Under the pieces are notes generated by a model. It searched no databases. It was not told where the DNA came from and saw only the letters and a list, made by a program, of their open reading frames with translations. Below, in pieces: positions 1 through 64,000 of a stretch of DNA of 64,000 bases (the stretch's first letter is position 1; each line of letters opens with the position of its first letter). The stretch is from Polytrichum commune. Taxonomy: Eukaryota > Streptophyta > Polytrichopsida > Polytrichales > Polytrichaceae. A program made the translations under genes and the position numbers. The stretch spans positions 52,662,758 to 52,726,757 of the forward strand of contig OX485805.1 in NCBI GenBank assembly GCA_950295325.1, written 5' to 3'.

Positions 1-1300
1 TGTTCCAGCTTCGAAATCCAGCCTGCACAAGTAATACTTTTATATGATATAAAGATATGTATTTCAGCGATTGGACATGAACATGTCAATGTGTGTAAGG
101 TGGTTTTCAAATCAAAACCTGGAGGCCCAACATGAACAGGTGAAAGATGCAAGGAGATTTCCAAGTGTACACCTCAACATCCACCCAACTCTAAACACAT
201 CCGCTCAGAGTTCACATTGGCATGTGATCGAATTTACTGCCGGTTTCCAAGTTTAAGAGGACTCCGACTCGAAGGAGAACAATTTTCGGTCGGTCGGTAG
301 CATTTTAACAGTTTACTAAGGCCAGGGAAGGAGTAGAAACAACAATGGCCCCATATTGTTCATTAAACTCTGCAATTCCCACACTATTGCACAAGGCCAC
401 CAACTAAATCATCTAATGTCTGATTCTTGCCAGCAATGATCGGAACCCTGCTCTACATCCACAAACCTGACAACATAGGTTGACTATCCACATGCACAAT
501 TACCAGGTGACAGGTCAAACTGGAATGACAATCAAATGTTGGCAGCGAGGCTGCAGATCAGTCGACATTGTATCCAGAATCATTAGATGCCGAGCTCAGT
601 TCAGTCCGGTGGTATGAATCCTTAAACCCTAATCCAAGTTTTGGTGGAGACACAGGGACTCAGATTCCATCATTTTGGTTGTAACTTGTCACTTCCAAGT
701 TCCGAACCCATATCAAATGTTACACTCCCACCTTCTTCTTAGAAAGCACCTGAGATTTCAAAGGCTTAGGCGTGTTTTTGGTGCTTAGAAGGTCTGGACA
801 CATGTTGTCACTTGAGCTGTAGGCAACTGCCTAGGAGGCCGGGCTGCAGTAAAAACATTGCTTGCGGTTCTTTTAGGGTTTAGGGTTTATCGCAAAGAAT
901 ATGGGTTAACATGAAATTGCAAGACTATGTGCTAAGAACTTAGTCTATGTTCTTAATAATATTTCAGATTTCAATTCCACATAGAAGATGCACTTATTTA
1001 ATTTTGTGTCCAACTAAGGAAAAGAAAAAACAGCCGTCAGGTTGCAATTGATGAGTCCTCACTCAGAAGTCATGCAGCGTGAGTGTCACATTGTCATCAA
1101 GGGCCGCGATTAATGTTTTTAGTTAAAAGGCTGAGGCTGCTACCCAATTTGATCTTTGCATCTAAAAGACTGGAAGGTCAGTTTACAACATGCATCTTTA
1201 TAATGTTCACTCGTTGTCAAAGTTGCAGCAAATGATGAAGATCCGGACTGACGCACATCTAAATTTCTGAAGTCAATTTCCAAATCGTTAATAATCTATT
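1..1300. other. Gene-free 3' flank of CYP73 gene 1
   Basis: I see no credible coding sequence here; the open frames are short and resemble no family. At about 872-889 there is a telomere-like stretch of two to three TTTAGGG units. The rest is unremarkable A+T-rich DNA downstream of the minus-strand P450 gene. Confidence 0.5.
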
Positions 1301-1309
1301 GACAATGTA

Positions 1310-1640
1310 GTCCTTACAATAATCTTCTATGTACACATTGTTTTTACAAGGCTCAACCTGCCCATAACTGTGATAGAGAGAATTTCTGCCTAGAGGTGCA
1401 CACCAATAAATGTCATCTACCACGAGGAGTTCATGGATGCGTAGGCTTACCACAATACACTCAACAGCTACTTATCAATATCCGCAATAATCTTCTATAT
1501 ACGCTTTCTATTCCTACGGCTAAACTGCCCATACATGTGATAGATGGAGCTTCTACCTAGATCTGCACACCGATAAAAGAGATCTCCCACAAGGAGGAAT
1601 GGATGTGTAGGTTAAACACAATTCACCATCAAAAGCTGTC
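1310..1640. repeat. Tandem duplication (2 x about 168 bp) downstream of gene 1
   Basis: Two diverged direct copies lie side by side. Landmarks are the shared AATAATCTTCTAT at about 1318 and 1485, followed in each by CTGCCCATA, GTGATAGA, and a GGATG-GTAGG motif. It is non-coding and lies in the 3' flank of the minus-strand CYP73 gene. Confidence 0.7.
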
Positions 1641-1679
1641 AATGTCCAATTTCGATGTGATGCCGAGGTATCTTTGTAA

Positions 1680-2000
1680 AAGGATATTTATTTAACTGCC
1701 ACTCAGAAATCTAACACTGGAAAGTGCAGAAATTTTTGAAGCCACTGTTGAGGCGGTTTGCAGGGTTTTGAGGTCGACGAACATTAAAATCCAGAACGAA
1801 TTACTGCTTTGGTGTGAGAATCACGCGCAATGTAAAATTCGGATGTAACGAGGATGTATATTTGAATGAGGTTATCTATATGAATGCCATTCAGAAATCT
1901 GAGGCCGCTGTTTAGGCAGTTTGTCGAGGTTGCCGAAAGCCAAAATCCCAATCAAATCACGGTCTCGGTTTGACAATCACGCGCGAGTGGATTTCAAGGT
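1680..2000 (-). repeat. Duplicated 3' tail of gene 1 last exon and 3' UTR
   Basis: Two direct copies share TCAGAAATCT (about 1703 and 1891) and TCACGCGC (1821 and 1978). The copy at 1868-2000 contains the real last codons and stop (1957) of gene 1. The copy at 1680-1850 is a diverged duplicate of the same segment, including the region encoding the final residues. The duplicate is not joined to the reading frame, so it is a vestigial exon end. Confidence 0.65.
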
Positions 2001-5000
2001 GATTGCTGAATTGGCCATACAACGCGGTGCTGTCGAGTTTGTTGGTTCCTTCGGGAGGAAGGAGTTCAAAGGACTGGATGAGGCGGCCGAGCACAAGGGG
2101 CAACAAGGGTATGGCGATGATGCTTCCCGGGCACGCGCGTCGGCCCGCACCAAAGGGCAGGAACTTGAAATCGTTTCCCGTCATTTCCATGCTGCTGTTT
2201 AAGAAGCGCTCAGGGTTGAAGCGCTCGGGCTCGTCCCAGTACTTAGGGTTATTGGCAAGCCACCATGAGTTCACGTAGATGCGGCTCTGTGCGGGAATGT
2301 CGTACCCGGCGAGCTTCGCGGCCTCAAGGTTCAAGTGGGGGAGGAGCAGCGGGACAATCATGTGCAAGCGTATCACCTCCTTCACAAACGCGCTCAAGTA
2401 GGGCAGCTTGTTGTTGTGAGTGTCGGCTTCGCAAATCAAGTGGCCTTTTCCGAGAATGGTGTCGAGCTCATCTCGAATGCGCGATTGTACGTCGGGGTTG
2501 TTCACGAGCTCCAAGATGCCCCACTCGATCCACCACAGTGTAGTTTCCGTGCCTGCGCAATATCCAAGAAAACATCACATTTTTAGAAACATTGCATGAA
2601 TGTTATGAACTACGTAATGGATGTGAGGATCCATGTCACGGCCGAGGAATGGTAGCAACGAGGTAGCTAACAAGCGCCTACTACAGTTGATGGCGGGGCG
2701 ACATGTAAGAATTTTAGTACCTGCAGAATTCACATTCTCAATCATGTGGAGGACGTTGTCTTCATCAATCTCTCCCTTCTTTTGCGCATCCAAAATGTAG
2801 TCAATGCCAGCCGCCTTCGTAGTTGAGGAGTGTGGCCCCTTCATAGCCAAAAACTTCCTGCAATTTGTTCCAATCCATAAGTTACCGCCCTCAATTTCAT
2901 CCTCTAATTAGTCCTCAATGAATCTTGATTCTGTATATACACTTCTCCACTGCAAACTTTAGTAGAAAACTGCTGCATTTGTTTGTCACTAGTCTTGAAT
3001 GCCAATCCTCGCAAGATCGTTTAGGTTTTGACTGAAGTTTGCATGTAACTTAGATTGATGTTAACATGCACTTATTTGCTAGCTTAGTACTTTTTTTTTA
3101 CTTTACTTTGAATTTTTTTTAAAATTTTCATTAAGTAAATTAATTTTTGAAATTAATTTTTATAATACTGAGAATGCTTTGCACAAATGATATCAACTTG
3201 CTTCCAATAGTTAATACCCAGAACAACTTAAGATTCGAGGTTTTTAACATTGCATACAAGTATGTGTAAAGTCTTGGCGAGATGGCTAAAATGTGACCTT
3301 GAGAGCTTATGCATAAAATCACCCAAATTTGTAAAGATTTTCATTACCATGTTTAAAAAGTGATATCGGGCTATTAAAAATTGAATTTTTAGCTTGTCAT
3401 ACTAACTTAGGATGGGGGTGAATCAAGCTAGCCTTGTGTGGGCTCATCTAGGATTTGTGGATGACATGTCCCATGGAAAAACTTTAATTTAGATCCTAAA
3501 GTTCTCTCAAGGTGTTTCATCTAACTTTCAAAATTAGGCTTTGACACATGACAAGGTAACAACCTCTTACTAAGAAATTCTCTCAAACAAAGATGGATAA
3601 AATTTAGGGTCCCATTACTCTTTGAGGGACTCTACGCATAACTCTATTGGATGTCACCCTGCCTAGTAAAATTGTTACGCCACGTGGCATGTTGGGGGGC
3701 GGGGGTGGGGGGGGGGGGGGGGGTTAAGGGTTTAAGGGTTTAGGGTGGAAGTGCACACTCACTTGTGATCCTCCAGGAAGCCCTTGAAGATAGCGTCCCT
3801 CTTTTCCTTGACATCTCGGCAGACGCGGAGGAACCCTCGCAAGAATGGTCGCAACACGGGAATGAAATCCCCATAGTTGTAGTCGAAGCTCTGCGTAACC
3901 TGGCTCCGTTTCAGGTTAAGCGCCTTCAGCTTCACGAATAGCGGATCCTTCTCGCTCTTGAACCGCGTGTTGAACATCATGCGGTACATGACGTTGTAGA
4001 TCATGAGCTGCAGCCTCGTGCGAATGACCACACCATCGGTCGCAGCTTCCGGCCGGGCCGAGAGGTCTTCGATCACGTGGTCGACTTCGTCCACCCATGC
4101 GGCGTGCATCCCTTGCACCGACTTGGTGGTGAAAAATGGCACTGTCATGATGCGTCGCATCTTGCGCCAATGGTCGCCGTAATTGGTGAACACCATGTCT
4201 TGTCCGTGTCCACTGAAGATGTCGAACACCACGTTGCAGACTCGGGATCCAAACGCTACTCCCTGCGTGTGGAGAACCTCCTTGGCGCTTTCTGGGGATG
4301 ACACTACCACCAAGTTTCGTTGTCCCATCTTCAACATGAACACATCGCCATACTTCTTCGCCAGCTCTGCCAGATATTTGTGGTTCAAATCATCCCCTAC
4401 CTGCAAAAAAAACACTCAGCATCAGCACCACGACATGAATAGTGCAGGCTGGGACATGATCGTGACATTTATCAAGCCTTGTAAGGTCGCTCCCTTTCTA
4501 TCTGTTCTAGCTTCAAGAATGTGTTTCCAAGAGGCAAGGATTGCATCCATGTACACCGACCACAGTCATCTTGCAACCTTTTGAAACTAGTCGACACCTC
4601 ATTGTTGCCTGTCTTTGAGCATGACAACTACATGAATTGCGTGACATGACATTCTGAAGCCTTGTAATAGATTCAAGAACAATTTCCAAGAACCAAGGAT
4701 TGCATGTGTATATCCCTACCATAGTCAAGTTGCAAGATTTTGGCATTAGTCGACACCTCATTGTTGCCTATCTTCGGGCATGACGACTACGTGAATTGCG
4801 TGACATAACATTTTTAAGCCTTGCAATAGCTTCAAGAACAAATTTCCAAGAACCAAGGATTGTATGTGTGTATGCTCAGCATAGGTTAGTGGCAAGCTCT
4901 TGATATTAGTCGACACCTAATTGTTGCCTACAGACGGGATTCAAGCCTTCTCCCATTTACCAAGATTCAAGGGCGCGCCTCCCGCATGGAATCTTATTTG

Positions 5001-5636
5001 TGTCTGTAGGCTACATATTAGGCCACTCAAGAATGTTATGGATCCTGGATTCACAGGAGGATTTCACTTCGAACCCGAAATCTTGTATACCTTTTCCATC
5101 ATCCGGTTATGTAAAGGCATGAAAGAAGGCGTGACCATTTCAGCAAATTCTTTATTAGTTATAGTAGACTCTGGGAAATCAGCGACCTGCTTGGTTATGG
5201 ACCCAATCTCTAAACAAATTGGTCAGATCACTTCCAAGCGAATCCCCAGTGAGCTATTTCTCAAGGGATTTTCTCTTGCGAATTATGCGTTTAGGGGTTA
5301 AGGTTTATTTCTTCCTCTGCCCAAATTGAGCATGATTTGGTCCTCACAAAACAACGACAAATAGAAAGCACTGCATACCTGCAACCAATTACCGACAACG
5401 GGTAAGGCGATTGGACCCGGGGGGAGCTTCATCCTCGGAGCTCTCAGCTTCGCAACGATCACAGACACCACGATTACCACAGCCAAACCTTGCGCAATTC
5501 TGCCGAAATTGAGCATGGTTTCGGATTCACTAGTGCTAATTCCTTCCAGAACAGTTGCTGTTTCCGCAAGGGCTATCGGGATCCACGACAATGCCGCCAC
5601 CATCACCATGACCGCCAACCTTAACCCCATGTCCAT
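1957..5636 (-). CDS. CYP73A: CYP73 family cytochrome P450 (cinnamate 4-hydroxylase-like), gene 1
   Basis: Four exons on the minus strand: complement(5379..5636), (3763..4400), (2721..2857), (1957..2552), totalling 1629 bp and 542 residues with no internal stop. All introns are GT-AG; intron 1 is phase 0, after the codons for NWLQ. The family hydroxylates trans-cinnamate to p-coumarate at the ER using cytochrome P450 reductase. Visible landmarks: hydrophobic segments at about residues 5-24 and 48-63, proline hinge LPPGP (71-75), C-helix WRKMRR (from 164), I-helix AGTETT (from 344), ExxR (403-406), PERF (458-461) and haem loop FGAGRRAC with Cys485. The ATG at 5636 was chosen because it is the first in frame; only a GTG and CTG precede it. 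It is longer than the usual about 505 residues because of the N-terminus. Odd: AGTET instead of the AAIET I recall for C4H, and Cys141 where an arginine is usual. Family assignment is secure; the exact substrate is not. Confidence 0.93.
3693..3723 (+). repeat. Long G-tract in intron 2 of gene 1
   Basis: A nearly uninterrupted run of about 30 G on the plus strand, so C-rich in the transcript, is broken only by single C and T bases. It abuts TTAAGGG/TTTAGGG telomere-like units (about 3724-3746) beside the exon 2 donor at 3762. It could form a quadruplex on the plus (non-transcribed-sense) strand and may vary in length between reads. Confidence 0.85.
4465..4925 (-). repeat. Tandem repeat, three units of about 160 bp, in intron 1 of gene 1
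   Basis: The motif TCGACACCT followed by ATTGTTGCCT recurs at 4591, 4750 and 4910, a period of 159-160 bp. Each unit also shares TTCCAAGA and AAGGATTG. No open frame is conserved across units. Confidence 0.85.
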
Positions 5637-5906
5637 CAGCACCGATCCTCCTTTTCCGGGAGAAACCTCAACCCAGAACTTGAAGCCTCACCAAAAGTTT
5701 AGTCTCCAACCAGAATTGTTGCATGAAATTTTCTGCAGCTAAAACAAGAACAATACCAGACCAATCTGAGATTCACTGCAGCAGCAGGAGCAAGCCCACA
5801 AGAGCAAGATTGCCCCAAAAACCTGTCGATGAGGCTGTGCTGGGGAGAGAGGTAAGCAGATTCAGACATATACCTCGGTGATGAAATGAGTTAGTGTGGA
5901 GGAGCC

Positions 5907-5914
5907 ATTTATAC
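5907..5914 (-). promoter_or_regulatory. Probable TATA box of gene 1
   Basis: On the minus strand the sequence reads GTATAAAT, about 270 bp upstream of the chosen ATG. This is a good TATA match and would imply a 5' UTR of roughly 240 bp. No transcript evidence is available. Confidence 0.5.
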
Positions 5915-5919
5915 TGCCG

Positions 5920-7735
5920 TTAGTACCCACCATTTTGGACCAAATCATTCTGTAATATTTGCACGGACCGAATATGGATGTACTAGGACAACTACCCCTG
6001 CAAGTGCACATCTGAAATTATAATAGCAGTATCCGAACGTACAAGTCTGAGCAGAAGCTGCCGAAAAGGTTATTCAGAAGCTCCAACTCCAGAGTGTCCT
6101 CGACGATGAACGCCACAAATCATGGCCAAGGCCGTTGTACAGTTACGAGTTTGTCACCATGGGGAAAGCCCCTCATGACGTAAGAAGGACATGCGCAAGC
6201 ATGACATACCTTAAGAGTATGTCACAACACACGTCGTTCTACCGTTGCTTTGCTTTACAGGGCTTGAATCAAGTAATAAGTACTACTCAGGGTTTGGGGC
6301 CCTCCATTCCACATGGAGCATCGCTGCCAATCACGGGCAGCTTGTCAGATATTGACATCATAATAAGGGCATCATAATAAGTACGAAACTTATACGGAAT
6401 TTTAAAAATTGCAACACGAGTGGGGATTGAGGTACGTACAGAAGGAATGTTGGTCGGAGATGATGCAATTGTTTTTCTCGAGATAAGTTGGATTGTATTT
6501 GCATGCAGGCACCTCGTGCGAACATATCTTTCCTAGTTCTTTCTGGCCATTCACCATTCACCAGCAGCCTGTGCTTTATAGCTAGAGTATGATCAAGTTA
6601 CATATTGCCAGGCGTCCGTTCTACTTGTAGATGCTTCATGAGTCTCTACCCGACTCTCTTATGATGAGTGCGGGTAACTGTTTCAGGTTGAAAGTGAACA
6701 TCTTAAGTTGCAGTAAAATTGGTATCATCATCGATAAAGGGGAGGGGTACTCTCAAAAGTGAGATGGGTTTTCAAAAATGGAGGCACTGGGACCGGAAAA
6801 ATGGAAACAATTTCCTGATTGGTTGTTAGGTCATGTGAACCATGTGGGTAAAATCAGAGTGACATGTAGATAGTTGTCCATAGCGAGTGTGGGTTATCAC
6901 TTCCAAGTAGGTTAGTCATCGCAACACTAAAGTGTTATTGGAATAGAAGATGGCCGTCAAGTAGGTTAGTCATCACAACACTTGGATGCTTAAGAAAATA
7001 GGAAGGTGGTTGTGTGCACACCTTTAAGAGAGCAACCTTCCCAAAGTTGGACTTCTCCTTTGCACTTGTGATAACATAAGTTAGCACTTGAGCCATGTGA
7101 CCTAGGTATACTTCACATTTTTCTTCTTTTTTAGATCCTCGTTTCCTTTTGCTATATCTTTTTGGCATGGCAGAGGGGTACTAGTGCTAATGTAGAAAGG
7201 GGGACATCGCAGTGGCAACAGGAGGTCTACAACATAGAGCTACACAACGATCACAGGCAAGTGATTCTCCTACTTGGCTGAATTTTTGCGGTTTGCAGGT
7301 CACTGGCTAGCAATCTATCAAAGTTGATATGTATAAAACAGTCAATGGCATGCTATTTTCCGAATGCAATCCAACCGAGTCGGTGACCGAAGTTTTTGTT
7401 TCGTAATTACTGCGGGTTACCTATTCTTATGTTTTGTTAGGATCGGTTTTGGTGATCTGAACTCAATGGGCTTCTTCCTCATGATGCCCCTTGCAATCCG
7501 AGGATCAATTTCATAGTGGGGTATTTGATCATTATGCTAAATTATCAACTTTATTAAGAACATGATTGAATTCTGCATTTCCCTGGGTGGGCGGCATTAC
7601 TCACAAGCTCATTACAATCACCACGACCAATTCGTGCTGCACAATTACTCTTCTTTTGCACAATGACGTATGTGACCTACTTAATTCAAATCATCCTTGT
7701 TTATATACACTTCACAAGCATGTGCCATTCTCCGA
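5920..7735. other. Intergenic spacer between tandem CYP73 genes 1 and 2
   Basis: No gene recognised. It holds the distal promoter of gene 1 and the far 3' flank of gene 2. Short imperfect direct repeats such as AGTAGGTTAGTCATC (about 6906 and 6960) are visible. No transposon ends were found. Confidence 0.5.
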
Positions 7736-7738
7736 CAG

Positions 7739-8288
7739 ATTGCACTCCCAACTACTCACAATGCATTACATTCCTCAAACCAATCCCATACACAGATGAC
7801 AGTACTACACCATCCACAGCTTCAAGCTCTGCAGCAAATGACATGGAATTGGCAAGCAATTGAAGCTTCAACACGTCGAATGTTAATGCAGCTGCTGGTA
7901 TTCTAAAATACATATATTTCAACAAGTCGTTAAATATTATTCCTAAAAGGCTTGACAAGCTTGCTACAAGGGTTCGTTGGTTTGAAATTGTGGTTTACGA
8001 AGCCATGTAGATTACACTCCCATCTATTCACAATGAATTACATAGGTCCTCTTAAACCAATCCCAGATACTAATGACAGTACTACACCATCTCAACCACA
8101 GCGTTAACATCTGCAGAAAATATCATCGAGTTGGCATCCACGATGAAGCTTCAACACGTCACAAGTTGATGCTGCCGGTATTTCACATATATCCGTCAAC
8201 AGGAACTTGGTGAAAACCTTAAGAAGCCTGAATAAACTTGCTACTGGGGATTTTTGGTTTTTTTTTTGCGATTGACGAAGCCATGAAG
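7739..8288. repeat. Tandem duplication (2 x about 270 bp) in the 3' flank of gene 2
   Basis: Copy A (about 7739-8007) and copy B (about 8008-8288) share CACTCCCA-CTA-TCACAATG, CAATCCCA, TGACAGTACTACACCATC, GAAGCTTCAACACGTC and ACGAAGCCATG in the same order. Copy B ends close to the stop codon of gene 2 at 8315, so it probably covers the 3' UTR. Confidence 0.8.
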
Positions 8289-8314
8289 TGCATTGAATCG
8301 TAATTGCTGCCAGC

Positions 8315-11300
8315 CTACAGCCTTGGTTTGGCAAGTATGATCGACCGGTGTAACATAGAATTGCTGAACTGGCCACCCTGTTCGGTGAGATCCAGTTTCT
8401 TGATTCCGGGGGGAGGATGAAGGTCGAATGCCTGGACAAGGCTTCCAATCACGATAGGCAACAAAGGCACGGCTGTGTTGATGCCAGGGCAAGCTCTCCG
8501 ACCCGCACCGAAGGGCAAGAACCTGAAATCATTGCCGGTCAGCTCCGAATCGCTGTTCAAGAATCGCTCAGGAACGAATTTCTCCGGTTCGTCCCAGTAC
8601 TTGGGGTTATTCGCAATCCACCATGAGTTCACGAAGATCCGGCTCCCTGCAGGGATGTCGTAGCCAAGGAGCTTCGCTGGCTCCAAATTCAAGTGGGGGA
8701 CGAGCTGCGGGATGCACATGTGAAATCGCATCACTTCCTTGACGAATGCCATAAGGTATGGCAGCTTGTTGTTGTGCGTGTCAGCTTCGCAGATTAACTT
8801 CCCCTTCCCTAAAATTTTGTCAAGCTCGTCCTGTATGCGTGCCTGTATGTCGGGGTTGTTTACAAGCTCTGCCAATGCCCACTCTATTGACCACAAGAGT
8901 GTCTCCGTGCCTGCAACGAAATGGTATTCAAGCCCATCATGAGATAACTCTAAAAGTGTCATTACAGGGCCTCTAACCTTAATAGAGCAGAATAGAGAAG
9001 ACCATCGTTTGGCTGCTGCTTCGAGCATCCAACGAAAGGCTAAGGTTTCTCGCGCGACGGTTTGTCGCTATAATAGATGGTACAAATTGAGTGTATCACA
9101 GTGGAAAGATTCGCAACCAACTTGTGAGAATTTAATTCCAAGTAGAATGGAAGAGAATGCACTGCTTGACACTATCTCCAGAGAATATGATGGCAGGTGC
9201 ATAGAAATAAGGCTCCCATAGCTGCCAATGCATTTCTTCGTCACAATGAAAGTTCTTTTTATATCAAATAGTAGAATACAAGAAGCATTGGATTGGTTCT
9301 CAACAATTTACAAGAAATGAAGAGAATGGTACCCGCAGAGTTCACATTCTCAATCATGTGAAGGACATTAGTCTCAGTTATCTCTCCAATTCTTTGTGCG
9401 TCCAGAATGTGGTCAATACCGGCCTTCTCCGTCACCAATTCGGGACCCTTCATTTCAGCCAAAAGCTTCCTGCCGGTATTATTCCTCGTCAGTACATCAG
9501 CAATACAATTTATCAGGAATCATTAGAGTCAGTTCACCTCAAACCTCAGCTCTTCTTCTCGTAGTAAATTTGATTGGGGAGTGCTGAGATCAAGTTCAGC
9601 ATACAGAGCCACATTTCAGAATGCAGTGGTGATGTTTTGTCTCCGAACTTTGAGAAACATGTTTAGCCTAACTTAACCTCCACCATTAGCCTTAAACACC
9701 TTGCCAGTTGCCTGGCCATTCGCACTCTTGAAATTATGCTAAAAGAATAATATAGAGAGTTTGAGATCATCAACAGATATTATCAAATAGTTCTCTCAAC
9801 AGCGTACCGACATATTATTCGGATCAGCAACAGTGCACCGACATTCCAACATCCCTAATGACTTACTTGCGATCCTCGAGAAAGCTGTTATAAATAGCAA
9901 ACCGTTGTTTCTTGAGATCTTGGCAGGTGTTCAAGTAGCCTTGTAAGAATGGTCGCAACACGGGAAGGAAGTCACCATAATTATACTTAAAGCTCTGCGT
10001 CTTTTGGCTCCGGGCAAGGTTCAATGCCCTCAGTTTCACATACAGCGGATCGTCCTCGCCCTTAAATCCGGCATTGAACATCATGCGGTACATGACGTTA
10101 TAGATCATCAGCTGCACACTCATACGCATCACAACACCGGTGGTCATTGCTTCGGGCTTTGCCTTGAGACTCTCGATCATTTGGTTAAGTTCGTCCTCCC
10201 ACACTCTATGCATTCTTTGCACCGCCTTCATGGTGAAGAAGGGGACCGCCATGATGCGTCGCACTTTGCGCCAATGGTCCCCGTAATCACTCCACACCAT
10301 GTCTTGTTTGTTTCCATTGAAGATGTCAAATACAATGTTGGATGCTCGAGAACCGAAAGCGACTCCTTGTGTGTGGAGAACCTCCTTGGCGCCTTCCGGT
10401 GAGGAGACGACTATCAAGATTCGCTGTCCCATCTTCAGCATGAACACGTCTCCGAAATTCTGTGCCATTCGTGCCATGTACCTGTGGTTTAAAGTATCTG
10501 TAATCTGCAGTTGCAGAAACCTTTCAGAGTGTCAACAATGTCTGCAGGAGATGTAAATGCAGAAAGTTATAAGCCATCATCGAGCCAGCACTTTAGTACA
10601 GATTTTTGGCCTTCGAAATCTTATGCAACCATGTTGAAGAGACAGGCGAGCGAAAGATTTCTAAAACTAGACATCCCCTGCTGCATCCCTATCAATTGGT
10701 CCCCTTCCGATCCGAGATCTTACACTAGGCTACACAATTTACCCTTCGAATCTGGCAAAGAAGTTGATCCATCATTCAAGAACTTTCGATCACTCTCAAG
10801 TAAAACTTGGAATTTGAAGCTATCGTGAACATGGAAATCTGACAACTTCAAGGCGTCCCCAACCTGCAAATGCTAAAATCTTTCAGAACCTCAACAATAT
10901 CTGGAGAATCTGGATATCTTGCAGGAAGATTATAGCCAGTAGTTTAGTACAATTTTTGGTCTTTCGAAGCCGTCGCAACCTTTTTGAAGAGGAAGTGATA
11001 TATTTGCAAGACTAGAAGGTCCCTCAATATAATCAATTGTTTCCCTTCCGTTCTGAGCTCTTGCACTAGGCTACAAAACTGAACCCTCCAATCTGACAGG
11101 GTTATCGATCTATCATCCAAGTACCTTCGACCACTCTCAAGTACTTCAACTTGACATGGATCTAGAAGTTGCAATGCCAAAAAAGATTGCGCAACTCAAT
11201 TGATTTCAAGAGTGGCATGACTGCAGACACCTGCCACCAGTTGCCGACTATGGGCAAGGTAATTCGAGGACCCGGGGGCAGCTTCATCCTGGGAGTCCTC

Positions 11301-11449
11301 AGCTTCGCCATAAGAATTGCAGCCACCGCCATCGCCACAAGAAACCCCTCCACCACTCCATTGAAGCTGCACAATTTCCGAAGAACACTCTGAGCCGAGT
11401 CCGAATGCTGCGACCATAACCCTGCATCTAAATCTGCCACCATTGCCAT
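8315..11449 (-). CDS. CYP73A: CYP73 family cytochrome P450, gene 2
   Basis: Four exons on the minus strand: complement(11231..11449), (9867..10504), (9333..9469), (8315..8910); 1590 bp, 529 residues, uninterrupted, all GT-AG. Exons 2, 3 and 4 have exactly the lengths of gene 1. Landmarks: a single clear hydrophobic anchor (about 32-48), LPPGP hinge (57-61), C-helix WRKVRR, AGTET I-helix (exon 4 reads TETLLW), ExxR (390-393), PERF, and haem loop FGAGRRAC with Cys472. Expected role is an ER-bound aromatic-acid 4-hydroxylase. Oddities: exon 2 begins ITDTLNH where the family has VGDDLNH; hinge WWQ instead of WLQ; SRASN in the B-C loop; MRMSVQLM where the family has an arginine-rich RRRLQLM. It is transcribed towards gene 1, with 2.7 kb between the gene 2 stop and gene 1 ATG. 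It is the more diverged of the tandem pair, and the family is certain but the reaction is not. Confidence 0.92.
10508..11170 (-). repeat. Tandem duplication within intron 1 of gene 2
   Basis: Two diverged direct copies of about 300-340 bp (about 10508-10840 and 10867-11170) share CTTTCAGA, TCAACAAT, TTTAGTACA, TTTTTGG, TCTTGCACTAGGCTAC-type and CACTCTCAAGTA motifs in order. The duplicated unit appears to extend into the start of exon 2 (see the exon-like entry at 10723-10863). Confidence 0.75.
10723..10863 (-). pseudogene. Vestigial exon-2 head in intron 1 of gene 2
   Basis: Read on the minus strand, a TTTGCAG acceptor at 10864-10870 is followed by codons for VGDAL, very like the family's exon-2 start VGDDL. 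The frame stays open for about 47 codons but soon stops resembling P450. It looks like a duplicated acceptor plus exon head. Splicing to it would replace the catalytic exon by unrelated residues, so it is probably a relic, or a cryptic or poison exon. Confidence 0.5.
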
Positions 11450-11535
11450 AGCTATGCTTCACCCTGCCGATTCTCCTTTGCTACTCAAACTACTGAAACC
11501 TCAAATAACTCCAGAGAAACAGTATCCCGGCCTGC

Positions 11536-11543
11536 TTTTATGG
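11536..11543 (-). promoter_or_regulatory. Possible TATA box of gene 2
   Basis: The minus strand reads CCATAAAAG about 90 bp upstream of the ATG at 11449. It is a moderate TATA match at a plausible distance. Confidence 0.35.
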
Positions 11544-11618
11544 TCGAGGAGATCTGCATCGATCCACAAGTTTAGAAGTAGTCTAATGATCTGCATGACA
11601 TGAGATTTAGAGCTAATT

Positions 11619-11652
11619 CATCATCATCATCATCATCATCACCATCATCACC
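11619..11652. repeat. (ATC)n microsatellite
   Basis: An imperfect trinucleotide run of about ten TCA units lies in the upstream region of gene 2. Confidence 0.9.
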
Positions 11653-11659
11653 TTGACCC

Positions 11660-12110
11660 TGGTAATTATAATCCTCATCTGCTTCCCGGAACCTTGGACC
11701 TGGAAAAAACAGCTAATTTCACTAGCATTTAACCACCCACACTAGACTTGTCTTTGAGACAACTTAAAATCAACAAATTTGAGATTCAATGCATTTCTCT
11801 TGATGATTATTAGCTCAAAATTGAACCGACCTGATCTGAACATGACACGACAATTAGTTCAATGTACCATTTGAATCGGCAGCCATTGGATGTGGATCTG
11901 CTCTTGTGGATCACCACCACTACAGACACACCTCTGACATGATATTGACACCATTGTAGTTTGCCTGCCAAAGTGTTCCAGGGATTCCGTACAATGTCAC
12001 GTTTTGTTGAGATGGAAAACCTTCAATATTTCAAGAATCTCATGAAATTATAACATGTGCAGTGAGCAGAAAACCTTTGATATTGTTTCATGATCACTAC
12101 ACTGATTTCC
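11660..12110. other. Gene-free upstream region of gene 2
   Basis: No coding sequence, RNA gene or transposon end was recognised in this stretch between the gene 2 promoter and the MITE at 12116. Confidence 0.45.
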
Positions 12111-12115
12111 CACTG

Positions 12116-12275
12116 AGTGCATGTTAATATTCGGAGTTATGCAGACTTGCTATAACTATTTAATGAGAACTTTGTAAAATTTCTTCTATAATGTCCGTTG
12201 AACTTTTGTTAGTGAAGATCGAACTTCTAAGCAAGACGTTATTGCATTGCGTAACTCCGAATAATAACACGCACT
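12116..12275. mobile_element. Small TIR element (MITE), 160 bp
   Basis: The first 28 bases and the inverted last 28 bases match at 25 positions: AGTGC, then TGTTA, TATTCGGAGTTA and GCA. There is no coding capacity. I see no clear target-site duplication, so the superfamily is not assigned. It lies 20 bp before the copia 5' LTR. Confidence 0.65.
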
Positions 12276-12295
12276 AATTGGGATAATCAATGTTG

Positions 12296-12552
12296 TGTAG
12301 AGGATAGAGCATTAGATTGCTCGTAGTCAATAATGGAAGAGGCATGAGAAAGAATAAGATTAGAATAAGGCTACCATGCTAGTCCGAAGAGGGACAAGAT
12401 TTTTTCCATGTTGTTTGTATGACCCAACAAAGAGAAGAAAAGCAATAAAAGGTAAAGTAAGAAAAACATGAGACCATCTTACTCCAAACATTATTCACAT
12501 ACTTTTGTATAGGTTTCTATGCTTGTGCAATCTTATCTCCTATTGATTCTCA
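12296..12552 (+). repeat. 5' LTR of the copia element
   Basis: It begins TGTAGAGG and ends TTCTCA, giving TG...CA termini, and aligns along its length with 17356-17622. The shared core includes GCATTAGATTGCTCGTAGTC. Confidence 0.9.
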
Positions 12553-12554
12553 TA

Positions 12555-12567
12555 GGTTATGGGCCCA
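12555..12567 (+). other. Primer-binding site matching the anticodon arm of initiator tRNA-Met
   Basis: GGTTATGGGCCCA lies 2 bp after the 5' LTR. It is complementary to the anticodon stem-loop of plant initiator tRNA-Met (as remembered), not to the tRNA 3' end. This is the half-tRNA priming arrangement known from Drosophila copia. Confidence 0.75.
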
Positions 12568-12749
12568 TGATGCAAGTGAAAGTGCCTAGATATTTGATTG
12601 CATTTGAGGTTGTGAAGTGAATCTTGAGAAGTTGGCGCTTTGGTGTGTTGGAGATGTCCAAGGGCGCATTTTGTTGTTCTAAGTATTTCTTGGTTTTTTT
12701 GTTTTTGCTTGAATGTATGTTTGATGCAAGAACATGTGATTTGAGTTTC

Positions 12750-13175
12750 TTAAGTGTTGAGAGGTTTGGAGGTGTTTAGACTTCAAGCATTTGACTTGAG
12801 TGTTTTGAGTATTCAAGGGTTTTTTTAAGAGCTTTGAAGGTGTTTAGACTCCAATAGTACCTGACTTGAAAAAATTGAGTGTTGAAAGATTTATTTGACA
12901 GGCTTGGAGGTGTTTAGACATTAAAATATTTGACTTAAATGTTTTTTAACGTTCAAGAGTTTCTTTGAGAGCTTTGAAGATATTTCAACTCCAATAGTAC
13001 GTGATTTGAGAAATTTGAGTGTTGAGAGACTTATTTAAAAAGTTTGGAGGTGTTTAGATTTTAAAGCATTTGACTTGAATATTTTGAGCGTTCAAGAGTT
13101 CCTTTGAGAGCTTTAAGAGTGATTAGATTCCAATAGCACATGACGTGATAGGTTTGAATTTTGAAAAGTTTTCTT
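12750..13175 (+). repeat. Three tandem units of about 140 bp in the copia leader
   Basis: GGAGGTGTTTAGA recurs at about 12768, 12906 and 13046. Each copy is followed by a TTTGACTTGA-type motif and CCAATAG. The array lies between the primer-binding site and gag, and stops in all frames make it non-coding. Confidence 0.8.
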
Positions 13176-13412
13176 GAAAGTATAAGGCGCCTTTGAGTTG
13201 GAAAAATCTTATTTGAGGGATTCGAATGTCTTCATAACGTTGTTCAAATATAGAAAATCTTATTTAAATGATTTGAGAATGTCAAACATTGAGGTGAAGG
13301 ATATTTAACTTTTACGAGATGTAAAATATATAACTTGAGATATTTAAGAGTGTAAGACATTAAGAATAAAAAATATATTGTTTGAATTTTTTGAGCATAT
13401 ATCCGAATGTAC

Positions 13413-14175
13413 AATGACATCATTTGAAAGCGAGGCCGCTATAATCATTGACAAATTCAATGGAGGGAAGTTTAACCTTTGGAAGTTCTAAATCAAAATG
13501 TTGTTAGCATCCATGGATCTTTGGAACATTGTAGACGGATCCGAGAAGCTCCGCCTTTCAATATTGTTCCCAAAATGTTGAAGGAGTATCAAAGACATGT
13601 CAAGATGGCCATGTTCATCATTGGCCTCAACTTGGTGGACAACCAACTTGCATACATTAAAAGTTGCAAAGAAGATGTAAAGGCGTAAAAAATGAAAAGT
13701 TTGTCCAACATCTTCTGCATTCGCCGCAAGTTTTTCACATGCAAATTGCAAGAGAACAATGATTTGTTGGACCACATCAATAAGGTCAAGACACTCGAGG
13801 ATCAATTCATTTGGTGAAGATATCCGTGAGAGACAAACATATTGTCGTAACTTTGTTCGAAAGCTTGCCAACATCTTACAAATACTCAATCACCGCCATG
13901 GAAATAATGCCGATGAAGAAAATTACGATGGACTATGTGACGGCATGTTTTATACATGATATGTCGAAGCGCAAGGAGAATGAGCCTCAAGGTGAAGATG
14001 CCACAATAGTGTTGCGACAAAATATAAGCAATAACTAATTTCTGCACCAAGGCAAAAAATCGTGTTCCCATTATGATAAATCATGCCATATTGCGCGTTT
14101 TTGCTACAAAGCAAAGAATAAGGAGCGAGTGCAAGCGAAAAATGCGAAGACGATGACGACTACGCATTTGTAATG
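13413..14175 (+). pseudogene. copia gag remnant
   Basis: The start is at ATG 13413. The capsid-like part is recognisable (IIDKFNGG, LWNIVDGSEK, MLKEYQRHVK, IIGLNLVDNQ), followed by a nucleocapsid knuckle at about 14058-14100. A stop interrupts the frame after FNLWKF (about 13488) and further frameshifts follow. The zinc knuckle has lost its second cysteine (Tyr). This is non-functional. Confidence 0.85.
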
Positions 14176-14184
14176 TGTAATAAA

Positions 14185-17100
14185 ATATATTTTAAGAACG
14201 AATACAAATGAATCATAGATTAAAGAGCCTCCAAGTATATATTAACTTTACATAGGGCCGCATTTGATACGTATAAGATAATCACTCCACACAATGTGCA
14301 TTTGGATGATAAGAACGTTGTCCAAGCTATTGGAATGGGATAAAATATCGTAGAAGTAATTTTTGAAGATAATATCAACCAAATTTGTATCAAAGATCTG
14401 CTGTATGTGTCCAAATTGCATGCCAATTACTCTCGGTGAGCAAACTTATATCGAGCAGTTTGAAGATCCAATTCAATTATACGAATACATTATCAAATCT
14501 TGGAATGGTGAAGCCATTGCAATTGCGCCACGTGAACATAATTTGTACGAAATCAATTTTGTAAAGGTACACGAAGCAGAAACCGCCAACTTTGTGCAAT
14601 ATCCAACGAGACATGGCGCGCTTGAATTTTGGCACCGCCGCATTAGCCATTTGAACGTGAAAGGTGTTCATACCCTCCAAAATATGGTGAGTGATATGAA
14701 CCTTGGCAAGTTTTCTTGTCCCACATCCTCGTCCTTTGTGAAACGTACATTATAGGCAAATAGTATAGGGTTGCGTTTACGAATGAGGGGGGGAAGTGAG
14801 CAACCAAGCCTTTGGAAATCGTACATACCGACGTGTATGGCCTCATGAGGACTACATTTATGGGCGGTGCAAGGTATTTTATAACCTTCATTGATGATTT
14901 TTCAATGAAGATATAGTTGTATGTGTTGAAATCAAAAGAAGATTGTTTTAATAAACATAAGGAGTTAAAGGCACTCATAGAGACGCAATTGGAGCACAAA
15001 ATCAAGACGTTTCGATCGGACAGTGGCTGGAAGTTTGTTTTCAAGGCATTCAATCATTTTTGGAAGGATCATGCTATCGAGAAGCAAATGTCTATACCGT
15101 ATACATCTAACAAAATGAAATGGCGAAGCATGCGAATCATACCATTATGGAGATGGCAAGGAGTATATTTTATGCTCAAAACCTCGACATTTAATTTTGG
15201 ACAGAAGCGGTGGTTAATGCGGTTTACACACAAAACCGTTGTCCAATATGGGCGTTGGATTCCATTATGCCCGAGGAAGCGTGAAGCGGAAGGCGGCCTT
15301 GCATTGCACATATTCATGTGTTTGGGTGTATCACCTACGCAATGGTGCAGGAAAAAAAAATTATAAGTTCGTTGCAAAAGGTATAAAATGTTTGTTTCTA
15401 CATTATTGTGAGGGAACTAAGGCCTATAGGCTAATATACTCACAAACTTTAAAAAACATAAAAAATAAAGACGTAATATTCATAAAGGATGATATGAGCA
15501 TTAGAAACGCTTTGCAGATGCGTTCAAGTGGAAAATGAAGGCCCTACGATGGTTGTTGTAGAAGAATCTTCTAAATTATCTTTGTATGATGATGGTGAGG
15601 AGAGCGAGGAGTAAGTGGGAGATTACTTGATTACAAATAAAGAGGCAATCAAAATTCCCCTAGAGAATGATGGCTGCGTTGAGAGATTCGGCAAGGATGA
15701 AAGATATCCTAAGAGGGAGCGGCATCCGATTGGAGAGTGATGGAAGAATGACATTCTATTCCAACACGGTGAGGAACAGACCAATGTGACATTGTTGGAT
15801 GATCTTTTGAATTTGTGTGAAACTTTGAGATCCGAAAATGTGAGCACGTGAGAGGCCGCAATGCAAGAGCAATACGATTTGCTCATGGCCAAGGGCACAT
15901 GGAATCGTAAGAGTGTTGGATGCAAATGGGTGTTCTCCATCAAGAATGATGCATTGGATGAAATTGTTAAGAATAAGGCACGGTTAGTAACAAAGGTTAT
16001 TCTGAAATAGACAAAGTGGATTTTAATGAGACCTTTGCTCCCGTGTCCAAGTTTATCACCATTAAATGCATTCTCACATTAGGAGTGGCCATGAATTGGA
16101 AGATCTACCAAATGAATGTAAAAACGGCGTTTTTGAATGGAATATTGGAGGTGGAGATTTATATGGAGTATTCGGAGGATTTTGTATAAGAGGGGAAAGA
16201 AACCTAATGTGCAAACTCAAGAAACATTTTTATGGGCTCAAGCAATCGCCAAGGGCGTGGTACCACTGTATCGATTTATTCTTCATTAATGAAGGTTTTT
16301 GTAAGAGTCAAGTGGATTATTCGTTGTACATCAAACAAACGGGTGAGTATATATTGGTGGTAATGCTCTATGTGGATGATTCGATCATATTGGCAAGCAA
16401 TGTAACCCAATTGAAGTGGCTCAAATCGGAGCTCGAGAAAAAAATTGAGATGAGCAATCTCAGAGTATTGCATTATTGCATAGGAGTGGAATTTGGGAGG
16501 AATAAAGAAGCCCATACCATCACCATGAATCAAAGGAGGTACATTAAAGAGATCCTCAAACAATTTATCATGGAAGAATGCAAACCGGTCGGAATTCCGT
16601 TTAATGTGAATTCAAAATTGTTAAAACTTTTAGATGAGGAATTTGTAAATGTACAAAGGAAAACGAAAGGTGTTTCATACAAGACTGGAGTAAGATCTCT
16701 CATGTATGCAATGGTGGCCACGAGGGTTGATATTGCATTTGCGATGAGTACGGTGAGCCAATTCATGTCAAAGACCGGTACACTACATTTGATGGATGTG
16801 AAATGCATCATGAGGTATTTGAAGGGCATTTTGGAATTCAAATTATGCCTCGGAATTAAGGATATTATCTTAAGAAGTTTTTGTGATGCGGATTGGGTAA
16901 GAGATGCAAATGACTCGCGATCCACTACGGGGTACTATGTGTTTTTTTGGGGCATTGGAGTCATTGTGTGGAAATGCAAGAAATAACCAACCATTGCATT
17001 ATCTACGATGGATGCGGAGTACATGGCTATTAGCCATTGTATTAAGAAAACAGTTTGTCTTAGGTAACTTTTGGCAGATGTGGGATATGTGCAAGAAGGA

Positions 17101-17335
17101 CTGACATCCATTATGTGTGATAATCAACGATACATAACACTTGCAAAGAATCCCACCCATCATTTCGCACCAAACATATCGATGTACAACATCACTTCAT
17201 TAGAAAAAAACTAGAAAACCAAAAGATTTGTTTGAAGTATTGTCCAAAGGAGGATAAGATAGCGGACGTGCTAACCAAACCACTTGCAAATGATAGGCAT
17301 CAAACATTAACAAGACAATGGGTTTAGAAACTTTT
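14185..17335 (+). pseudogene. copia pol remnant (protease, integrase, RT, RNase H)
   Basis: The order along the strand is: a degenerate protease region (about 14200-14400), a GAG-pre-integrase motif (FWHRRISHLN, about 14628), integrase core pieces (HTDVYG about 14830, FIDDFS about 14890, RSDSG about 15015), then reverse transcriptase in the longest frame (16066-16986) with KQSPRAWY and the catalytic YVDD (about 16370), and RNase H (CDADW about 16880, DAEYMA about 17010). At least a dozen stops and several frameshifts separate these blocks. Confidence 0.9.
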
Positions 17336-17345
17336 GACTACTCGC

Positions 17346-17355
17346 AAAGTGAGAG
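17346..17355 (+). other. Polypurine tract of the copia element
   Basis: AAAGTGAGAG lies immediately before the TG start of the 3' LTR, the expected plus-strand primer position. Confidence 0.7.
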
Positions 17356-17622
17356 TGTAGAGGGTAAAGCATTAGATTGCTCGTAGTCAATAAAAATTAT
17401 AATGGAAGAGGTATGAGAAAGAATAAAGTTAGAATAAGGCTACCATGCTAATCCAAAGAGGGATAAGACTTATCCCATATTGTTTGTGTGAACCATTGAA
17501 GAGAAGAAAACAATAAAAGGCAAAGTAATGAGAGCATGAGACTAACTCACTCCAAGCATTGTTCATAATATGCCTTTGTATAGGTATTTATGCTTGTGCA
17601 ATCTTATCTCTTATTGATTCCA
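17356..17622 (+). repeat. 3' LTR of the copia element
   Basis: It matches the 5' LTR with scattered substitutions and an extra AAAAATTAT-type insertion near position 17390. It begins TGTAGAGG and ends TTCCA. Confidence 0.9.
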
Positions 17623-18780
17623 ATATGTAGAAGAAGACTTTTCAATATAAGCAGTTGTTGCAACTTGTTCATTGTAACTCATGATGAGAAAATGCATAAA
17701 TAAATCAAACTCTTTGGTGACATCAACCAGAGGTTTGTGGTTGCCAATTACAATTGTTTTCAAATGGACAAATTGCAATGTATGGTTGTAATGGATAAGT
17801 TTGCTTCTAGTGATTCAAGAAATTAGCATATGGAGAGCATTAGCTATATATTTTTGTAAACCACGTGCGGTCGGGTTTTTTTTAAGAGGTGGGCTATTTA
17901 TTTAAATATGTTGAATAATTATTACCTTATTAGTAGATAAATTGGTACTTTGAGGTGTTTTTCAAGACCCTATAGAAAATATATTATACACCATGAACTT
18001 ATTTTTATAGACTCTATTTATTTGCAAAGTGTAGCAATTACCAAAATCTTGGAATATTGACATAAATTGAAGTTAATATGTAACAAATGAATAAAAATAC
18101 ATTAAAAAAACTTTGAAATAATAAAGAATTTTTTTCAATGCCTAAAGTGTTGCAATTTGGTGTGGTTACCTTCAATAACACAAACAAAGGAAAAAACAAA
18201 GGAAAAAATTAGATGGTTCTCACATTCAAGTAATGTGTTAAAAAACTCAACCAAATGAACCTACAAGATGAGTCAAATATCCAATATTATTGTACGCAAA
18301 GAATCAAATGCCCAATAATATTGTCTACAAGGAGCAAGTGTTCAAGCTTGATCAACAACAATGCAATTCTTGCAACTATGTTTTCCTGCAAATTTATCCA
18401 AGCACTTAGAATCTATGGGATCAAGCAAATAAATCTTCTTAAGTGGATCATACTTCATTGCTATTTGACATAATTGAATCCGCATCTACCCACTTACAAT
18501 TTGTTTGGTCATAGTGGAATTTGAGATGTCATGGACCAGGGAAAAATATTACATCATGATTTCCAAGGTCGACATGGCAACTCTCTTTTCTAAATGCAAC
18601 TTCTTGTTTGTTTTGAGGGTTAACATGTTACCTACACAATTTCCACTTCGTGCCAAATTTCCTCCATATCATTTAAGCCCACCCACTCCACCACGTACCA
18701 TTATTAGCTCCTTTGAAAATTGAAATTGGGGTGTTGTTCTTGGATGATCTCCCCCTGCTACGTTTCTTGGTAGTTTTGTC
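17623..18780. other. A+T-rich gene-free DNA
   Basis: No gene or element was recognised. Short open frames here are not supported by any motif. Confidence 0.45.
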
Positions 18781-19230
18781 AAAGGAATTCTAGTTTAATT
18801 CTAGACACAAAAAGATGCCCACATCATATCCCAAATCCAACCAACATGCAAGTGGGTGAGGAGAAGGCGCTGATGTAGTCATCATTGTTATTGAAGTAGA
18901 TTAAATTTTTAACTCGTATAAGCCTATCCTTGGACAAATTGGGTTGGCATTAAGTTGAGAAACCAAAGTGGCCTTGAAGATTTGATGTCCATCAAACTCC
19001 AACATCGGCATAACTTTCATGACTGTAGTGGTGGATTCTTCAAACACTTCCTCACAATCCAACATATTTGAAATAACCCATTATGTCTCATCCTAAATTA
19101 TAGGTGGAAGAATCACAATCTCCTCCACGACTTCGTCCTCCATAACACCCTCATAGTTTCCATTCCCTTCTTCCATTTCAACCCTCAAACTTTAGCATCG
19201 CCACCATCCACTTTTGTATGCTTACTACTC
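18780..19230 (-). pseudogene. Degenerate coding relic of unknown, probably transposon, origin
   Basis: On the minus strand the frame reads a run of acidic residues, then VISNMLDCEEVFEES and TLVSQLNANP, before a frameshift. The composition and partial conservation look like a decayed protein, and the TLVSQLN-NP stretch is reminiscent of retroelement-associated proteins I have seen in plants. I cannot name the family. Confidence 0.3.
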
Positions 19231-19446
19231 GGTTTGTACACTAGATAAGTTGGATGTGTTCTTAATTTCTACGGTCCATAGAGTGTGGAACCATGCTTGT
19301 CATGAAGAGGGGGTTGTGACTTGTGTCTCATACTTGGTTAGCTTTGTGTTGAACCTGTAGATTTGCTTGTGAGATCCAAAGCCACGTCACATGAAACCCC
19401 TTCACAATCCAAAATATATCATCCAATAACACTAACTTCCTCAAAA

Positions 19447-19545
19447 GCACACACAAGACTCAAGACCCGTGACCGTTACACTTCAAGCACTATCATTGGT
19501 GGGAGTGGCAGAGTTATATTCACATGCTCCGTTGCATTTGATGTT
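19447..19545. mobile_element. Fragment of the GGGCCACTTC-type MITE
   Basis: This piece matches the left end of the 20122-21592 element (CCCGTGACC, TTACACTTCAAGCACT, TCATTG-TGGGA), with an adjoining inverted scrap (CACATGCTCCGTTGC). It lacks intact termini. Confidence 0.6.
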
Positions 19546-20121
19546 CTTTTTTTCTAACAAAGATAACGCTACCTTTGAGAAACTACATAGACACAGTGAG
19601 AACGTAGTATACTTAAGCTCATTAGGCAAATACCATTACAGGGATGGATTGATTAGCCCTTCATTAGTCTTTAATACATGCATATGAAGGAGAAAAGCAA
19701 TGGACGAGTGGCAGTAGAGTATCTCCTAAGCAATCTCTTTATTTCCTAGTGGACAAATAACCGTAGAGTAGGGTAACATTATTTTGTGGGACTGACAATA
19801 TTTCACGGAATATTCCATGATATTTCCCACAGTCAGAGACTCATTTACCGTGACCATAAAACCGGCACTCATAAAACCCATGTACTAAGCTTTGAAGAAA
19901 GTGGCTGTAAGTCTATTTGGGCCCAAGCTCTATTATAACATTCCTCCATGAATCCTATCTACTCATGGGGTTTGGCCTCCAGGTTTCCATTATTCTCGAG
20001 TTGTCCGGAGCTAGTGGAGGGGCGTGCATCTCCTACAAATGGCACAATTGCAAGAATAGGTGATGATGTTCTAGACATTCCGGGATCCAAGTCTTCCTCT
20101 ACTTCTGTAGCTCTCTGTTTA

Positions 20122-21592
20122 GGGCCACTTCACACACGGGACTGAGAGCCCGTGACCATTACACTTCAAGCACTCTCATTGATGGGAAAGGCGGAGCCGG
20201 TCCACATTCGCTTGAGGGAGCAACGGAGCATGTGAATGCAAGATGGATGTAGAGTCTACATGGGTTCCTACATGGCATCAAATGGATCATGTTTCATGGT
20301 CACTTGGACTATTCTCAAAAACCACCTCGTGGAGGTAGGCCTAACACAAAACTAGGAGACAATGACACTCTGAACGCTCACAACTCTTGGTTTAATCTAC
20401 TTTATCATGTGTGAGGACCCGCATGAATAGAAACTCATTGAAATAGCATTTGGTTGAGGGCCCGGCCACATATGACTTCACCCCTCACTTGAGGGTCCGT
20501 GACCATACAACGTGTCGCAACCCTTGCTAGGTCCCTTAATAATCTTGCCAATTTTCGTTTCTAGCAAAGGTTACCAGCGCTAACCATTCGCATTCCGCCA
20601 TGCTAATGGATAGCTCCTCTTACCCCGGACCAATTGTTCATAGGAGGGAACCAACCCTCCTACTTTGCTTTCGGGACTCACGCACCCCTTAATCGGTAAC
20701 CCATTTCCCCAATGTGGACTTCCATCCATGGAAGTCCAATCCTATGTTGATCATCGCGTTGCCGGAGCAACACTACAACAACCCGAACCATACTAGGCAA
20801 CTATGGCCTCACAATGGGCCAATGCCCATGGAGGCCGTGCCGTTCGGCCTCGGGTGGGTGAGGCCACACCACCTCACCCATATAAGCCTCTAGGACTCTA
20901 CACGGAGCCCCTACCCCACCGCCAACCAACCTCTTGTCTCTCTACCAAGAGTTGGGGCCAAGTGGACATTTTCCCTTAGCTGCTGGGCCTAGAACCCCCC
21001 CAGCAGCTTCAGACCATCATAACTTCCTTGTATGATGTCTGATCGTAACAACCAACCACTCCATCCTCATCTACGCTTCACGTAGATGCCGATGGACTCC
21101 TCGCTTGCCCCATTTGGGCAAGTCATGAGGAAGTTATGCCTGTTTGAACCTTGGCAGTCCCGGGAATCACTCCCAGGCACTGCTGTACCAGGGCGCTGTC
21201 CCGGGACAGCACCCCACTCAAATGGCCATAACTCCTAGCTCACACCTCCGATTGAGGTGATCTTGAGCATTCTAGAATCACCACGCCATGAGCTACGCAT
21301 AGCTCATGGCCTCACCCTCATGCCTCCTAGTCTTTGTGGGTGGGAGGCGTTCCCAACGCCCGGGGCCCTCACCCACACTAGGATCACTTGGGCCCTCTCA
21401 CCAACGGCGCCACAAGTCCCGGGTGTCACTCCGGGGTCCCCCTTGTGCCCATGGTGTTTCGGGCACTCCTCATGGAGAGGTGCGCGACACAACGTGATGT
21501 TGCAGGCGTGTTGGGACGGCCTTTGGACCCTTTTTCTTTTGGGCTCTCACAATTCTATGGTCACGGCTCTTGGCTCATGTGTGAAGTGGCCC
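20122..21592. mobile_element. PIF/Harbinger-like MITE (family 1), interrupted by a solo LTR
   Basis: The termini are inverted: GGGCCACTTCACACA at the left, and TGTGTGAAGTGGCCC-type sequence at the right. They are flanked by a 3-bp TTA duplication (20119-20121 and 21593-21595). Inner sequence 20150-20507 matches the inverted 52487-52090 copy, and 21490-21592 matches the other end. Subtracting the LTR and its duplicated 5 bp leaves about 489 bp, close to the 498-bp copy. The TTA target and GG-ended TIRs fit PIF/Harbinger. No transposase is present. Confidence 0.85.
20513..21489. mobile_element. Solo LTR (977 bp) nested in the MITE
   Basis: It starts TGTCGC and ends GCGACA, with a 5-bp CAACG duplication on both sides (20508-20512 and 21490-21494). 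Removing the insert and one CAACG restores a sequence colinear with the uninterrupted relative at about 33615-33660. It contains a TATATAAG-like promoter motif near 20878 and a perfect 16-bp palindrome, GCTGTCCCGGGACAGC, at 21195-21210. The length and TGTCGC start suggest a gypsy-type parent, but no internal domain remains to prove it. Confidence 0.85.
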
Positions 21593-22850
21593 TTAGTCTC
21601 AGAAACTTTGACCATTTCATAGTTGTTGGACTTGTTTTCTTTGGTGTTGATCGGGTCCAAGGCCAGCGCTCCATTAGATTCAGAGGGCCATGTAATGCTA
21701 TGGAGGAATTAAGTACTAGGGTCTCCCATGAATTTGGTTCCCGAGCTTCCAAGGTAACGCCGTGCCTTGGTGGGGGACCTAAGTACTTAATTCCTTAGGT
21801 ATATATGGTAAGGTTAGCATGGCCTGGCTTGGACCTTAAGGATCACGGGTGGCGGGCAAAGGTCCTTGCATCCTTTGCAGTCGTCCCCTCCATCCTCATT
21901 TTACCTTGGGCATGTTTTTCGAGACACCCACATGAATCCTGTGCAAGTCCTCTCGCCCGAATTTCGCAAGAATCTCCTCAACTACCTTACTGCTTTTAGT
22001 GCTTGGGCCTCCTCTTCTGGGAGAAGGTGTAACTTCTGCACCAGGATGAGAGATTTGAGGTCTAGACGCATTTTCAATTTATTTTTTATAAAAAAAATTG
22101 TAATCCAAGTGTAATCCATATGGATTACGAGCATCAAATGCCAGGACTCATGGGTGAAACACACATGTATGAAACTCGTTGCGGATGGAATGGGGTTTGC
22201 ATTAGAACTTGTTTCGTGGTTTTTGGAGAATTGCATTTCACATAGGAAAAAACCAAAACCTGCTTCTTGGTTGAAGGAAACTTGCCCATTCTCAATTTCG
22301 GTATTTAGGGCTTCCACTCATGGTTCCAAAAATCCAATCTTGGGTTTAGGTCCGATGAGATTTGCAATGAATAGATGATCAGCAAGGAATGGAATTTCTA
22401 CTTCTAGCACACACGAATCCAGGAATCTCACATTAGATCCATGCCACAGAAAGTACCTGCTCGCACATTGCAAATGCCCTTTAGGGAGGCATTCTCCAGC
22501 TCCACCCCCCCCCCCCGAAAGGATTGATACACCGTGATGCTCTTGAATTCCCATTTGCCATGCCACCATCCTCTTCCATTCGTTTGTCCCCTATGGGAAC
22601 TTTGTTAGTGTGCCTTATCCTAAATAATGGCATTGTTGACTTCGCCCTTTGTGGCCTTGAGTTTTGCCCCAGCTTGCTTCTATATCCCTGTATATGCCCA
22701 TCCTTGGCAAGCTCGGGGAAGAGTGTCAAAGCCATTGTTCCATGGCTGGTGAGGTTGCTGCCTGGGTGACCAGAATCCACCCAATCCCGGAGCTGGAAGG
22801 GCTGAGGACCAGTGATGGGGGAGATTGTGGTTGAGATCCTAGCTAATGTT
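21593..22850. other. Gene-free DNA with a poly-C tract
   Basis: No gene recognised. A run of about 13 C lies near 22505-22517. Short frames on both strands lack motifs. Confidence 0.4.
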
Positions 22851-22851
22851 T

Positions 22852-23030
22852 GCAAGTCCAACCGCTTACATGTTGACATCCTTTGGTTTTCCTTTATTAA
22901 ATCGGGGTATATTCTATAGATTCCTCTTAAATGATGGGTAATTTTCCTGGAGTCTTCAACTTTAACCGGTTATTTTCCAAAGTCAACCGGTTCATCTGTA
23001 ACTAACCGCCGGTTCTCCCCGATCATAGGG
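22852..23030 (+). repeat. Dispersed repeat D, copy 1
   Basis: It shares AAGTCCAACC-TTACATGTTG, TTTTCCTTTATT, AACCGGTTATT and GGTTCTCCC in order with 51236-51478 and 59186-59401. All copies lie in the same orientation and none is coding. It is a fragment of an unidentified element. Confidence 0.7.
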
Positions 23031-23285
23031 AGGATCCCCAGCTCACCGGGAACCTACCCGGGCTATGTCGTGGCCTTGCTCCTCACCTCCCCAAACCGCC
23101 TCGCCAAAGGTGGGGTCAACGGTTGCCATTGCCCCAAATAACTCCCCGTTACCAAAGCTCTCCACCTGCTCTTGCTAATTACGTCTCAGGTGGGCCGAAG
23201 CACTCAAATTCCTAACTCCACCCCCTTACAATCCTATTGAATTTTGGAAAGAAAAGAAAAGAAAAGAAAAACTGAAGTTGGGTTA

Positions 23286-23672
23286 GGGCCACTTCACACA
23301 CAAGCCAAGAGCCGTGACCATGAAATTGTGAGAGCCCAAAAGAAAGTGTCCAAAGGCCGTCCCCACACACCTGATCGAATAGAATAAATCAACAGTTGTG
23401 AGCATTCGGAGGACCTTGGTCTCTTGGTTTTGTGTTCGGCCTTCCTCCAAAAGGTGGTTTTTGGAGCTACTCCAAGTGACCATGAAATATGGTCCATTCG
23501 ATGCCAGGTAGGAATCCAGGGAGACTTAACATCCACCTTGCATTCACAAACTGTGTTGGTCCCTCAAGCATAGTGTGAAGCAGCGAACTTGGAGCGGCTC
23601 CGCCTTGTCCACCAATGAGAGTGCTTGAAGCGTAATGGTCACGGGCTCTCAGTCTCATGTGTGAAGTGGCCC
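23286..23672. mobile_element. PIF/Harbinger-like MITE (family 1), 387 bp
   Basis: Ends GGGCCACTTCACACA and its inverse are flanked by TTA on both sides (23283-23285 and 23673-23675). It is an internally deleted relative of 51990-52487 in the same orientation. Confidence 0.88.
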
Positions 23673-24052
23673 TTAGTCGAATTCTTCCTTTTTGGCACGC
23701 ATGAAAGCCATATTTGCTACAGAAGAAGCTGTGCCTAGTGAATCCCATGAAGGAAGGATTCACAGGCTAAGTTAGCTCGACATTCAACAGACAAGCAAAC
23801 GAGATTATTGTTTCCAAATCTTGGCCTGCTCTGCTTGCGCTGAGCTCATACTTAATCAATGTAGCTTCATCATGCACGTCGTCACGAGTCAGAGGATCAA
23901 GTCAGGACTCGAAAGTGTTGCAAGAATGATTGGATTAGAGTATTCAACGAACTCGACCATTTTGAGAAGGGGAAAACTACTATTTGAAGACACATAAACG
24001 GAAATCTAATACAAGGGTATTGGCGCGAGCAAGGGGCGGGTGAGATTTTGAT

Positions 24053-24290
24053 TGAGATCAAGTAATGAGCAATTAATTGCGTATCTTGATCCTTCATGGG
24101 TGTGGGTTGAGTCGATCCCAAGAATTGAGTCTCTGGATCCCAATTCATTAGTTTGGCAAGATCCCAAGAATTGCGTATTCTTGGGGTCTTGATACACAAT
24201 CGAAGGATCCCAAGAATCCTTCAATTCTTGAAGGATTTGAAGAATTGAAGGATCGAGATACGCAATTTCTATTAGTTGAGCTCAAGTGAT
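24053..24290. mobile_element. Foldback element with nested hairpins
   Basis: AATTGCGTATCTTGATCCTTC-like sequence at 24073 is inverted at 24245-24266, with looser matches outside (GAGATCAAGTAATGA against the inverted right end). Inside, AAGGATCCCAAGAATCCTTCAATTCTTGAAGGATT forms further self-complementary pieces. There is no coding capacity; the superfamily is unknown. Confidence 0.6.
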
Positions 24291-24599
24291 GAAAGATCGA
24301 TCTATATATACACTGGTAGATACGACTGCTTCTGTGTTTTTGGTGTCATAAAGATCGGATTGGGGAACTTACTCAACTTTGTTATGTACCGAGGATTTGT
24401 GAAGCTTTTCTGATATTGTTGTATCCATTTCAGTCCAAATTAGATTGTGAGACAATTGAAACTATTATGATGAGATTGTGCAGCACCAGATATTAAGCCA
24501 TTCTCCATTTGTAAATCTGTCACCAATTTAGTGTCATTTGAATTTAGAATGGAAGGAAAACTCATTTTAGAGTCCGGGATGCTGAAAGGCTTATGGGGC

Positions 24600-25290
24600 T
24601 AAAGATACATCAGGGTGGTGGTCAAATCGGCTAATTCCCTAGAGTGGCAGAGTGAGGTGGCCTTTGTGAGGTAGAGGTCAATATCAACTTCATGGTCTAA
24701 TTGAAAGAAAGTCTTGAGACTCCCTAATATTGCCTTCTCAAACAGTGGTTGAAGCTTATCTATGATGGAATTTTATAGGGAATACTCCAGCACCAATTGT
24801 GCCTCATTTTTAATTGCATTATAGGAGCAAAAGTGGCATAGTCTAGTATCTCTTAAAGATAGGACTAGTTGATCACTGCCCAATTTTGACGGCAAGTCTA
24901 TGATTTGAGGTGCGGTAAGCAATAATGATCATGCCCTGTGGTGGTGGCAATGGTTGCTTCAAGTACAATTCATATTTGTATTTGAGAAAATCCTTGATAT
25001 GGAGGTAGTTTCTTCCCCAAGAGATGGGAAGAGGTCCACTCTTTAGCAAGACATGCTTCTTTGATAATATCAAGTGCGATTTTTGATGTTGTTGGGTTGT
25101 CCTCATGATGAGATAGACCCCATGATGCTTTCTACATGGTTGTAGATTTATGCCAGGTGTTAGCCCCTTGTTTGGCAAGGTGGTGAGAAAGTGAGACTCC
25201 TTGACCAAGAGGATGGTAGGTGGGCAAGCCGTTGTTGAAATTTCATAGTTAGCTTTAGAGCATATATTACCATGGGAAGATAGACCCAAC
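24600..25290 (-). pseudogene. Retroelement coding relic related to LINE C-termini
   Basis: The minus strand reads GRNYLHIKDFLKYKYELYLKQP, then IIIAYRTSNHRLAVKIGQ before a stop. Beyond it are further decayed pieces aligning with the relic at 48970-49250 (CHFC...HFVFEC zinc-binding part) and with 53965-54390. Stops and frameshifts are frequent. The HCCC-type motif of the relative suggests a zf-RVT-like C-terminal region of a non-LTR element. Confidence 0.55.
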
Positions 25291-25490
25291 CCTCATCACA
25301 AGTCCTGAAAATATTTTTGCATAATATAATCCTAAGTTGACTTTAATAAGTATAAACCGTGCTTGAATAGTTTTTTGAGGCTCAAAAATTGGGACTTTGC
25401 CTCCAGGTTGGGGCTTGTTGACATGAGTAAACTCAGGACTTGAGACCCCATGTGAAACAACCCTTAGTGTGTTTTGTGGTATATACATGT

Positions 25491-27059
25491 GTTTAAGAGG
25501 GTACTTATTTGAGAAATGTTATGTACAAAACCCTAATTTGAATGCACCCTATTGTTACAGTTTTTAAGATATTTTTTGTGATTTTCATTCACCATGTTGT
25601 TACTTAGATGGTGTAGAAGACATAAATTTATAGCTTACTATGTTTGTTATAAAATTTCATATTTGGACATAAATTTTTGATTGTATCAGACCATACATGC
25701 TTGAATCCAACAACTCTACATATTACATATATAAACAACATACACTTCAATCTAGTAGAGGCATGACATGCTTTTAAGCTAATTTGATCCAAAAAGGTGT
25801 GCTTTTAAACTTGGAGATATCATAGGTCAATGTTAAAATTAGGCGTAACCAACTTAGTTACAAAACATGGTTATCAATGTCTGTTTATTAATGGTGTCAT
25901 TGAGAGGATACCTAAATACCAATGTAAGGTGGGTATTTGATTTTGTTGTGAATTTTTGGTTCCGGTTTTCAAAGACAAATCAGAAGTAAAGAACCTTTGA
26001 TCCAGGATTTTGAGAGTTTTTACAATAAAAGGACCTCCAATGTAGGTTATTTTTTAAAAAATAAAAAATCAAAGATCTGGTGGTTTTCATGAAGAACCGA
26101 CAAAGAACTAGTGGTGTTTAAGAAGATTATTTTACCATGTTTTAAATTTTTTAAACCACGGTTATGAATAAAGTTTGGTCATTTGAAAATTTGAGAACCA
26201 TGGTTATAAAATTTTAAAAAACTTCCCTGATAACTGGCAAGGGTTTGGTGCCAATTTTAATACCCACCCAACACTACTAAGTGGCACTGATGGAGACTCT
26301 CATAAATGTATAAAAGAATATTGTGTCCATTACTAATTAATTTCATTCATTTTGTTAAAGAAATAATTCAAGGACATCAATGGAAAATTTCAGTGGACCT
26401 GGCTTGAGACCTGGCTTGAGACCTTCATGAACATTACACTTTGGGATATGAAGGAGCATGCATCACAAACAAGCAGTCGGAACTTGGAATTTCATTTGCA
26501 TGTTTAACAACCCTTCATGATTATGATGCTAAGGTGGACACATCCCCCTCCTCCCCCCCTTTCCCCCTTAAGAGTAAATTCATGAAAGGCATTAGCAAAA
26601 CCAAATATCCAATGTTTAGCAAGACTATTTGCCAGTTGTGCATCTCATAACCCGTCGATTTGGTTCCCTAACATCTACCAAGGGGTAATAGTAAAAAATG
26701 ATTCCTTGTAAGTTGGTTGCTGATTCATCCCAATTTAAGCTCATTGTACTATTTCAAAGTTGAATTAGGTTTAAATAATAATTTCAAGATTCTACAAAAA
26801 TAATTAGTGTTTCACCTCCTCTCTTCCGGTAAGTGTTGTGAGCATTCACCTGCAATCTGTTGGGAATTTCAAAGAGTGTAGAGCTTTTAACATGTTTTGA
26901 AAGGGAACAAATGAACTATAGAATTTATATTTGTAAAACCATTTTTCTGGCCATAGCCTTGCCCATTTAGACAATTCTCAAATTTTGACGTCTTTCATCC
27001 GGCCATTAGCAACTGAAAGTCATCCAGAGTAGGAAGGAGAGGCAATTGCCGTTATGAGT
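25491..27059. other. Gene-free A+T-rich DNA with a fragment of repeat G
   Basis: No gene recognised. About 26215-26480 resembles 33090-33200: CTTGAGACCTTNATG, TTTGGGATATGAAGGAGCA and ACAAGCAG are shared. AACC-TGGTTAT motifs repeat around 26150-26215. Confidence 0.5.
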
Positions 27060-28770
27060 CGGTTAGGGACTTTAACCGACTGCCCCTCTTCCTCGACTCT
27101 ATGAGGAGGAGGCAGGCGGGGAGTAGAGTAGGCTATTTTCCAAATTAGAAATCAGGCGTAGTCTCCTGCTTGAAGCAATAGGTTTTCTGAAGCACCAACA
27201 CTTAGTGATTGAGGTTGGGTGGCAATTAGATAGTCCCAAGTGAGGAGCTTGTGGACATAGTAGGGTCTTGCAGAGCCGAGTGATTCGGACTCTAGTAGTT
27301 TTTGAACTTTGGCATTGGATGCAAAGTTGCAATTTCAGTGCTATATTGTCAGTACACTTGGAGTGCAGGCTTATGTTGTGTGTGTGTGTGTGTGTGTAAT
27401 TATCCTGAAGTGGAATGATGGTCTGGATGTGTATGAACAAGATTGTCAAATGTAAGTCAGGCAAGTAGTCTATTAAGGAGTATGAATGAAAGTGAGTAAA
27501 GAATATAGTGTTAAAGATGAGATATAAGGAAGATTAATAGGAAGTTGAGTGAGAATCTCAAAAAGTCAAGTCTACAGGGACCCATGTGGTTTGAAGTTAG
27601 GGCATACTCAGGTGTCTTGAGAGCAATGATAGATAGGATATTGAACAATCAGAGAGGCAAGTAAACTTGAGGAGGATGTGAGAACCATAGATTGGTCAAA
27701 ATGAGTGATCCTTGGGACATTGCCTAAGAGATGTAAGAGGGAAGTAAAATCTTGGCAATAAGCAAGAGTGATCTTACCTTAACGAAGACGAGTCGCCTTG
27801 AGAAGGGCGATAGCTTGATCATCAACAAGTAAAAGAAACACATGAAGCCAAGTAATTGAAGGCTAAGAGCTATTGAGAAGAAGGATAGGAGGCAAGTAGT
27901 CTGAGTGGAAGTAGTAAAGACTGAGAGGCTCGAGAAGGGCAAAGTCATTACTGAGAGAGATTAAGTAGCCATAGCCATATTAAAAGGCTTGAGTTTGGAC
28001 GTCAAGAAAACACATTACTTGGTGGTGAACACTAAGGTAGGGGTATAGCCTGGGTAGCTCCCCTATATCAGAGAGGGAGAAGGGCTGAGAACTTGTATTC
28101 GGGTAGTGACAAGGCCTAATGAGCAAGCTATAGGTTGCCAAGACACTACCCTAGTGAGAAGGAGACATTACTTCTGAAGAGTAAGACTAGAACAAGTGCA
28201 AGCTTTAAGGTTAATCAACATACTAAGTCTATAACACACGATATCGCCTAACTTGTCATGCGTTGTTTTATGTATTAACTGTGAGAATGTTTTTGAGATG
28301 AGTTGCCAAGTTTAGCAAAAGACAAAAATGATGACTACAAGCTCTGCAACACTTGCATGATGGTTGTAAGTTGATTAACAAAAACTTAAATTTTGAATTA
28401 CCGCAATCATGATTTATGATGATCAAAGACTATCTGGTTAGTAAAAAGACATTACCCCGGACTTTGTCCTGATTATGAGTCATTGACTACTCGCCAAGCT
28501 TTTGAGCTTCACAACAAAAATAAGTCAAGACATAGAGTGATAGAAAATTTACTAAAGATAGGACGGAATCACTCACGACGGAAGGATCACTAATGAACCC
28601 TTAAAAGAGGAATAAATTAATATGAATGAGAGTAAGTAATGGGAATTACCCTGCATTGCTATTAAATACCTTAATCCAATGTGACATTAACCCTTTTAAA
28701 CACTAGCTCAGTCTCCTTTGAGACTTGGTTCCCTGGGTTGTTGTTTTAAGTGATAGCAAAATCTTAACTA
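27060..28770. repeat. Large dispersed repeat F, copy 1
   Basis: This diverged, purine-biased region resembles 44850-46850. Both begin with a C/G-rich stretch around CCTC-CCTC-AGAGG and continue with many GAGTGAGTAAAG-like strings. Both end with a CCCTGG-GTT-T-TTTAAGTGA-AGCAAAA-CTAACTAC motif (about 28722 and 46795). No frame is conserved. It is probably a non-coding part of an old retroelement. Confidence 0.45.
27374..27398. repeat. (TG)n microsatellite
   Basis: About eleven uninterrupted TG dinucleotides. A second, shorter GT-rich tract is near 28950-28972. Confidence 0.9.
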
Positions 28771-30990
28771 CAATATGCATTATGTGAAATACTTTAAATA
28801 GAGCCTCCCATGTCCAATATGTCTTCAAATTTTGTTAACTGTTACAGTTCATCTTTTTTTTAAAGTCCATTTGTCAATTCATATGTAAATCCAAATCACA
28901 ATTGATACACTCCTTAAAACAACAAGTTGTCCATGAAATTTACAAAGGAGTGTGTGTGTATGTGTGTGTGTAAGGGGGACACAATTAGACATCTCAACAT
29001 GGTGTTTGTGAAAACGTCACATTCACATGTGATGGTTTTTTTTGGAAGGCCGACTCAGTTCCTAGTCTTGTCGAGTGCAATTCAACTTTGCAAAAGTTTA
29101 CATTTTGAAACTACTTTTGTATGGACACCTATGATACAAGTTCATAGAGCAAAGAAGAACTCTTTTTACATCATGTTATGTTTTGATTGCTATTCACAGT
29201 GTTTGAAGTAACAATGAAGAACATGTCGTGTAAATACCGATCGTGTGTCACTGCAGCTTGAGTACCAACCACCACTAACAACACAACACTAAAACATAGC
29301 AAGGTCACACATGAACAACACATCTCGACAGCGGCCGCCGACGCCGCATACCATGACAAACATAACATTCATGACATAAACATATTTCTTCCCTCGTTAT
29401 CACTTGCACATGCTACTAGCATTTTGTAAATACATCCAGATGTACTTGGCAAAAGCTACCTCCAAAGGCCAAATCAAGCTGGCCTTCCTTGTATTTAAAA
29501 AATCCGCATTTGTGACATCTTTGCGTGCCATGTGAAGTTTACATGAATACAACAAGTCTAGCATTTTAGGTTCCAAATATTCAAGGCCAAAACTAAGGTG
29601 TATGGACCTTATGTAGTTACTTATTCTTCTTGATTGGACACCTATATTTAAGTGGTATATGACAAGCAAGTTTGTGCATAGCCCACAAGTGGCAATGGGT
29701 GTTTTTTCAACGATGCATGATATTATACACAAACCCCCAAACAAGTTTTTAAATAATAATTTCCTTGGTCTATAGTATTATTGAATTCAAATTTTACACA
29801 ACCTTAGAAAAGGAGGATGTGAAAACATGGAAATCTAGCGCATTTATACGAGCTTAAAGCTCCCTTTACATCAATATACACTTATATTATGCATTTGACC
29901 AATGGGCTAATGTAGAAGGACAAGGCTAGATTTTACTCCTTTAAGCTTAAAATGTAATGAATAATCTTTGAACCCCCCATTTGACACATTGAATCCTGGA
30001 GTGGGCCTCCCGATGATTGAAGAATAAACATCAAACACACAATGTGTGTAAAGATGGTATTGGATTGTGTGCTTAAAAACTAGTATTTAGGTAATTCTAG
30101 GTTTTTTTGGTCAATTTTGGACTGAATTGTTATTGCACGTTCAATTTAAAAATCTCCACTATGGTGCCAAATGTTTGCGCACATCATGTCTACAATCTTT
30201 TTTAATATACAATCACCTACATAATGGATACATGATGAGTGCAAATAACAACACTTGAAGCACACATGTTCATATGCTCAAAAAATGCTCGCTTATTTTC
30301 GAACTCATCAAAAGTCCGGAATCACCTAAACTCCGGTTACAATATAGACACTATTCTAGGTTAAATAATAAATATAATTGGGAGATGAACCGCAATTTTA
30401 CAATTACTTATATACTTATATATATATATGATCTTGATGTTGACGTCATGTAACTTTAGTATTGATTTTGAAACATGAAATGACGGATCTGCATGAGTCA
30501 TAAACCACTAATTCGATAGTACACTACAAACATATGAGTCCTAGATAATTGACCCGCGCCATTGAACACTTGTCCCACGTCATAATTTTTTTTTGTAAAT
30601 CTACCACAATGGCAGATTTGCATTGCTCTTTCAGTGACGTGGGGTGATTGCCTAGTAAGACTCATATTAGTAGTGAAATACAAGAGAATTTCCCAATTCT
30701 TGTTTACATAGTCACACCAACATAACAACAAAAACAAAACAAGAAAACGGTAGAACCGTGAGGCTCTGTCCTTTACTATGAAAGACTACAATTATAGTTG
30801 TCCACTTTGCTCATGCCAATCCATGGCTATTTACTATACCAAACCTTTCTTGGATTTTGTGCACCTTCTTCTCAAATGCAGGTCAAGGATTTTGATATCA
30901 CCCGAAATTTTTAGAATAAATAATCAAGAACTGCCGAAATAACTATAGTTAACTAGATTTCTTTCAATGCATTTTAGGGAGCAATTATAG
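28771..30990. other. Gene-free DNA with a fragment of repeat C
   Basis: No gene recognised. A short piece at about 29620-29680 (TTCTTGATTGGACACCTATATTTAAGTGG) belongs to dispersed repeat C. Confidence 0.4.
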
Positions 30991-30994
30991 TTCT

Positions 30995-30995
30995 A

Positions 30996-31031
<36 letters not shown>

Positions 31032-31052
31032 CACACACATATACATATATAA
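30995..31052. repeat. (CATA)n and (TA)n microsatellite
   Basis: About eight CATA units are followed by mixed TA and CA dinucleotides. Confidence 0.9.
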
Positions 31053-33089
31053 TTATAGTTAACATCCACATTAAATAAAGTGGACCAAAGATAACAAGAA
31101 CAAGTAACGTCCAAGTGTGAACGCAAAGTGGTTAGCAAATTTGCTCTTGAAACGAAGAAGTTGATGCATAGCCTCTGTCCTGCAGAGCCAACAAAAAGCA
31201 AGAAAGCAGAAGAACATCATGCAATCCTTGTTGCATGTGGCTCTGCCAATCACATACAAAATGCATGCTGCTTCATGCATCGGTACCCAAGCGTGTCGAC
31301 GGTTGAAGGACTTTGGCAGAGCTCTGTGGATTCGAATCTGTTGACAGCTTTTGGAAACCTTATCATGCAACCTACGTTCTTGACGTTACACATTTGATGG
31401 TGCCAGACTGTGCACCTTCAGAAACAAAAACAAAACCAAAAAAAAAAAAAAAAATCGAATCTTAGGGGACATTGAATCGTGTGGATTGTAGAGTTTGTTT
31501 AAATTCGAGTTGTGCAGGCCACACGTGATCACTTTTCTTAGTTGGACACCTATATGTGAATGAAAGGTTGATGGCAACCTTTTCTCTCTTTTTAAAAATC
31601 CGTAGTTGAGAATGGACACCTAAAAGACATATGTTACAGCGAGATTGCATTGTACTGTGAGATCAAAATGTACTAATCATTTGAGGTCTAGTTGTTAACT
31701 TCATTGGGAGGCCTATGTGATCGTTTGTAGTTCTGACACGTGATGAACGTACGACGAGCTAATGAGCCCTTAATAGAATGTTCTCCTAAAGAAGGATCAA
31801 ACTCACGGTTTCGTCTCTCCTGGAAAGACTTTACCCATAACTCTAAATCTTGTCAACTAAGTGCGTGCATGTGTGACCCCTTATTAAACTCCCCCCCCCC
31901 CCCCACTTTACATACAAATATATGACTTTTTGAAATGAAATTCTTAGACTCTTGCCTTTAATGATTTTCTTTCCAAAATGAGTCGCAAAAGTTGATTATC
32001 AAAACCTATATGTATCTCTGAATAACTGTGATGTAAGTTCCTAACTACATGGTTTATGGTAAATAACATGTGCATATTTATAGTACACGTGACATGCCCT
32101 TTGTTGCATTGTAGTGTGTTCCATAGCATTAAAATAGCATGGAACATTATGCTTGGGGGAATTTTTTTTATATCAATCTCTCCAAATACCCGCCGTACCT
32201 AGGCAACTTCAATGGAAACTAGATTGTATTGCAAAATACCAAAATATATGGAAAATCTAATTTAAAACAAATAAAATTCAGCATGGTTCTTTTGAGTGGC
32301 GGTTTTTGATTTTATTGAAGTGTATTTTTAAAAATACATTAAAATTATATGGATCTCGTATTCAAAATCAGTTTGGGTAGCACAATTTGAATTGGATCTC
32401 ACTTTGGTGAAAGCCTCTCATGTGCACATTGTTTACCATGCATCAGAATTGTTGGAACCTACAATGGAGGTCACCCTTCATGTAATATACTTTGAGTTGG
32501 AATGTAGTGTGCAATTATGATAATACCCTCGGTGTTTCTAGTGTTGGCTCCTTGTTTATAGTGTGACTCACAATATTCACCTAAAAATAGTGAAATTACG
32601 TATTTAGCATCATCAATTCTATGTCTTGCTCAATATTAATCATAAACTACCTGTGTAGTGTCACCAACACGAAATGTAAACCTAACGTTATTTGTCATTC
32701 CTTGTAAATATATATTTGGCATTAAAGATTCACAATGATGCAATTACTGTCACTTACTAAGTAGTTTTTCATCCAAATTTCAATCATTCATGACAATATT
32801 TCATTAGAAAATTGCCAGAATGCAAAATATACCAAACTTTGTTTCAAGAATTGGCATGGTTTTCATTAAAATTTCAATCATCCATGACAGTGCTTGTAAA
32901 CATATTCTTGAAAAAGTGTCATTAGAAAAGATGCTATATTGACATAAAACACCATATGACACTTAATACAATTATATTTAGTGCAGTGTGTTTAAGAGGA
33001 AAAACATTGAATAACATATGACACTGATTAGAAAATTTGATTTTTTTTTTATAAAAAAAACCTTCATAAATTATTGTCTTTAAGAGTAG
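31053..33089. other. Gene-free DNA with repeat fragments
   Basis: About 31537-31650 is an inverted partial copy of repeat C. A-rich (31435-31455) and C-rich (31890-31905) runs are present. A perfect palindrome GTATTTTTAAAAATAC lies near 32323. No gene was recognised. Confidence 0.45.
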
Positions 33090-33329
33090 CCCAGCATTAT
33101 TAAGTGTCATCAATGTGAAATTTTGGGTGAACCTGCCTTGAGACCTTGATACTTAAATTTGGGATATGAAGGAGCACCACCTACAAGCAGTTGAAGATTC
33201 CTTTGTTTGTTTTTTTGTAGCCTTTCACTGAAAACCCCACAATTAGCAGATTGATTTGCAACTGGATCCACCACAAGCTGGTAGGAGGTCTTAGGAGTGC
33301 AAGATAACTTCACATGTCCATAACGTAGA

Positions 33330-33478
33330 TGGGTTTCAAAATGGTTATTTTTGTCGACTAGTCCACTTCTCCTAGGATATGAAACACGCGATTACCACGA
33401 GATGGTTAGCAAATTCAAATCAACGTTGTAGTCACTTTCCTCAATTTTTGGAGCTCATATGAATATGTTATTCATTAT
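33330..33478 (+). repeat. Dispersed repeat C, left part
   Basis: It matches the first 150 bp of the copies at 48598 and 57436 (AAATGGTTA, CTCCTAGGATAT, GAGATGGTTAGC, GGAGCTCAT, TTATTCATTATC) and stops abruptly at 33478, where a MITE fragment begins. Confidence 0.75.
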
Positions 33479-33716
33479 CATGGCACTCCAAACACTCACG
33501 ACCGTTGATTTATTCTACTTTATCATGCATGAGAATGTGCATGAATAGAAATTCATTGAAATGGCATTTGGTGGAGGGACCGGTCACATATGACTTCACA
33601 CTACACTTGAGCCTCCGTGACCACACTGCATGATCTTGGAGGTGTCTTGGGACACTTTTCTTTTGGGCTCTCACAATTTCATGGTCACGGCTCTTGGCTC
33701 GCGTGTGAAGTGGTCC
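33479..33716. mobile_element. Truncated PIF/Harbinger-like MITE (family 1)
   Basis: The right end (CATGGTCACGGCTCTTGGCT... GTGTGAAGTGG-CC) is present, with the expected internal sequence before it. The other terminus is missing, cut at the junction with repeat C. Orientation is opposite to 51990-52487. Confidence 0.75.
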
Positions 33717-33829
33717 TCAGTCTGGTTGAAAAAGAACCAACATGCAATCTTTGAACATAATATGAATATGCTGCCTCATGAAATGGTAACCAAGAGTTTG
33801 GGCTTCGCTTCTTTCTCCGACTTTGGGAT

Positions 33830-35000
33830 TCTTAGTACGTACTCACCTTTAAACTGCAGCTGTCAAACTCGTGCTGTGCTGTGCTTTGATGGTGCCTGTC
33901 TTGGGCACCTTCAGAAAGCGTTGAATCTTAGCAGAAAACAAATGATGTGATATATGAGATTTGAACTGCACACTAAACTATAACCAACAGTTAGACAGTT
34001 GAAAGAACTTGATGTCACTTGACGAAATCGTTACTATTGTTGGATTTTGGGAACCTTGGAACTTACTTACAAACTGCAACTGTGAAACTTGTGTTGTGCT
34101 TTGATGGTGCCTGTCTTGGGTACCTTCAAAAAGCGTTGAATCTTAGCGGAAAACAAATGAATCATGTGCAATATGAGATTTGAACTGCAAACCAAACTAC
34201 AACCAACAGTTGGAGAGTTGAAAGAACTTGATGTCACTTGACGAAATCGTTAAGATTGTTGGAATTTGGGGAACCTTGGAACTTGCTCACAAATTGCAAC
34301 TGTCAAACTCATGTTGTGCTTTGATGGTGCCTGTCTTGGGCACCCTCAAAAAGCTTTGAATCTTAGCAGAAAACAAATGAATCATGTGGAATATGAGATT
34401 TGAACTGCAAATCAACTTATAACCAACAGTTGGAAAGTTGAAAGAACTTGATGTCACTCAATGAAATCGTTACGATTGTTGGATTTTGGGAACCTTGGAA
34501 CTTGCTTACAAACTGCAACTGTGAAACTCGTGCTGTGCTTTGATGGTGCTTGTCTTGGGCACCTTCAAAAAGCGTTGAATCTTAGTGGAAAACAAATGAA
34601 TCATGGGAAATATGAGATTTGAACTGCAAATCAACCTATAACCAACAGTTGGAGAGTTGAAAGAACTTGATGTCACTCAACGAAATCGTTAAGATTGTTG
34701 GAATTTTGGGAACCTTGGAACTTGCTCACAAACTACAACTGTGAAACTTGTGCTGTGCTTTGATGGTGCCTGTCTTGGGCACCTTCAAAAAGCTGAATCT
34801 TAGCAGAAAACGAATGATGTGAAATGTGAGATTTGAACTGCAAATTATAACCAACAGGTGGACAGTTGAAAGACCTTGATGTCACTTGACGAAATGCGTT
34901 AGAATTGCTGGATTTTGGGAACCTTGGAACTTGCTCACAAACTGCAACTGTCATTCTCGTGCTATGCTCTGATGGTGTTGGTCGGTGTGTTGTAAACCTT
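33830..35000. repeat. Tandem array, five to six units of about 220 bp
   Basis: GGGAACCTTGGAACTT recurs near 34049, 34269, 34488, 34708 and 34917 (periods 220, 219, 220, 209), with a degenerate first unit near 33832. Every unit holds TGATGGTGCCTGTCTTGGGC-like sequence, AAGCGTTGAATCTTAG, GAGATTTGAACTGCAAA and GAACTTGATGTCACT. Units are nearly identical and non-coding. Confidence 0.95.
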
Positions 35001-36944
35001 CGAAAGCGTTGAATCTTGAAATGATGATGAAATGATGTGAGTTTGAAGGTTTGTTTATATTTGAAGGTATGCGGGCCATAGGTTGCCATTTTTCTTGATC
35101 AGAGCCTGTATATGCGCAGTTTGTGACAATGTTTTTGTGACGAAGAATGGACATCAAAAAGACATTAAATGGACATAAGTGTTCCCATGCCCATTGCCCT
35201 ATGTGCTCAAAGTATAGTAACTGTGGTAGGCTTGATTGTTAAGATGATTGGGAGGGCTTTTGTGGTCACAGAAATTAAAGAGAAAGAAAATCATAATATC
35301 CTCTTACAAGTTTTGCGTCTCAATTTAGAGTCTTTTGAAATTTGGAATGACAACCTATACGATTTGCAATTGCTAATCATTTTACACGATCATGGATGCA
35401 ATCTAATAGGCGAAAACCTCTGGGGAGTTGGAAGTTCCTACAATAGGGCCAAACACCTTAATCTTAATAACAGTCATATATCTTAAGTGCGCTTTGTGAC
35501 ATTGATTTTGGTTGACATGTGGATGGTTATTCTCAATTACATGGACCGCAAGACTAAAAACCTGAAATGCATCACATAACATACATAATAAATTTATTAA
35601 TTCTTACTCTGATAGATCTATATATCAACTTTGATTTCATTGAAATCCATCATACAATATCCTTGTGGAGCTACGTGAGGGTTTTGAATCTAGCGAAATA
35701 TGCAGATGCTACAATCAATAATAAAGATTTTGTTGCTTGGCTATTGGAAGTGGGGAGCGGCTCCAATATTGAAGATGCTGGCATCACTCTTAAATTGCAT
35801 GGTTGTATTAACAAAGCACTTCCTTTGAACGCGCTTATAGACCAGATATACAATGACACTGTTGAGATTTTGGGTGGTCACTAACTATTATTTGCAAGCC
35901 CGCTTTATTTTATGTCCATGTAATTACTGATGCGGGCGTCAACATTCTCATCAAAGAAATTTTAAAAAGATTTTAAGTTGAAGTGTTGAGTCTTCACAAT
36001 ATTGATTTCAGTCATGTGGAGCTTGGAGCGAACACACGCATGCTTTCTCCTTCTGAATACATGAATAAGGCTCCTTGAGTCAAGCGCCGGAGGACACGTT
36101 TTCATTCTAGGCACAATTTCCTTGTCCTTTTTGTCGGTTGAGTTGTCTTTTCACTTCACGCTTCGCCAATTTTCCGGTGCAGTTGGCATTTTCTATGACT
36201 ATTAACAAGTTGTAGGGGCAATTCCTGCAACGAGTAGGCTTGAATATATCGGTGCATGTTTTCAATCATGGACTCATGGTCAACTGTGTGTTGTGCTCTT
36301 ACACGATACCCCAAGCAACTTTCAACTGTGTCCCATAGGAAGAACATGGGAGATATTACCCCTTAAATCCCAGTGTTATGGATGGGAAGTTTGTATGTCC
36401 CATGATAGAGGGGAATTATCATGGGACAAACCAAAGTGAGATGCATCAAATATGAGAATTTGTTTCATCTCATAATTGTCCCTTTGAATCAAAAAGACAA
36501 TTTCAACTTTTCAATAATGGGAATATAATAATTTTATTTCAAAATATGATGGCCCCTCAACACTTGACTCTATCTCTGTCGGTTTAGGGTTTCTACTAGA
36601 CTTACCTACCATCCTTCTACATCAGCGTGTTTTTTGTTCCGAGCCGAGGTGGCAAATCGAGGCGGCATGAAATAACAAGAAGGTTTTTGGTGTTGAATCA
36701 ACGAGCATGCAACTAATACCTAGGAATTCGCAACGGTCTTAGGATGGCGTTGGATGCAGAAAAATTGGCCTTTAATTGGCCACATGCATTTTTAGTTATC
36801 ATCGTCCCAAAGGCCATAATTACAAGAACTCATAAAACGGCTCTATGTTTTTGACAAGGTCATCTACCCAAGGCTACTCCTGTCACTCCACCTCTGAAGA
36901 ACCACAGCGATCTCCAACTTAAGGTAGACGTGCCTAATTCGGTT
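35001..36944. other. Gene-free DNA
   Basis: No gene recognised. About 35088-35200 is a diverged inverted piece of repeat C. The open frames at 35169-35486 and 35567-35884 resemble nothing I know and are likely chance. Confidence 0.4.
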
Positions 36945-37260
36945 AATTATCTTAACTGGACACCTAATATATTTGAGTGAATGTGGTTTGTTGTGGTTCC
37001 ACGAACGGACACCAAAAAGACATGTGTTCAAAAGAGATTGGATTGCGTGCTCAAAACTGATGTCCATTCTAGGTTCAATAGTCAAAATAATTTGGTGCAT
37101 CTATATGACCAACCAAAAAGCAAAAAAATCTTCACCTTGACAATGAATAACATATTCATATGAGCTCCAAAAATTATGAGAAAAGTGACTACAGCCTAGA
37201 ATTGGATTTGCTAACCATCTCATACTAATCACGTGTTTCATATTCTAGGAGAAATGTGCC
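36945..37260 (-). repeat. Dispersed repeat C, inverted copy
   Basis: The reverse complement follows 48598-48945 almost throughout: GGACACCTAATAT, AAGACATGTGTT-AAAAGAGATTGGA, GAATAACATATTCATATGAGCTCC, CTAACCATCTCATACTAAT, and TATTCTAGGAGAAA. Confidence 0.75.
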
Positions 37261-38669
37261 AATGCCTTTGTCCGGCGCCAAATCCTCTCTCCCACACAAC
37301 TCTGCCCTTCGAAGATAAGGTTAGGTTTCGGAAAACTTCTGCGGTTAGGGTTTAGGATTTAGGGTTAGGGTTTGGTTAGCCCTAAACCCTTAAACCTTAG
37401 GCTAGAGTTTGGTTTGTCCATCGCTTGCTGAAGTAGAGTTTTGTGAAAGCATTCACAAAATTTGTTTGAAGATGTGGAAATTTGTGGGCATTTCAGAAGG
37501 GATCAGGTTAGGAAATTGGGTCCATGCTGCCGAAACATTTCCAATCGCTTCTTAGAATATAAAATTTTACCATCTTTCCGCTACTTTTTTTTTTAGAACA
37601 ATTTTGGGGGTTTGGGGCTTAAGTTTGTGGATGAGTGAATCCATCTTCGTGCTGCTGTGAATTTTGTGTCTATGAATGATTTAGCATAGAGTGTATCATC
37701 CCTATAGAACTTTGTGGCGTCATTGCACCCTACATCTGTCACCACTTAGGGTTTAACGTTTGGTTGTTGAGACCATTATTTCTTGCTATGCAACCTCCGC
37801 ATTCAACCTTTTTGTGAGATTTCCTACTTATTTCACGTAATCTCGAAGGAAATCTCCATTCCAGTTCGAAGTTGTGATCTGCTAGCAATTGTGACTTTGA
37901 ATTGGCCATGTTGTGTCCGTGCATGTTTGGCATGAAGTGCATTATCCCTAAAGCAATTTATGGTGTCTTGTTACCCTGTATTTGTAACCATTAAGGTTTT
38001 TCAGGTTTGGTTTATGAGGCCATTTTTATGTTGCTATTCCAGGATCGGATGTGTAGCTCGGCAAGTCTGGCATATACTAATTCAAATGAAATTGTGGTTC
38101 TTCTTCCTAGTGATAGTGTTGATTTCAAGACAAACAACATTGTATACTCTGGAAATTTTATTGGAATAACGTTGTTTGACAATCCACCACTAGCCATTAA
38201 AAATCTCTTTCTCTCTCTCTATATATATATATATATACATATATATTCATATATCCATATTTTACTTTCATCTTTCATTTTTTCATTTTTCTTCAATTTA
38301 GCTTCATCATCGTGCGCAAATATAAAAGGGTTCATTTCATCTTCTCTAGCCCACCTATAAATAGATTGAAAATCTGTTGCAATATAATTATTATTTTATT
38401 TAAACAAGAAAAATATGTTGTGTCCTTGATATCAAGTCATAAAAATTTCCTATTAAAATAAATGTACCAGGATTCAAATATAAATATGTCGTATGATTTT
38501 TGTGCCATCAAATTTTTAATCATGCATGGAACGTCACAGGTTCAACTAATGTCTTAAGATGACATTGCATAATACCTTCAAACTATGATAACCATGGAAC
38601 TATGTTCGATATTTAACCATCAATGACAAGCTAAGCTTTGGCCCCCCTCTTTGCTTCCGGAAGATCTAC
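37261..38669. other. Gene-free DNA with telomere-like and CT/TA repeats
   Basis: At 37340-37405 TTAGGGTTTAGG-type units occur in both orientations (GGTTAGGGTTTGGTTAGC, then CCCTAAACCC). A CT tract running into TA repeats lies at about 38207-38250. No gene recognised. Confidence 0.5.
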
Positions 38670-38672
38670 TTA

Positions 38673-39603
38673 GGGCCAAGTTCCATGTACCGATCCTGGT
38701 CCATTTCTTAACTGGGTGAGAAATGGGTAACATCATCCAAGAAATGGGTGATGTCACCCATTTAATGAAGGGGTATTTTATGTGGGGTGCCAGGTTATTC
38801 CAATTTCCTACTTTCTCATCAACTTTGGTGAGAGATAAGATATCACACTTTATGAAGGTGACCGGTAATGACGGTCACCATCATTTAATTTTTGATATTT
38901 GACTTGCACATGAATTTCCGTACATTTATTGAATGAATTTCAAATTATGTGTTCTTGGTGTCCATAAGTTGGTACCAATGTCATCTATGGCGATATATAA
39001 ATATTTATATATTTGGATTTTAGTTGAAATTATGATTGTACATTGTTTATAAGTGATTTTTGATACATTTGAGTAGTCTTTGATTTTTTTTCAATTAAAC
39101 ACGACACTTACTATCACATTGCATTTTTTGTAAATTTTTTATGAAGATCCCAATTCTTGAAAACATCATGAGATACACGTTGCCATGAGTTCACGATGAA
39201 AACTCCGACGATATAACATACAATCATTTTCAATCTCTTCTTTTCTTTTCGTTTCTTCTCACAACTAATGCTTGAGTGTACAAAGAGTGCATGATGCAAG
39301 AGCAAGGAGCCCTAGGAGTACCTTAAAAGAAAGGACTTGAAGAACAATATGGCCTTTAGTACCCAAGGTGACCGGCCGATCCAGTCACCAGAGCCTTCTA
39401 ACCAGCTCATGTCTTTCTCTTGACCATTAGGACGGCCTGTCCTTTGGCTCCCGCCCTTGCAGAACGTACAATGTGGGACACCTATCCATTTGGGGTACTA
39501 GTCCTTGGGTGAGGGGGATGGGCACATGGCACCACCCTTTTCCCACCCGCCCACTCATTTATTTATTTTTAAATGGACTAGGACTGGTACATGAACCTCG
39601 CCC
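38673..39603. mobile_element. TTA-flanked TIR element (PIF/Harbinger-like, family 3), 931 bp
   Basis: Left end GGGCCAAGTTCCATGTACC and the inverted right end GGGCGAGGTTCATGTACC match over about 34 bp with a few mismatches (both run on to GTCCATTT). TTA flanks both sides (38670-38672 and 39604-39606). There is no transposase frame. Confidence 0.8.
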
Positions 39604-39606
39604 TTA

Positions 39607-40682
39607 ACATGAGCAAAGTGATGCATCCCTGTGAAAATTGTTGTCATGAGAAATCATACTACAAGAGGGCCAAGTACTGCTCATACATACACCAAGTATC
39701 TTCTAGTGATTGGTTCCACATGTTTATAAGTCGTGTGAATGTTTATTGTAGTAGGTAAATATTTTTTCCAATTTTGGTCATTGGCGATTAAGTAGTAGGA
39801 GTTGCATTAAATATTATGTACCATGATTTCACTACACATACACGGGTAGATCACTTAGGGCATTTAAAAAACGATGTGCGGCATAATATAAAGAGGATTA
39901 AAATCATTTGAAATAAAAATTATAAAGGAATTCCAAAGAATGAAGGGGCCATTAAATGTAGACAATCCCATTATAAGTAAGTTAGATGGACATATAACGT
40001 GGGCCATTATTTTTTTGTAAAATTAATATAGGGGCTGAAGATAAGGATCCTAGAAGGTATGTTTAATATGGTATGTAAACACACGGACATTTTTCCTATG
40101 TTTCCACCCTTACCCTATTTGTGGTGTACTTGGGGTTATTTTGTACGCGCTGTAACATTGTGGACTCCACCCTAAATTGTAAATTCTAAACCCGCTTTAC
40201 TATGCTCTGTGTTTTTGGTCACTTGCATTGCAATGACCACTATGGTATTTGTGTTGGCATCTCCTATGTGTTTTCATCATAACAGTGTTTGCAATGGTAT
40301 TACTTTGCTATCGCCTCCTATGTGTTTTCTTCATAACTCTGTTTGCAATGGTATTACTGTTTGCACGCTTCTTTGTTTCCATGCTTTCCCTCAACACTCG
40401 TCCATTGTGTTAGGAAGTAGATTAGCTTTTATTACTTAAAAGGTATATAGAGTACAAAAAATTACAGTGACTTGGACAATATAAGTAATGAAAGGATGCA
40501 AACAAATGGGCCAATTTTAAAATTTAAGTAATTATAGGGAGGGTTTAATTCAGCCCTTGAAGGTAAATAGCCCCAAAACAAAAAACCCCCAGCCGCATGT
40601 GGTGCACAAAAATGCCTTAGAGTGATCTGCCTGTGTACACATACTCTGTCTAGTTGAGTTGCATGCCATGTCATTGATTCAA
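39607..40682. other. Gene-free DNA
   Basis: No gene recognised. A local direct repeat, CTCCTATGTGTTTTC-TCATAAC with TGTTTGCAATGGTATTACT, occurs at about 40259 and 40316. Confidence 0.45.
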
Positions 40683-40684
40683 TA

Positions 40685-41760
40685 CAGTCTAACGTTGTTA
40701 ACACGACACTCGTTTATACAACACCTTCAATATTACGACACATTTTTGCGAGACCAACCTTTTCAGTTCAAGACTCCCTTTTTTATACGACTACGACACT
40801 CAATAATATGACATTTAGAATCTATGTTTTGTCATATTAAAGAGGTGGTTAGTGTTAAAATTTCTTTCATCTATGTTATGTACATCTAAAATACATCCAT
40901 TTTCACTTGGAAACTACTTGGGAACTTCACTTATCATTGGGAACTTAATGAGAATTAGGGTTACTAGTGTAGAATGGACATGGTTAGGGTTAGCGTGGCC
41001 TCTTGCCTAGTATGTTGCCTCGTACTCATGGTGATATAGTATCACCAATATCTTTGTGCACTCTCTCGCATGAATTGTTGGAGGATGGCACGTATATTAC
41101 CTGCAACATGGGATGTTGATTTTGCCCTCGTTGATGAAAGGGAGAAGGATAGAATGCAAAAAAGAATAAGATGAACTTGGTGCTCTGATTTCAAAGTTGC
41201 AATTGGGTGATGATGAGATGTCAATCGAGACTTACATTCAGATGGAAGGGGAAGAGATTACTGAGCTAAAATTGAGTACTGATGAGTTGGTGGATGTTGC
41301 TTTGGGAACCAGTTTTACACAAGACTTTGATCTTAATGTTGATCTAGATTCAATAGATGTGGATGATTTTGCTCCACCTACAATAAAGCTTGATGATGTT
41401 AAACATCATGAATCATTGTTGTCTAGTTTCTGATTAGGAAACTCTTTGTATTTTGATGTTAATGAAATTATTAGTAGGAAATTTAGACAAAATGACAGTT
41501 GCTAACTTGGGTAGGCAACACCAAAGATATTTGGACTCTTCTTTCAAGAGTTCTTGAGAATATTTGTATTTGTTTAGAGTGGTAAGTTATTATTTTACAC
41601 CATCTATATTGCTTAAACTCGTTGTATATATTTTTAAGCTCATATTAGTTATGTTTTTGTATTTACTCAATAATACAACAACTATACGCCATTTTTCATA
41701 TTAATGAAAAGACAACACCTTGATAATACGACTATTCTTGTATTTCCCAAAAGTGTCCCA
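40685..41760 (+). mobile_element. Tigger/pogo-like (Tc1/mariner) element relic
   Basis: The left end CAGTCTAACGTTGTTAACAC follows a TA dinucleotide and runs into ACTCGTTTATACAACA, the style of Tigger/pogo termini. An acidic transposase tail lies inside (41160-41433). Related AATAATACAAC/GATAATACGAC strings recur near 41670-41735, but a clean right terminus is not found, so the right border is approximate. Confidence 0.55.
41160..41433 (+). pseudogene. C-terminal tail of a Tigger/CENP-B-like transposase
   Basis: The frame ELGALISKLQ...DDEMSIETYIQMEGEE, with downstream acidic residues, resembles the end of the DDE domain and tail of jerky/Tigger proteins. Beyond the stop at 41431 a second frame has a DKMTVANLGRQHQRYL-SFFQ-like tail. 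The DDE catalytic core is absent. Confidence 0.5.
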
Positions 41761-42289
41761 CACATATGATTCATGTAACATTTTTAACATCTTCTTCTAC
41801 TGGTAATGCAAAGCACACAACATCTTCCCCACGACATCCATCTTTTACGGACATTCTCAACAAAATATATATATCTCTTTCATAATCATATACATAATCC
41901 ATTGTCCCAACATATCCATATACATAGTCTATTGTCCCCAACATAACCACCCACACAAACTACCCATTGCCACCATCGTATTCCATATTGAAGAATCCCG
42001 ACATCACGTCACCATTTGAGAGTTGCCTCACACAAGCAACAAAGGAATCAATGCCGTCAACAAACTTGCTAAAGCATGCTCCCATTACCAATCCATTGTT
42101 GTCACACCTTTCCATCTTATTGGCCACACCATTTTGTACGGACATGTAAGCTACCCCATGCCCACACAACATGACGGATCCATACATAACCTCCAATGAA
42201 AAATTGAAAATGAACACAAAGATAGCACCGTTACTTCTCACGCTACTTATAAATTTCAATATGTCAATAACACACTCTTACAAAGACAT

Positions 42290-42643
42290 AAAATCCTTAA
42301 ACACCAAATTTCGCCATTATGCCACTTGGGCCCCCTTTGCAAAGACGAAACGTGGTTACACTTGCTCTCCACTTGTCGTAACCAACATCTCAATAACCTT
42401 TGTACAAATGGGCATAGTAAAGTTGAACACGCAACCTTGCCTCCCTACAATCTCATCCACACACAAGATGCTTCATTATGGCCCACGTTGGTACTCACCA
42501 TTCAAGCCCACTTTGACAATATTGTCCATGTTGGGCTTCTACCATGCTCATGCTATGCACCACACTACATGTACTCAAAACGCTACCCGACCTTGCGTCC
42601 TTGTTCTCCCATCTTCAAATCTCACGAGTCTATAATTTATTGA
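42290..42643 (+). pseudogene. LINE ORF2 C-terminal relic
   Basis: The frame 42326-42643 reads PLCKDETWLHLLSTC, a zinc-binding motif spaced like those in plant LINE ORF2 C-termini, then KVEHA and a short cysteine-containing tail. The preceding C-rich segment (41960-42290) may be decayed RNase H-like sequence. No upstream reverse transcriptase or endonuclease was found, so it is a 5'-truncated relic. Confidence 0.5.
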
Positions 42644-42645
42644 AT

Positions 42646-44849
42646 TAATTAATCGGTCTGTAGATTTTTTGATACATTGGCCCAATATAGACTCGCCATA
42701 TATAACCTCTCAATCACACACCTGACAACCATTGGATGGTTAATCTCCCCTTTAATGATTATCACCACGGGTGTTGGTGGCAATACATCATTTGTCTAAT
42801 GATCAACTCCACTTCCTTCATGTTTCTATTGCTAACATTTATAGACTCGTGTCATAAGATTATTAAGTAATGTGCATTCGTTCATGTGGCCCCTAAGAAT
42901 ATCACCATAGGATGCCGCAACTAGTGCAAATTTAGTTAGATTCACTACTTAATAATGTTATGGTCCTCCATTTGAACCATCTTCATTAAATATCTCTCTT
43001 ATCTTATCCTCAACAAATGGGAAAAATGAACATAAAAGACAACAACTATCCCTTCCCCTCCCCCCCCAAAAGAATAAAATAAAGAATAAAGAATTCAAAT
43101 TCAAATTCAAATTAAGTAAACCTATGTTCTCCCATTCCTTCCCCTCTTATGCTCCTTCAAGAGGCATGCGGTAGCCCTTGATCAACACTTAAGGCACTCA
43201 TCTTAATATGGTTGTTCGGTAATAAAATATAGGTTTTATTTTTCTTAATTGGACCCGTAGATTTGATTGGTATGTGGTTTGGGGAGGATCAAAGAGCAAA
43301 CATCATAAAGACACATGTTTAAAAGAGATTGGACTATGCCTTCAAATATTAATAACTAGCTCCTACACTCAATAATGAACACAATTGGCAGGGCATGTAT
43401 ATCCAGTTCAGAAATCAACATACATGCACTTCAGATAATGATAACTAAATCAAGAGAGAGCCAATTTATAATCTAGTTTTTGCATATGTTTCATTGTAGA
43501 TTTGCTAATGCAACACAAGTTTCATTGTGTAAATCTAATTGGTAAGAGTCAGAGAACATGAATAAGAACCAAATAACACCCACATACCTTATGTAAAATT
43601 GTTGTAACTCTACTTGTTGTGTTGATGGGTTGGTGGAGTGGATCACACCAAAAGAAAGAGTACAAAGCATGATTCAATGGTAAGATATGGGTATCGACTC
43701 CTTACCAACCTAATGGTCATGACTCCTCAAATGCACTTTAAGACAATGATTCACATTATGTTGCCTCAATTCTAGCTTAATCTCATGATATGGCCCGCTC
43801 ATTCACCTATTTTGTACACATGTATGTTCACATTGAACCTCTTTTGTGCACTCACGTACTATGTTTTCACATGGTACAAAATACACATCCTTGAGGAGAC
43901 CAAGCTCATTCATTGCTAGAATACCATACTAGCTTTAGCACTACACCATTTATGGCAAATATTGTGGATCACACTAATAACAAGGAATCTTTACTAGAAA
44001 CATTGGGGATAACATTATAAGTACACAATATTTATCAACCTACACTATATAACATTCGAGGTCTAAGAAAGAAATTTGAATATCTCTTCTAGACTAGCTC
44101 AATTTTCACAACTCTTTTTTCTTTAAAGATCAATATGGACTCCTAGCTCTTAGCCATTTGGTCCCAATCACCCTCAGGTGAGTGATCATGGAACCATGTG
44201 AGAAAAAATGTAGGGTCAATCTTATTCTTTGGAGCTAAGATTTACAATGTTTATGGAATGTAAAATATGAAACATGTGGGTATAATTAAGATAAAATGGG
44301 TGAAAAGAGGAAACAATAAGAAATTGGTAAGTTTGAGTTAGCATTAGATCTGGCCTAGGAGTGGATAGATGATTTTTTATGGATGTATTATCGTATGTTG
44401 TGGATGAGAACTTGAGAAGTAGTAATATTTTGCTTTGTATGTCCTCATTATGCTTGCCCGTTGGGTATTGAATGTTGGTTAGGTTGTTTTCACCCTAGGG
44501 TTTTGCAAGGAGTCATCCCCGGGGGGTGGACTCTTCATACCATGTACGAACTAACATGAGTGCAAAGGGGTATCATTTGAGGCATTAACGTACATAGCAT
44601 ACATAAGAGATAGGTATTTCTTTTCTTCCTTCTAGTGTGTACATGTCAAAGGGTATTAAGAAATTTAAAGTAAAGGTAGATATATAAAAGGGGCAGGAAA
44701 ATTTGACAAGAGATTGTGAGCCAAATTTTTGGTCATTTCAGTTCAACTATAGGCTTATAGTTTAATTCAGATGGAGTCATCCAATAGGATGAATATAGTT
44801 AAACCATAGGAGGAAGTTATAACTATTGTCACGGCCATAGGAGGCCCTA
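42646..44849. other. Gene-free DNA
   Basis: No gene recognised. About 43237-43345 is a partial inverted copy of repeat C (TTCTTAATTGGACC, AAAGACACATGTTTAAAAGAGATTGGA). Confidence 0.4.
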
Positions 44850-46850
44850 GTAGGCGGTTACGGAAACTATCTTCTCCTCGCCTCCGTAAGAGGGCGGCCG
44901 AGGAAGGAGAAGCCAGACATTGCATGATTATAGTTGAGCGCATTGTAGAACCATAGGCGTGTCTCCCTCAGCACCGAGAGCGGGCGAGGACCATTGTTGA
45001 ACTATTTTCCTTTTTAAGTAAACACCGCAGTGATTGCGGGTTACTGTTTTATGTGAAAGAGCATTGTTATTGTGAATGGAATTTGTTGAGTGACCGAGAA
45101 CGAGTCGAACTATGTCCTGACTTCAGAAAGTATGTGTGAATTGTGACACTATAATCTGGAATTCAAATATTGATTCAATGTGAGTGAAGGTGAGCGAGTA
45201 AAGAAGGATTGAGAGAAAAGTAGTCTACCACTGATTGACGAAGAAAGTGAAGGAGTTTATGAGGAATCAGAGGGGGAATTAAGAGTGAAAGCTATTGGTG
45301 AATGGAATTGAATATTGTGCAACCGTAATTGGAGCGAAGGCTCTCGAACATAGTTGAGTAATCTGGAGCGGAGAATTGAATAAGTATGAGAGTGAATAAG
45401 AGAAAGTCTGAAATGAAGAGAGTAGAGTGAATTGTGAATGATGAACGGAGAGTAAAAGGTGTACACATTCATAACATTGTGAGTAATTGAGATGGAAAAG
45501 GAATAAGAAAAGTAAACCAGGAGCGAGTAAGCGAGAGATCTCGACCATGGTTGAATTACATGGAGTTGAGCGTCAGAAAGGGAGAATGTTGAATGAGATA
45601 ACTATTGTCTAACCGAGGAGTATAGTTGTCCGAACAGGAAACCATCTGTTGAGAACCACACGAGGGTGAAGCTCAGTAAAACTATAAGCAGAGGAAATTA
45701 CCTATAATGTGGAGAGAGAAAGGAATTCTGAAACTCTCGGAGCAAAGAAATGGAATGTTGGTAGAGAGGGAGAGATTGAGTATAGAGAAAACTATATTCG
45801 GGTAGCTTTGGGAGAGAGGCATACCTGAGAGAGAGAGAGGGCGAGGGAGTCGAACAATCGTCAGGTAAGGCCTGAAGGCCAAGTGTCGGGCGATAGTGTA
45901 ACTATTGACGATTGTTTAGGCCTGAGATAGGTACTGAGAGGAAGGGTAAGGCCAAAGGCCAACCCATAGGGAAAAATGATTATTGTTAACATGAAGTGAG
46001 ACAGAGAGAAGTGATGTGATGATAGTGCAACCAAAAAGAGATCATAGTGGAACCTGAGATTTAGGCTGATAGAATTATCATTTGAGGAGTGAGTTTAAGG
46101 ATAGATTCTCAATCAATTGAAGTGATGAGAAATCACTTCTGATCAATTGATTAGGGAAGAAATCGAGGGAGGTGAGAGAGATTAAATGAACATAAGATAG
46201 AAATAACTTTGGATTATCAAGAAGACCTAGGCATAAGTTAATTTAATTGGAGTTTTGATTGTTAAGTAGTCAAGAGATGAGATCTTTGGGTATGGAATGC
46301 GATTTAATCCTTTCAACTATTGTCTTGTGTGTTACCCTGGTTGTTGTTGTTGCAGGTTGTGCAGGGCGACCAAGACTATAGCTTGACGGATAATGGTTAA
46401 TTGCATAAGTTGTGAGTAATGATTAAATCTGGAGATAAGGAATAAACAATTGTTTTGTATTGGAATTAACATTGACCAAGTAATAAAGGAATTGCCTTGA
46501 ATTGAAGATGCATTGGCCAATGGTTACCAAAAGACAATTGTGTTACTCAAAGACTATTGTTCTCTCTTGACTATTGTTCTACAAAATCTCATGACGAGAT
46601 GGTTACTACCGAGACTGACACACATACCCCACTGACTGAGACACAGTGAGAGGAAACCAAGAGAGAAAAGGAGAGTAAAAGACATACCAGTCATGTTCTA
46701 GAGTGAATATAGCAAACCCTTTGGTCTAATTAATGAACTATGAAGTGACAAATGCCTGTAATAGACACTAGTTAAGCCTTCCTTGAGAGTCTGTACCCTG
46801 GTGTTTTGGGTTATTTAAGTGAGAGCAAAAACTAACTACAGAGATGTATT
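44850..46850. repeat. Large dispersed repeat F, copy 2
   Basis: Counterpart of 27060-28770, strongly purine-biased on the plus strand (many GAGAGAG and GAGTGA strings). It ends with the shared CCTGGTGTTTTGGGTTATTTAAGTGAGAG motif. No coding frame is supported. Confidence 0.45.
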
Positions 46851-47730
46851 TGTTTCATTGGATTCACGTTTTCATCCATTGTTGTCATGTGGTAATAGTC
46901 CTCAATGACTACCTTGTCCATTTTTGTTAGGGTTTGCATTTGGGTTCTAGGTTTTTACAAATTGGAAGCTCTTGGACAACATTGGCTCCCTTGAGGGTTG
47001 CTCTCCGGATTGTGGCTAGGTTTTTGTGCTCCAGTCTTTGTTTGTTTGGTGCAATTGTTGAGATACAAGCTATGGATGAAAATTTGTTCAATGACTTTCT
47101 CATTGGAAAGTGAAAGTAGATTTTATATGTAGTTGAGGTACTTATCACATTCAATTGAAAAGCTTAGTATATATACATGACTCCATTTTTAGCATGCCAT
47201 TAGTACGTATACATTTAAATTCTCTCCATGAGTCCTTGTATGTAGGGGTCTGAGCTCATAGTGACCCACACACGTCATTTAGCTATCCAATGAAAAATCC
47301 AACCCTAGGGAGTCATCTCACACCTCACTTAGATTAGAATTTGGAGCACTTTTTATAATAAGGTTTGTGGTGCTCAATTAATGGTAGGAAGGTCTCATGC
47401 TTGCCATTGTGTGTTGGCATGTTAGATTTTGTAATTAAGCAAACATTTGTATTTGATGTAGGTGTAATATGGAGTATCAAATGCGATTTTGTCCGCCTTT
47501 CCTTTGAATAGTGAGTGGATGTCAAGGTATGAGCTTATTGTCTAGTTGGTTGTTATACTGGTGGTTATGTTTTCTTAGAAACACAACAAACACATGCACA
47601 TAGGTTTTTGGTAGTGTCTCCCATGATTCTCGAACTCGGGAAGTCTTGTGCTCTTTGGATTTGCAGTCTCATTTTGCTTTCGATTGTCACTCTAGGTCCA
47701 ATGTAACTAGAGATATAATATTGAGAACAT
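46851..47730. other. Gene-free DNA
   Basis: No gene or transposon termini recognised. Confidence 0.4.
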
Positions 47731-47732
47731 AG

Positions 47733-48076
47733 CTACACTAAATAGGTAGATTAGTGTTAGATGAAGATTAGTGTTAGATGCAATAGTTACCTAAAACACT
47801 AAATTTCAACTGATATTACAATTAGTGTTTGAATAGGGTTTGAACAAATTATACCTTTCACGAGGTTCTCATATTCTTCTTCCTTCAATTCTTCATTCCA
47901 AGATTTACAAAATATCATCTAACACTAAATGCGCTCATGTAAATATTTAAAGTTACTACTTGGTACAAATAATGTTAGAGTTGACATTTAGTGTTCTAAC
48001 ACTATAGAGACAATTTACATTTAGCGTTTTCGTCGACTATTAGTGTTTCCAACACTAATCTACCTATTTAGTGTAG
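47733..48076. mobile_element. TIR element (MITE), 344 bp
   Basis: CTACACTAAATAGGTAGATT plus six more bases at the left are repeated perfectly inverted at the right (26 of 26 bases). The right end extends to CACTACAC, as in CACTA elements, but the left lacks the first CA and no target duplication is clear. Internal ACACTAA motifs recur. No coding. Confidence 0.8.
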
Positions 48077-48597
48077 TGCTTGAAGATGCAAGTGAGGGTG
48101 TATATTGTGGCTCACACTACAAAGATATGAAGGGTAAGTTGGACTATACATATGCCCACAATATTTACCATAATCAACTTACCTAGTCCCCCGGGTCCTA
48201 TTACTAGATCTAGATACAAAGTCTACCAACGTGAAATCTAAAACTACTAGTTTCATAGGATCTATAGGTCCTACTTGTACAGATGATTATATAAACCACA
48301 CGCATCCTTCTAATGATTTTATATGATTCGTTGTAACTTCAAAGTACAACCATGTTAGATGTTGGGAGTAAAATCTACACATACCTAGGGCCCATCTATT
48401 GCAAGGTAGGCAATAAACCTTATCATGTACCTAGGGGACTCTTGAACAAGATAAGGCCAACAGGTTCGACTTCACGTTGCTCATAAGACCAAAGTTGATC
48501 TTCTTTTCTTTTCTTGAGAGTAAACCTTCCCTATTGAAAAGAGGTGTGTCCCATATTATCACATGCATCTTGCTAGCCATGCGCTGAGTTCTTTGCA

Positions 48598-48945
48598 TAT
48601 TACCATCAAGATAAGGTAGATAGGTTCTAAATGGTTACTCTCCGACTAGCCTACTTTCTCCTAGGATATTGAACACACAATTAGTATGAGATGTTTAGCT
48701 AAACCAAATCGAGGGTGTAGCCACGTTTCCCCTCATTTTTGGAGCTCATACGAATAATTTATTCATTATCAAAGTAAAGATTCACGTGCTCATTAAATGG
48801 TCTCCCCATTCATAGAATGGTAATCATATTTTAAGCACATTAGAGTCCAATCTCTTTTAAACGCATGGCTTTTTGGTATCCATTCCTTGAGCCACACCAA
48901 ATCACATATTACTCAAATACATGTCTCTTAAGAAAGAGAAGTAAC
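48598..48945 (+). repeat. Dispersed repeat C, near-complete copy
   Basis: A colinear match to 57436-57780 and (inverted) 36945-37260. Its ends are weakly inverted: AAATGGTTACT at the left, AGTAACTACT at the right. It is probably a non-autonomous DNA transposon. Confidence 0.7.
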
Positions 48946-48969
48946 TACTGATAAGGGTTGTCTAACCTA

Positions 48970-49250
48970 GAATCGTAGACTTGCCATTGAAACCATATGG
49001 TGGTTGATTATTCCTATCTCTAGAGATAATAGATTAATATGCCACTTTTGCTCTCACAATGTATGTGAAAATGAGGTACACTTTGTGTTTGAGTGTTCCC
49101 TATACAACTCCATTAGAGATAAATTTCAATCACTATTTGAAAATGTAGTATGTAGAAGGAGTCTTAGGCTTTCTTTCAATTGGACCATCAATTAAACATC
49201 ATCCCACGTTGGAGGCTACTGCACTATGCTCCTACTCAAGGGAATTCGAC
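48970..49250 (+). pseudogene. zf-RVT-like fragment of a non-LTR element
   Basis: The frame has IIPISRDNRL, then ICHFCSHNVCENEVHFVFEC, a CxxC...HxxxxC zinc-binding motif, then YNSIRDKFQSLFENV, ending at 49195. The family is recognisable as the C-terminal region of retroelement polyproteins. No other domain is attached. Confidence 0.6.
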
Positions 49251-51235
49251 GGTTTGACACTAACTGATGTACTTTTAGTCCCATAAGCCTTTTGACTTCC
49301 TGGACATTAAAATCAATTTCATTACATTGAACCTAGACTAGTTAATATATTTTCAACACATAACCCAATCTCTTTTAAAGACATCATGTATTTTTAGTGT
49401 TCATCCTTAGATCCACATCAAACCATGTACTACTCAAATATGGGTGTCGAGATTATTGATGTGATAGAATTGGGCACGTCAACATTACTTAGGATCACAC
49501 AAAATTAATTGAAAATTCACAAATTTTCAAGTAATGTGGACCACACACTAAGTTACGTGATGGTCATCTTCATGTACACTTGACTACTCAAACTAGTCCG
49601 AGTGTGGTGGAATCTTTGCCGTGGTTGTGGTCCGTGAAGGACACTACTACTTTAGCAAGTTATTGGAAGTACAATATCCTTGTACAATTGTACTACGGAA
49701 GTATGATGGGGAAAAAAATCTTCATGTCGCCATGATCCTTTGAGCATAGATGTTGAGCTCTTTGTAACACCCACACGGATGTGGGCCTCTTTGTAAAACA
49801 TTGTATGTGATCAAGAAAGATGATGACTTCAAATTGAAGTTGGACTCCTCCGTTTATGGTATTTAGTGTCACTTATTGTTTGGGATTACACTATGCAATA
49901 AATTTTACTCTATAATTTAATTTTACTTTCAAAAAAGTTGAATAGGTCGTTCAACTATTATTACAATGTTATGTTTTCGTAATTAGTTACAACACTGCAT
50001 AATTTCAAAGAGTAGGTGATACTAAATACCATGAACAATGCAGTTGTTGCCAATGGTGGATGATGTGGAGCACAGTTTGACTGCATAGCTATTAATTGTG
50101 GTTGTGGGGTAGTATACATATTACATAAGTGATGTGGATTAGTCGATGTTTGGAGTGCATAATAATGCATATTGTTTAAGAATAAAGATACGTGCAAGGG
50201 TTTTCTTTCTTTGTTGCCATTGATAACTTGACATGTCAAGAATGTGCTTGTGGTCCACACAAAATTGACTAAAGGCCCGCTAAAGGTTTGTGATGTCTAC
50301 GTGCACTCATCCATTGGGAAGGTGAAGACGTAGTGAACCATTATATCGTTTGAAAACTACTACTATTTTGAGATATTTGACTTCAAAATGACATCAAAGT
50401 CTGTAAAAAAAACATTTTAGTAGAGCCCAGTTGGAAATGCATCGGCCCGTAACCATTAAATTATAGGGAAGCTTGTTTTTGCTAGCAACCCGATGGATGA
50501 GCTTACATACCATGAAGCTACAGCCCACACAATTATCATGTCACAATTTTTTCAAGAACAAATATCTATTGGAAATCTCCCATAATATTCTTTAGTAGTG
50601 GTACAATGTTCACTTCCTTATTTGGTACTTGTCAGTGCCCATCACATGGCCCTAGCTAGATCACATCTTCATTCAGCTGGGCCCTGCCCCTTCATCGCCC
50701 GGTCTTCATGCCTGCACTTGCACGGGAACTCTTCCCCGTTGGTCCCATTGGAAACCAATGTGACATGTCCAGTCAAATTCACAAATTTTCAAACTGCTGC
50801 CACTTTCATTATTCCAAAGTTAATTGATGGAAGTCCTTCACATGCCAAGGAGCTTAATGACTTAAGTGAGCCGAATGAAGATGTGATCTAGCCCAGGGTG
50901 GAATAGATGGTGATCACACTTTAAAGGAAATTAGGCTTGGATGGCAGGTGAATTTCTCCGATGCATTAAGTTAATTAGAATCAACCTAAAAATGTTCAAA
51001 CGATGCACCCATTTCACCTTTCCTCCCAAAATCTTTGCAAAGGAAAACTTGCCCTGCTGAACAGGGTAAGTCAACTCAAGAATGTTATGTTATGTTGTGC
51101 TATATTAAACTTTAACCATATTTGACGACTTAGTGTGCCGATTATGATTGTTTGTAGTCACTGGACTAATAAAATTCAAAAGCTGATGTAGGTCTCCGGG
51201 GCCCAAAGGAGGAAACAAATGTATAGCAGTGTCCT
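49251..51235. other. Gene-free DNA
   Basis: No gene recognised. About 49367-49460 is a partial copy of repeat C. Confidence 0.4.
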
Positions 51236-51478
51236 GGGAGATTTTTGAGCATAATCAGTCAAAATCCCCATATGTTTCCAAGTCCAACCAGTTACATGTT
51301 GTGATCTTTTGGTTTTTCTTTATTGGTTTAAGGTGTGTGTTCCCCAAATTCCTCGAAACCGATGGGTAATTTCCCTCCAGTGTTGAGCTTCAACCGGTTA
51401 TTCTCAAACTCACCCGGTTATTTCCAAACTCAACCAGTTCATCTATAACTTTAAGCAGTCGGTTCTCCCTGTTCATTG
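51236..51478 (+). repeat. Dispersed repeat D, copy 2
   Basis: The fullest copy starts GGGAGATTTTTGAGCA and ends GGTTCTCCCTGTTCATTG. AACCGGTT occurs around 51394 with local repeats of TCAACC-GTTATTTC. Confidence 0.7.
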
Positions 51479-51562
51479 GTGGACAAAGTGGGCCCTGGAA
51501 TTTGAGCTCATGCCAATCTGGTGAAGGGTCCGGAATTGAGATAATAGGGGTCGTCCCACCTC

Positions 51563-51930
51563 CTCGGAGAATGGAGAATGGAGAATGAGGAAAAAGAGGA
51601 GCCAATAGGATAGCTTTTCCATGGAGAAAGGTGTGACACCCCTTACATGTGGCCCATGGAGAATGGAGAATGGAGAATGGAGAATGGAGAATGGAGAATG
51701 GGAGTTACCATTGCCGCCCACATGTGGTAAGAATTTGTGTTCTATTCACACGCTCGGAGAAATCACAGAAATCAACTAAAGCCCCGCCACAACAAAAAGA
51801 AGCGACCCCATGTGAATAATAATAAAACCTTCGCACAAGAAGTTTTCTCCATTCTCCATTCTCGGAGAATGCACCCTCCACCATTCAAGGAGAGCGTGCC
51901 ACATCCCCATTCTCCATTCTCCGAGATGGG
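51563..51930. repeat. ATGGAGA minisatellite with inverted flanking copies
   Basis: Tandem GGAGAAT units lie at 51568-51590 and 51656-51702 (about seven units). The reverse complement ATTCTCC occurs at 51848-51870 and 51906-51925. CTCGGAGAATGG and CCATTCTCCGAG bracket the region as an inverted pair. GGTGTGACA-CCCCT also recurs at 51630 and 51939. Confidence 0.8.
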
Positions 51931-51989
51931 AAGAAAGAGGTGTGACAACCCCTAATATTGAAGGTGGCTTGCTCGCTGCCTCGCATTGA

Positions 51990-52487
51990 GGGCCACTTCA
52001 CACACAAGCCAAGAGCCGTGACCATGAAATTGTGAGAGCCCAAAAGAAAAGTGTCCCAAGACACCTCCAAGATCATGTAGTGTGGTCACAAACCCTCAAG
52101 TGTAGTGTGAAGTCACATGCGACCGGGCCCTCAACCAAATGCTATTTCAATGAATTTCTATTCATGTGGGGTCCTCACGTATGATAAAATAGAATAAACC
52201 AACACGGTTGTGAGCATCGTTCGGAGTGCCATGGTCTCCCAGTTTTGCGTTTGGCCGACCTCCAAGAGGTGGTTTTCACAAATAGTCCACATAATCATGA
52301 AACATGATCCATTCGATGCCATGTAGGAATCCAGGGAGACTTTGCATCCATCGTGCATTCACATACTCAAATGGTCCCTCAGACATAGTGTGAAGAGGTG
52401 AACTTGGACCGGCTCCACCGTTTCCACCAATGAGAGTGCTTAAAGGGTAGTGGTCACGGGCTCTCAGTGTCGTGTGTGAAGTGGCCC
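51990..52487. mobile_element. PIF/Harbinger-like MITE (family 1), 498 bp, complete
   Basis: The ends GGGCCACTTCACACA and inverse are flanked by a 3-bp TGA duplication (51987-51989 and 52488-52490). It is the fullest uninterrupted copy of the family and contains no transposase. Confidence 0.9.
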
Positions 52488-52557
52488 TGAGGTAGTGGGA
52501 AAGTGGACATTGTGTTATTATCTTTCACTAGGCATCCAACTCAAGCAAGACAAGTAA

Positions 52558-53083
52558 GGGCCGCTTTACACCTAGAGGCCGGGCCAATTCGTTGTGTAAG
52601 AGGCTGGAAATCCTCACTTGTGATTGGTCCAAAAGTTGAAATCGGTCCCAACCCCTTTACAGCTAGAGGCCGGGCCAATTTGGTGGTATGAATTTTTAAA
52701 TATAAAAAATGCATGGTATGACACGGCCTGAGCTCATCGAATTGGGTGCACCCAAAATGGAACGCCAATATCAAAATTCAATTATATATATATATATATA
52801 TATATATAATAAGATATGATTTCTTTAGCGAACCATATCCATTGGATTATGTGGAAATATGAACGGCTCTATGCTAGATTATGCTAGATCCATTGGATTA
52901 TGCTAGATTTTTTGAATCGGCCTAGCTTCTTGGCCCTAAGGCCTTTACATATGGGAAAATTGGCCTCTATTATAATGTTATTATAATGTGTAGTTGAGGC
53001 TGACCTCCAACCCAAAAGGGGCTGAAATTTCATGCAATCGGCCTCAAGGGGAATGGGCCCGGCCTCTAGGTGTAAAGCGGCCC
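52558..53083. mobile_element. PIF/Harbinger-like MITE (family 2), 526 bp
   Basis: Perfect 28-bp inverted ends starting GGGCCGCTTTACACCTAGAG are flanked by TAA (52555-52557 and 53084-53086). A partial third copy of the end (about 52648-52683, CCTTTACAGCTAGAGG) sits inside. A (TA)n run is at about 52782-52808. It lies 70 bp from the family 1 copy. No transposase. Confidence 0.92.
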
Positions 53084-53086
53084 TAA

Positions 53087-53960
53087 CGCGCGAATGAGTG
53101 AGCCAGACGCATTGTCGGTGTTCTCGATCATCACGCTCACATGTGTCCTAAGCTGGGGACATAGTGCTGGAAGGTTGCGGGTGTGTATATATATATATGA
53201 CTGCTTTAGAAGGGGTGCAGGTTTACAACACCTACCGAGGGAGAGGCCGAATCGACAACTACCGTAGCACCTCGAAACAAATCTTTTTTTATGTTTTGGA
53301 AAATAAGGTTCGTAGACTAAAAATATAATTTATGAAATTTCATCAGTCCTATGATTTAATTTGTTTTTTTGGTAAGGTCCAACAGTACTGGAAGTAGGTT
53401 GTTGTTCTTTTCGTTCATTCGTGGCGGCTTCTTGGCCGTAAACCTCAGTATCCACCTTAACCTTACTTAGTGTGGCTCATGTTTGTCTTTGCACAATGTA
53501 TGTGTTAGGTCTGTTATATGTATTTGCACTTTGACATGTGTGAGAAGAGTGTTGGAATTGGCACCAAAACAAACAATGGGTTGATTTTGCTTTTATCCCT
53601 ATTAGCAAGGAGGAGAGGGAGATGGATGTAGAAAGAGAGTTTGCCGTTTTGAGTGAGCAGGGCGCCGAGCCATTAACGCGTTAGCATGCAGCCTCTTATG
53701 GTGCGGTGACGTGGTTGGAGCTTAGAAGAGTCCAAAATTTCCATTAATTAGGTTTTTCCTAATATAATTTTTCACTTATTCGTTTGATTGGGTTCATAAT
53801 TTCCAATTTTTTCGGTTTTTTATTTGGGAATTATTTTTGCACGAACTAGCTATGGTGCTAAGGTACACCAAAAATGATGTTTAGTGTTATATGGTATTTT
53901 ATGTCACTGTGATGCTTCTTATGAATAAGTCCCTGGGGGGGGGGGGGGGGAGACTAGCGG
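53087..53960. other. Gene-free DNA with a G-tract
   Basis: No gene recognised. A TA-repeat tract lies near 53186-53198 and a run of about 15 G near 53936-53950. Confidence 0.45.
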
Positions 53961-53964
53961 TATT

Positions 53965-54390
53965 TTAGAAATACATTAGCGTGGTTTCAAACCAGCTAAT
54001 TCCCTAGTGTGGTGGAATGCGGTACCTTCCGTGAGATAGAGGCTAATGTCAACTTCATGATCCAATTAAAAGATAGGCTTGAGGCTCCCTTATACTACAT
54101 TCTAAATCAGTGATGAAAGTTTCTAATGGGATTATATAGGGACATTCCAACACTAGTGTGCCTCAATTTCAATTGCATTATAGGAGCATAAATGACATGA
54201 TTTATTATCTCTAGAAATACGGATAGTCAAGCATCAATCAATTCAATGTCAAGTCTATGATTCGAGGTGCGGTTAGCAACAATGATCTTGTGTTGTAGTG
54301 GCGTCAATGGTTGTTTCAAGCACAATTCACATTCATATCTAAATAAATCCTTGAGGTGGAGGTTACCTAGTTTCTTCTTTTGAGTACAAA
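53965..54390 (-). pseudogene. Retroelement coding relic, second copy of 24600-25020
   Basis: The minus strand reads HLKDLFRYECELCLKQPLTPLQ and NRTSNHRLDIE, then frameshifts and stops, with a tail resembling the end of the same protein. It is colinear with 24600-25020. Confidence 0.6.
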
Positions 54391-54554
54391 CCACAAGTTA
54401 GAAGATGCCATTTACTTGATTTTCAACATTTTCCACTTAGGCCACTAGAAGCTAAGCAAATTTCACTTGAGCCACTAGAACTTAGGCATTGTCCATTTGA
54501 ATTGAAGTACTAAAAATCCTTAAGCATAGGGTTTCTTATATCATTTGTGATATA

Positions 54555-54837
54555 CTCCCTCCGTCCCAAAATTATTGTCCGTGTTCCTAACTTTGGCAAG
54601 ATTAATGTCCGTTGACCATTAACCGAGTAATTGTAGGTATGACTCTTAAAATAGAAAACAACAACTACTCCAAAACGCCCCCCGAAGTTGAGGTGTTAAA
54701 AGACTCTTGATGATGAAAGTTTGGGGCGAAAGTATTTGACTTTGAACTTAGAATTTCTAGCCATGCAAATGAACTAGACAATCATTTTGGGACAAAAATA
54801 TCTGCGAGGTAGGACAATCATTTTGAGACGGAGAGGG
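54555..54837. mobile_element. Stowaway-like MITE, 283 bp
   Basis: CTCCCTCCGTCCCAAAAT and the inverted, diverged right end, with TA on both sides (54553-54554 and 54838-54839). These are the classic Stowaway (Tc1/mariner) terminal sequence and target. Confidence 0.92.
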
Positions 54838-55019
54838 TACCAAATGTGAGCTATACCACTCAAGTGATTGTATAGACTTGGTTGGTACCAATTTTGGTAA
54901 AGCTTACTTGTGTAACCTTGTGTGGAATACCACACTGGAATTCAAGGACACATTCCGAGCTCAAGTTGACTTGCATGCAGCTTAAGATGAGAGCTTGAAT
55001 GTCCCATGCTTCGAAAGTA

Positions 55020-55152
55020 CTCCCTCCGTCGCAAAATGATTGTCCTACCCCCCCCCCCCCCCCCGAGTTTTATGTCCCAAAATGCTTCTAGGAGAAACAT
55101 TTTGGGACATAAAACTCCGGGGAGTAGGACAAACATTTTGGGACGGAGGGAG
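55020..55152. mobile_element. Stowaway-like MITE, 133 bp, near-perfect foldback
   Basis: CTCCCTCCGTCGCAAAATG and its inverse are flanked by TA. The interior also pairs (TTTTATGTCCCAAAATG with CATTTTGGGACATAAAA), and one arm carries a run of about 16 C at 55051-55066. Confidence 0.93.
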
Positions 55153-55311
55153 TATCGATTTTCATACTTTGAAAGTATGAGCACAAACAATTGGTACTAG
55201 ATGTTTTCTTTACTCTAAATTCCACTCAAGCTAGATTGTGATGCCCACAACCTGCATAATCAATAACGATTCGAGTATGCATACTCAATATTTGACAAGA
55301 TTATGCCAATG

Positions 55312-55446
55312 TGTGCTATTAAGTATATCTTCCAGTTATATACGTCTACTTCTTCCTCTTTCTCTAGAGCTTAAATATCAGAACTTAAGCTCTGGAAAAG
55401 AGGAAGAAGTAAACGTACATAATTGGAACATATACTTAATAGCACA
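55312..55446. ncRNA. 135-nt near-perfect hairpin (MITE or miRNA-like)
   Basis: The left arm from 55312 (TGTGCTATTAAGTATAT) pairs with the right arm ending 55446 over about 62 bp, with about six mismatches or bulges and a loop near ATATCAGAA. The arms carry a TACTTCTTCCTCTTT stretch and its complement. I recognise no known miRNA family. A transcribed foldback or a MITE are both possible; the RNA label is tentative. Confidence 0.4.
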
Positions 55447-57435
55447 TATAAGTCTACTGCAATCTACTTTTAGTTAAAACACTTTGCATAATGTACTCAC
55501 TTTTTGACATTATATTAGATTGTCATGTTCATAACATATCATTCATACTAACAAATCATTTACATTGAGGATTGCAGAACATTCTACACTGAATATGATT
55601 TTTACACTTACGATTTGGAGTTACACACTTCTATATCTTCTTACTATTGATTTATTTTCTCACCAATAAAAACGTTAATGTTATGTGATGTCCAAACAAC
55701 CAATCTGACCTTTGTTAGTAAAAAATGAGATGTACATCAAACAATTATAGCATTGCATAATTCCAAATAGTAAACGACACTAAATATCATCATTAGTGTC
55801 GCATATTGACATTCACATACTAAGTTGCCAAGTTGAGGTTCGAGTTGCTGGCATTATATAATATTGTCACAGTCATAGCATATCATTCATAATAACATTT
55901 CATTCACGTCGAGGATTGCATCACATACTAACATACTGACATTCATATAAAGCATCATTCACACGTCTCTATGTATATTCACATTCAAAGTTCCAACAAA
56001 TGGCAATGGTTAAAATGTGAGCAAGTTGCCAAGTTCGAGGTCTCAAGTTTGCCACATTGAGATTGAATCACCAAAATTGGAAAGCTCAAACAGCTCACAC
56101 ATACTATTACCAACTTCCTCATCTAATCACAAGATTTGTAAAACCTAACTTCCATGATAAACACTTTTTTCAACTTCATGCCAATTTTTTGGCAACCTTT
56201 GAACCGCAAGCATTTGCAATATAAGAACAAGAAAAAAAAAAATTAACTAGAAAAATTTTAACTAGAAAATTGCAAAAAATTCAAGACCATTAGATCTTGT
56301 TGGATACAATAGTTCTAGAATTTAATATATATTTTTTGGATTTTTTGGTTTTCCTTGATGTTGGCTACTAGTAGCAATCCACCAACTAGCCAATTACTCT
56401 AAGTCGAATGCTCCAGGTCGATTGTAGTTGTCGATTTAAGGGTAGTTGCCTAATTGGTCGACTATTGAACCAACCTTCTTAAATAAATAAAAATATATAG
56501 ACCACTAGATATTGTAGCCTACAAGATCTAACGGTCCAAAAAAATTAGATTTTTTTCCCTTTGTGATCAGCTGGACCATTTATGAGAGGTTGACTACGTC
56601 AATTTATCCTTGGATAAATTGTTGTACATGGGTAAATCCGAGAACCCCCCACTAACAAGATGTCTTTATTGACTTCTTTATTGTGAATTAGTGGCATGGA
56701 GTTGCATCTATAGCAACAAAATCCAAAAAAGAAATTGTCCTCATGCTTGGATACCTACAATGTGGCTTTGTAAGAGTACTTCATTCTTTGTTTGTGTTGT
56801 CATTGAAGCATCCACTCCCCCATCTACTTGGAAAAGGAAGCGCAACTCATCTCCCACCACTGTTTTAAACAATAGTTAGAAGTCAATTGCTAGTAACAAT
56901 CAACTAGAGCAATCGACCTAAAAAACGACTAGCTCATTACTACATGGAAGCAAATTATCATGTATGTGGGCATCACGTCCCATAACGTGACGTGACGGTT
57001 AGGGGCCGTATCACGTCCATTTGTACATCCTTGGTTGTGGTCTACTATCTTTGATTCACTTTTTATGGAAAGAAAACACTAAAAAATAGCCACAATCACC
57101 ACACCCTACCTCATCAACCCCACTACTCCGCGTAGTGAACTACGCTTGGGGTGGTTGTTCATGCTCCCTTCATGCTCATGTGGCATCACTAGGGAGCTTC
57201 GTGGCCAAGGTTCAGGGAGGAAGCTAAGGAGGCAACCACCTTAAATAATCTATTCCAATGCCAACAAGGATAAGAAACACTTTCATTTCTTCTCAAGTCC
57301 AAAACCTAAACCTATTATAAATTGCATATTAGAAGACCAATTAACCACGCACCAACCACAACCACAAGGATTCATGCCACTTGACAAGTACGAGTGGAAA
57401 AAAAACATAATTGTGGTTGATTACAGTAGCTAGGT
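55447..57435. other. Gene-free A+T-rich DNA with a local duplication
   Basis: TCATA-CATATCATTCATA-TAACA followed by GAGGATTGCA occurs at about 55526 and 55868 (period about 343). No gene recognised. Confidence 0.45.
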
Positions 57436-57780
57436 CGTAAATGGTTATTTTTCTCCACCTAGCCCATACCTCCTAGGACATGAATTACATGATTAGTACA
57501 AGATGGTTACCAAACTCAAAATGAGGCCATAGCAACCACTTTCTTTATAATTCTCGGAGCTCACATGGACTTCTTTTTTATTATTCAGTGAAGATTCTTG
57601 TGCTCATTAAGTGGTCATATAGTCCCCCCCAATTACGTTGATTATTGAACCTAGCATGATGAACACATTTGAGCACGCAGTGCAATCTATCTTAAACACA
57701 TGTCTTCATGGTAACCATTCTTGGAGCCACACAAAACTACATAGCACTCAAATATAGATGTCCGATTGAGATAAGTAACC
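57436..57780 (+). repeat. Dispersed repeat C, near-complete copy
   Basis: Colinear with 48598-48945: AAATGGTTA, CTCCTAGGACAT, CGGAGCTCA, GTGCTCATTAAGTGGTC, ATGTCTTCATGGTAACC and AAGTAACC at the right. Confidence 0.7.
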
Positions 57781-59185
57781 GAATATAAGGCACGTCTACA
57801 TTATTGTGAGTCTTCCACCACCACCTTGTAGCGTAGACAACCCTTGACAACAGCTTTGAAAATTGGTGCAACACTTAAAGTAACAGAAATACTAGGTACA
57901 TTGAACAGGCTGTGTAGGATTGTTGCCAAAAATCTTTTGTTTTGGATTGCATGAGTTAGCTTTTCATACCTTGCAAGCATGAGTGGTGGAGAGAGGGCAA
58001 GTGTTTACTGGATGTTGAGCAAATTTAGATTCAGATAGATAGATAGAGGCAGTGTTCAATATTGACTCTTCAACACCTGTCAAATGCTGATTTGGCCTTC
58101 AGAAAAGTTTTTTTTTTTTTTTTTGGCAATTCAAAAAAAGGTGCTCTGCAAAGTTTCCACCAATCACAGTGAAAGCCTCTCCAAAACTTGCATGTCACAA
58201 AATACAGTGGCTGCAATTTGCAAATTAAAACCATAGTTGGACTCCAATCTTGGCACTCTAGCAAACACTTCCAAATTCCAATAACTCTTACAATTTCTGA
58301 CTTGGCAACTTCGACTCGGCATTGACCGCAACTTCGGCTTGGCTTGGCATATAGCAGAGCTATATGTGAACGTGGATTTTCCAAACAGAGTTGGGTGAAG
58401 AGTGATTGCAGAAGTCAATTGAAACTTGAAACATTGGATGCATTGATGTGAGTGTTGGATGATGATTAATAAGTTCATTATGTAGGGAATCTAAATGATC
58501 TTAGTGCATCATTTTGTTGCATGTACTTCTTCAATATAGCGAGACATCATATTATTTTCATATTCAATACAAAACGGCCAATGTCAAGTTTTTTTTTTTG
58601 TGACATGTTGCAAAAAAGTTTGAAAGTTTGAGTGAAGTGTAATTATTTTAAAGCCCTTTCACATTGAAATGCATACATGTGCACACTTCAAACTTGAACA
58701 CTAGATAGAGGTGCATATTTCCAATCATGACCCCATCGGAACCTTTAGGGTGCCATAATTTTGATCAAGTTGGGACTGAATTTCGATCGGGATAGAACCA
58801 ATAATGCCATGACACATGTCCTAGATTTGTGTGCTAAAGTGAGGAGTGAGCAGTTAAAATGAGTGGTTATGGCATATTCTAGACACTCGTAATATGTTTG
58901 GGCCAACTTTTGATTTCCAAAACTCACAATAATCTCAATTTCATGAATATAATTACCAATTTTTTTTTTATGATCCTATTGATTTCTATCTTCCTACACG
59001 GGAAAAAAATTACACCACCTCATACTTTTCTAGACTTTGCGCAAAATCTCTCAAATGATTAGTTACGGGTGCCTCTACTCTAGATAGATAGATTTGTCAT
59101 GAGTTTATGACCTCTGAAGGCTTGTGTTGTCCATGCCACAGATCATGGTGGCAAGACTCAAGAAGCAGCTTGAAATCATTGCCCG
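57781..59185. other. Gene-free DNA
   Basis: No gene recognised. Short GATA (58037-58048) and poly-T (58108-58124) tracts are present. Confidence 0.4.
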
Positions 59186-59401
59186 GGGAGATTTTTGGGC
59201 ACAATCGGTCGATATCCTGGTGCTTCCAAGGCCAACGAGTTACATGTTGACATCTTTGGATTTTCTTTATTAAATTGAGGTATATTCTATAAAGTCCTTT
59301 AAAATGTTTGGTTCTTTTCCCAAAGTCATGAATTCCAACCAGTTATTTCTCAGTCCCAAAGGCTTCACCTGTAACTAGCAGCTGGTTCTCCCCATTAATT
59401 G
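59186..59401 (+). repeat. Dispersed repeat D, copy 3
   Basis: It shares GGGAGATTTTTGGGCA, GAGTTACATGTTG, TTTTCTTTATT and GGTTCTCCCC with 51236-51478 and 22852-23030. Confidence 0.7.
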
Positions 59402-59599
59402 CTACAGATGCTTTTTCACAAATCTTGTGCATGATGATGGCAGGATCTCATGTGGGCCATCCATATGCCTTATGTCACCTTTAGGTACATGAGTCAGTCT
59501 CAGTGGCCGAGGGAGAGATATGTCATGCATGAGTATAATTTGTGAGACCAGTTCAGTCAAACTTCGGCACATTCATCAGAAATAATGTTTTTTTTATGA

Positions 59600-59990
59600 T
59601 CACATCAACATTTTGCAAGATAATACTCATGGCGAGGTGGATGCATGGCCAAAAGCATCTCAAGAGAGGCTCATCTCATACAGAATTTTGTCACAAAAGC
59701 CTTGCAGTACGTTCATCTGGCAATTAGTTTCTCCTGGATATTCAAACCTGCTTCAGGATATTAGTGTTTCTTCCGACCTTACCCACCATGTTTTAAGATG
59801 ATTAGTTGCAACATTCTGCACGAGAGTGTTGCCTAGAAGGATGCATGGTCGAAAGCATCTCAAGAGATCAGTTTGTGCACAAGTTTGTCACAGTTTTGCA
59901 ACTCATAAGTAATTAGTTGCTGCAGGGTGTTTAAACATTCTTGGAAAGGAAATTAGGGTTACCTCCTAATTTACCATGTTTTAAGGTATC
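59600..59990. repeat. Tandem duplication (2 x about 200 bp) upstream of gene 3
   Basis: ATGCATGG-C-AAAGCATCTCAAGAGA occurs at 59641 and 59841. Each copy continues with TTTGTCACA, AATTAGTT and ACCATGTTTTAAG. It lies 0.7-1 kb before the gene 3 start. Confidence 0.8.
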
Positions 59991-60244
59991 ATGCCACCTG
60001 GCAGAATAAATCAAATCAACTCCATGAAAGACCTCTGAATGTATTGCGTGGTTGCATGAGCACAGTTTCAACTGCAGTTTGCTAGAGTAAGTTAAGTGTC
60101 GAAACTACTGTGATATTTGACGTAAACTTGCCATATATGTGTTTCCAAAAGTGCGTTGTCGAGGGTGACGACAGGAAGACAAAAACCGGTGACAACATCT
60201 GCTTGATGTCATAAATCTGTTGTTTCTGAAGTTCGGATATATAT

Positions 60245-60253
60245 ATATATAAA
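60245..60253 (+). promoter_or_regulatory. Possible TATA box of gene 3
   Basis: ATATATAAAT lies at the end of a short TA run, about 400 bp before the ATG. If used, the 5' UTR would be about 370 bp. It could instead be a plain microsatellite. Confidence 0.35.
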
Positions 60254-60650
60254 TGACCTGGAAAAGACGTCGGGCTGGACTGTATCGATCCGTGCAGAGA
60301 ACGGAACTTACTCTCAGACGATGATTTTGGTGTGCAATTTAGCAGCCTCTCTCGTGTTTGGTAAAAGTCATCATGTACTACAAGTTAGCTGCAACTTTCG
60401 AATCTAGCAGATTCATAACATGGAGAGCTGAGCCGCCCTCGTGTCCTCGATCGCTTGATTAATAAAAACTGAAGATCCTTGCCAGTCTCTTGCTACGTAT
60501 AATCTTGTGACCGGATCCGAAGCCTCATCAGTCAAAAATTTCAGCTATCACTACAATCAACATTGGCTGGTTCTCTCATTTGCTATGAGCTGAAGCAAAT
60601 TGTGCTCTTTAGTCTTGATTGGTGGCAGTTTTGAAGATATTTTGGGAGCA

Positions 60651-63263
60651 ATGGGGTTGAGGATGGCCGTGGTGATGATGATGGTGGGGTTAGCTGAGTG
60701 GATCCAGCTCGTGAAGGCGGACACAGAAGTAATGGAGAGTGTTGTTGCTGCTGCTCCTCCTCCCGTCACGATGATGATGGATCGCCTGCCAAATTTTTTG
60801 AGCATCGCAAGAGTTGTGCAAGGGTTGTTTGTGGCAGGGGTTGTAGGCTTGATCGTCATGAAGCTCCTCCGAGCTCCCAGGATGAAGCTGCCCCCGGGTC
60901 CTCTTGCTCTTCCCCTTGTTGGCAGTTGGTTACAGGTCTGTGCACTTCTCGACTCGTCTACCTGTATCAAGCGCGAATCTATGAATGGCTGAATGAATCT
61001 GTAATGCGAGGTATAGTGCACGATTCTTAGCTAAATTTGTACAAAGAAAGCTTACTTTGGAGTGAAAGTGGAGCTTGGATTTCACAATCATGTCCAGGTT
61101 TGTTCAAGAACGTCAATGTCATTTTCTTCACCCTTGTAAATTTTACAGTCTTGTGCTTTATAAGGCGGGGGCAGTCGATAGATCATCGAAGCTGCCATAG
61201 CAACTGGTTTCAATTTTCACGAGGATTTGGATAATTTCCTGTGAAGCAAGCAGCAACAACTTCCAATTCTCTTCTGTGAAATGTTATGTCAAAGTATCAA
61301 CTCTTTTGTTCGCTGTGGGAATTCCAACTCTACAAATCCAACATTTGAAATTACACGATGATTTGTTCAAGGGCGATAAGTTTGCCGCTGGCGACTTGAG
61401 GGAAAAGGACAACTGAGAATATCTTCCTATGTGGCACAAATTCCTCTTATGCATAAACTTTGCTTGTTTAATAGGACCCGAGGAGATATGACCCGTCCAA
61501 ATCCTCCTTGTGACCATAGCATCATCACAACATCCAGGATTTTGCAAAATGCAATATCATACCTAATCGATCGCTATGTGCAAGAATCATATCCAGTTCT
61601 GTTCACAAATAATAATACATCCGTAGATGACATTTCCTTAACCCTTATAAATTTGCTGACCTTGTGCATAAACCGGAGAGAGATAGAATCTCGCAGATTG
61701 AACCTGCCATACCAAAGTCCAGTTGCGGAAGCATTTTGCACTAGCACTGCAATGTACTCGATCGATCGCCATGTGTGAGAATCATCTGTTCATGCCATTT
61801 CCTAAACCCTTATGAACGTTCTATCCTTCTGCATAAACCGGAGACAGTCGATAGAAACTCGCAGTTCAAATGTGCCATAGCAAAGTCTAGTTGCGGAAGG
61901 GTTTTGCACTTTTACGCGAACATGACGTGACACCGTGTTTTGCACATGCAGGTGGGAGACGACTTGAACCACGAAACCCTAGCCGAGATGTCGAAGAAAT
62001 ACGGAGACGTGTTCCTGCTGAAGATGGGATCCCGTAACGTGGTAGTGGTGTCCTCCCCAGAAATCGCCAAGGACGTGCTCTTCACAAAGGGAGTCGAGTT
62101 CGGATCCCGCAGCGGAAACATTGTCTGGGACATCTTCAGCGGGCGGGGACAGGACATGGTGTTCGCGGCCTACGGTGATCATTGGCGCAAGATGCGTCGC
62201 ATTGCCACCGTGCCATTCTTCACCAACAAGTCAGTCCAGCGGCTGCAAGGCGGATGGGAGGATGAGACTGACCGTGCCATCGAAGATCTCAAACACCGAC
62301 CAGAGTCGGCCACCTCCGGGGTGGTGATCCGGAAGAGGCTGCAGCTGCTCATGTACAATGTCATTTACCGGATGATCTTCGACACAAGGTTCAAGAGCGA
62401 GGAGGATCCGTTGTTTTTGAAGCTGAGGGCGCTTAACCTGACACGGAGCCGTTTGACGCAGAGCTTCGAGTACAACTTTGGGGTTTTCATCCCCATCCTG
62501 CGACCGTTCTTGCGAGGATTTCTGCAACTGTGCCGGGATATCAACCGGGAGAGGCATGCCATCTTCAAGAGCTTTCTCGATGACCACAAGTGAGTGTGTA
62601 GGGTTTAGGGTTTAGTGAAGTAGGCCCATTTACCAGGTTTTGTGACATGTCCACGTCACCCCATGTTTCCCTCCCATGCTTCCCTAGATTGTAAATTAAT
62701 GATGTGTTGATTGCCATTTCAAGTTGGCAAGCTCTCTAGTGAGTGACGTAGAAGCAAGCCCATGCACTAGGTTTTTTGATCCACTTCATCCCGTGATTTC
62801 CTCCCATTTTTCTTCAGGTGGTAAATTGTTCAACGTTGCTTCTTGGTTCATTGGTTTATTTCCACTTCTATGAAAAACAAAAAAAATTAGTATAGAATAT
62901 ATAGTCTTAACAATTATGGTTGTAATGCAAAAACCAACCCACACTGAATACTCCCTTAAATAGTTGCTCCAAAATTATGTTTTAAAGACGCTGACCCCTG
63001 CAGACACAACAGATAGTTGCCACCTGAGGATAAGCCTCAAGTGTTCTAATTCTGTCAATATGCTTTTAGTTGCTATTGATTGAAGGTCGTGTCATGTGTG
63101 TACGTAAGCTGATGGGTTTCAAAATTTGGCAGGAGGATTGCGAGTACGAAGGGTCCTGAACTGGTGAAGGAATGTGGTATCGACCATATTCTCGAAGCAA
63201 AAAAGAATGGAGAGATCACTGAGGCTAACATCCTCTACTTGATTGAGAATCTCAATGGTGCAG
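60651..63263 (+). CDS. CYP73A: CYP73 family cytochrome P450, gene 3 (3' end outside window)
   Basis: Three exons are visible: 60651..60935, 61952..62589, 63133..63263, all with GT-AG borders at the same codons as genes 1 and 2; 351 complete codons with no stop. Exon 3 is two codons shorter (131 bp). The ATG at 60651 is the first in frame. It encodes two hydrophobic stretches (about 4-20 and 54-72), an alanine/proline-rich linker, hinge LPPGP, then [14 protein letters not shown]-helix WRKMRR and the I-helix start ENLNGAG. The haem exon (ExxR, PERF, cysteine loop) is not found before 64000 and must lie beyond the window, unless the gene is truncated. Like its paralogues it lacks the B-C loop arginine (SRSGN) and has AG in the I-helix. 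It is closer to gene 1 than to gene 2 in exon 2. Expected to be ER-bound; reaction C4H-like but untested. Confidence 0.9.
61566..61912 (+). repeat. Tandem duplication in intron 1 of gene 3
   Basis: Two copies share ATCGATCGC-ATGTG, CATTTCCT-AACCCTTAT, TGCATAAACCGGAGA and GTTGCGGAAG-TTTTGCAC (offset 165-195 bp). A weaker third resemblance is at about 61115-61200. The second copy ends just before the exon 2 acceptor. Confidence 0.8.
62599..62616 (+). repeat. Telomere-like motif at the start of intron 2 of gene 3
   Basis: GTAGGGTTTAGGGTTTAG begins 9 bp after the donor. In gene 1 the same intron carries the motif in the opposite orientation shortly after its donor. Confidence 0.8.
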
Positions 63264-63573
63264 GTACTGGGGATTTAACTACTTATCTCTTGTGTGTCAT
63301 CCCACCATGGCCCACAGTGCAAAATATGTGTAAAATGGCAATACACTCTAGTTATTATAAATGAAAAGTGCATTATGAGATGAATCAAGAAATATAAAAG
63401 TAACTGCTTTCTAGTCTAGCTAGCACACTTTACCAACAAAAAAAAAATTTTAAAAAATCATCCACTATTCATTCTTTTAAGGTTAGACTTCTGAACTTTG
63501 AACATTTTCATGTAAGAAAGTCAGGCTACAAAATGGCATGAGGCAAGCATAAACCCTTAACTCTAAATGGAAT

Positions 63574-63990
63574 GGAATTCGGAAAGCCGAGCATAAAGTA
63601 TGAAGAAAGACACAGAACATCTGATACCACACTGATCTTTCATATTTAGATCTAAGGGTCTTTCTCCAAAACTATCTCATGATAAACTTTGTATGGATTG
63701 TGGAGATTGTCTAAGTACGTGAATTGAACCAGGACCAGTTTTCCTCTGTACCCTTGAAGTTGAGTCCAAATTTAGGTTTGCAGGACATCATAATGTTTCG
63801 ACAATGGATATTGGTTCCAAAAATCTATGTTGGAAATTGAGAAGTCGAGTATAAAGTGTGAAGAACTCAAACTAATCATCTGATGTGGCAGCCTTTAGAA
63901 TTAAGAGAGGCTCTTTGTCGAAGAGAATTTCAGAATGAACTTTGTGTGGATTTGGAGATTTATACATGGATGGAACCTTGAAGACCAGTT
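63574..63990 (+). repeat. Duplicated segment in intron 3 of gene 3
   Basis: Two diverged copies (63574-63735 and 63831-63990, offset 257 bp) share GGAA-T--GAA-CGAG-ATAAAG, CATCTGAT, AACTTTGT-TGGAT and GAACC. Non-coding. Confidence 0.65.
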
Positions 63991-64000
63991 ACAGTCTCTG

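Follow-up and report, generated by a model that had tools for sequence, protein, structure and literature searches.

Three accelerated CYP73 paralogues with altered active-site motifs beside two canonical-motif copies in the moss Polytrichum commune

Introduction

Phenylpropanoid metabolism is entered by way of CYP73, the cinnamate 4-hydroxylase (C4H) family, whose substrate range is considered exceptionally narrow. An Arg-Ser-Gln triad in the F-helix is reported to be highly conserved among 275 CYP73s and to be missing in charophyte best hits and in representative clan 71 members (PMC11405693). Mutation of the F-helix Arg in three enzymes demonstrated that cinnamate binding and C4H activity both need this residue, and docking indicates that the nearby Ser and Gln may join in cinnamate binding (Knosp et al, 2024; PMC11405693). 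The I-helix of C4H is marked by the motif AAIETT (PMC10184913, PMC6270737), and N302, I371, and K484 have been given in the numbering of CYP73A1 (PMC6270737). An assayed hornwort C4H reportedly shares more than 75% identity with higher-plant C4Hs (PMC7165133).

Apart from later duplications, the topology of the CYP73 tree is reported to mirror embryophyte systematics (PMC11405693). Such duplications are recorded in mosses and ferns, and a 2023 review describes their functional reasons as unreported (PMC9953472). In Physcomitrium patens, PpCYP73A51 was found in yeast microsomes, gave no p-coumarate and did not rescue, and PpCYP73A50 was not expressed (PMC11405693). The family thus has a documented moss member that lacks C4H activity. 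By analogy, PpCYP73A51 is the closest reported precedent for the putatively weakened or shifted C4H activity considered here. Compared by description, CYP73A50 and CYP73A51 resemble the three genes analysed below in being extra CYP73 paralogues beside active C4Hs; unlike in these genes, variation around the triad has been reported for A50 (PMC11405693).

Results

Gene models

The window, the whole stretch of 64,000 nucleotides under study (C3:52662758-52726757), lies within the 407.8 Mb genome of the moss Polytrichum commune and holds three CYP73 genes. Genes 1 and 2 are complete and run on the minus strand, while gene 3 lies on the plus strand and overruns the right end. The spliced model of gene 1 comprises 542 aa. 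Its exon 1 (5636-5379) encodes the N-terminus with two hydrophobic segments, as judged by hydropathy, and PPGP; exon 2 (4400-3763) contains the B-C loop SRVCN and the F-helix segment RSQVTQ; exon 3 (2857-2721) ends in ...ENVNSA and the first base of a Gly codon; and exon 4 (2552-1957) provides the rest of this codon and the haem Cys. Gene 2 (529 aa) has one hydrophobic segment only in exon 1 (11449-11231), SRASN and RSQKTQ in exon 2 (10504-9867), the same ...ENVNSA end with the first base of the Gly codon in exon 3 (9469-9333), and the remainder of the Gly codon, TETL, EVMRFHMCIPQLVPH, and the haem Cys in exon 4 (8910-8315). Gene 3 starts with two hydrophobic segments and PPGP in exon 1 (60651-60935), followed by SRSGN and RSRLTQ in exon 2 (61952-62589) and by exon 3 (63133-63263), which ends in ...ENLNGA and the first base of the Gly codon, so that the in-window part stops at ...NLNGAG. 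The adjoining right flank of the same chromosome (L009) completes the gene to 553 aa: past the window, exon 4 (L009:126-397 and 636-971) carries IETT and is divided after AHSQ by an extra GT-AG intron (L009:398-635), which is absent from the models of genes 1 and 2 and of the two further host copies, g4 and g5, described below. Open frames and GT-AG introns are complete in all gene models. One intron follows [N/S]W[L/W]Q, a second falls at the [D/E][H/R]K segment, and a third interrupts the A307 codon, whose first base stands in exon 3 of genes 1-3.

Family membership

The closest solved structure is that of sorghum C4H (6VBY), with E-values of 4e-202 for gene 1, 2.2e-180 for gene 2, and 3.2e-117 for the partial gene 3. 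The next solved P450 follows at 1.3e-65 (gene 1) and 2.5e-62 (gene 2), and for partial gene 3 there is none below 1e-40. Over 484-486 aligned residues, genes 1, 2, and 3 are 60.6, 55.4, and 59.9% identical to 6VBY; this range of 55-61% compares with 24.5-31.7% identity to three other P450s, a comparison in which gene 3 is partial. Pfam scans of genes 1 and 2 returned the p450 family at 7e-110 and 8.2e-97, respectively. As anticipated in the original prediction, the ExxR and haem residues are whole in all three genes; the haem Cys, ExxR, and PERF are present in each, in gene 3 by way of the L009 part, and the Glu-Thr pair of the I-helix is kept as well. Moreover, the F-helix Arg-Ser-Gln carboxylate triad is retained in all three. 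By sequence, closeness to C4H, the triad, and the P450 motifs mark genes 1-3 as CYP73 members. Pattern matches in viral (175) and prokaryote contigs (28) included no relative.

Motif residues

Genes 1-3 share with 6VBY the haem, ExxR, and PERF motifs, R213-S214-Q218, and the N302 equivalent, but differ from it at R103 (lost), A307 (Gly), V305 (Ser or Gly), I308 (Thr in genes 1 and 2), and A370 (changed). Residue numbers were tied to N302, I371, and K484 of CYP73A1, whose spacings of 69 and 113 match exactly in 6VBY. The I-helix of genes 1 and 2 reads NSAGTET (AGTETT and AGTETL, respectively) and that of gene 3 ENLNGAGIETT, compared with ENINVAAIETT in 6VBY; none of the three contains AAIETT. 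The AGTET first read in genes 1 and 2 is therefore returned by the spliced codons. For gene 3, the AG before the then missing exon was correct, whereas the full motif AGIETT means that AGTET does not extend to the whole trio. We also considered AGTET as a splice artefact and rejected this: the Ala in the frame of the last exon is intron, yet exon 3 ends in the same letters and supplies the true Ala, so that the motif stands. Judged by titles, a literature search for AGTETT returned no paper on C4H.

A307G lies three residues before I-helix Thr310. The three outgroup P450s have Gly at this position too (GGSDT, GGSET, AGVET), which places AG[T/I]ET nearer to the general P450 pattern than the label "non-canonical" suggests. 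In the B-C loop, SRVCN (gene 1), SRASN (gene 2), and SRSGN (gene 3) replace the SRTRN of 6VBY, g4, and g5; the reported exchange of the second Arg for Cys, Ser, and Gly thus holds in the spliced sequences, and Arg103 is lost from all three genes. A370 is replaced by Ile, Cys, and Ser. All three genes retain N302, A306, and V118; I371 is present in genes 2 and 3 and replaced by Val in gene 1.

Two further positions were tried as signs of divergence and dropped. Near the ExxR helix, RMAIPLLVPH had been reported to become HM..., and this change relative to 6VBY is real. However, the K-helix segments of the two canonical-motif host copies, RLHMAIPLLVPH and RFHMAIPLLVPH, both have His at 368, so this residue is standard in the host and RxHM is no sign of drift in genes 1-3. 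K484 is replaced by Leu, Gln, and Thr in genes 1, 2, and 3, but its loss is not diagnostic, since the canonical-looking g5 also lacks it (Asn). In g5 (L043:4079-3481), ENRG stands in place of EKGG, and K484 is accordingly not strictly kept in AAIET copies.

Canonical-motif copies

The flanks were searched by tblastn for 20 kb on each side (L009-L012), with 6VBY and gene 1 as queries and E-values up to 1e-5. This revealed g4, a CYP73 gene of 537 aa at L009:8589-4971 (minus strand, C3:52.73 Mb), 5 kb beyond the window edge and beside gene 3, with the motifs SRTRN, ENINVAAIETT, RSRLAQ, and EKGGQFS. The same search gave no match in flanks L010-L012. A genome search with exon 2 of gene 3 returned 55 matches, five at 60-100% identity and the others at 39% and lower. 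By this search the host has five CYP73 loci, three divergent (genes 1-3) and two with canonical motifs: g4 and g5 (L043, C3:21.87 Mb, 536 aa), the latter 31 Mb from the trio and reading SRTRN and AAIETT. The canonical AAIET copy elsewhere in the genome, for which the original prediction had proposed to look, was thus found twice. Both copies also contradict the alternative named there, that AGTET is the standard form of the host's only C4H, and we rejected this candidate.

Identity to 6VBY is 67.8% for g4 and 65.6% for g5. The two share with genes 1-3 the exon plan (barring the extra intron of gene 3), a two-residue insert, and the K-helix His, at 60-67% identity. In contrast to genes 1-3, their SRTRN and AAIETT are whole, they evolve more slowly, and they are 82% identical to each other. 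The insert (DTHNN, DTCNN, DTYDN) aligns between residues L347 and E348 of 6VBY; each of the five host copies has it, and neither 6VBY nor any of the three outgroup P450s does. Together with R368H, it sets the host copies, including g4 and g5, apart from 6VBY. An extra intron after W[L/W]Q is likewise common to all five. Seed-plant C4H genes are not known to have an intron at this site.

Phylogeny

A tree of six sequences (genes 1-3, g4, and g5, with sorghum C4H as the outgroup) unites genes 1-3 in one clade with SH-aLRT/UFboot support of 99.5/100. Genes 1 and 2 group together (98.1/98), and g4 and g5 stand beside the trio (87.3/83). Two other placements of gene 3 were rejected (AU p 0.004 and 0.0007). 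This clade and the canonical copies elsewhere bear out the proposal of one diverged CYP73 branch.

Rooting with three distant P450s instead yields best trees whose root falls among genes 1-3. An AU test on six trees gave 0.62 and 0.63 for the two rooted among genes 1-3, 0.088 for a single early branch of genes 1-3, and 0.051 for a host-lineage duplication, which is barely retained; the two other trees were rejected (0.0015 and 0.0001). Because all five host copies carry the two-residue insert, which 6VBY and the outgroups lack, we take the root among genes 1-3 to be probably a product of long-branch attraction.

Rates and selection

Relative-rate tests reveal acceleration in all three genes. 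Lineage-specific changes number 63 vs 28 (gene 1), 85 vs 24 (gene 2), and 63 vs 25 (gene 3) against g4 (p 2e-4, 5e-9, and 5e-5), and 61 vs 37, 80 vs 30, and 59 vs 32 against g5 (p 0.015, 2e-6, and 0.005); between g5 and g4, the difference is not significant (26 vs 15, p 0.086). Nei-Gojobori estimates for the core, taken from PRMKLPPGP on, give dN/dS of 0.162-0.189 within the trio and of 0.124-0.141 when its members are compared with g4; with dS of 1.1-1.9, and thus above 1, these ratios are approximate. Upstream of PRMKLPPGP, the N-terminal region is weakly constrained (dN/dS 0.33-0.69). Genes 1-3 are old copies with a core under purifying selection.

Among the 303 columns in which g4, g5, and 6VBY agree, genes 1, 2, and 3 all deviate at 25, at six of them with the same residue (6VBY positions 72, 196, 260, 303, 345, and 396, of which 303 is A307 in CYP73A1 numbering). 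When g4 alone serves as host reference, 30 of 329 columns are changed in all three and seven identically. If changes were independent and uniform, about 3.1 would be expected, a naive figure that allows for neither common descent nor site-to-site rate variation. Changes common to the trio exceed chance.

The original prediction further held that the substrate pocket had drifted together. For this comparison, segments were drawn at the presumed positions of the substrate-recognition sites. Changed columns amount to 21, 23, and 16 of 82 within these segments and to 31, 47, and 36 of 221 elsewhere for genes 1, 2, and 3, respectively, so that enrichment is weak in gene 1 (Fisher odds ratio 2.11, p 0.025) and not significant in gene 2 (1.44, p 0.22) or gene 3 (1.25, p 0.50); with the g4-only reference, p is 0.041, 0.32, and 0.43. 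Changes shared by all three genes are not significantly enriched in the segments either (9/82 vs 16/221, p 0.35). In raw identity to 6VBY, the segments are even slightly better kept (0.65/0.62/0.65 vs 0.59/0.54/0.56 for genes 1/2/3). The case for a joint drift of the pocket is weakened, and the absence of significant enrichment in two of three genes points to a mostly whole-protein acceleration.

Discussion

The earlier observation, made from sequence, is mostly right. Its proposal that genes 1-3 form a diverged CYP73 branch holds and gains strength from g4 and g5, which lie outside the window. We see about an even chance that genes 1-3 form a clade of CYP73 paralogues that are old, accelerated, and still intact, and whose C4H activity is weakened or shifted. 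Most likely, a canonical C4H was duplicated inside the host's own lineage and gave rise to genes 1-3, with g4 and g5 remaining as canonical-motif copies. Given the haem Cys, ExxR, Glu-Thr pair, and PERF, genes 1-3 should act as membrane-anchored P450 monooxygenases. As the triad is retained in all three, they likely bind a small aromatic carboxylic acid, which the F-helix Arg-Ser-Gln and N302 would still hold, to judge from the residues. The earlier suggestion of a substrate other than free cinnamate finds no support as stated, for these residues speak for an aromatic acid. The changes at A307, V305, I308, A370, and Arg103 should lie near the haem, going by known P450 anatomy, and probably lower cinnamate 4-hydroxylation or redirect the reaction to a different aromatic acid or position on the ring.

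The retained Arg-Ser-Gln and N302 fit an ordinary C4H equally well. Genes 1-3 could then be ordinary, perhaps sloppier or tissue-specific C4Hs in which the changes are tolerated and which are kept for dosage or expression pattern, and we regard this as quite possible though somewhat against the balance. The intact A306 and V118 of the whole trio, the I371 of genes 2 and 3, and the purifying selection on the core agree with it, but the acceleration runs through the whole clade, 25 of 303 canonical-fixed columns including A307G are changed in all three genes, and P. patens A51 demonstrates that a moss CYP73 paralogue can be without C4H activity (PMC11405693). At the other end, the trio may be a neofunctionalised, stable clade that keeps the carboxylate clamp and oxidises another small aromatic acid or a position other than C-4. 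In this case, the shift would come from A307G and V305S/G, which would open the I-helix, and from the loss of Arg103 in the B-C loop. From sequence, we consider such a new function rather unlikely. If true, then within the literature searched (including PMC9953472) no earlier CYP73 group would have been shown to leave the C4H reaction for a new one. A specific guess would be ortho-hydroxylation of cinnamate towards o-hydroxycinnamate: Polytrichum mosses make ohioensins, for which an origin from o-hydroxycinnamate has been proposed (PMC8309073), and this motivates the idea, nothing more.

The remaining alternatives concern the age and the integrity of the genes. If genes 1-3 belonged to an older CYP73 lineage that split off before AAIET was fixed, AG[T/I]ET would be ancestral rather than a reversal, as the Gly at the A307 position of all three outgroup P450s and the roots among genes 1-3 (AU 0.62 and 0.63) would have it. 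However, long, fast branches and very distant outgroups (~25-32% identity) invite long-branch attraction, the insert missing from 6VBY and the intron after W[L/W]Q unite all five host copies, and the agreement of the CYP73 tree with embryophyte systematics also speaks against an early split (PMC11405693), which we judge very unlikely. That the three are functionless, decaying copies is, in our estimate, extremely improbable: they evolve faster than g4 and g5, gene 2 has one of the two N-terminal hydrophobic segments, and gene 3 has an extra intron, but frames and splice sites are whole despite dS above 1, core dN/dS is 0.12-0.19, and the haem Cys, ExxR, and PERF are kept.

A single genome with two canonical-motif copies and three intact, accelerated ones, which have pocket changes in common and keep the carboxylate clamp, offers a paired test of duplicate function and of the residues that C4H activity requires in addition to the known Arg.

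Further observations at the locus

Two hydrophobic segments and a long N-terminus occur in four of the five host CYP73s, with one segment in gene 2. The N-terminal exons of these four lie at 5636-5379 (gene 1) and 60651-60935 (gene 3) of the window, L009:8589-8347 (g4), and L043:6956-6720 (g5), and the F-helix Arg stands at position 244-260 in these copies compared with 213 in 6VBY. Such N-termini recall a seed-plant CYP73 paralogue with altered membrane anchoring (PMC9953472).

Between genes 2 and 3, Copia-type retrotransposon fragments occupy 14360-16986 of the window (RVT_2, 4.3e-31), where gag_pre-integrs and rve score under the curated Pfam cut-offs. Window positions 20001-24000 have a G+C content of 0.49, compared with 0.37 and 0.38 in the adjoining 4-kb bins, and two long open frames there are without a Pfam match. 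To the left of the window, a long open frame (L011:8040-8963) contains HRDIKPSNVLL and presumably encodes a protein-kinase catalytic domain.
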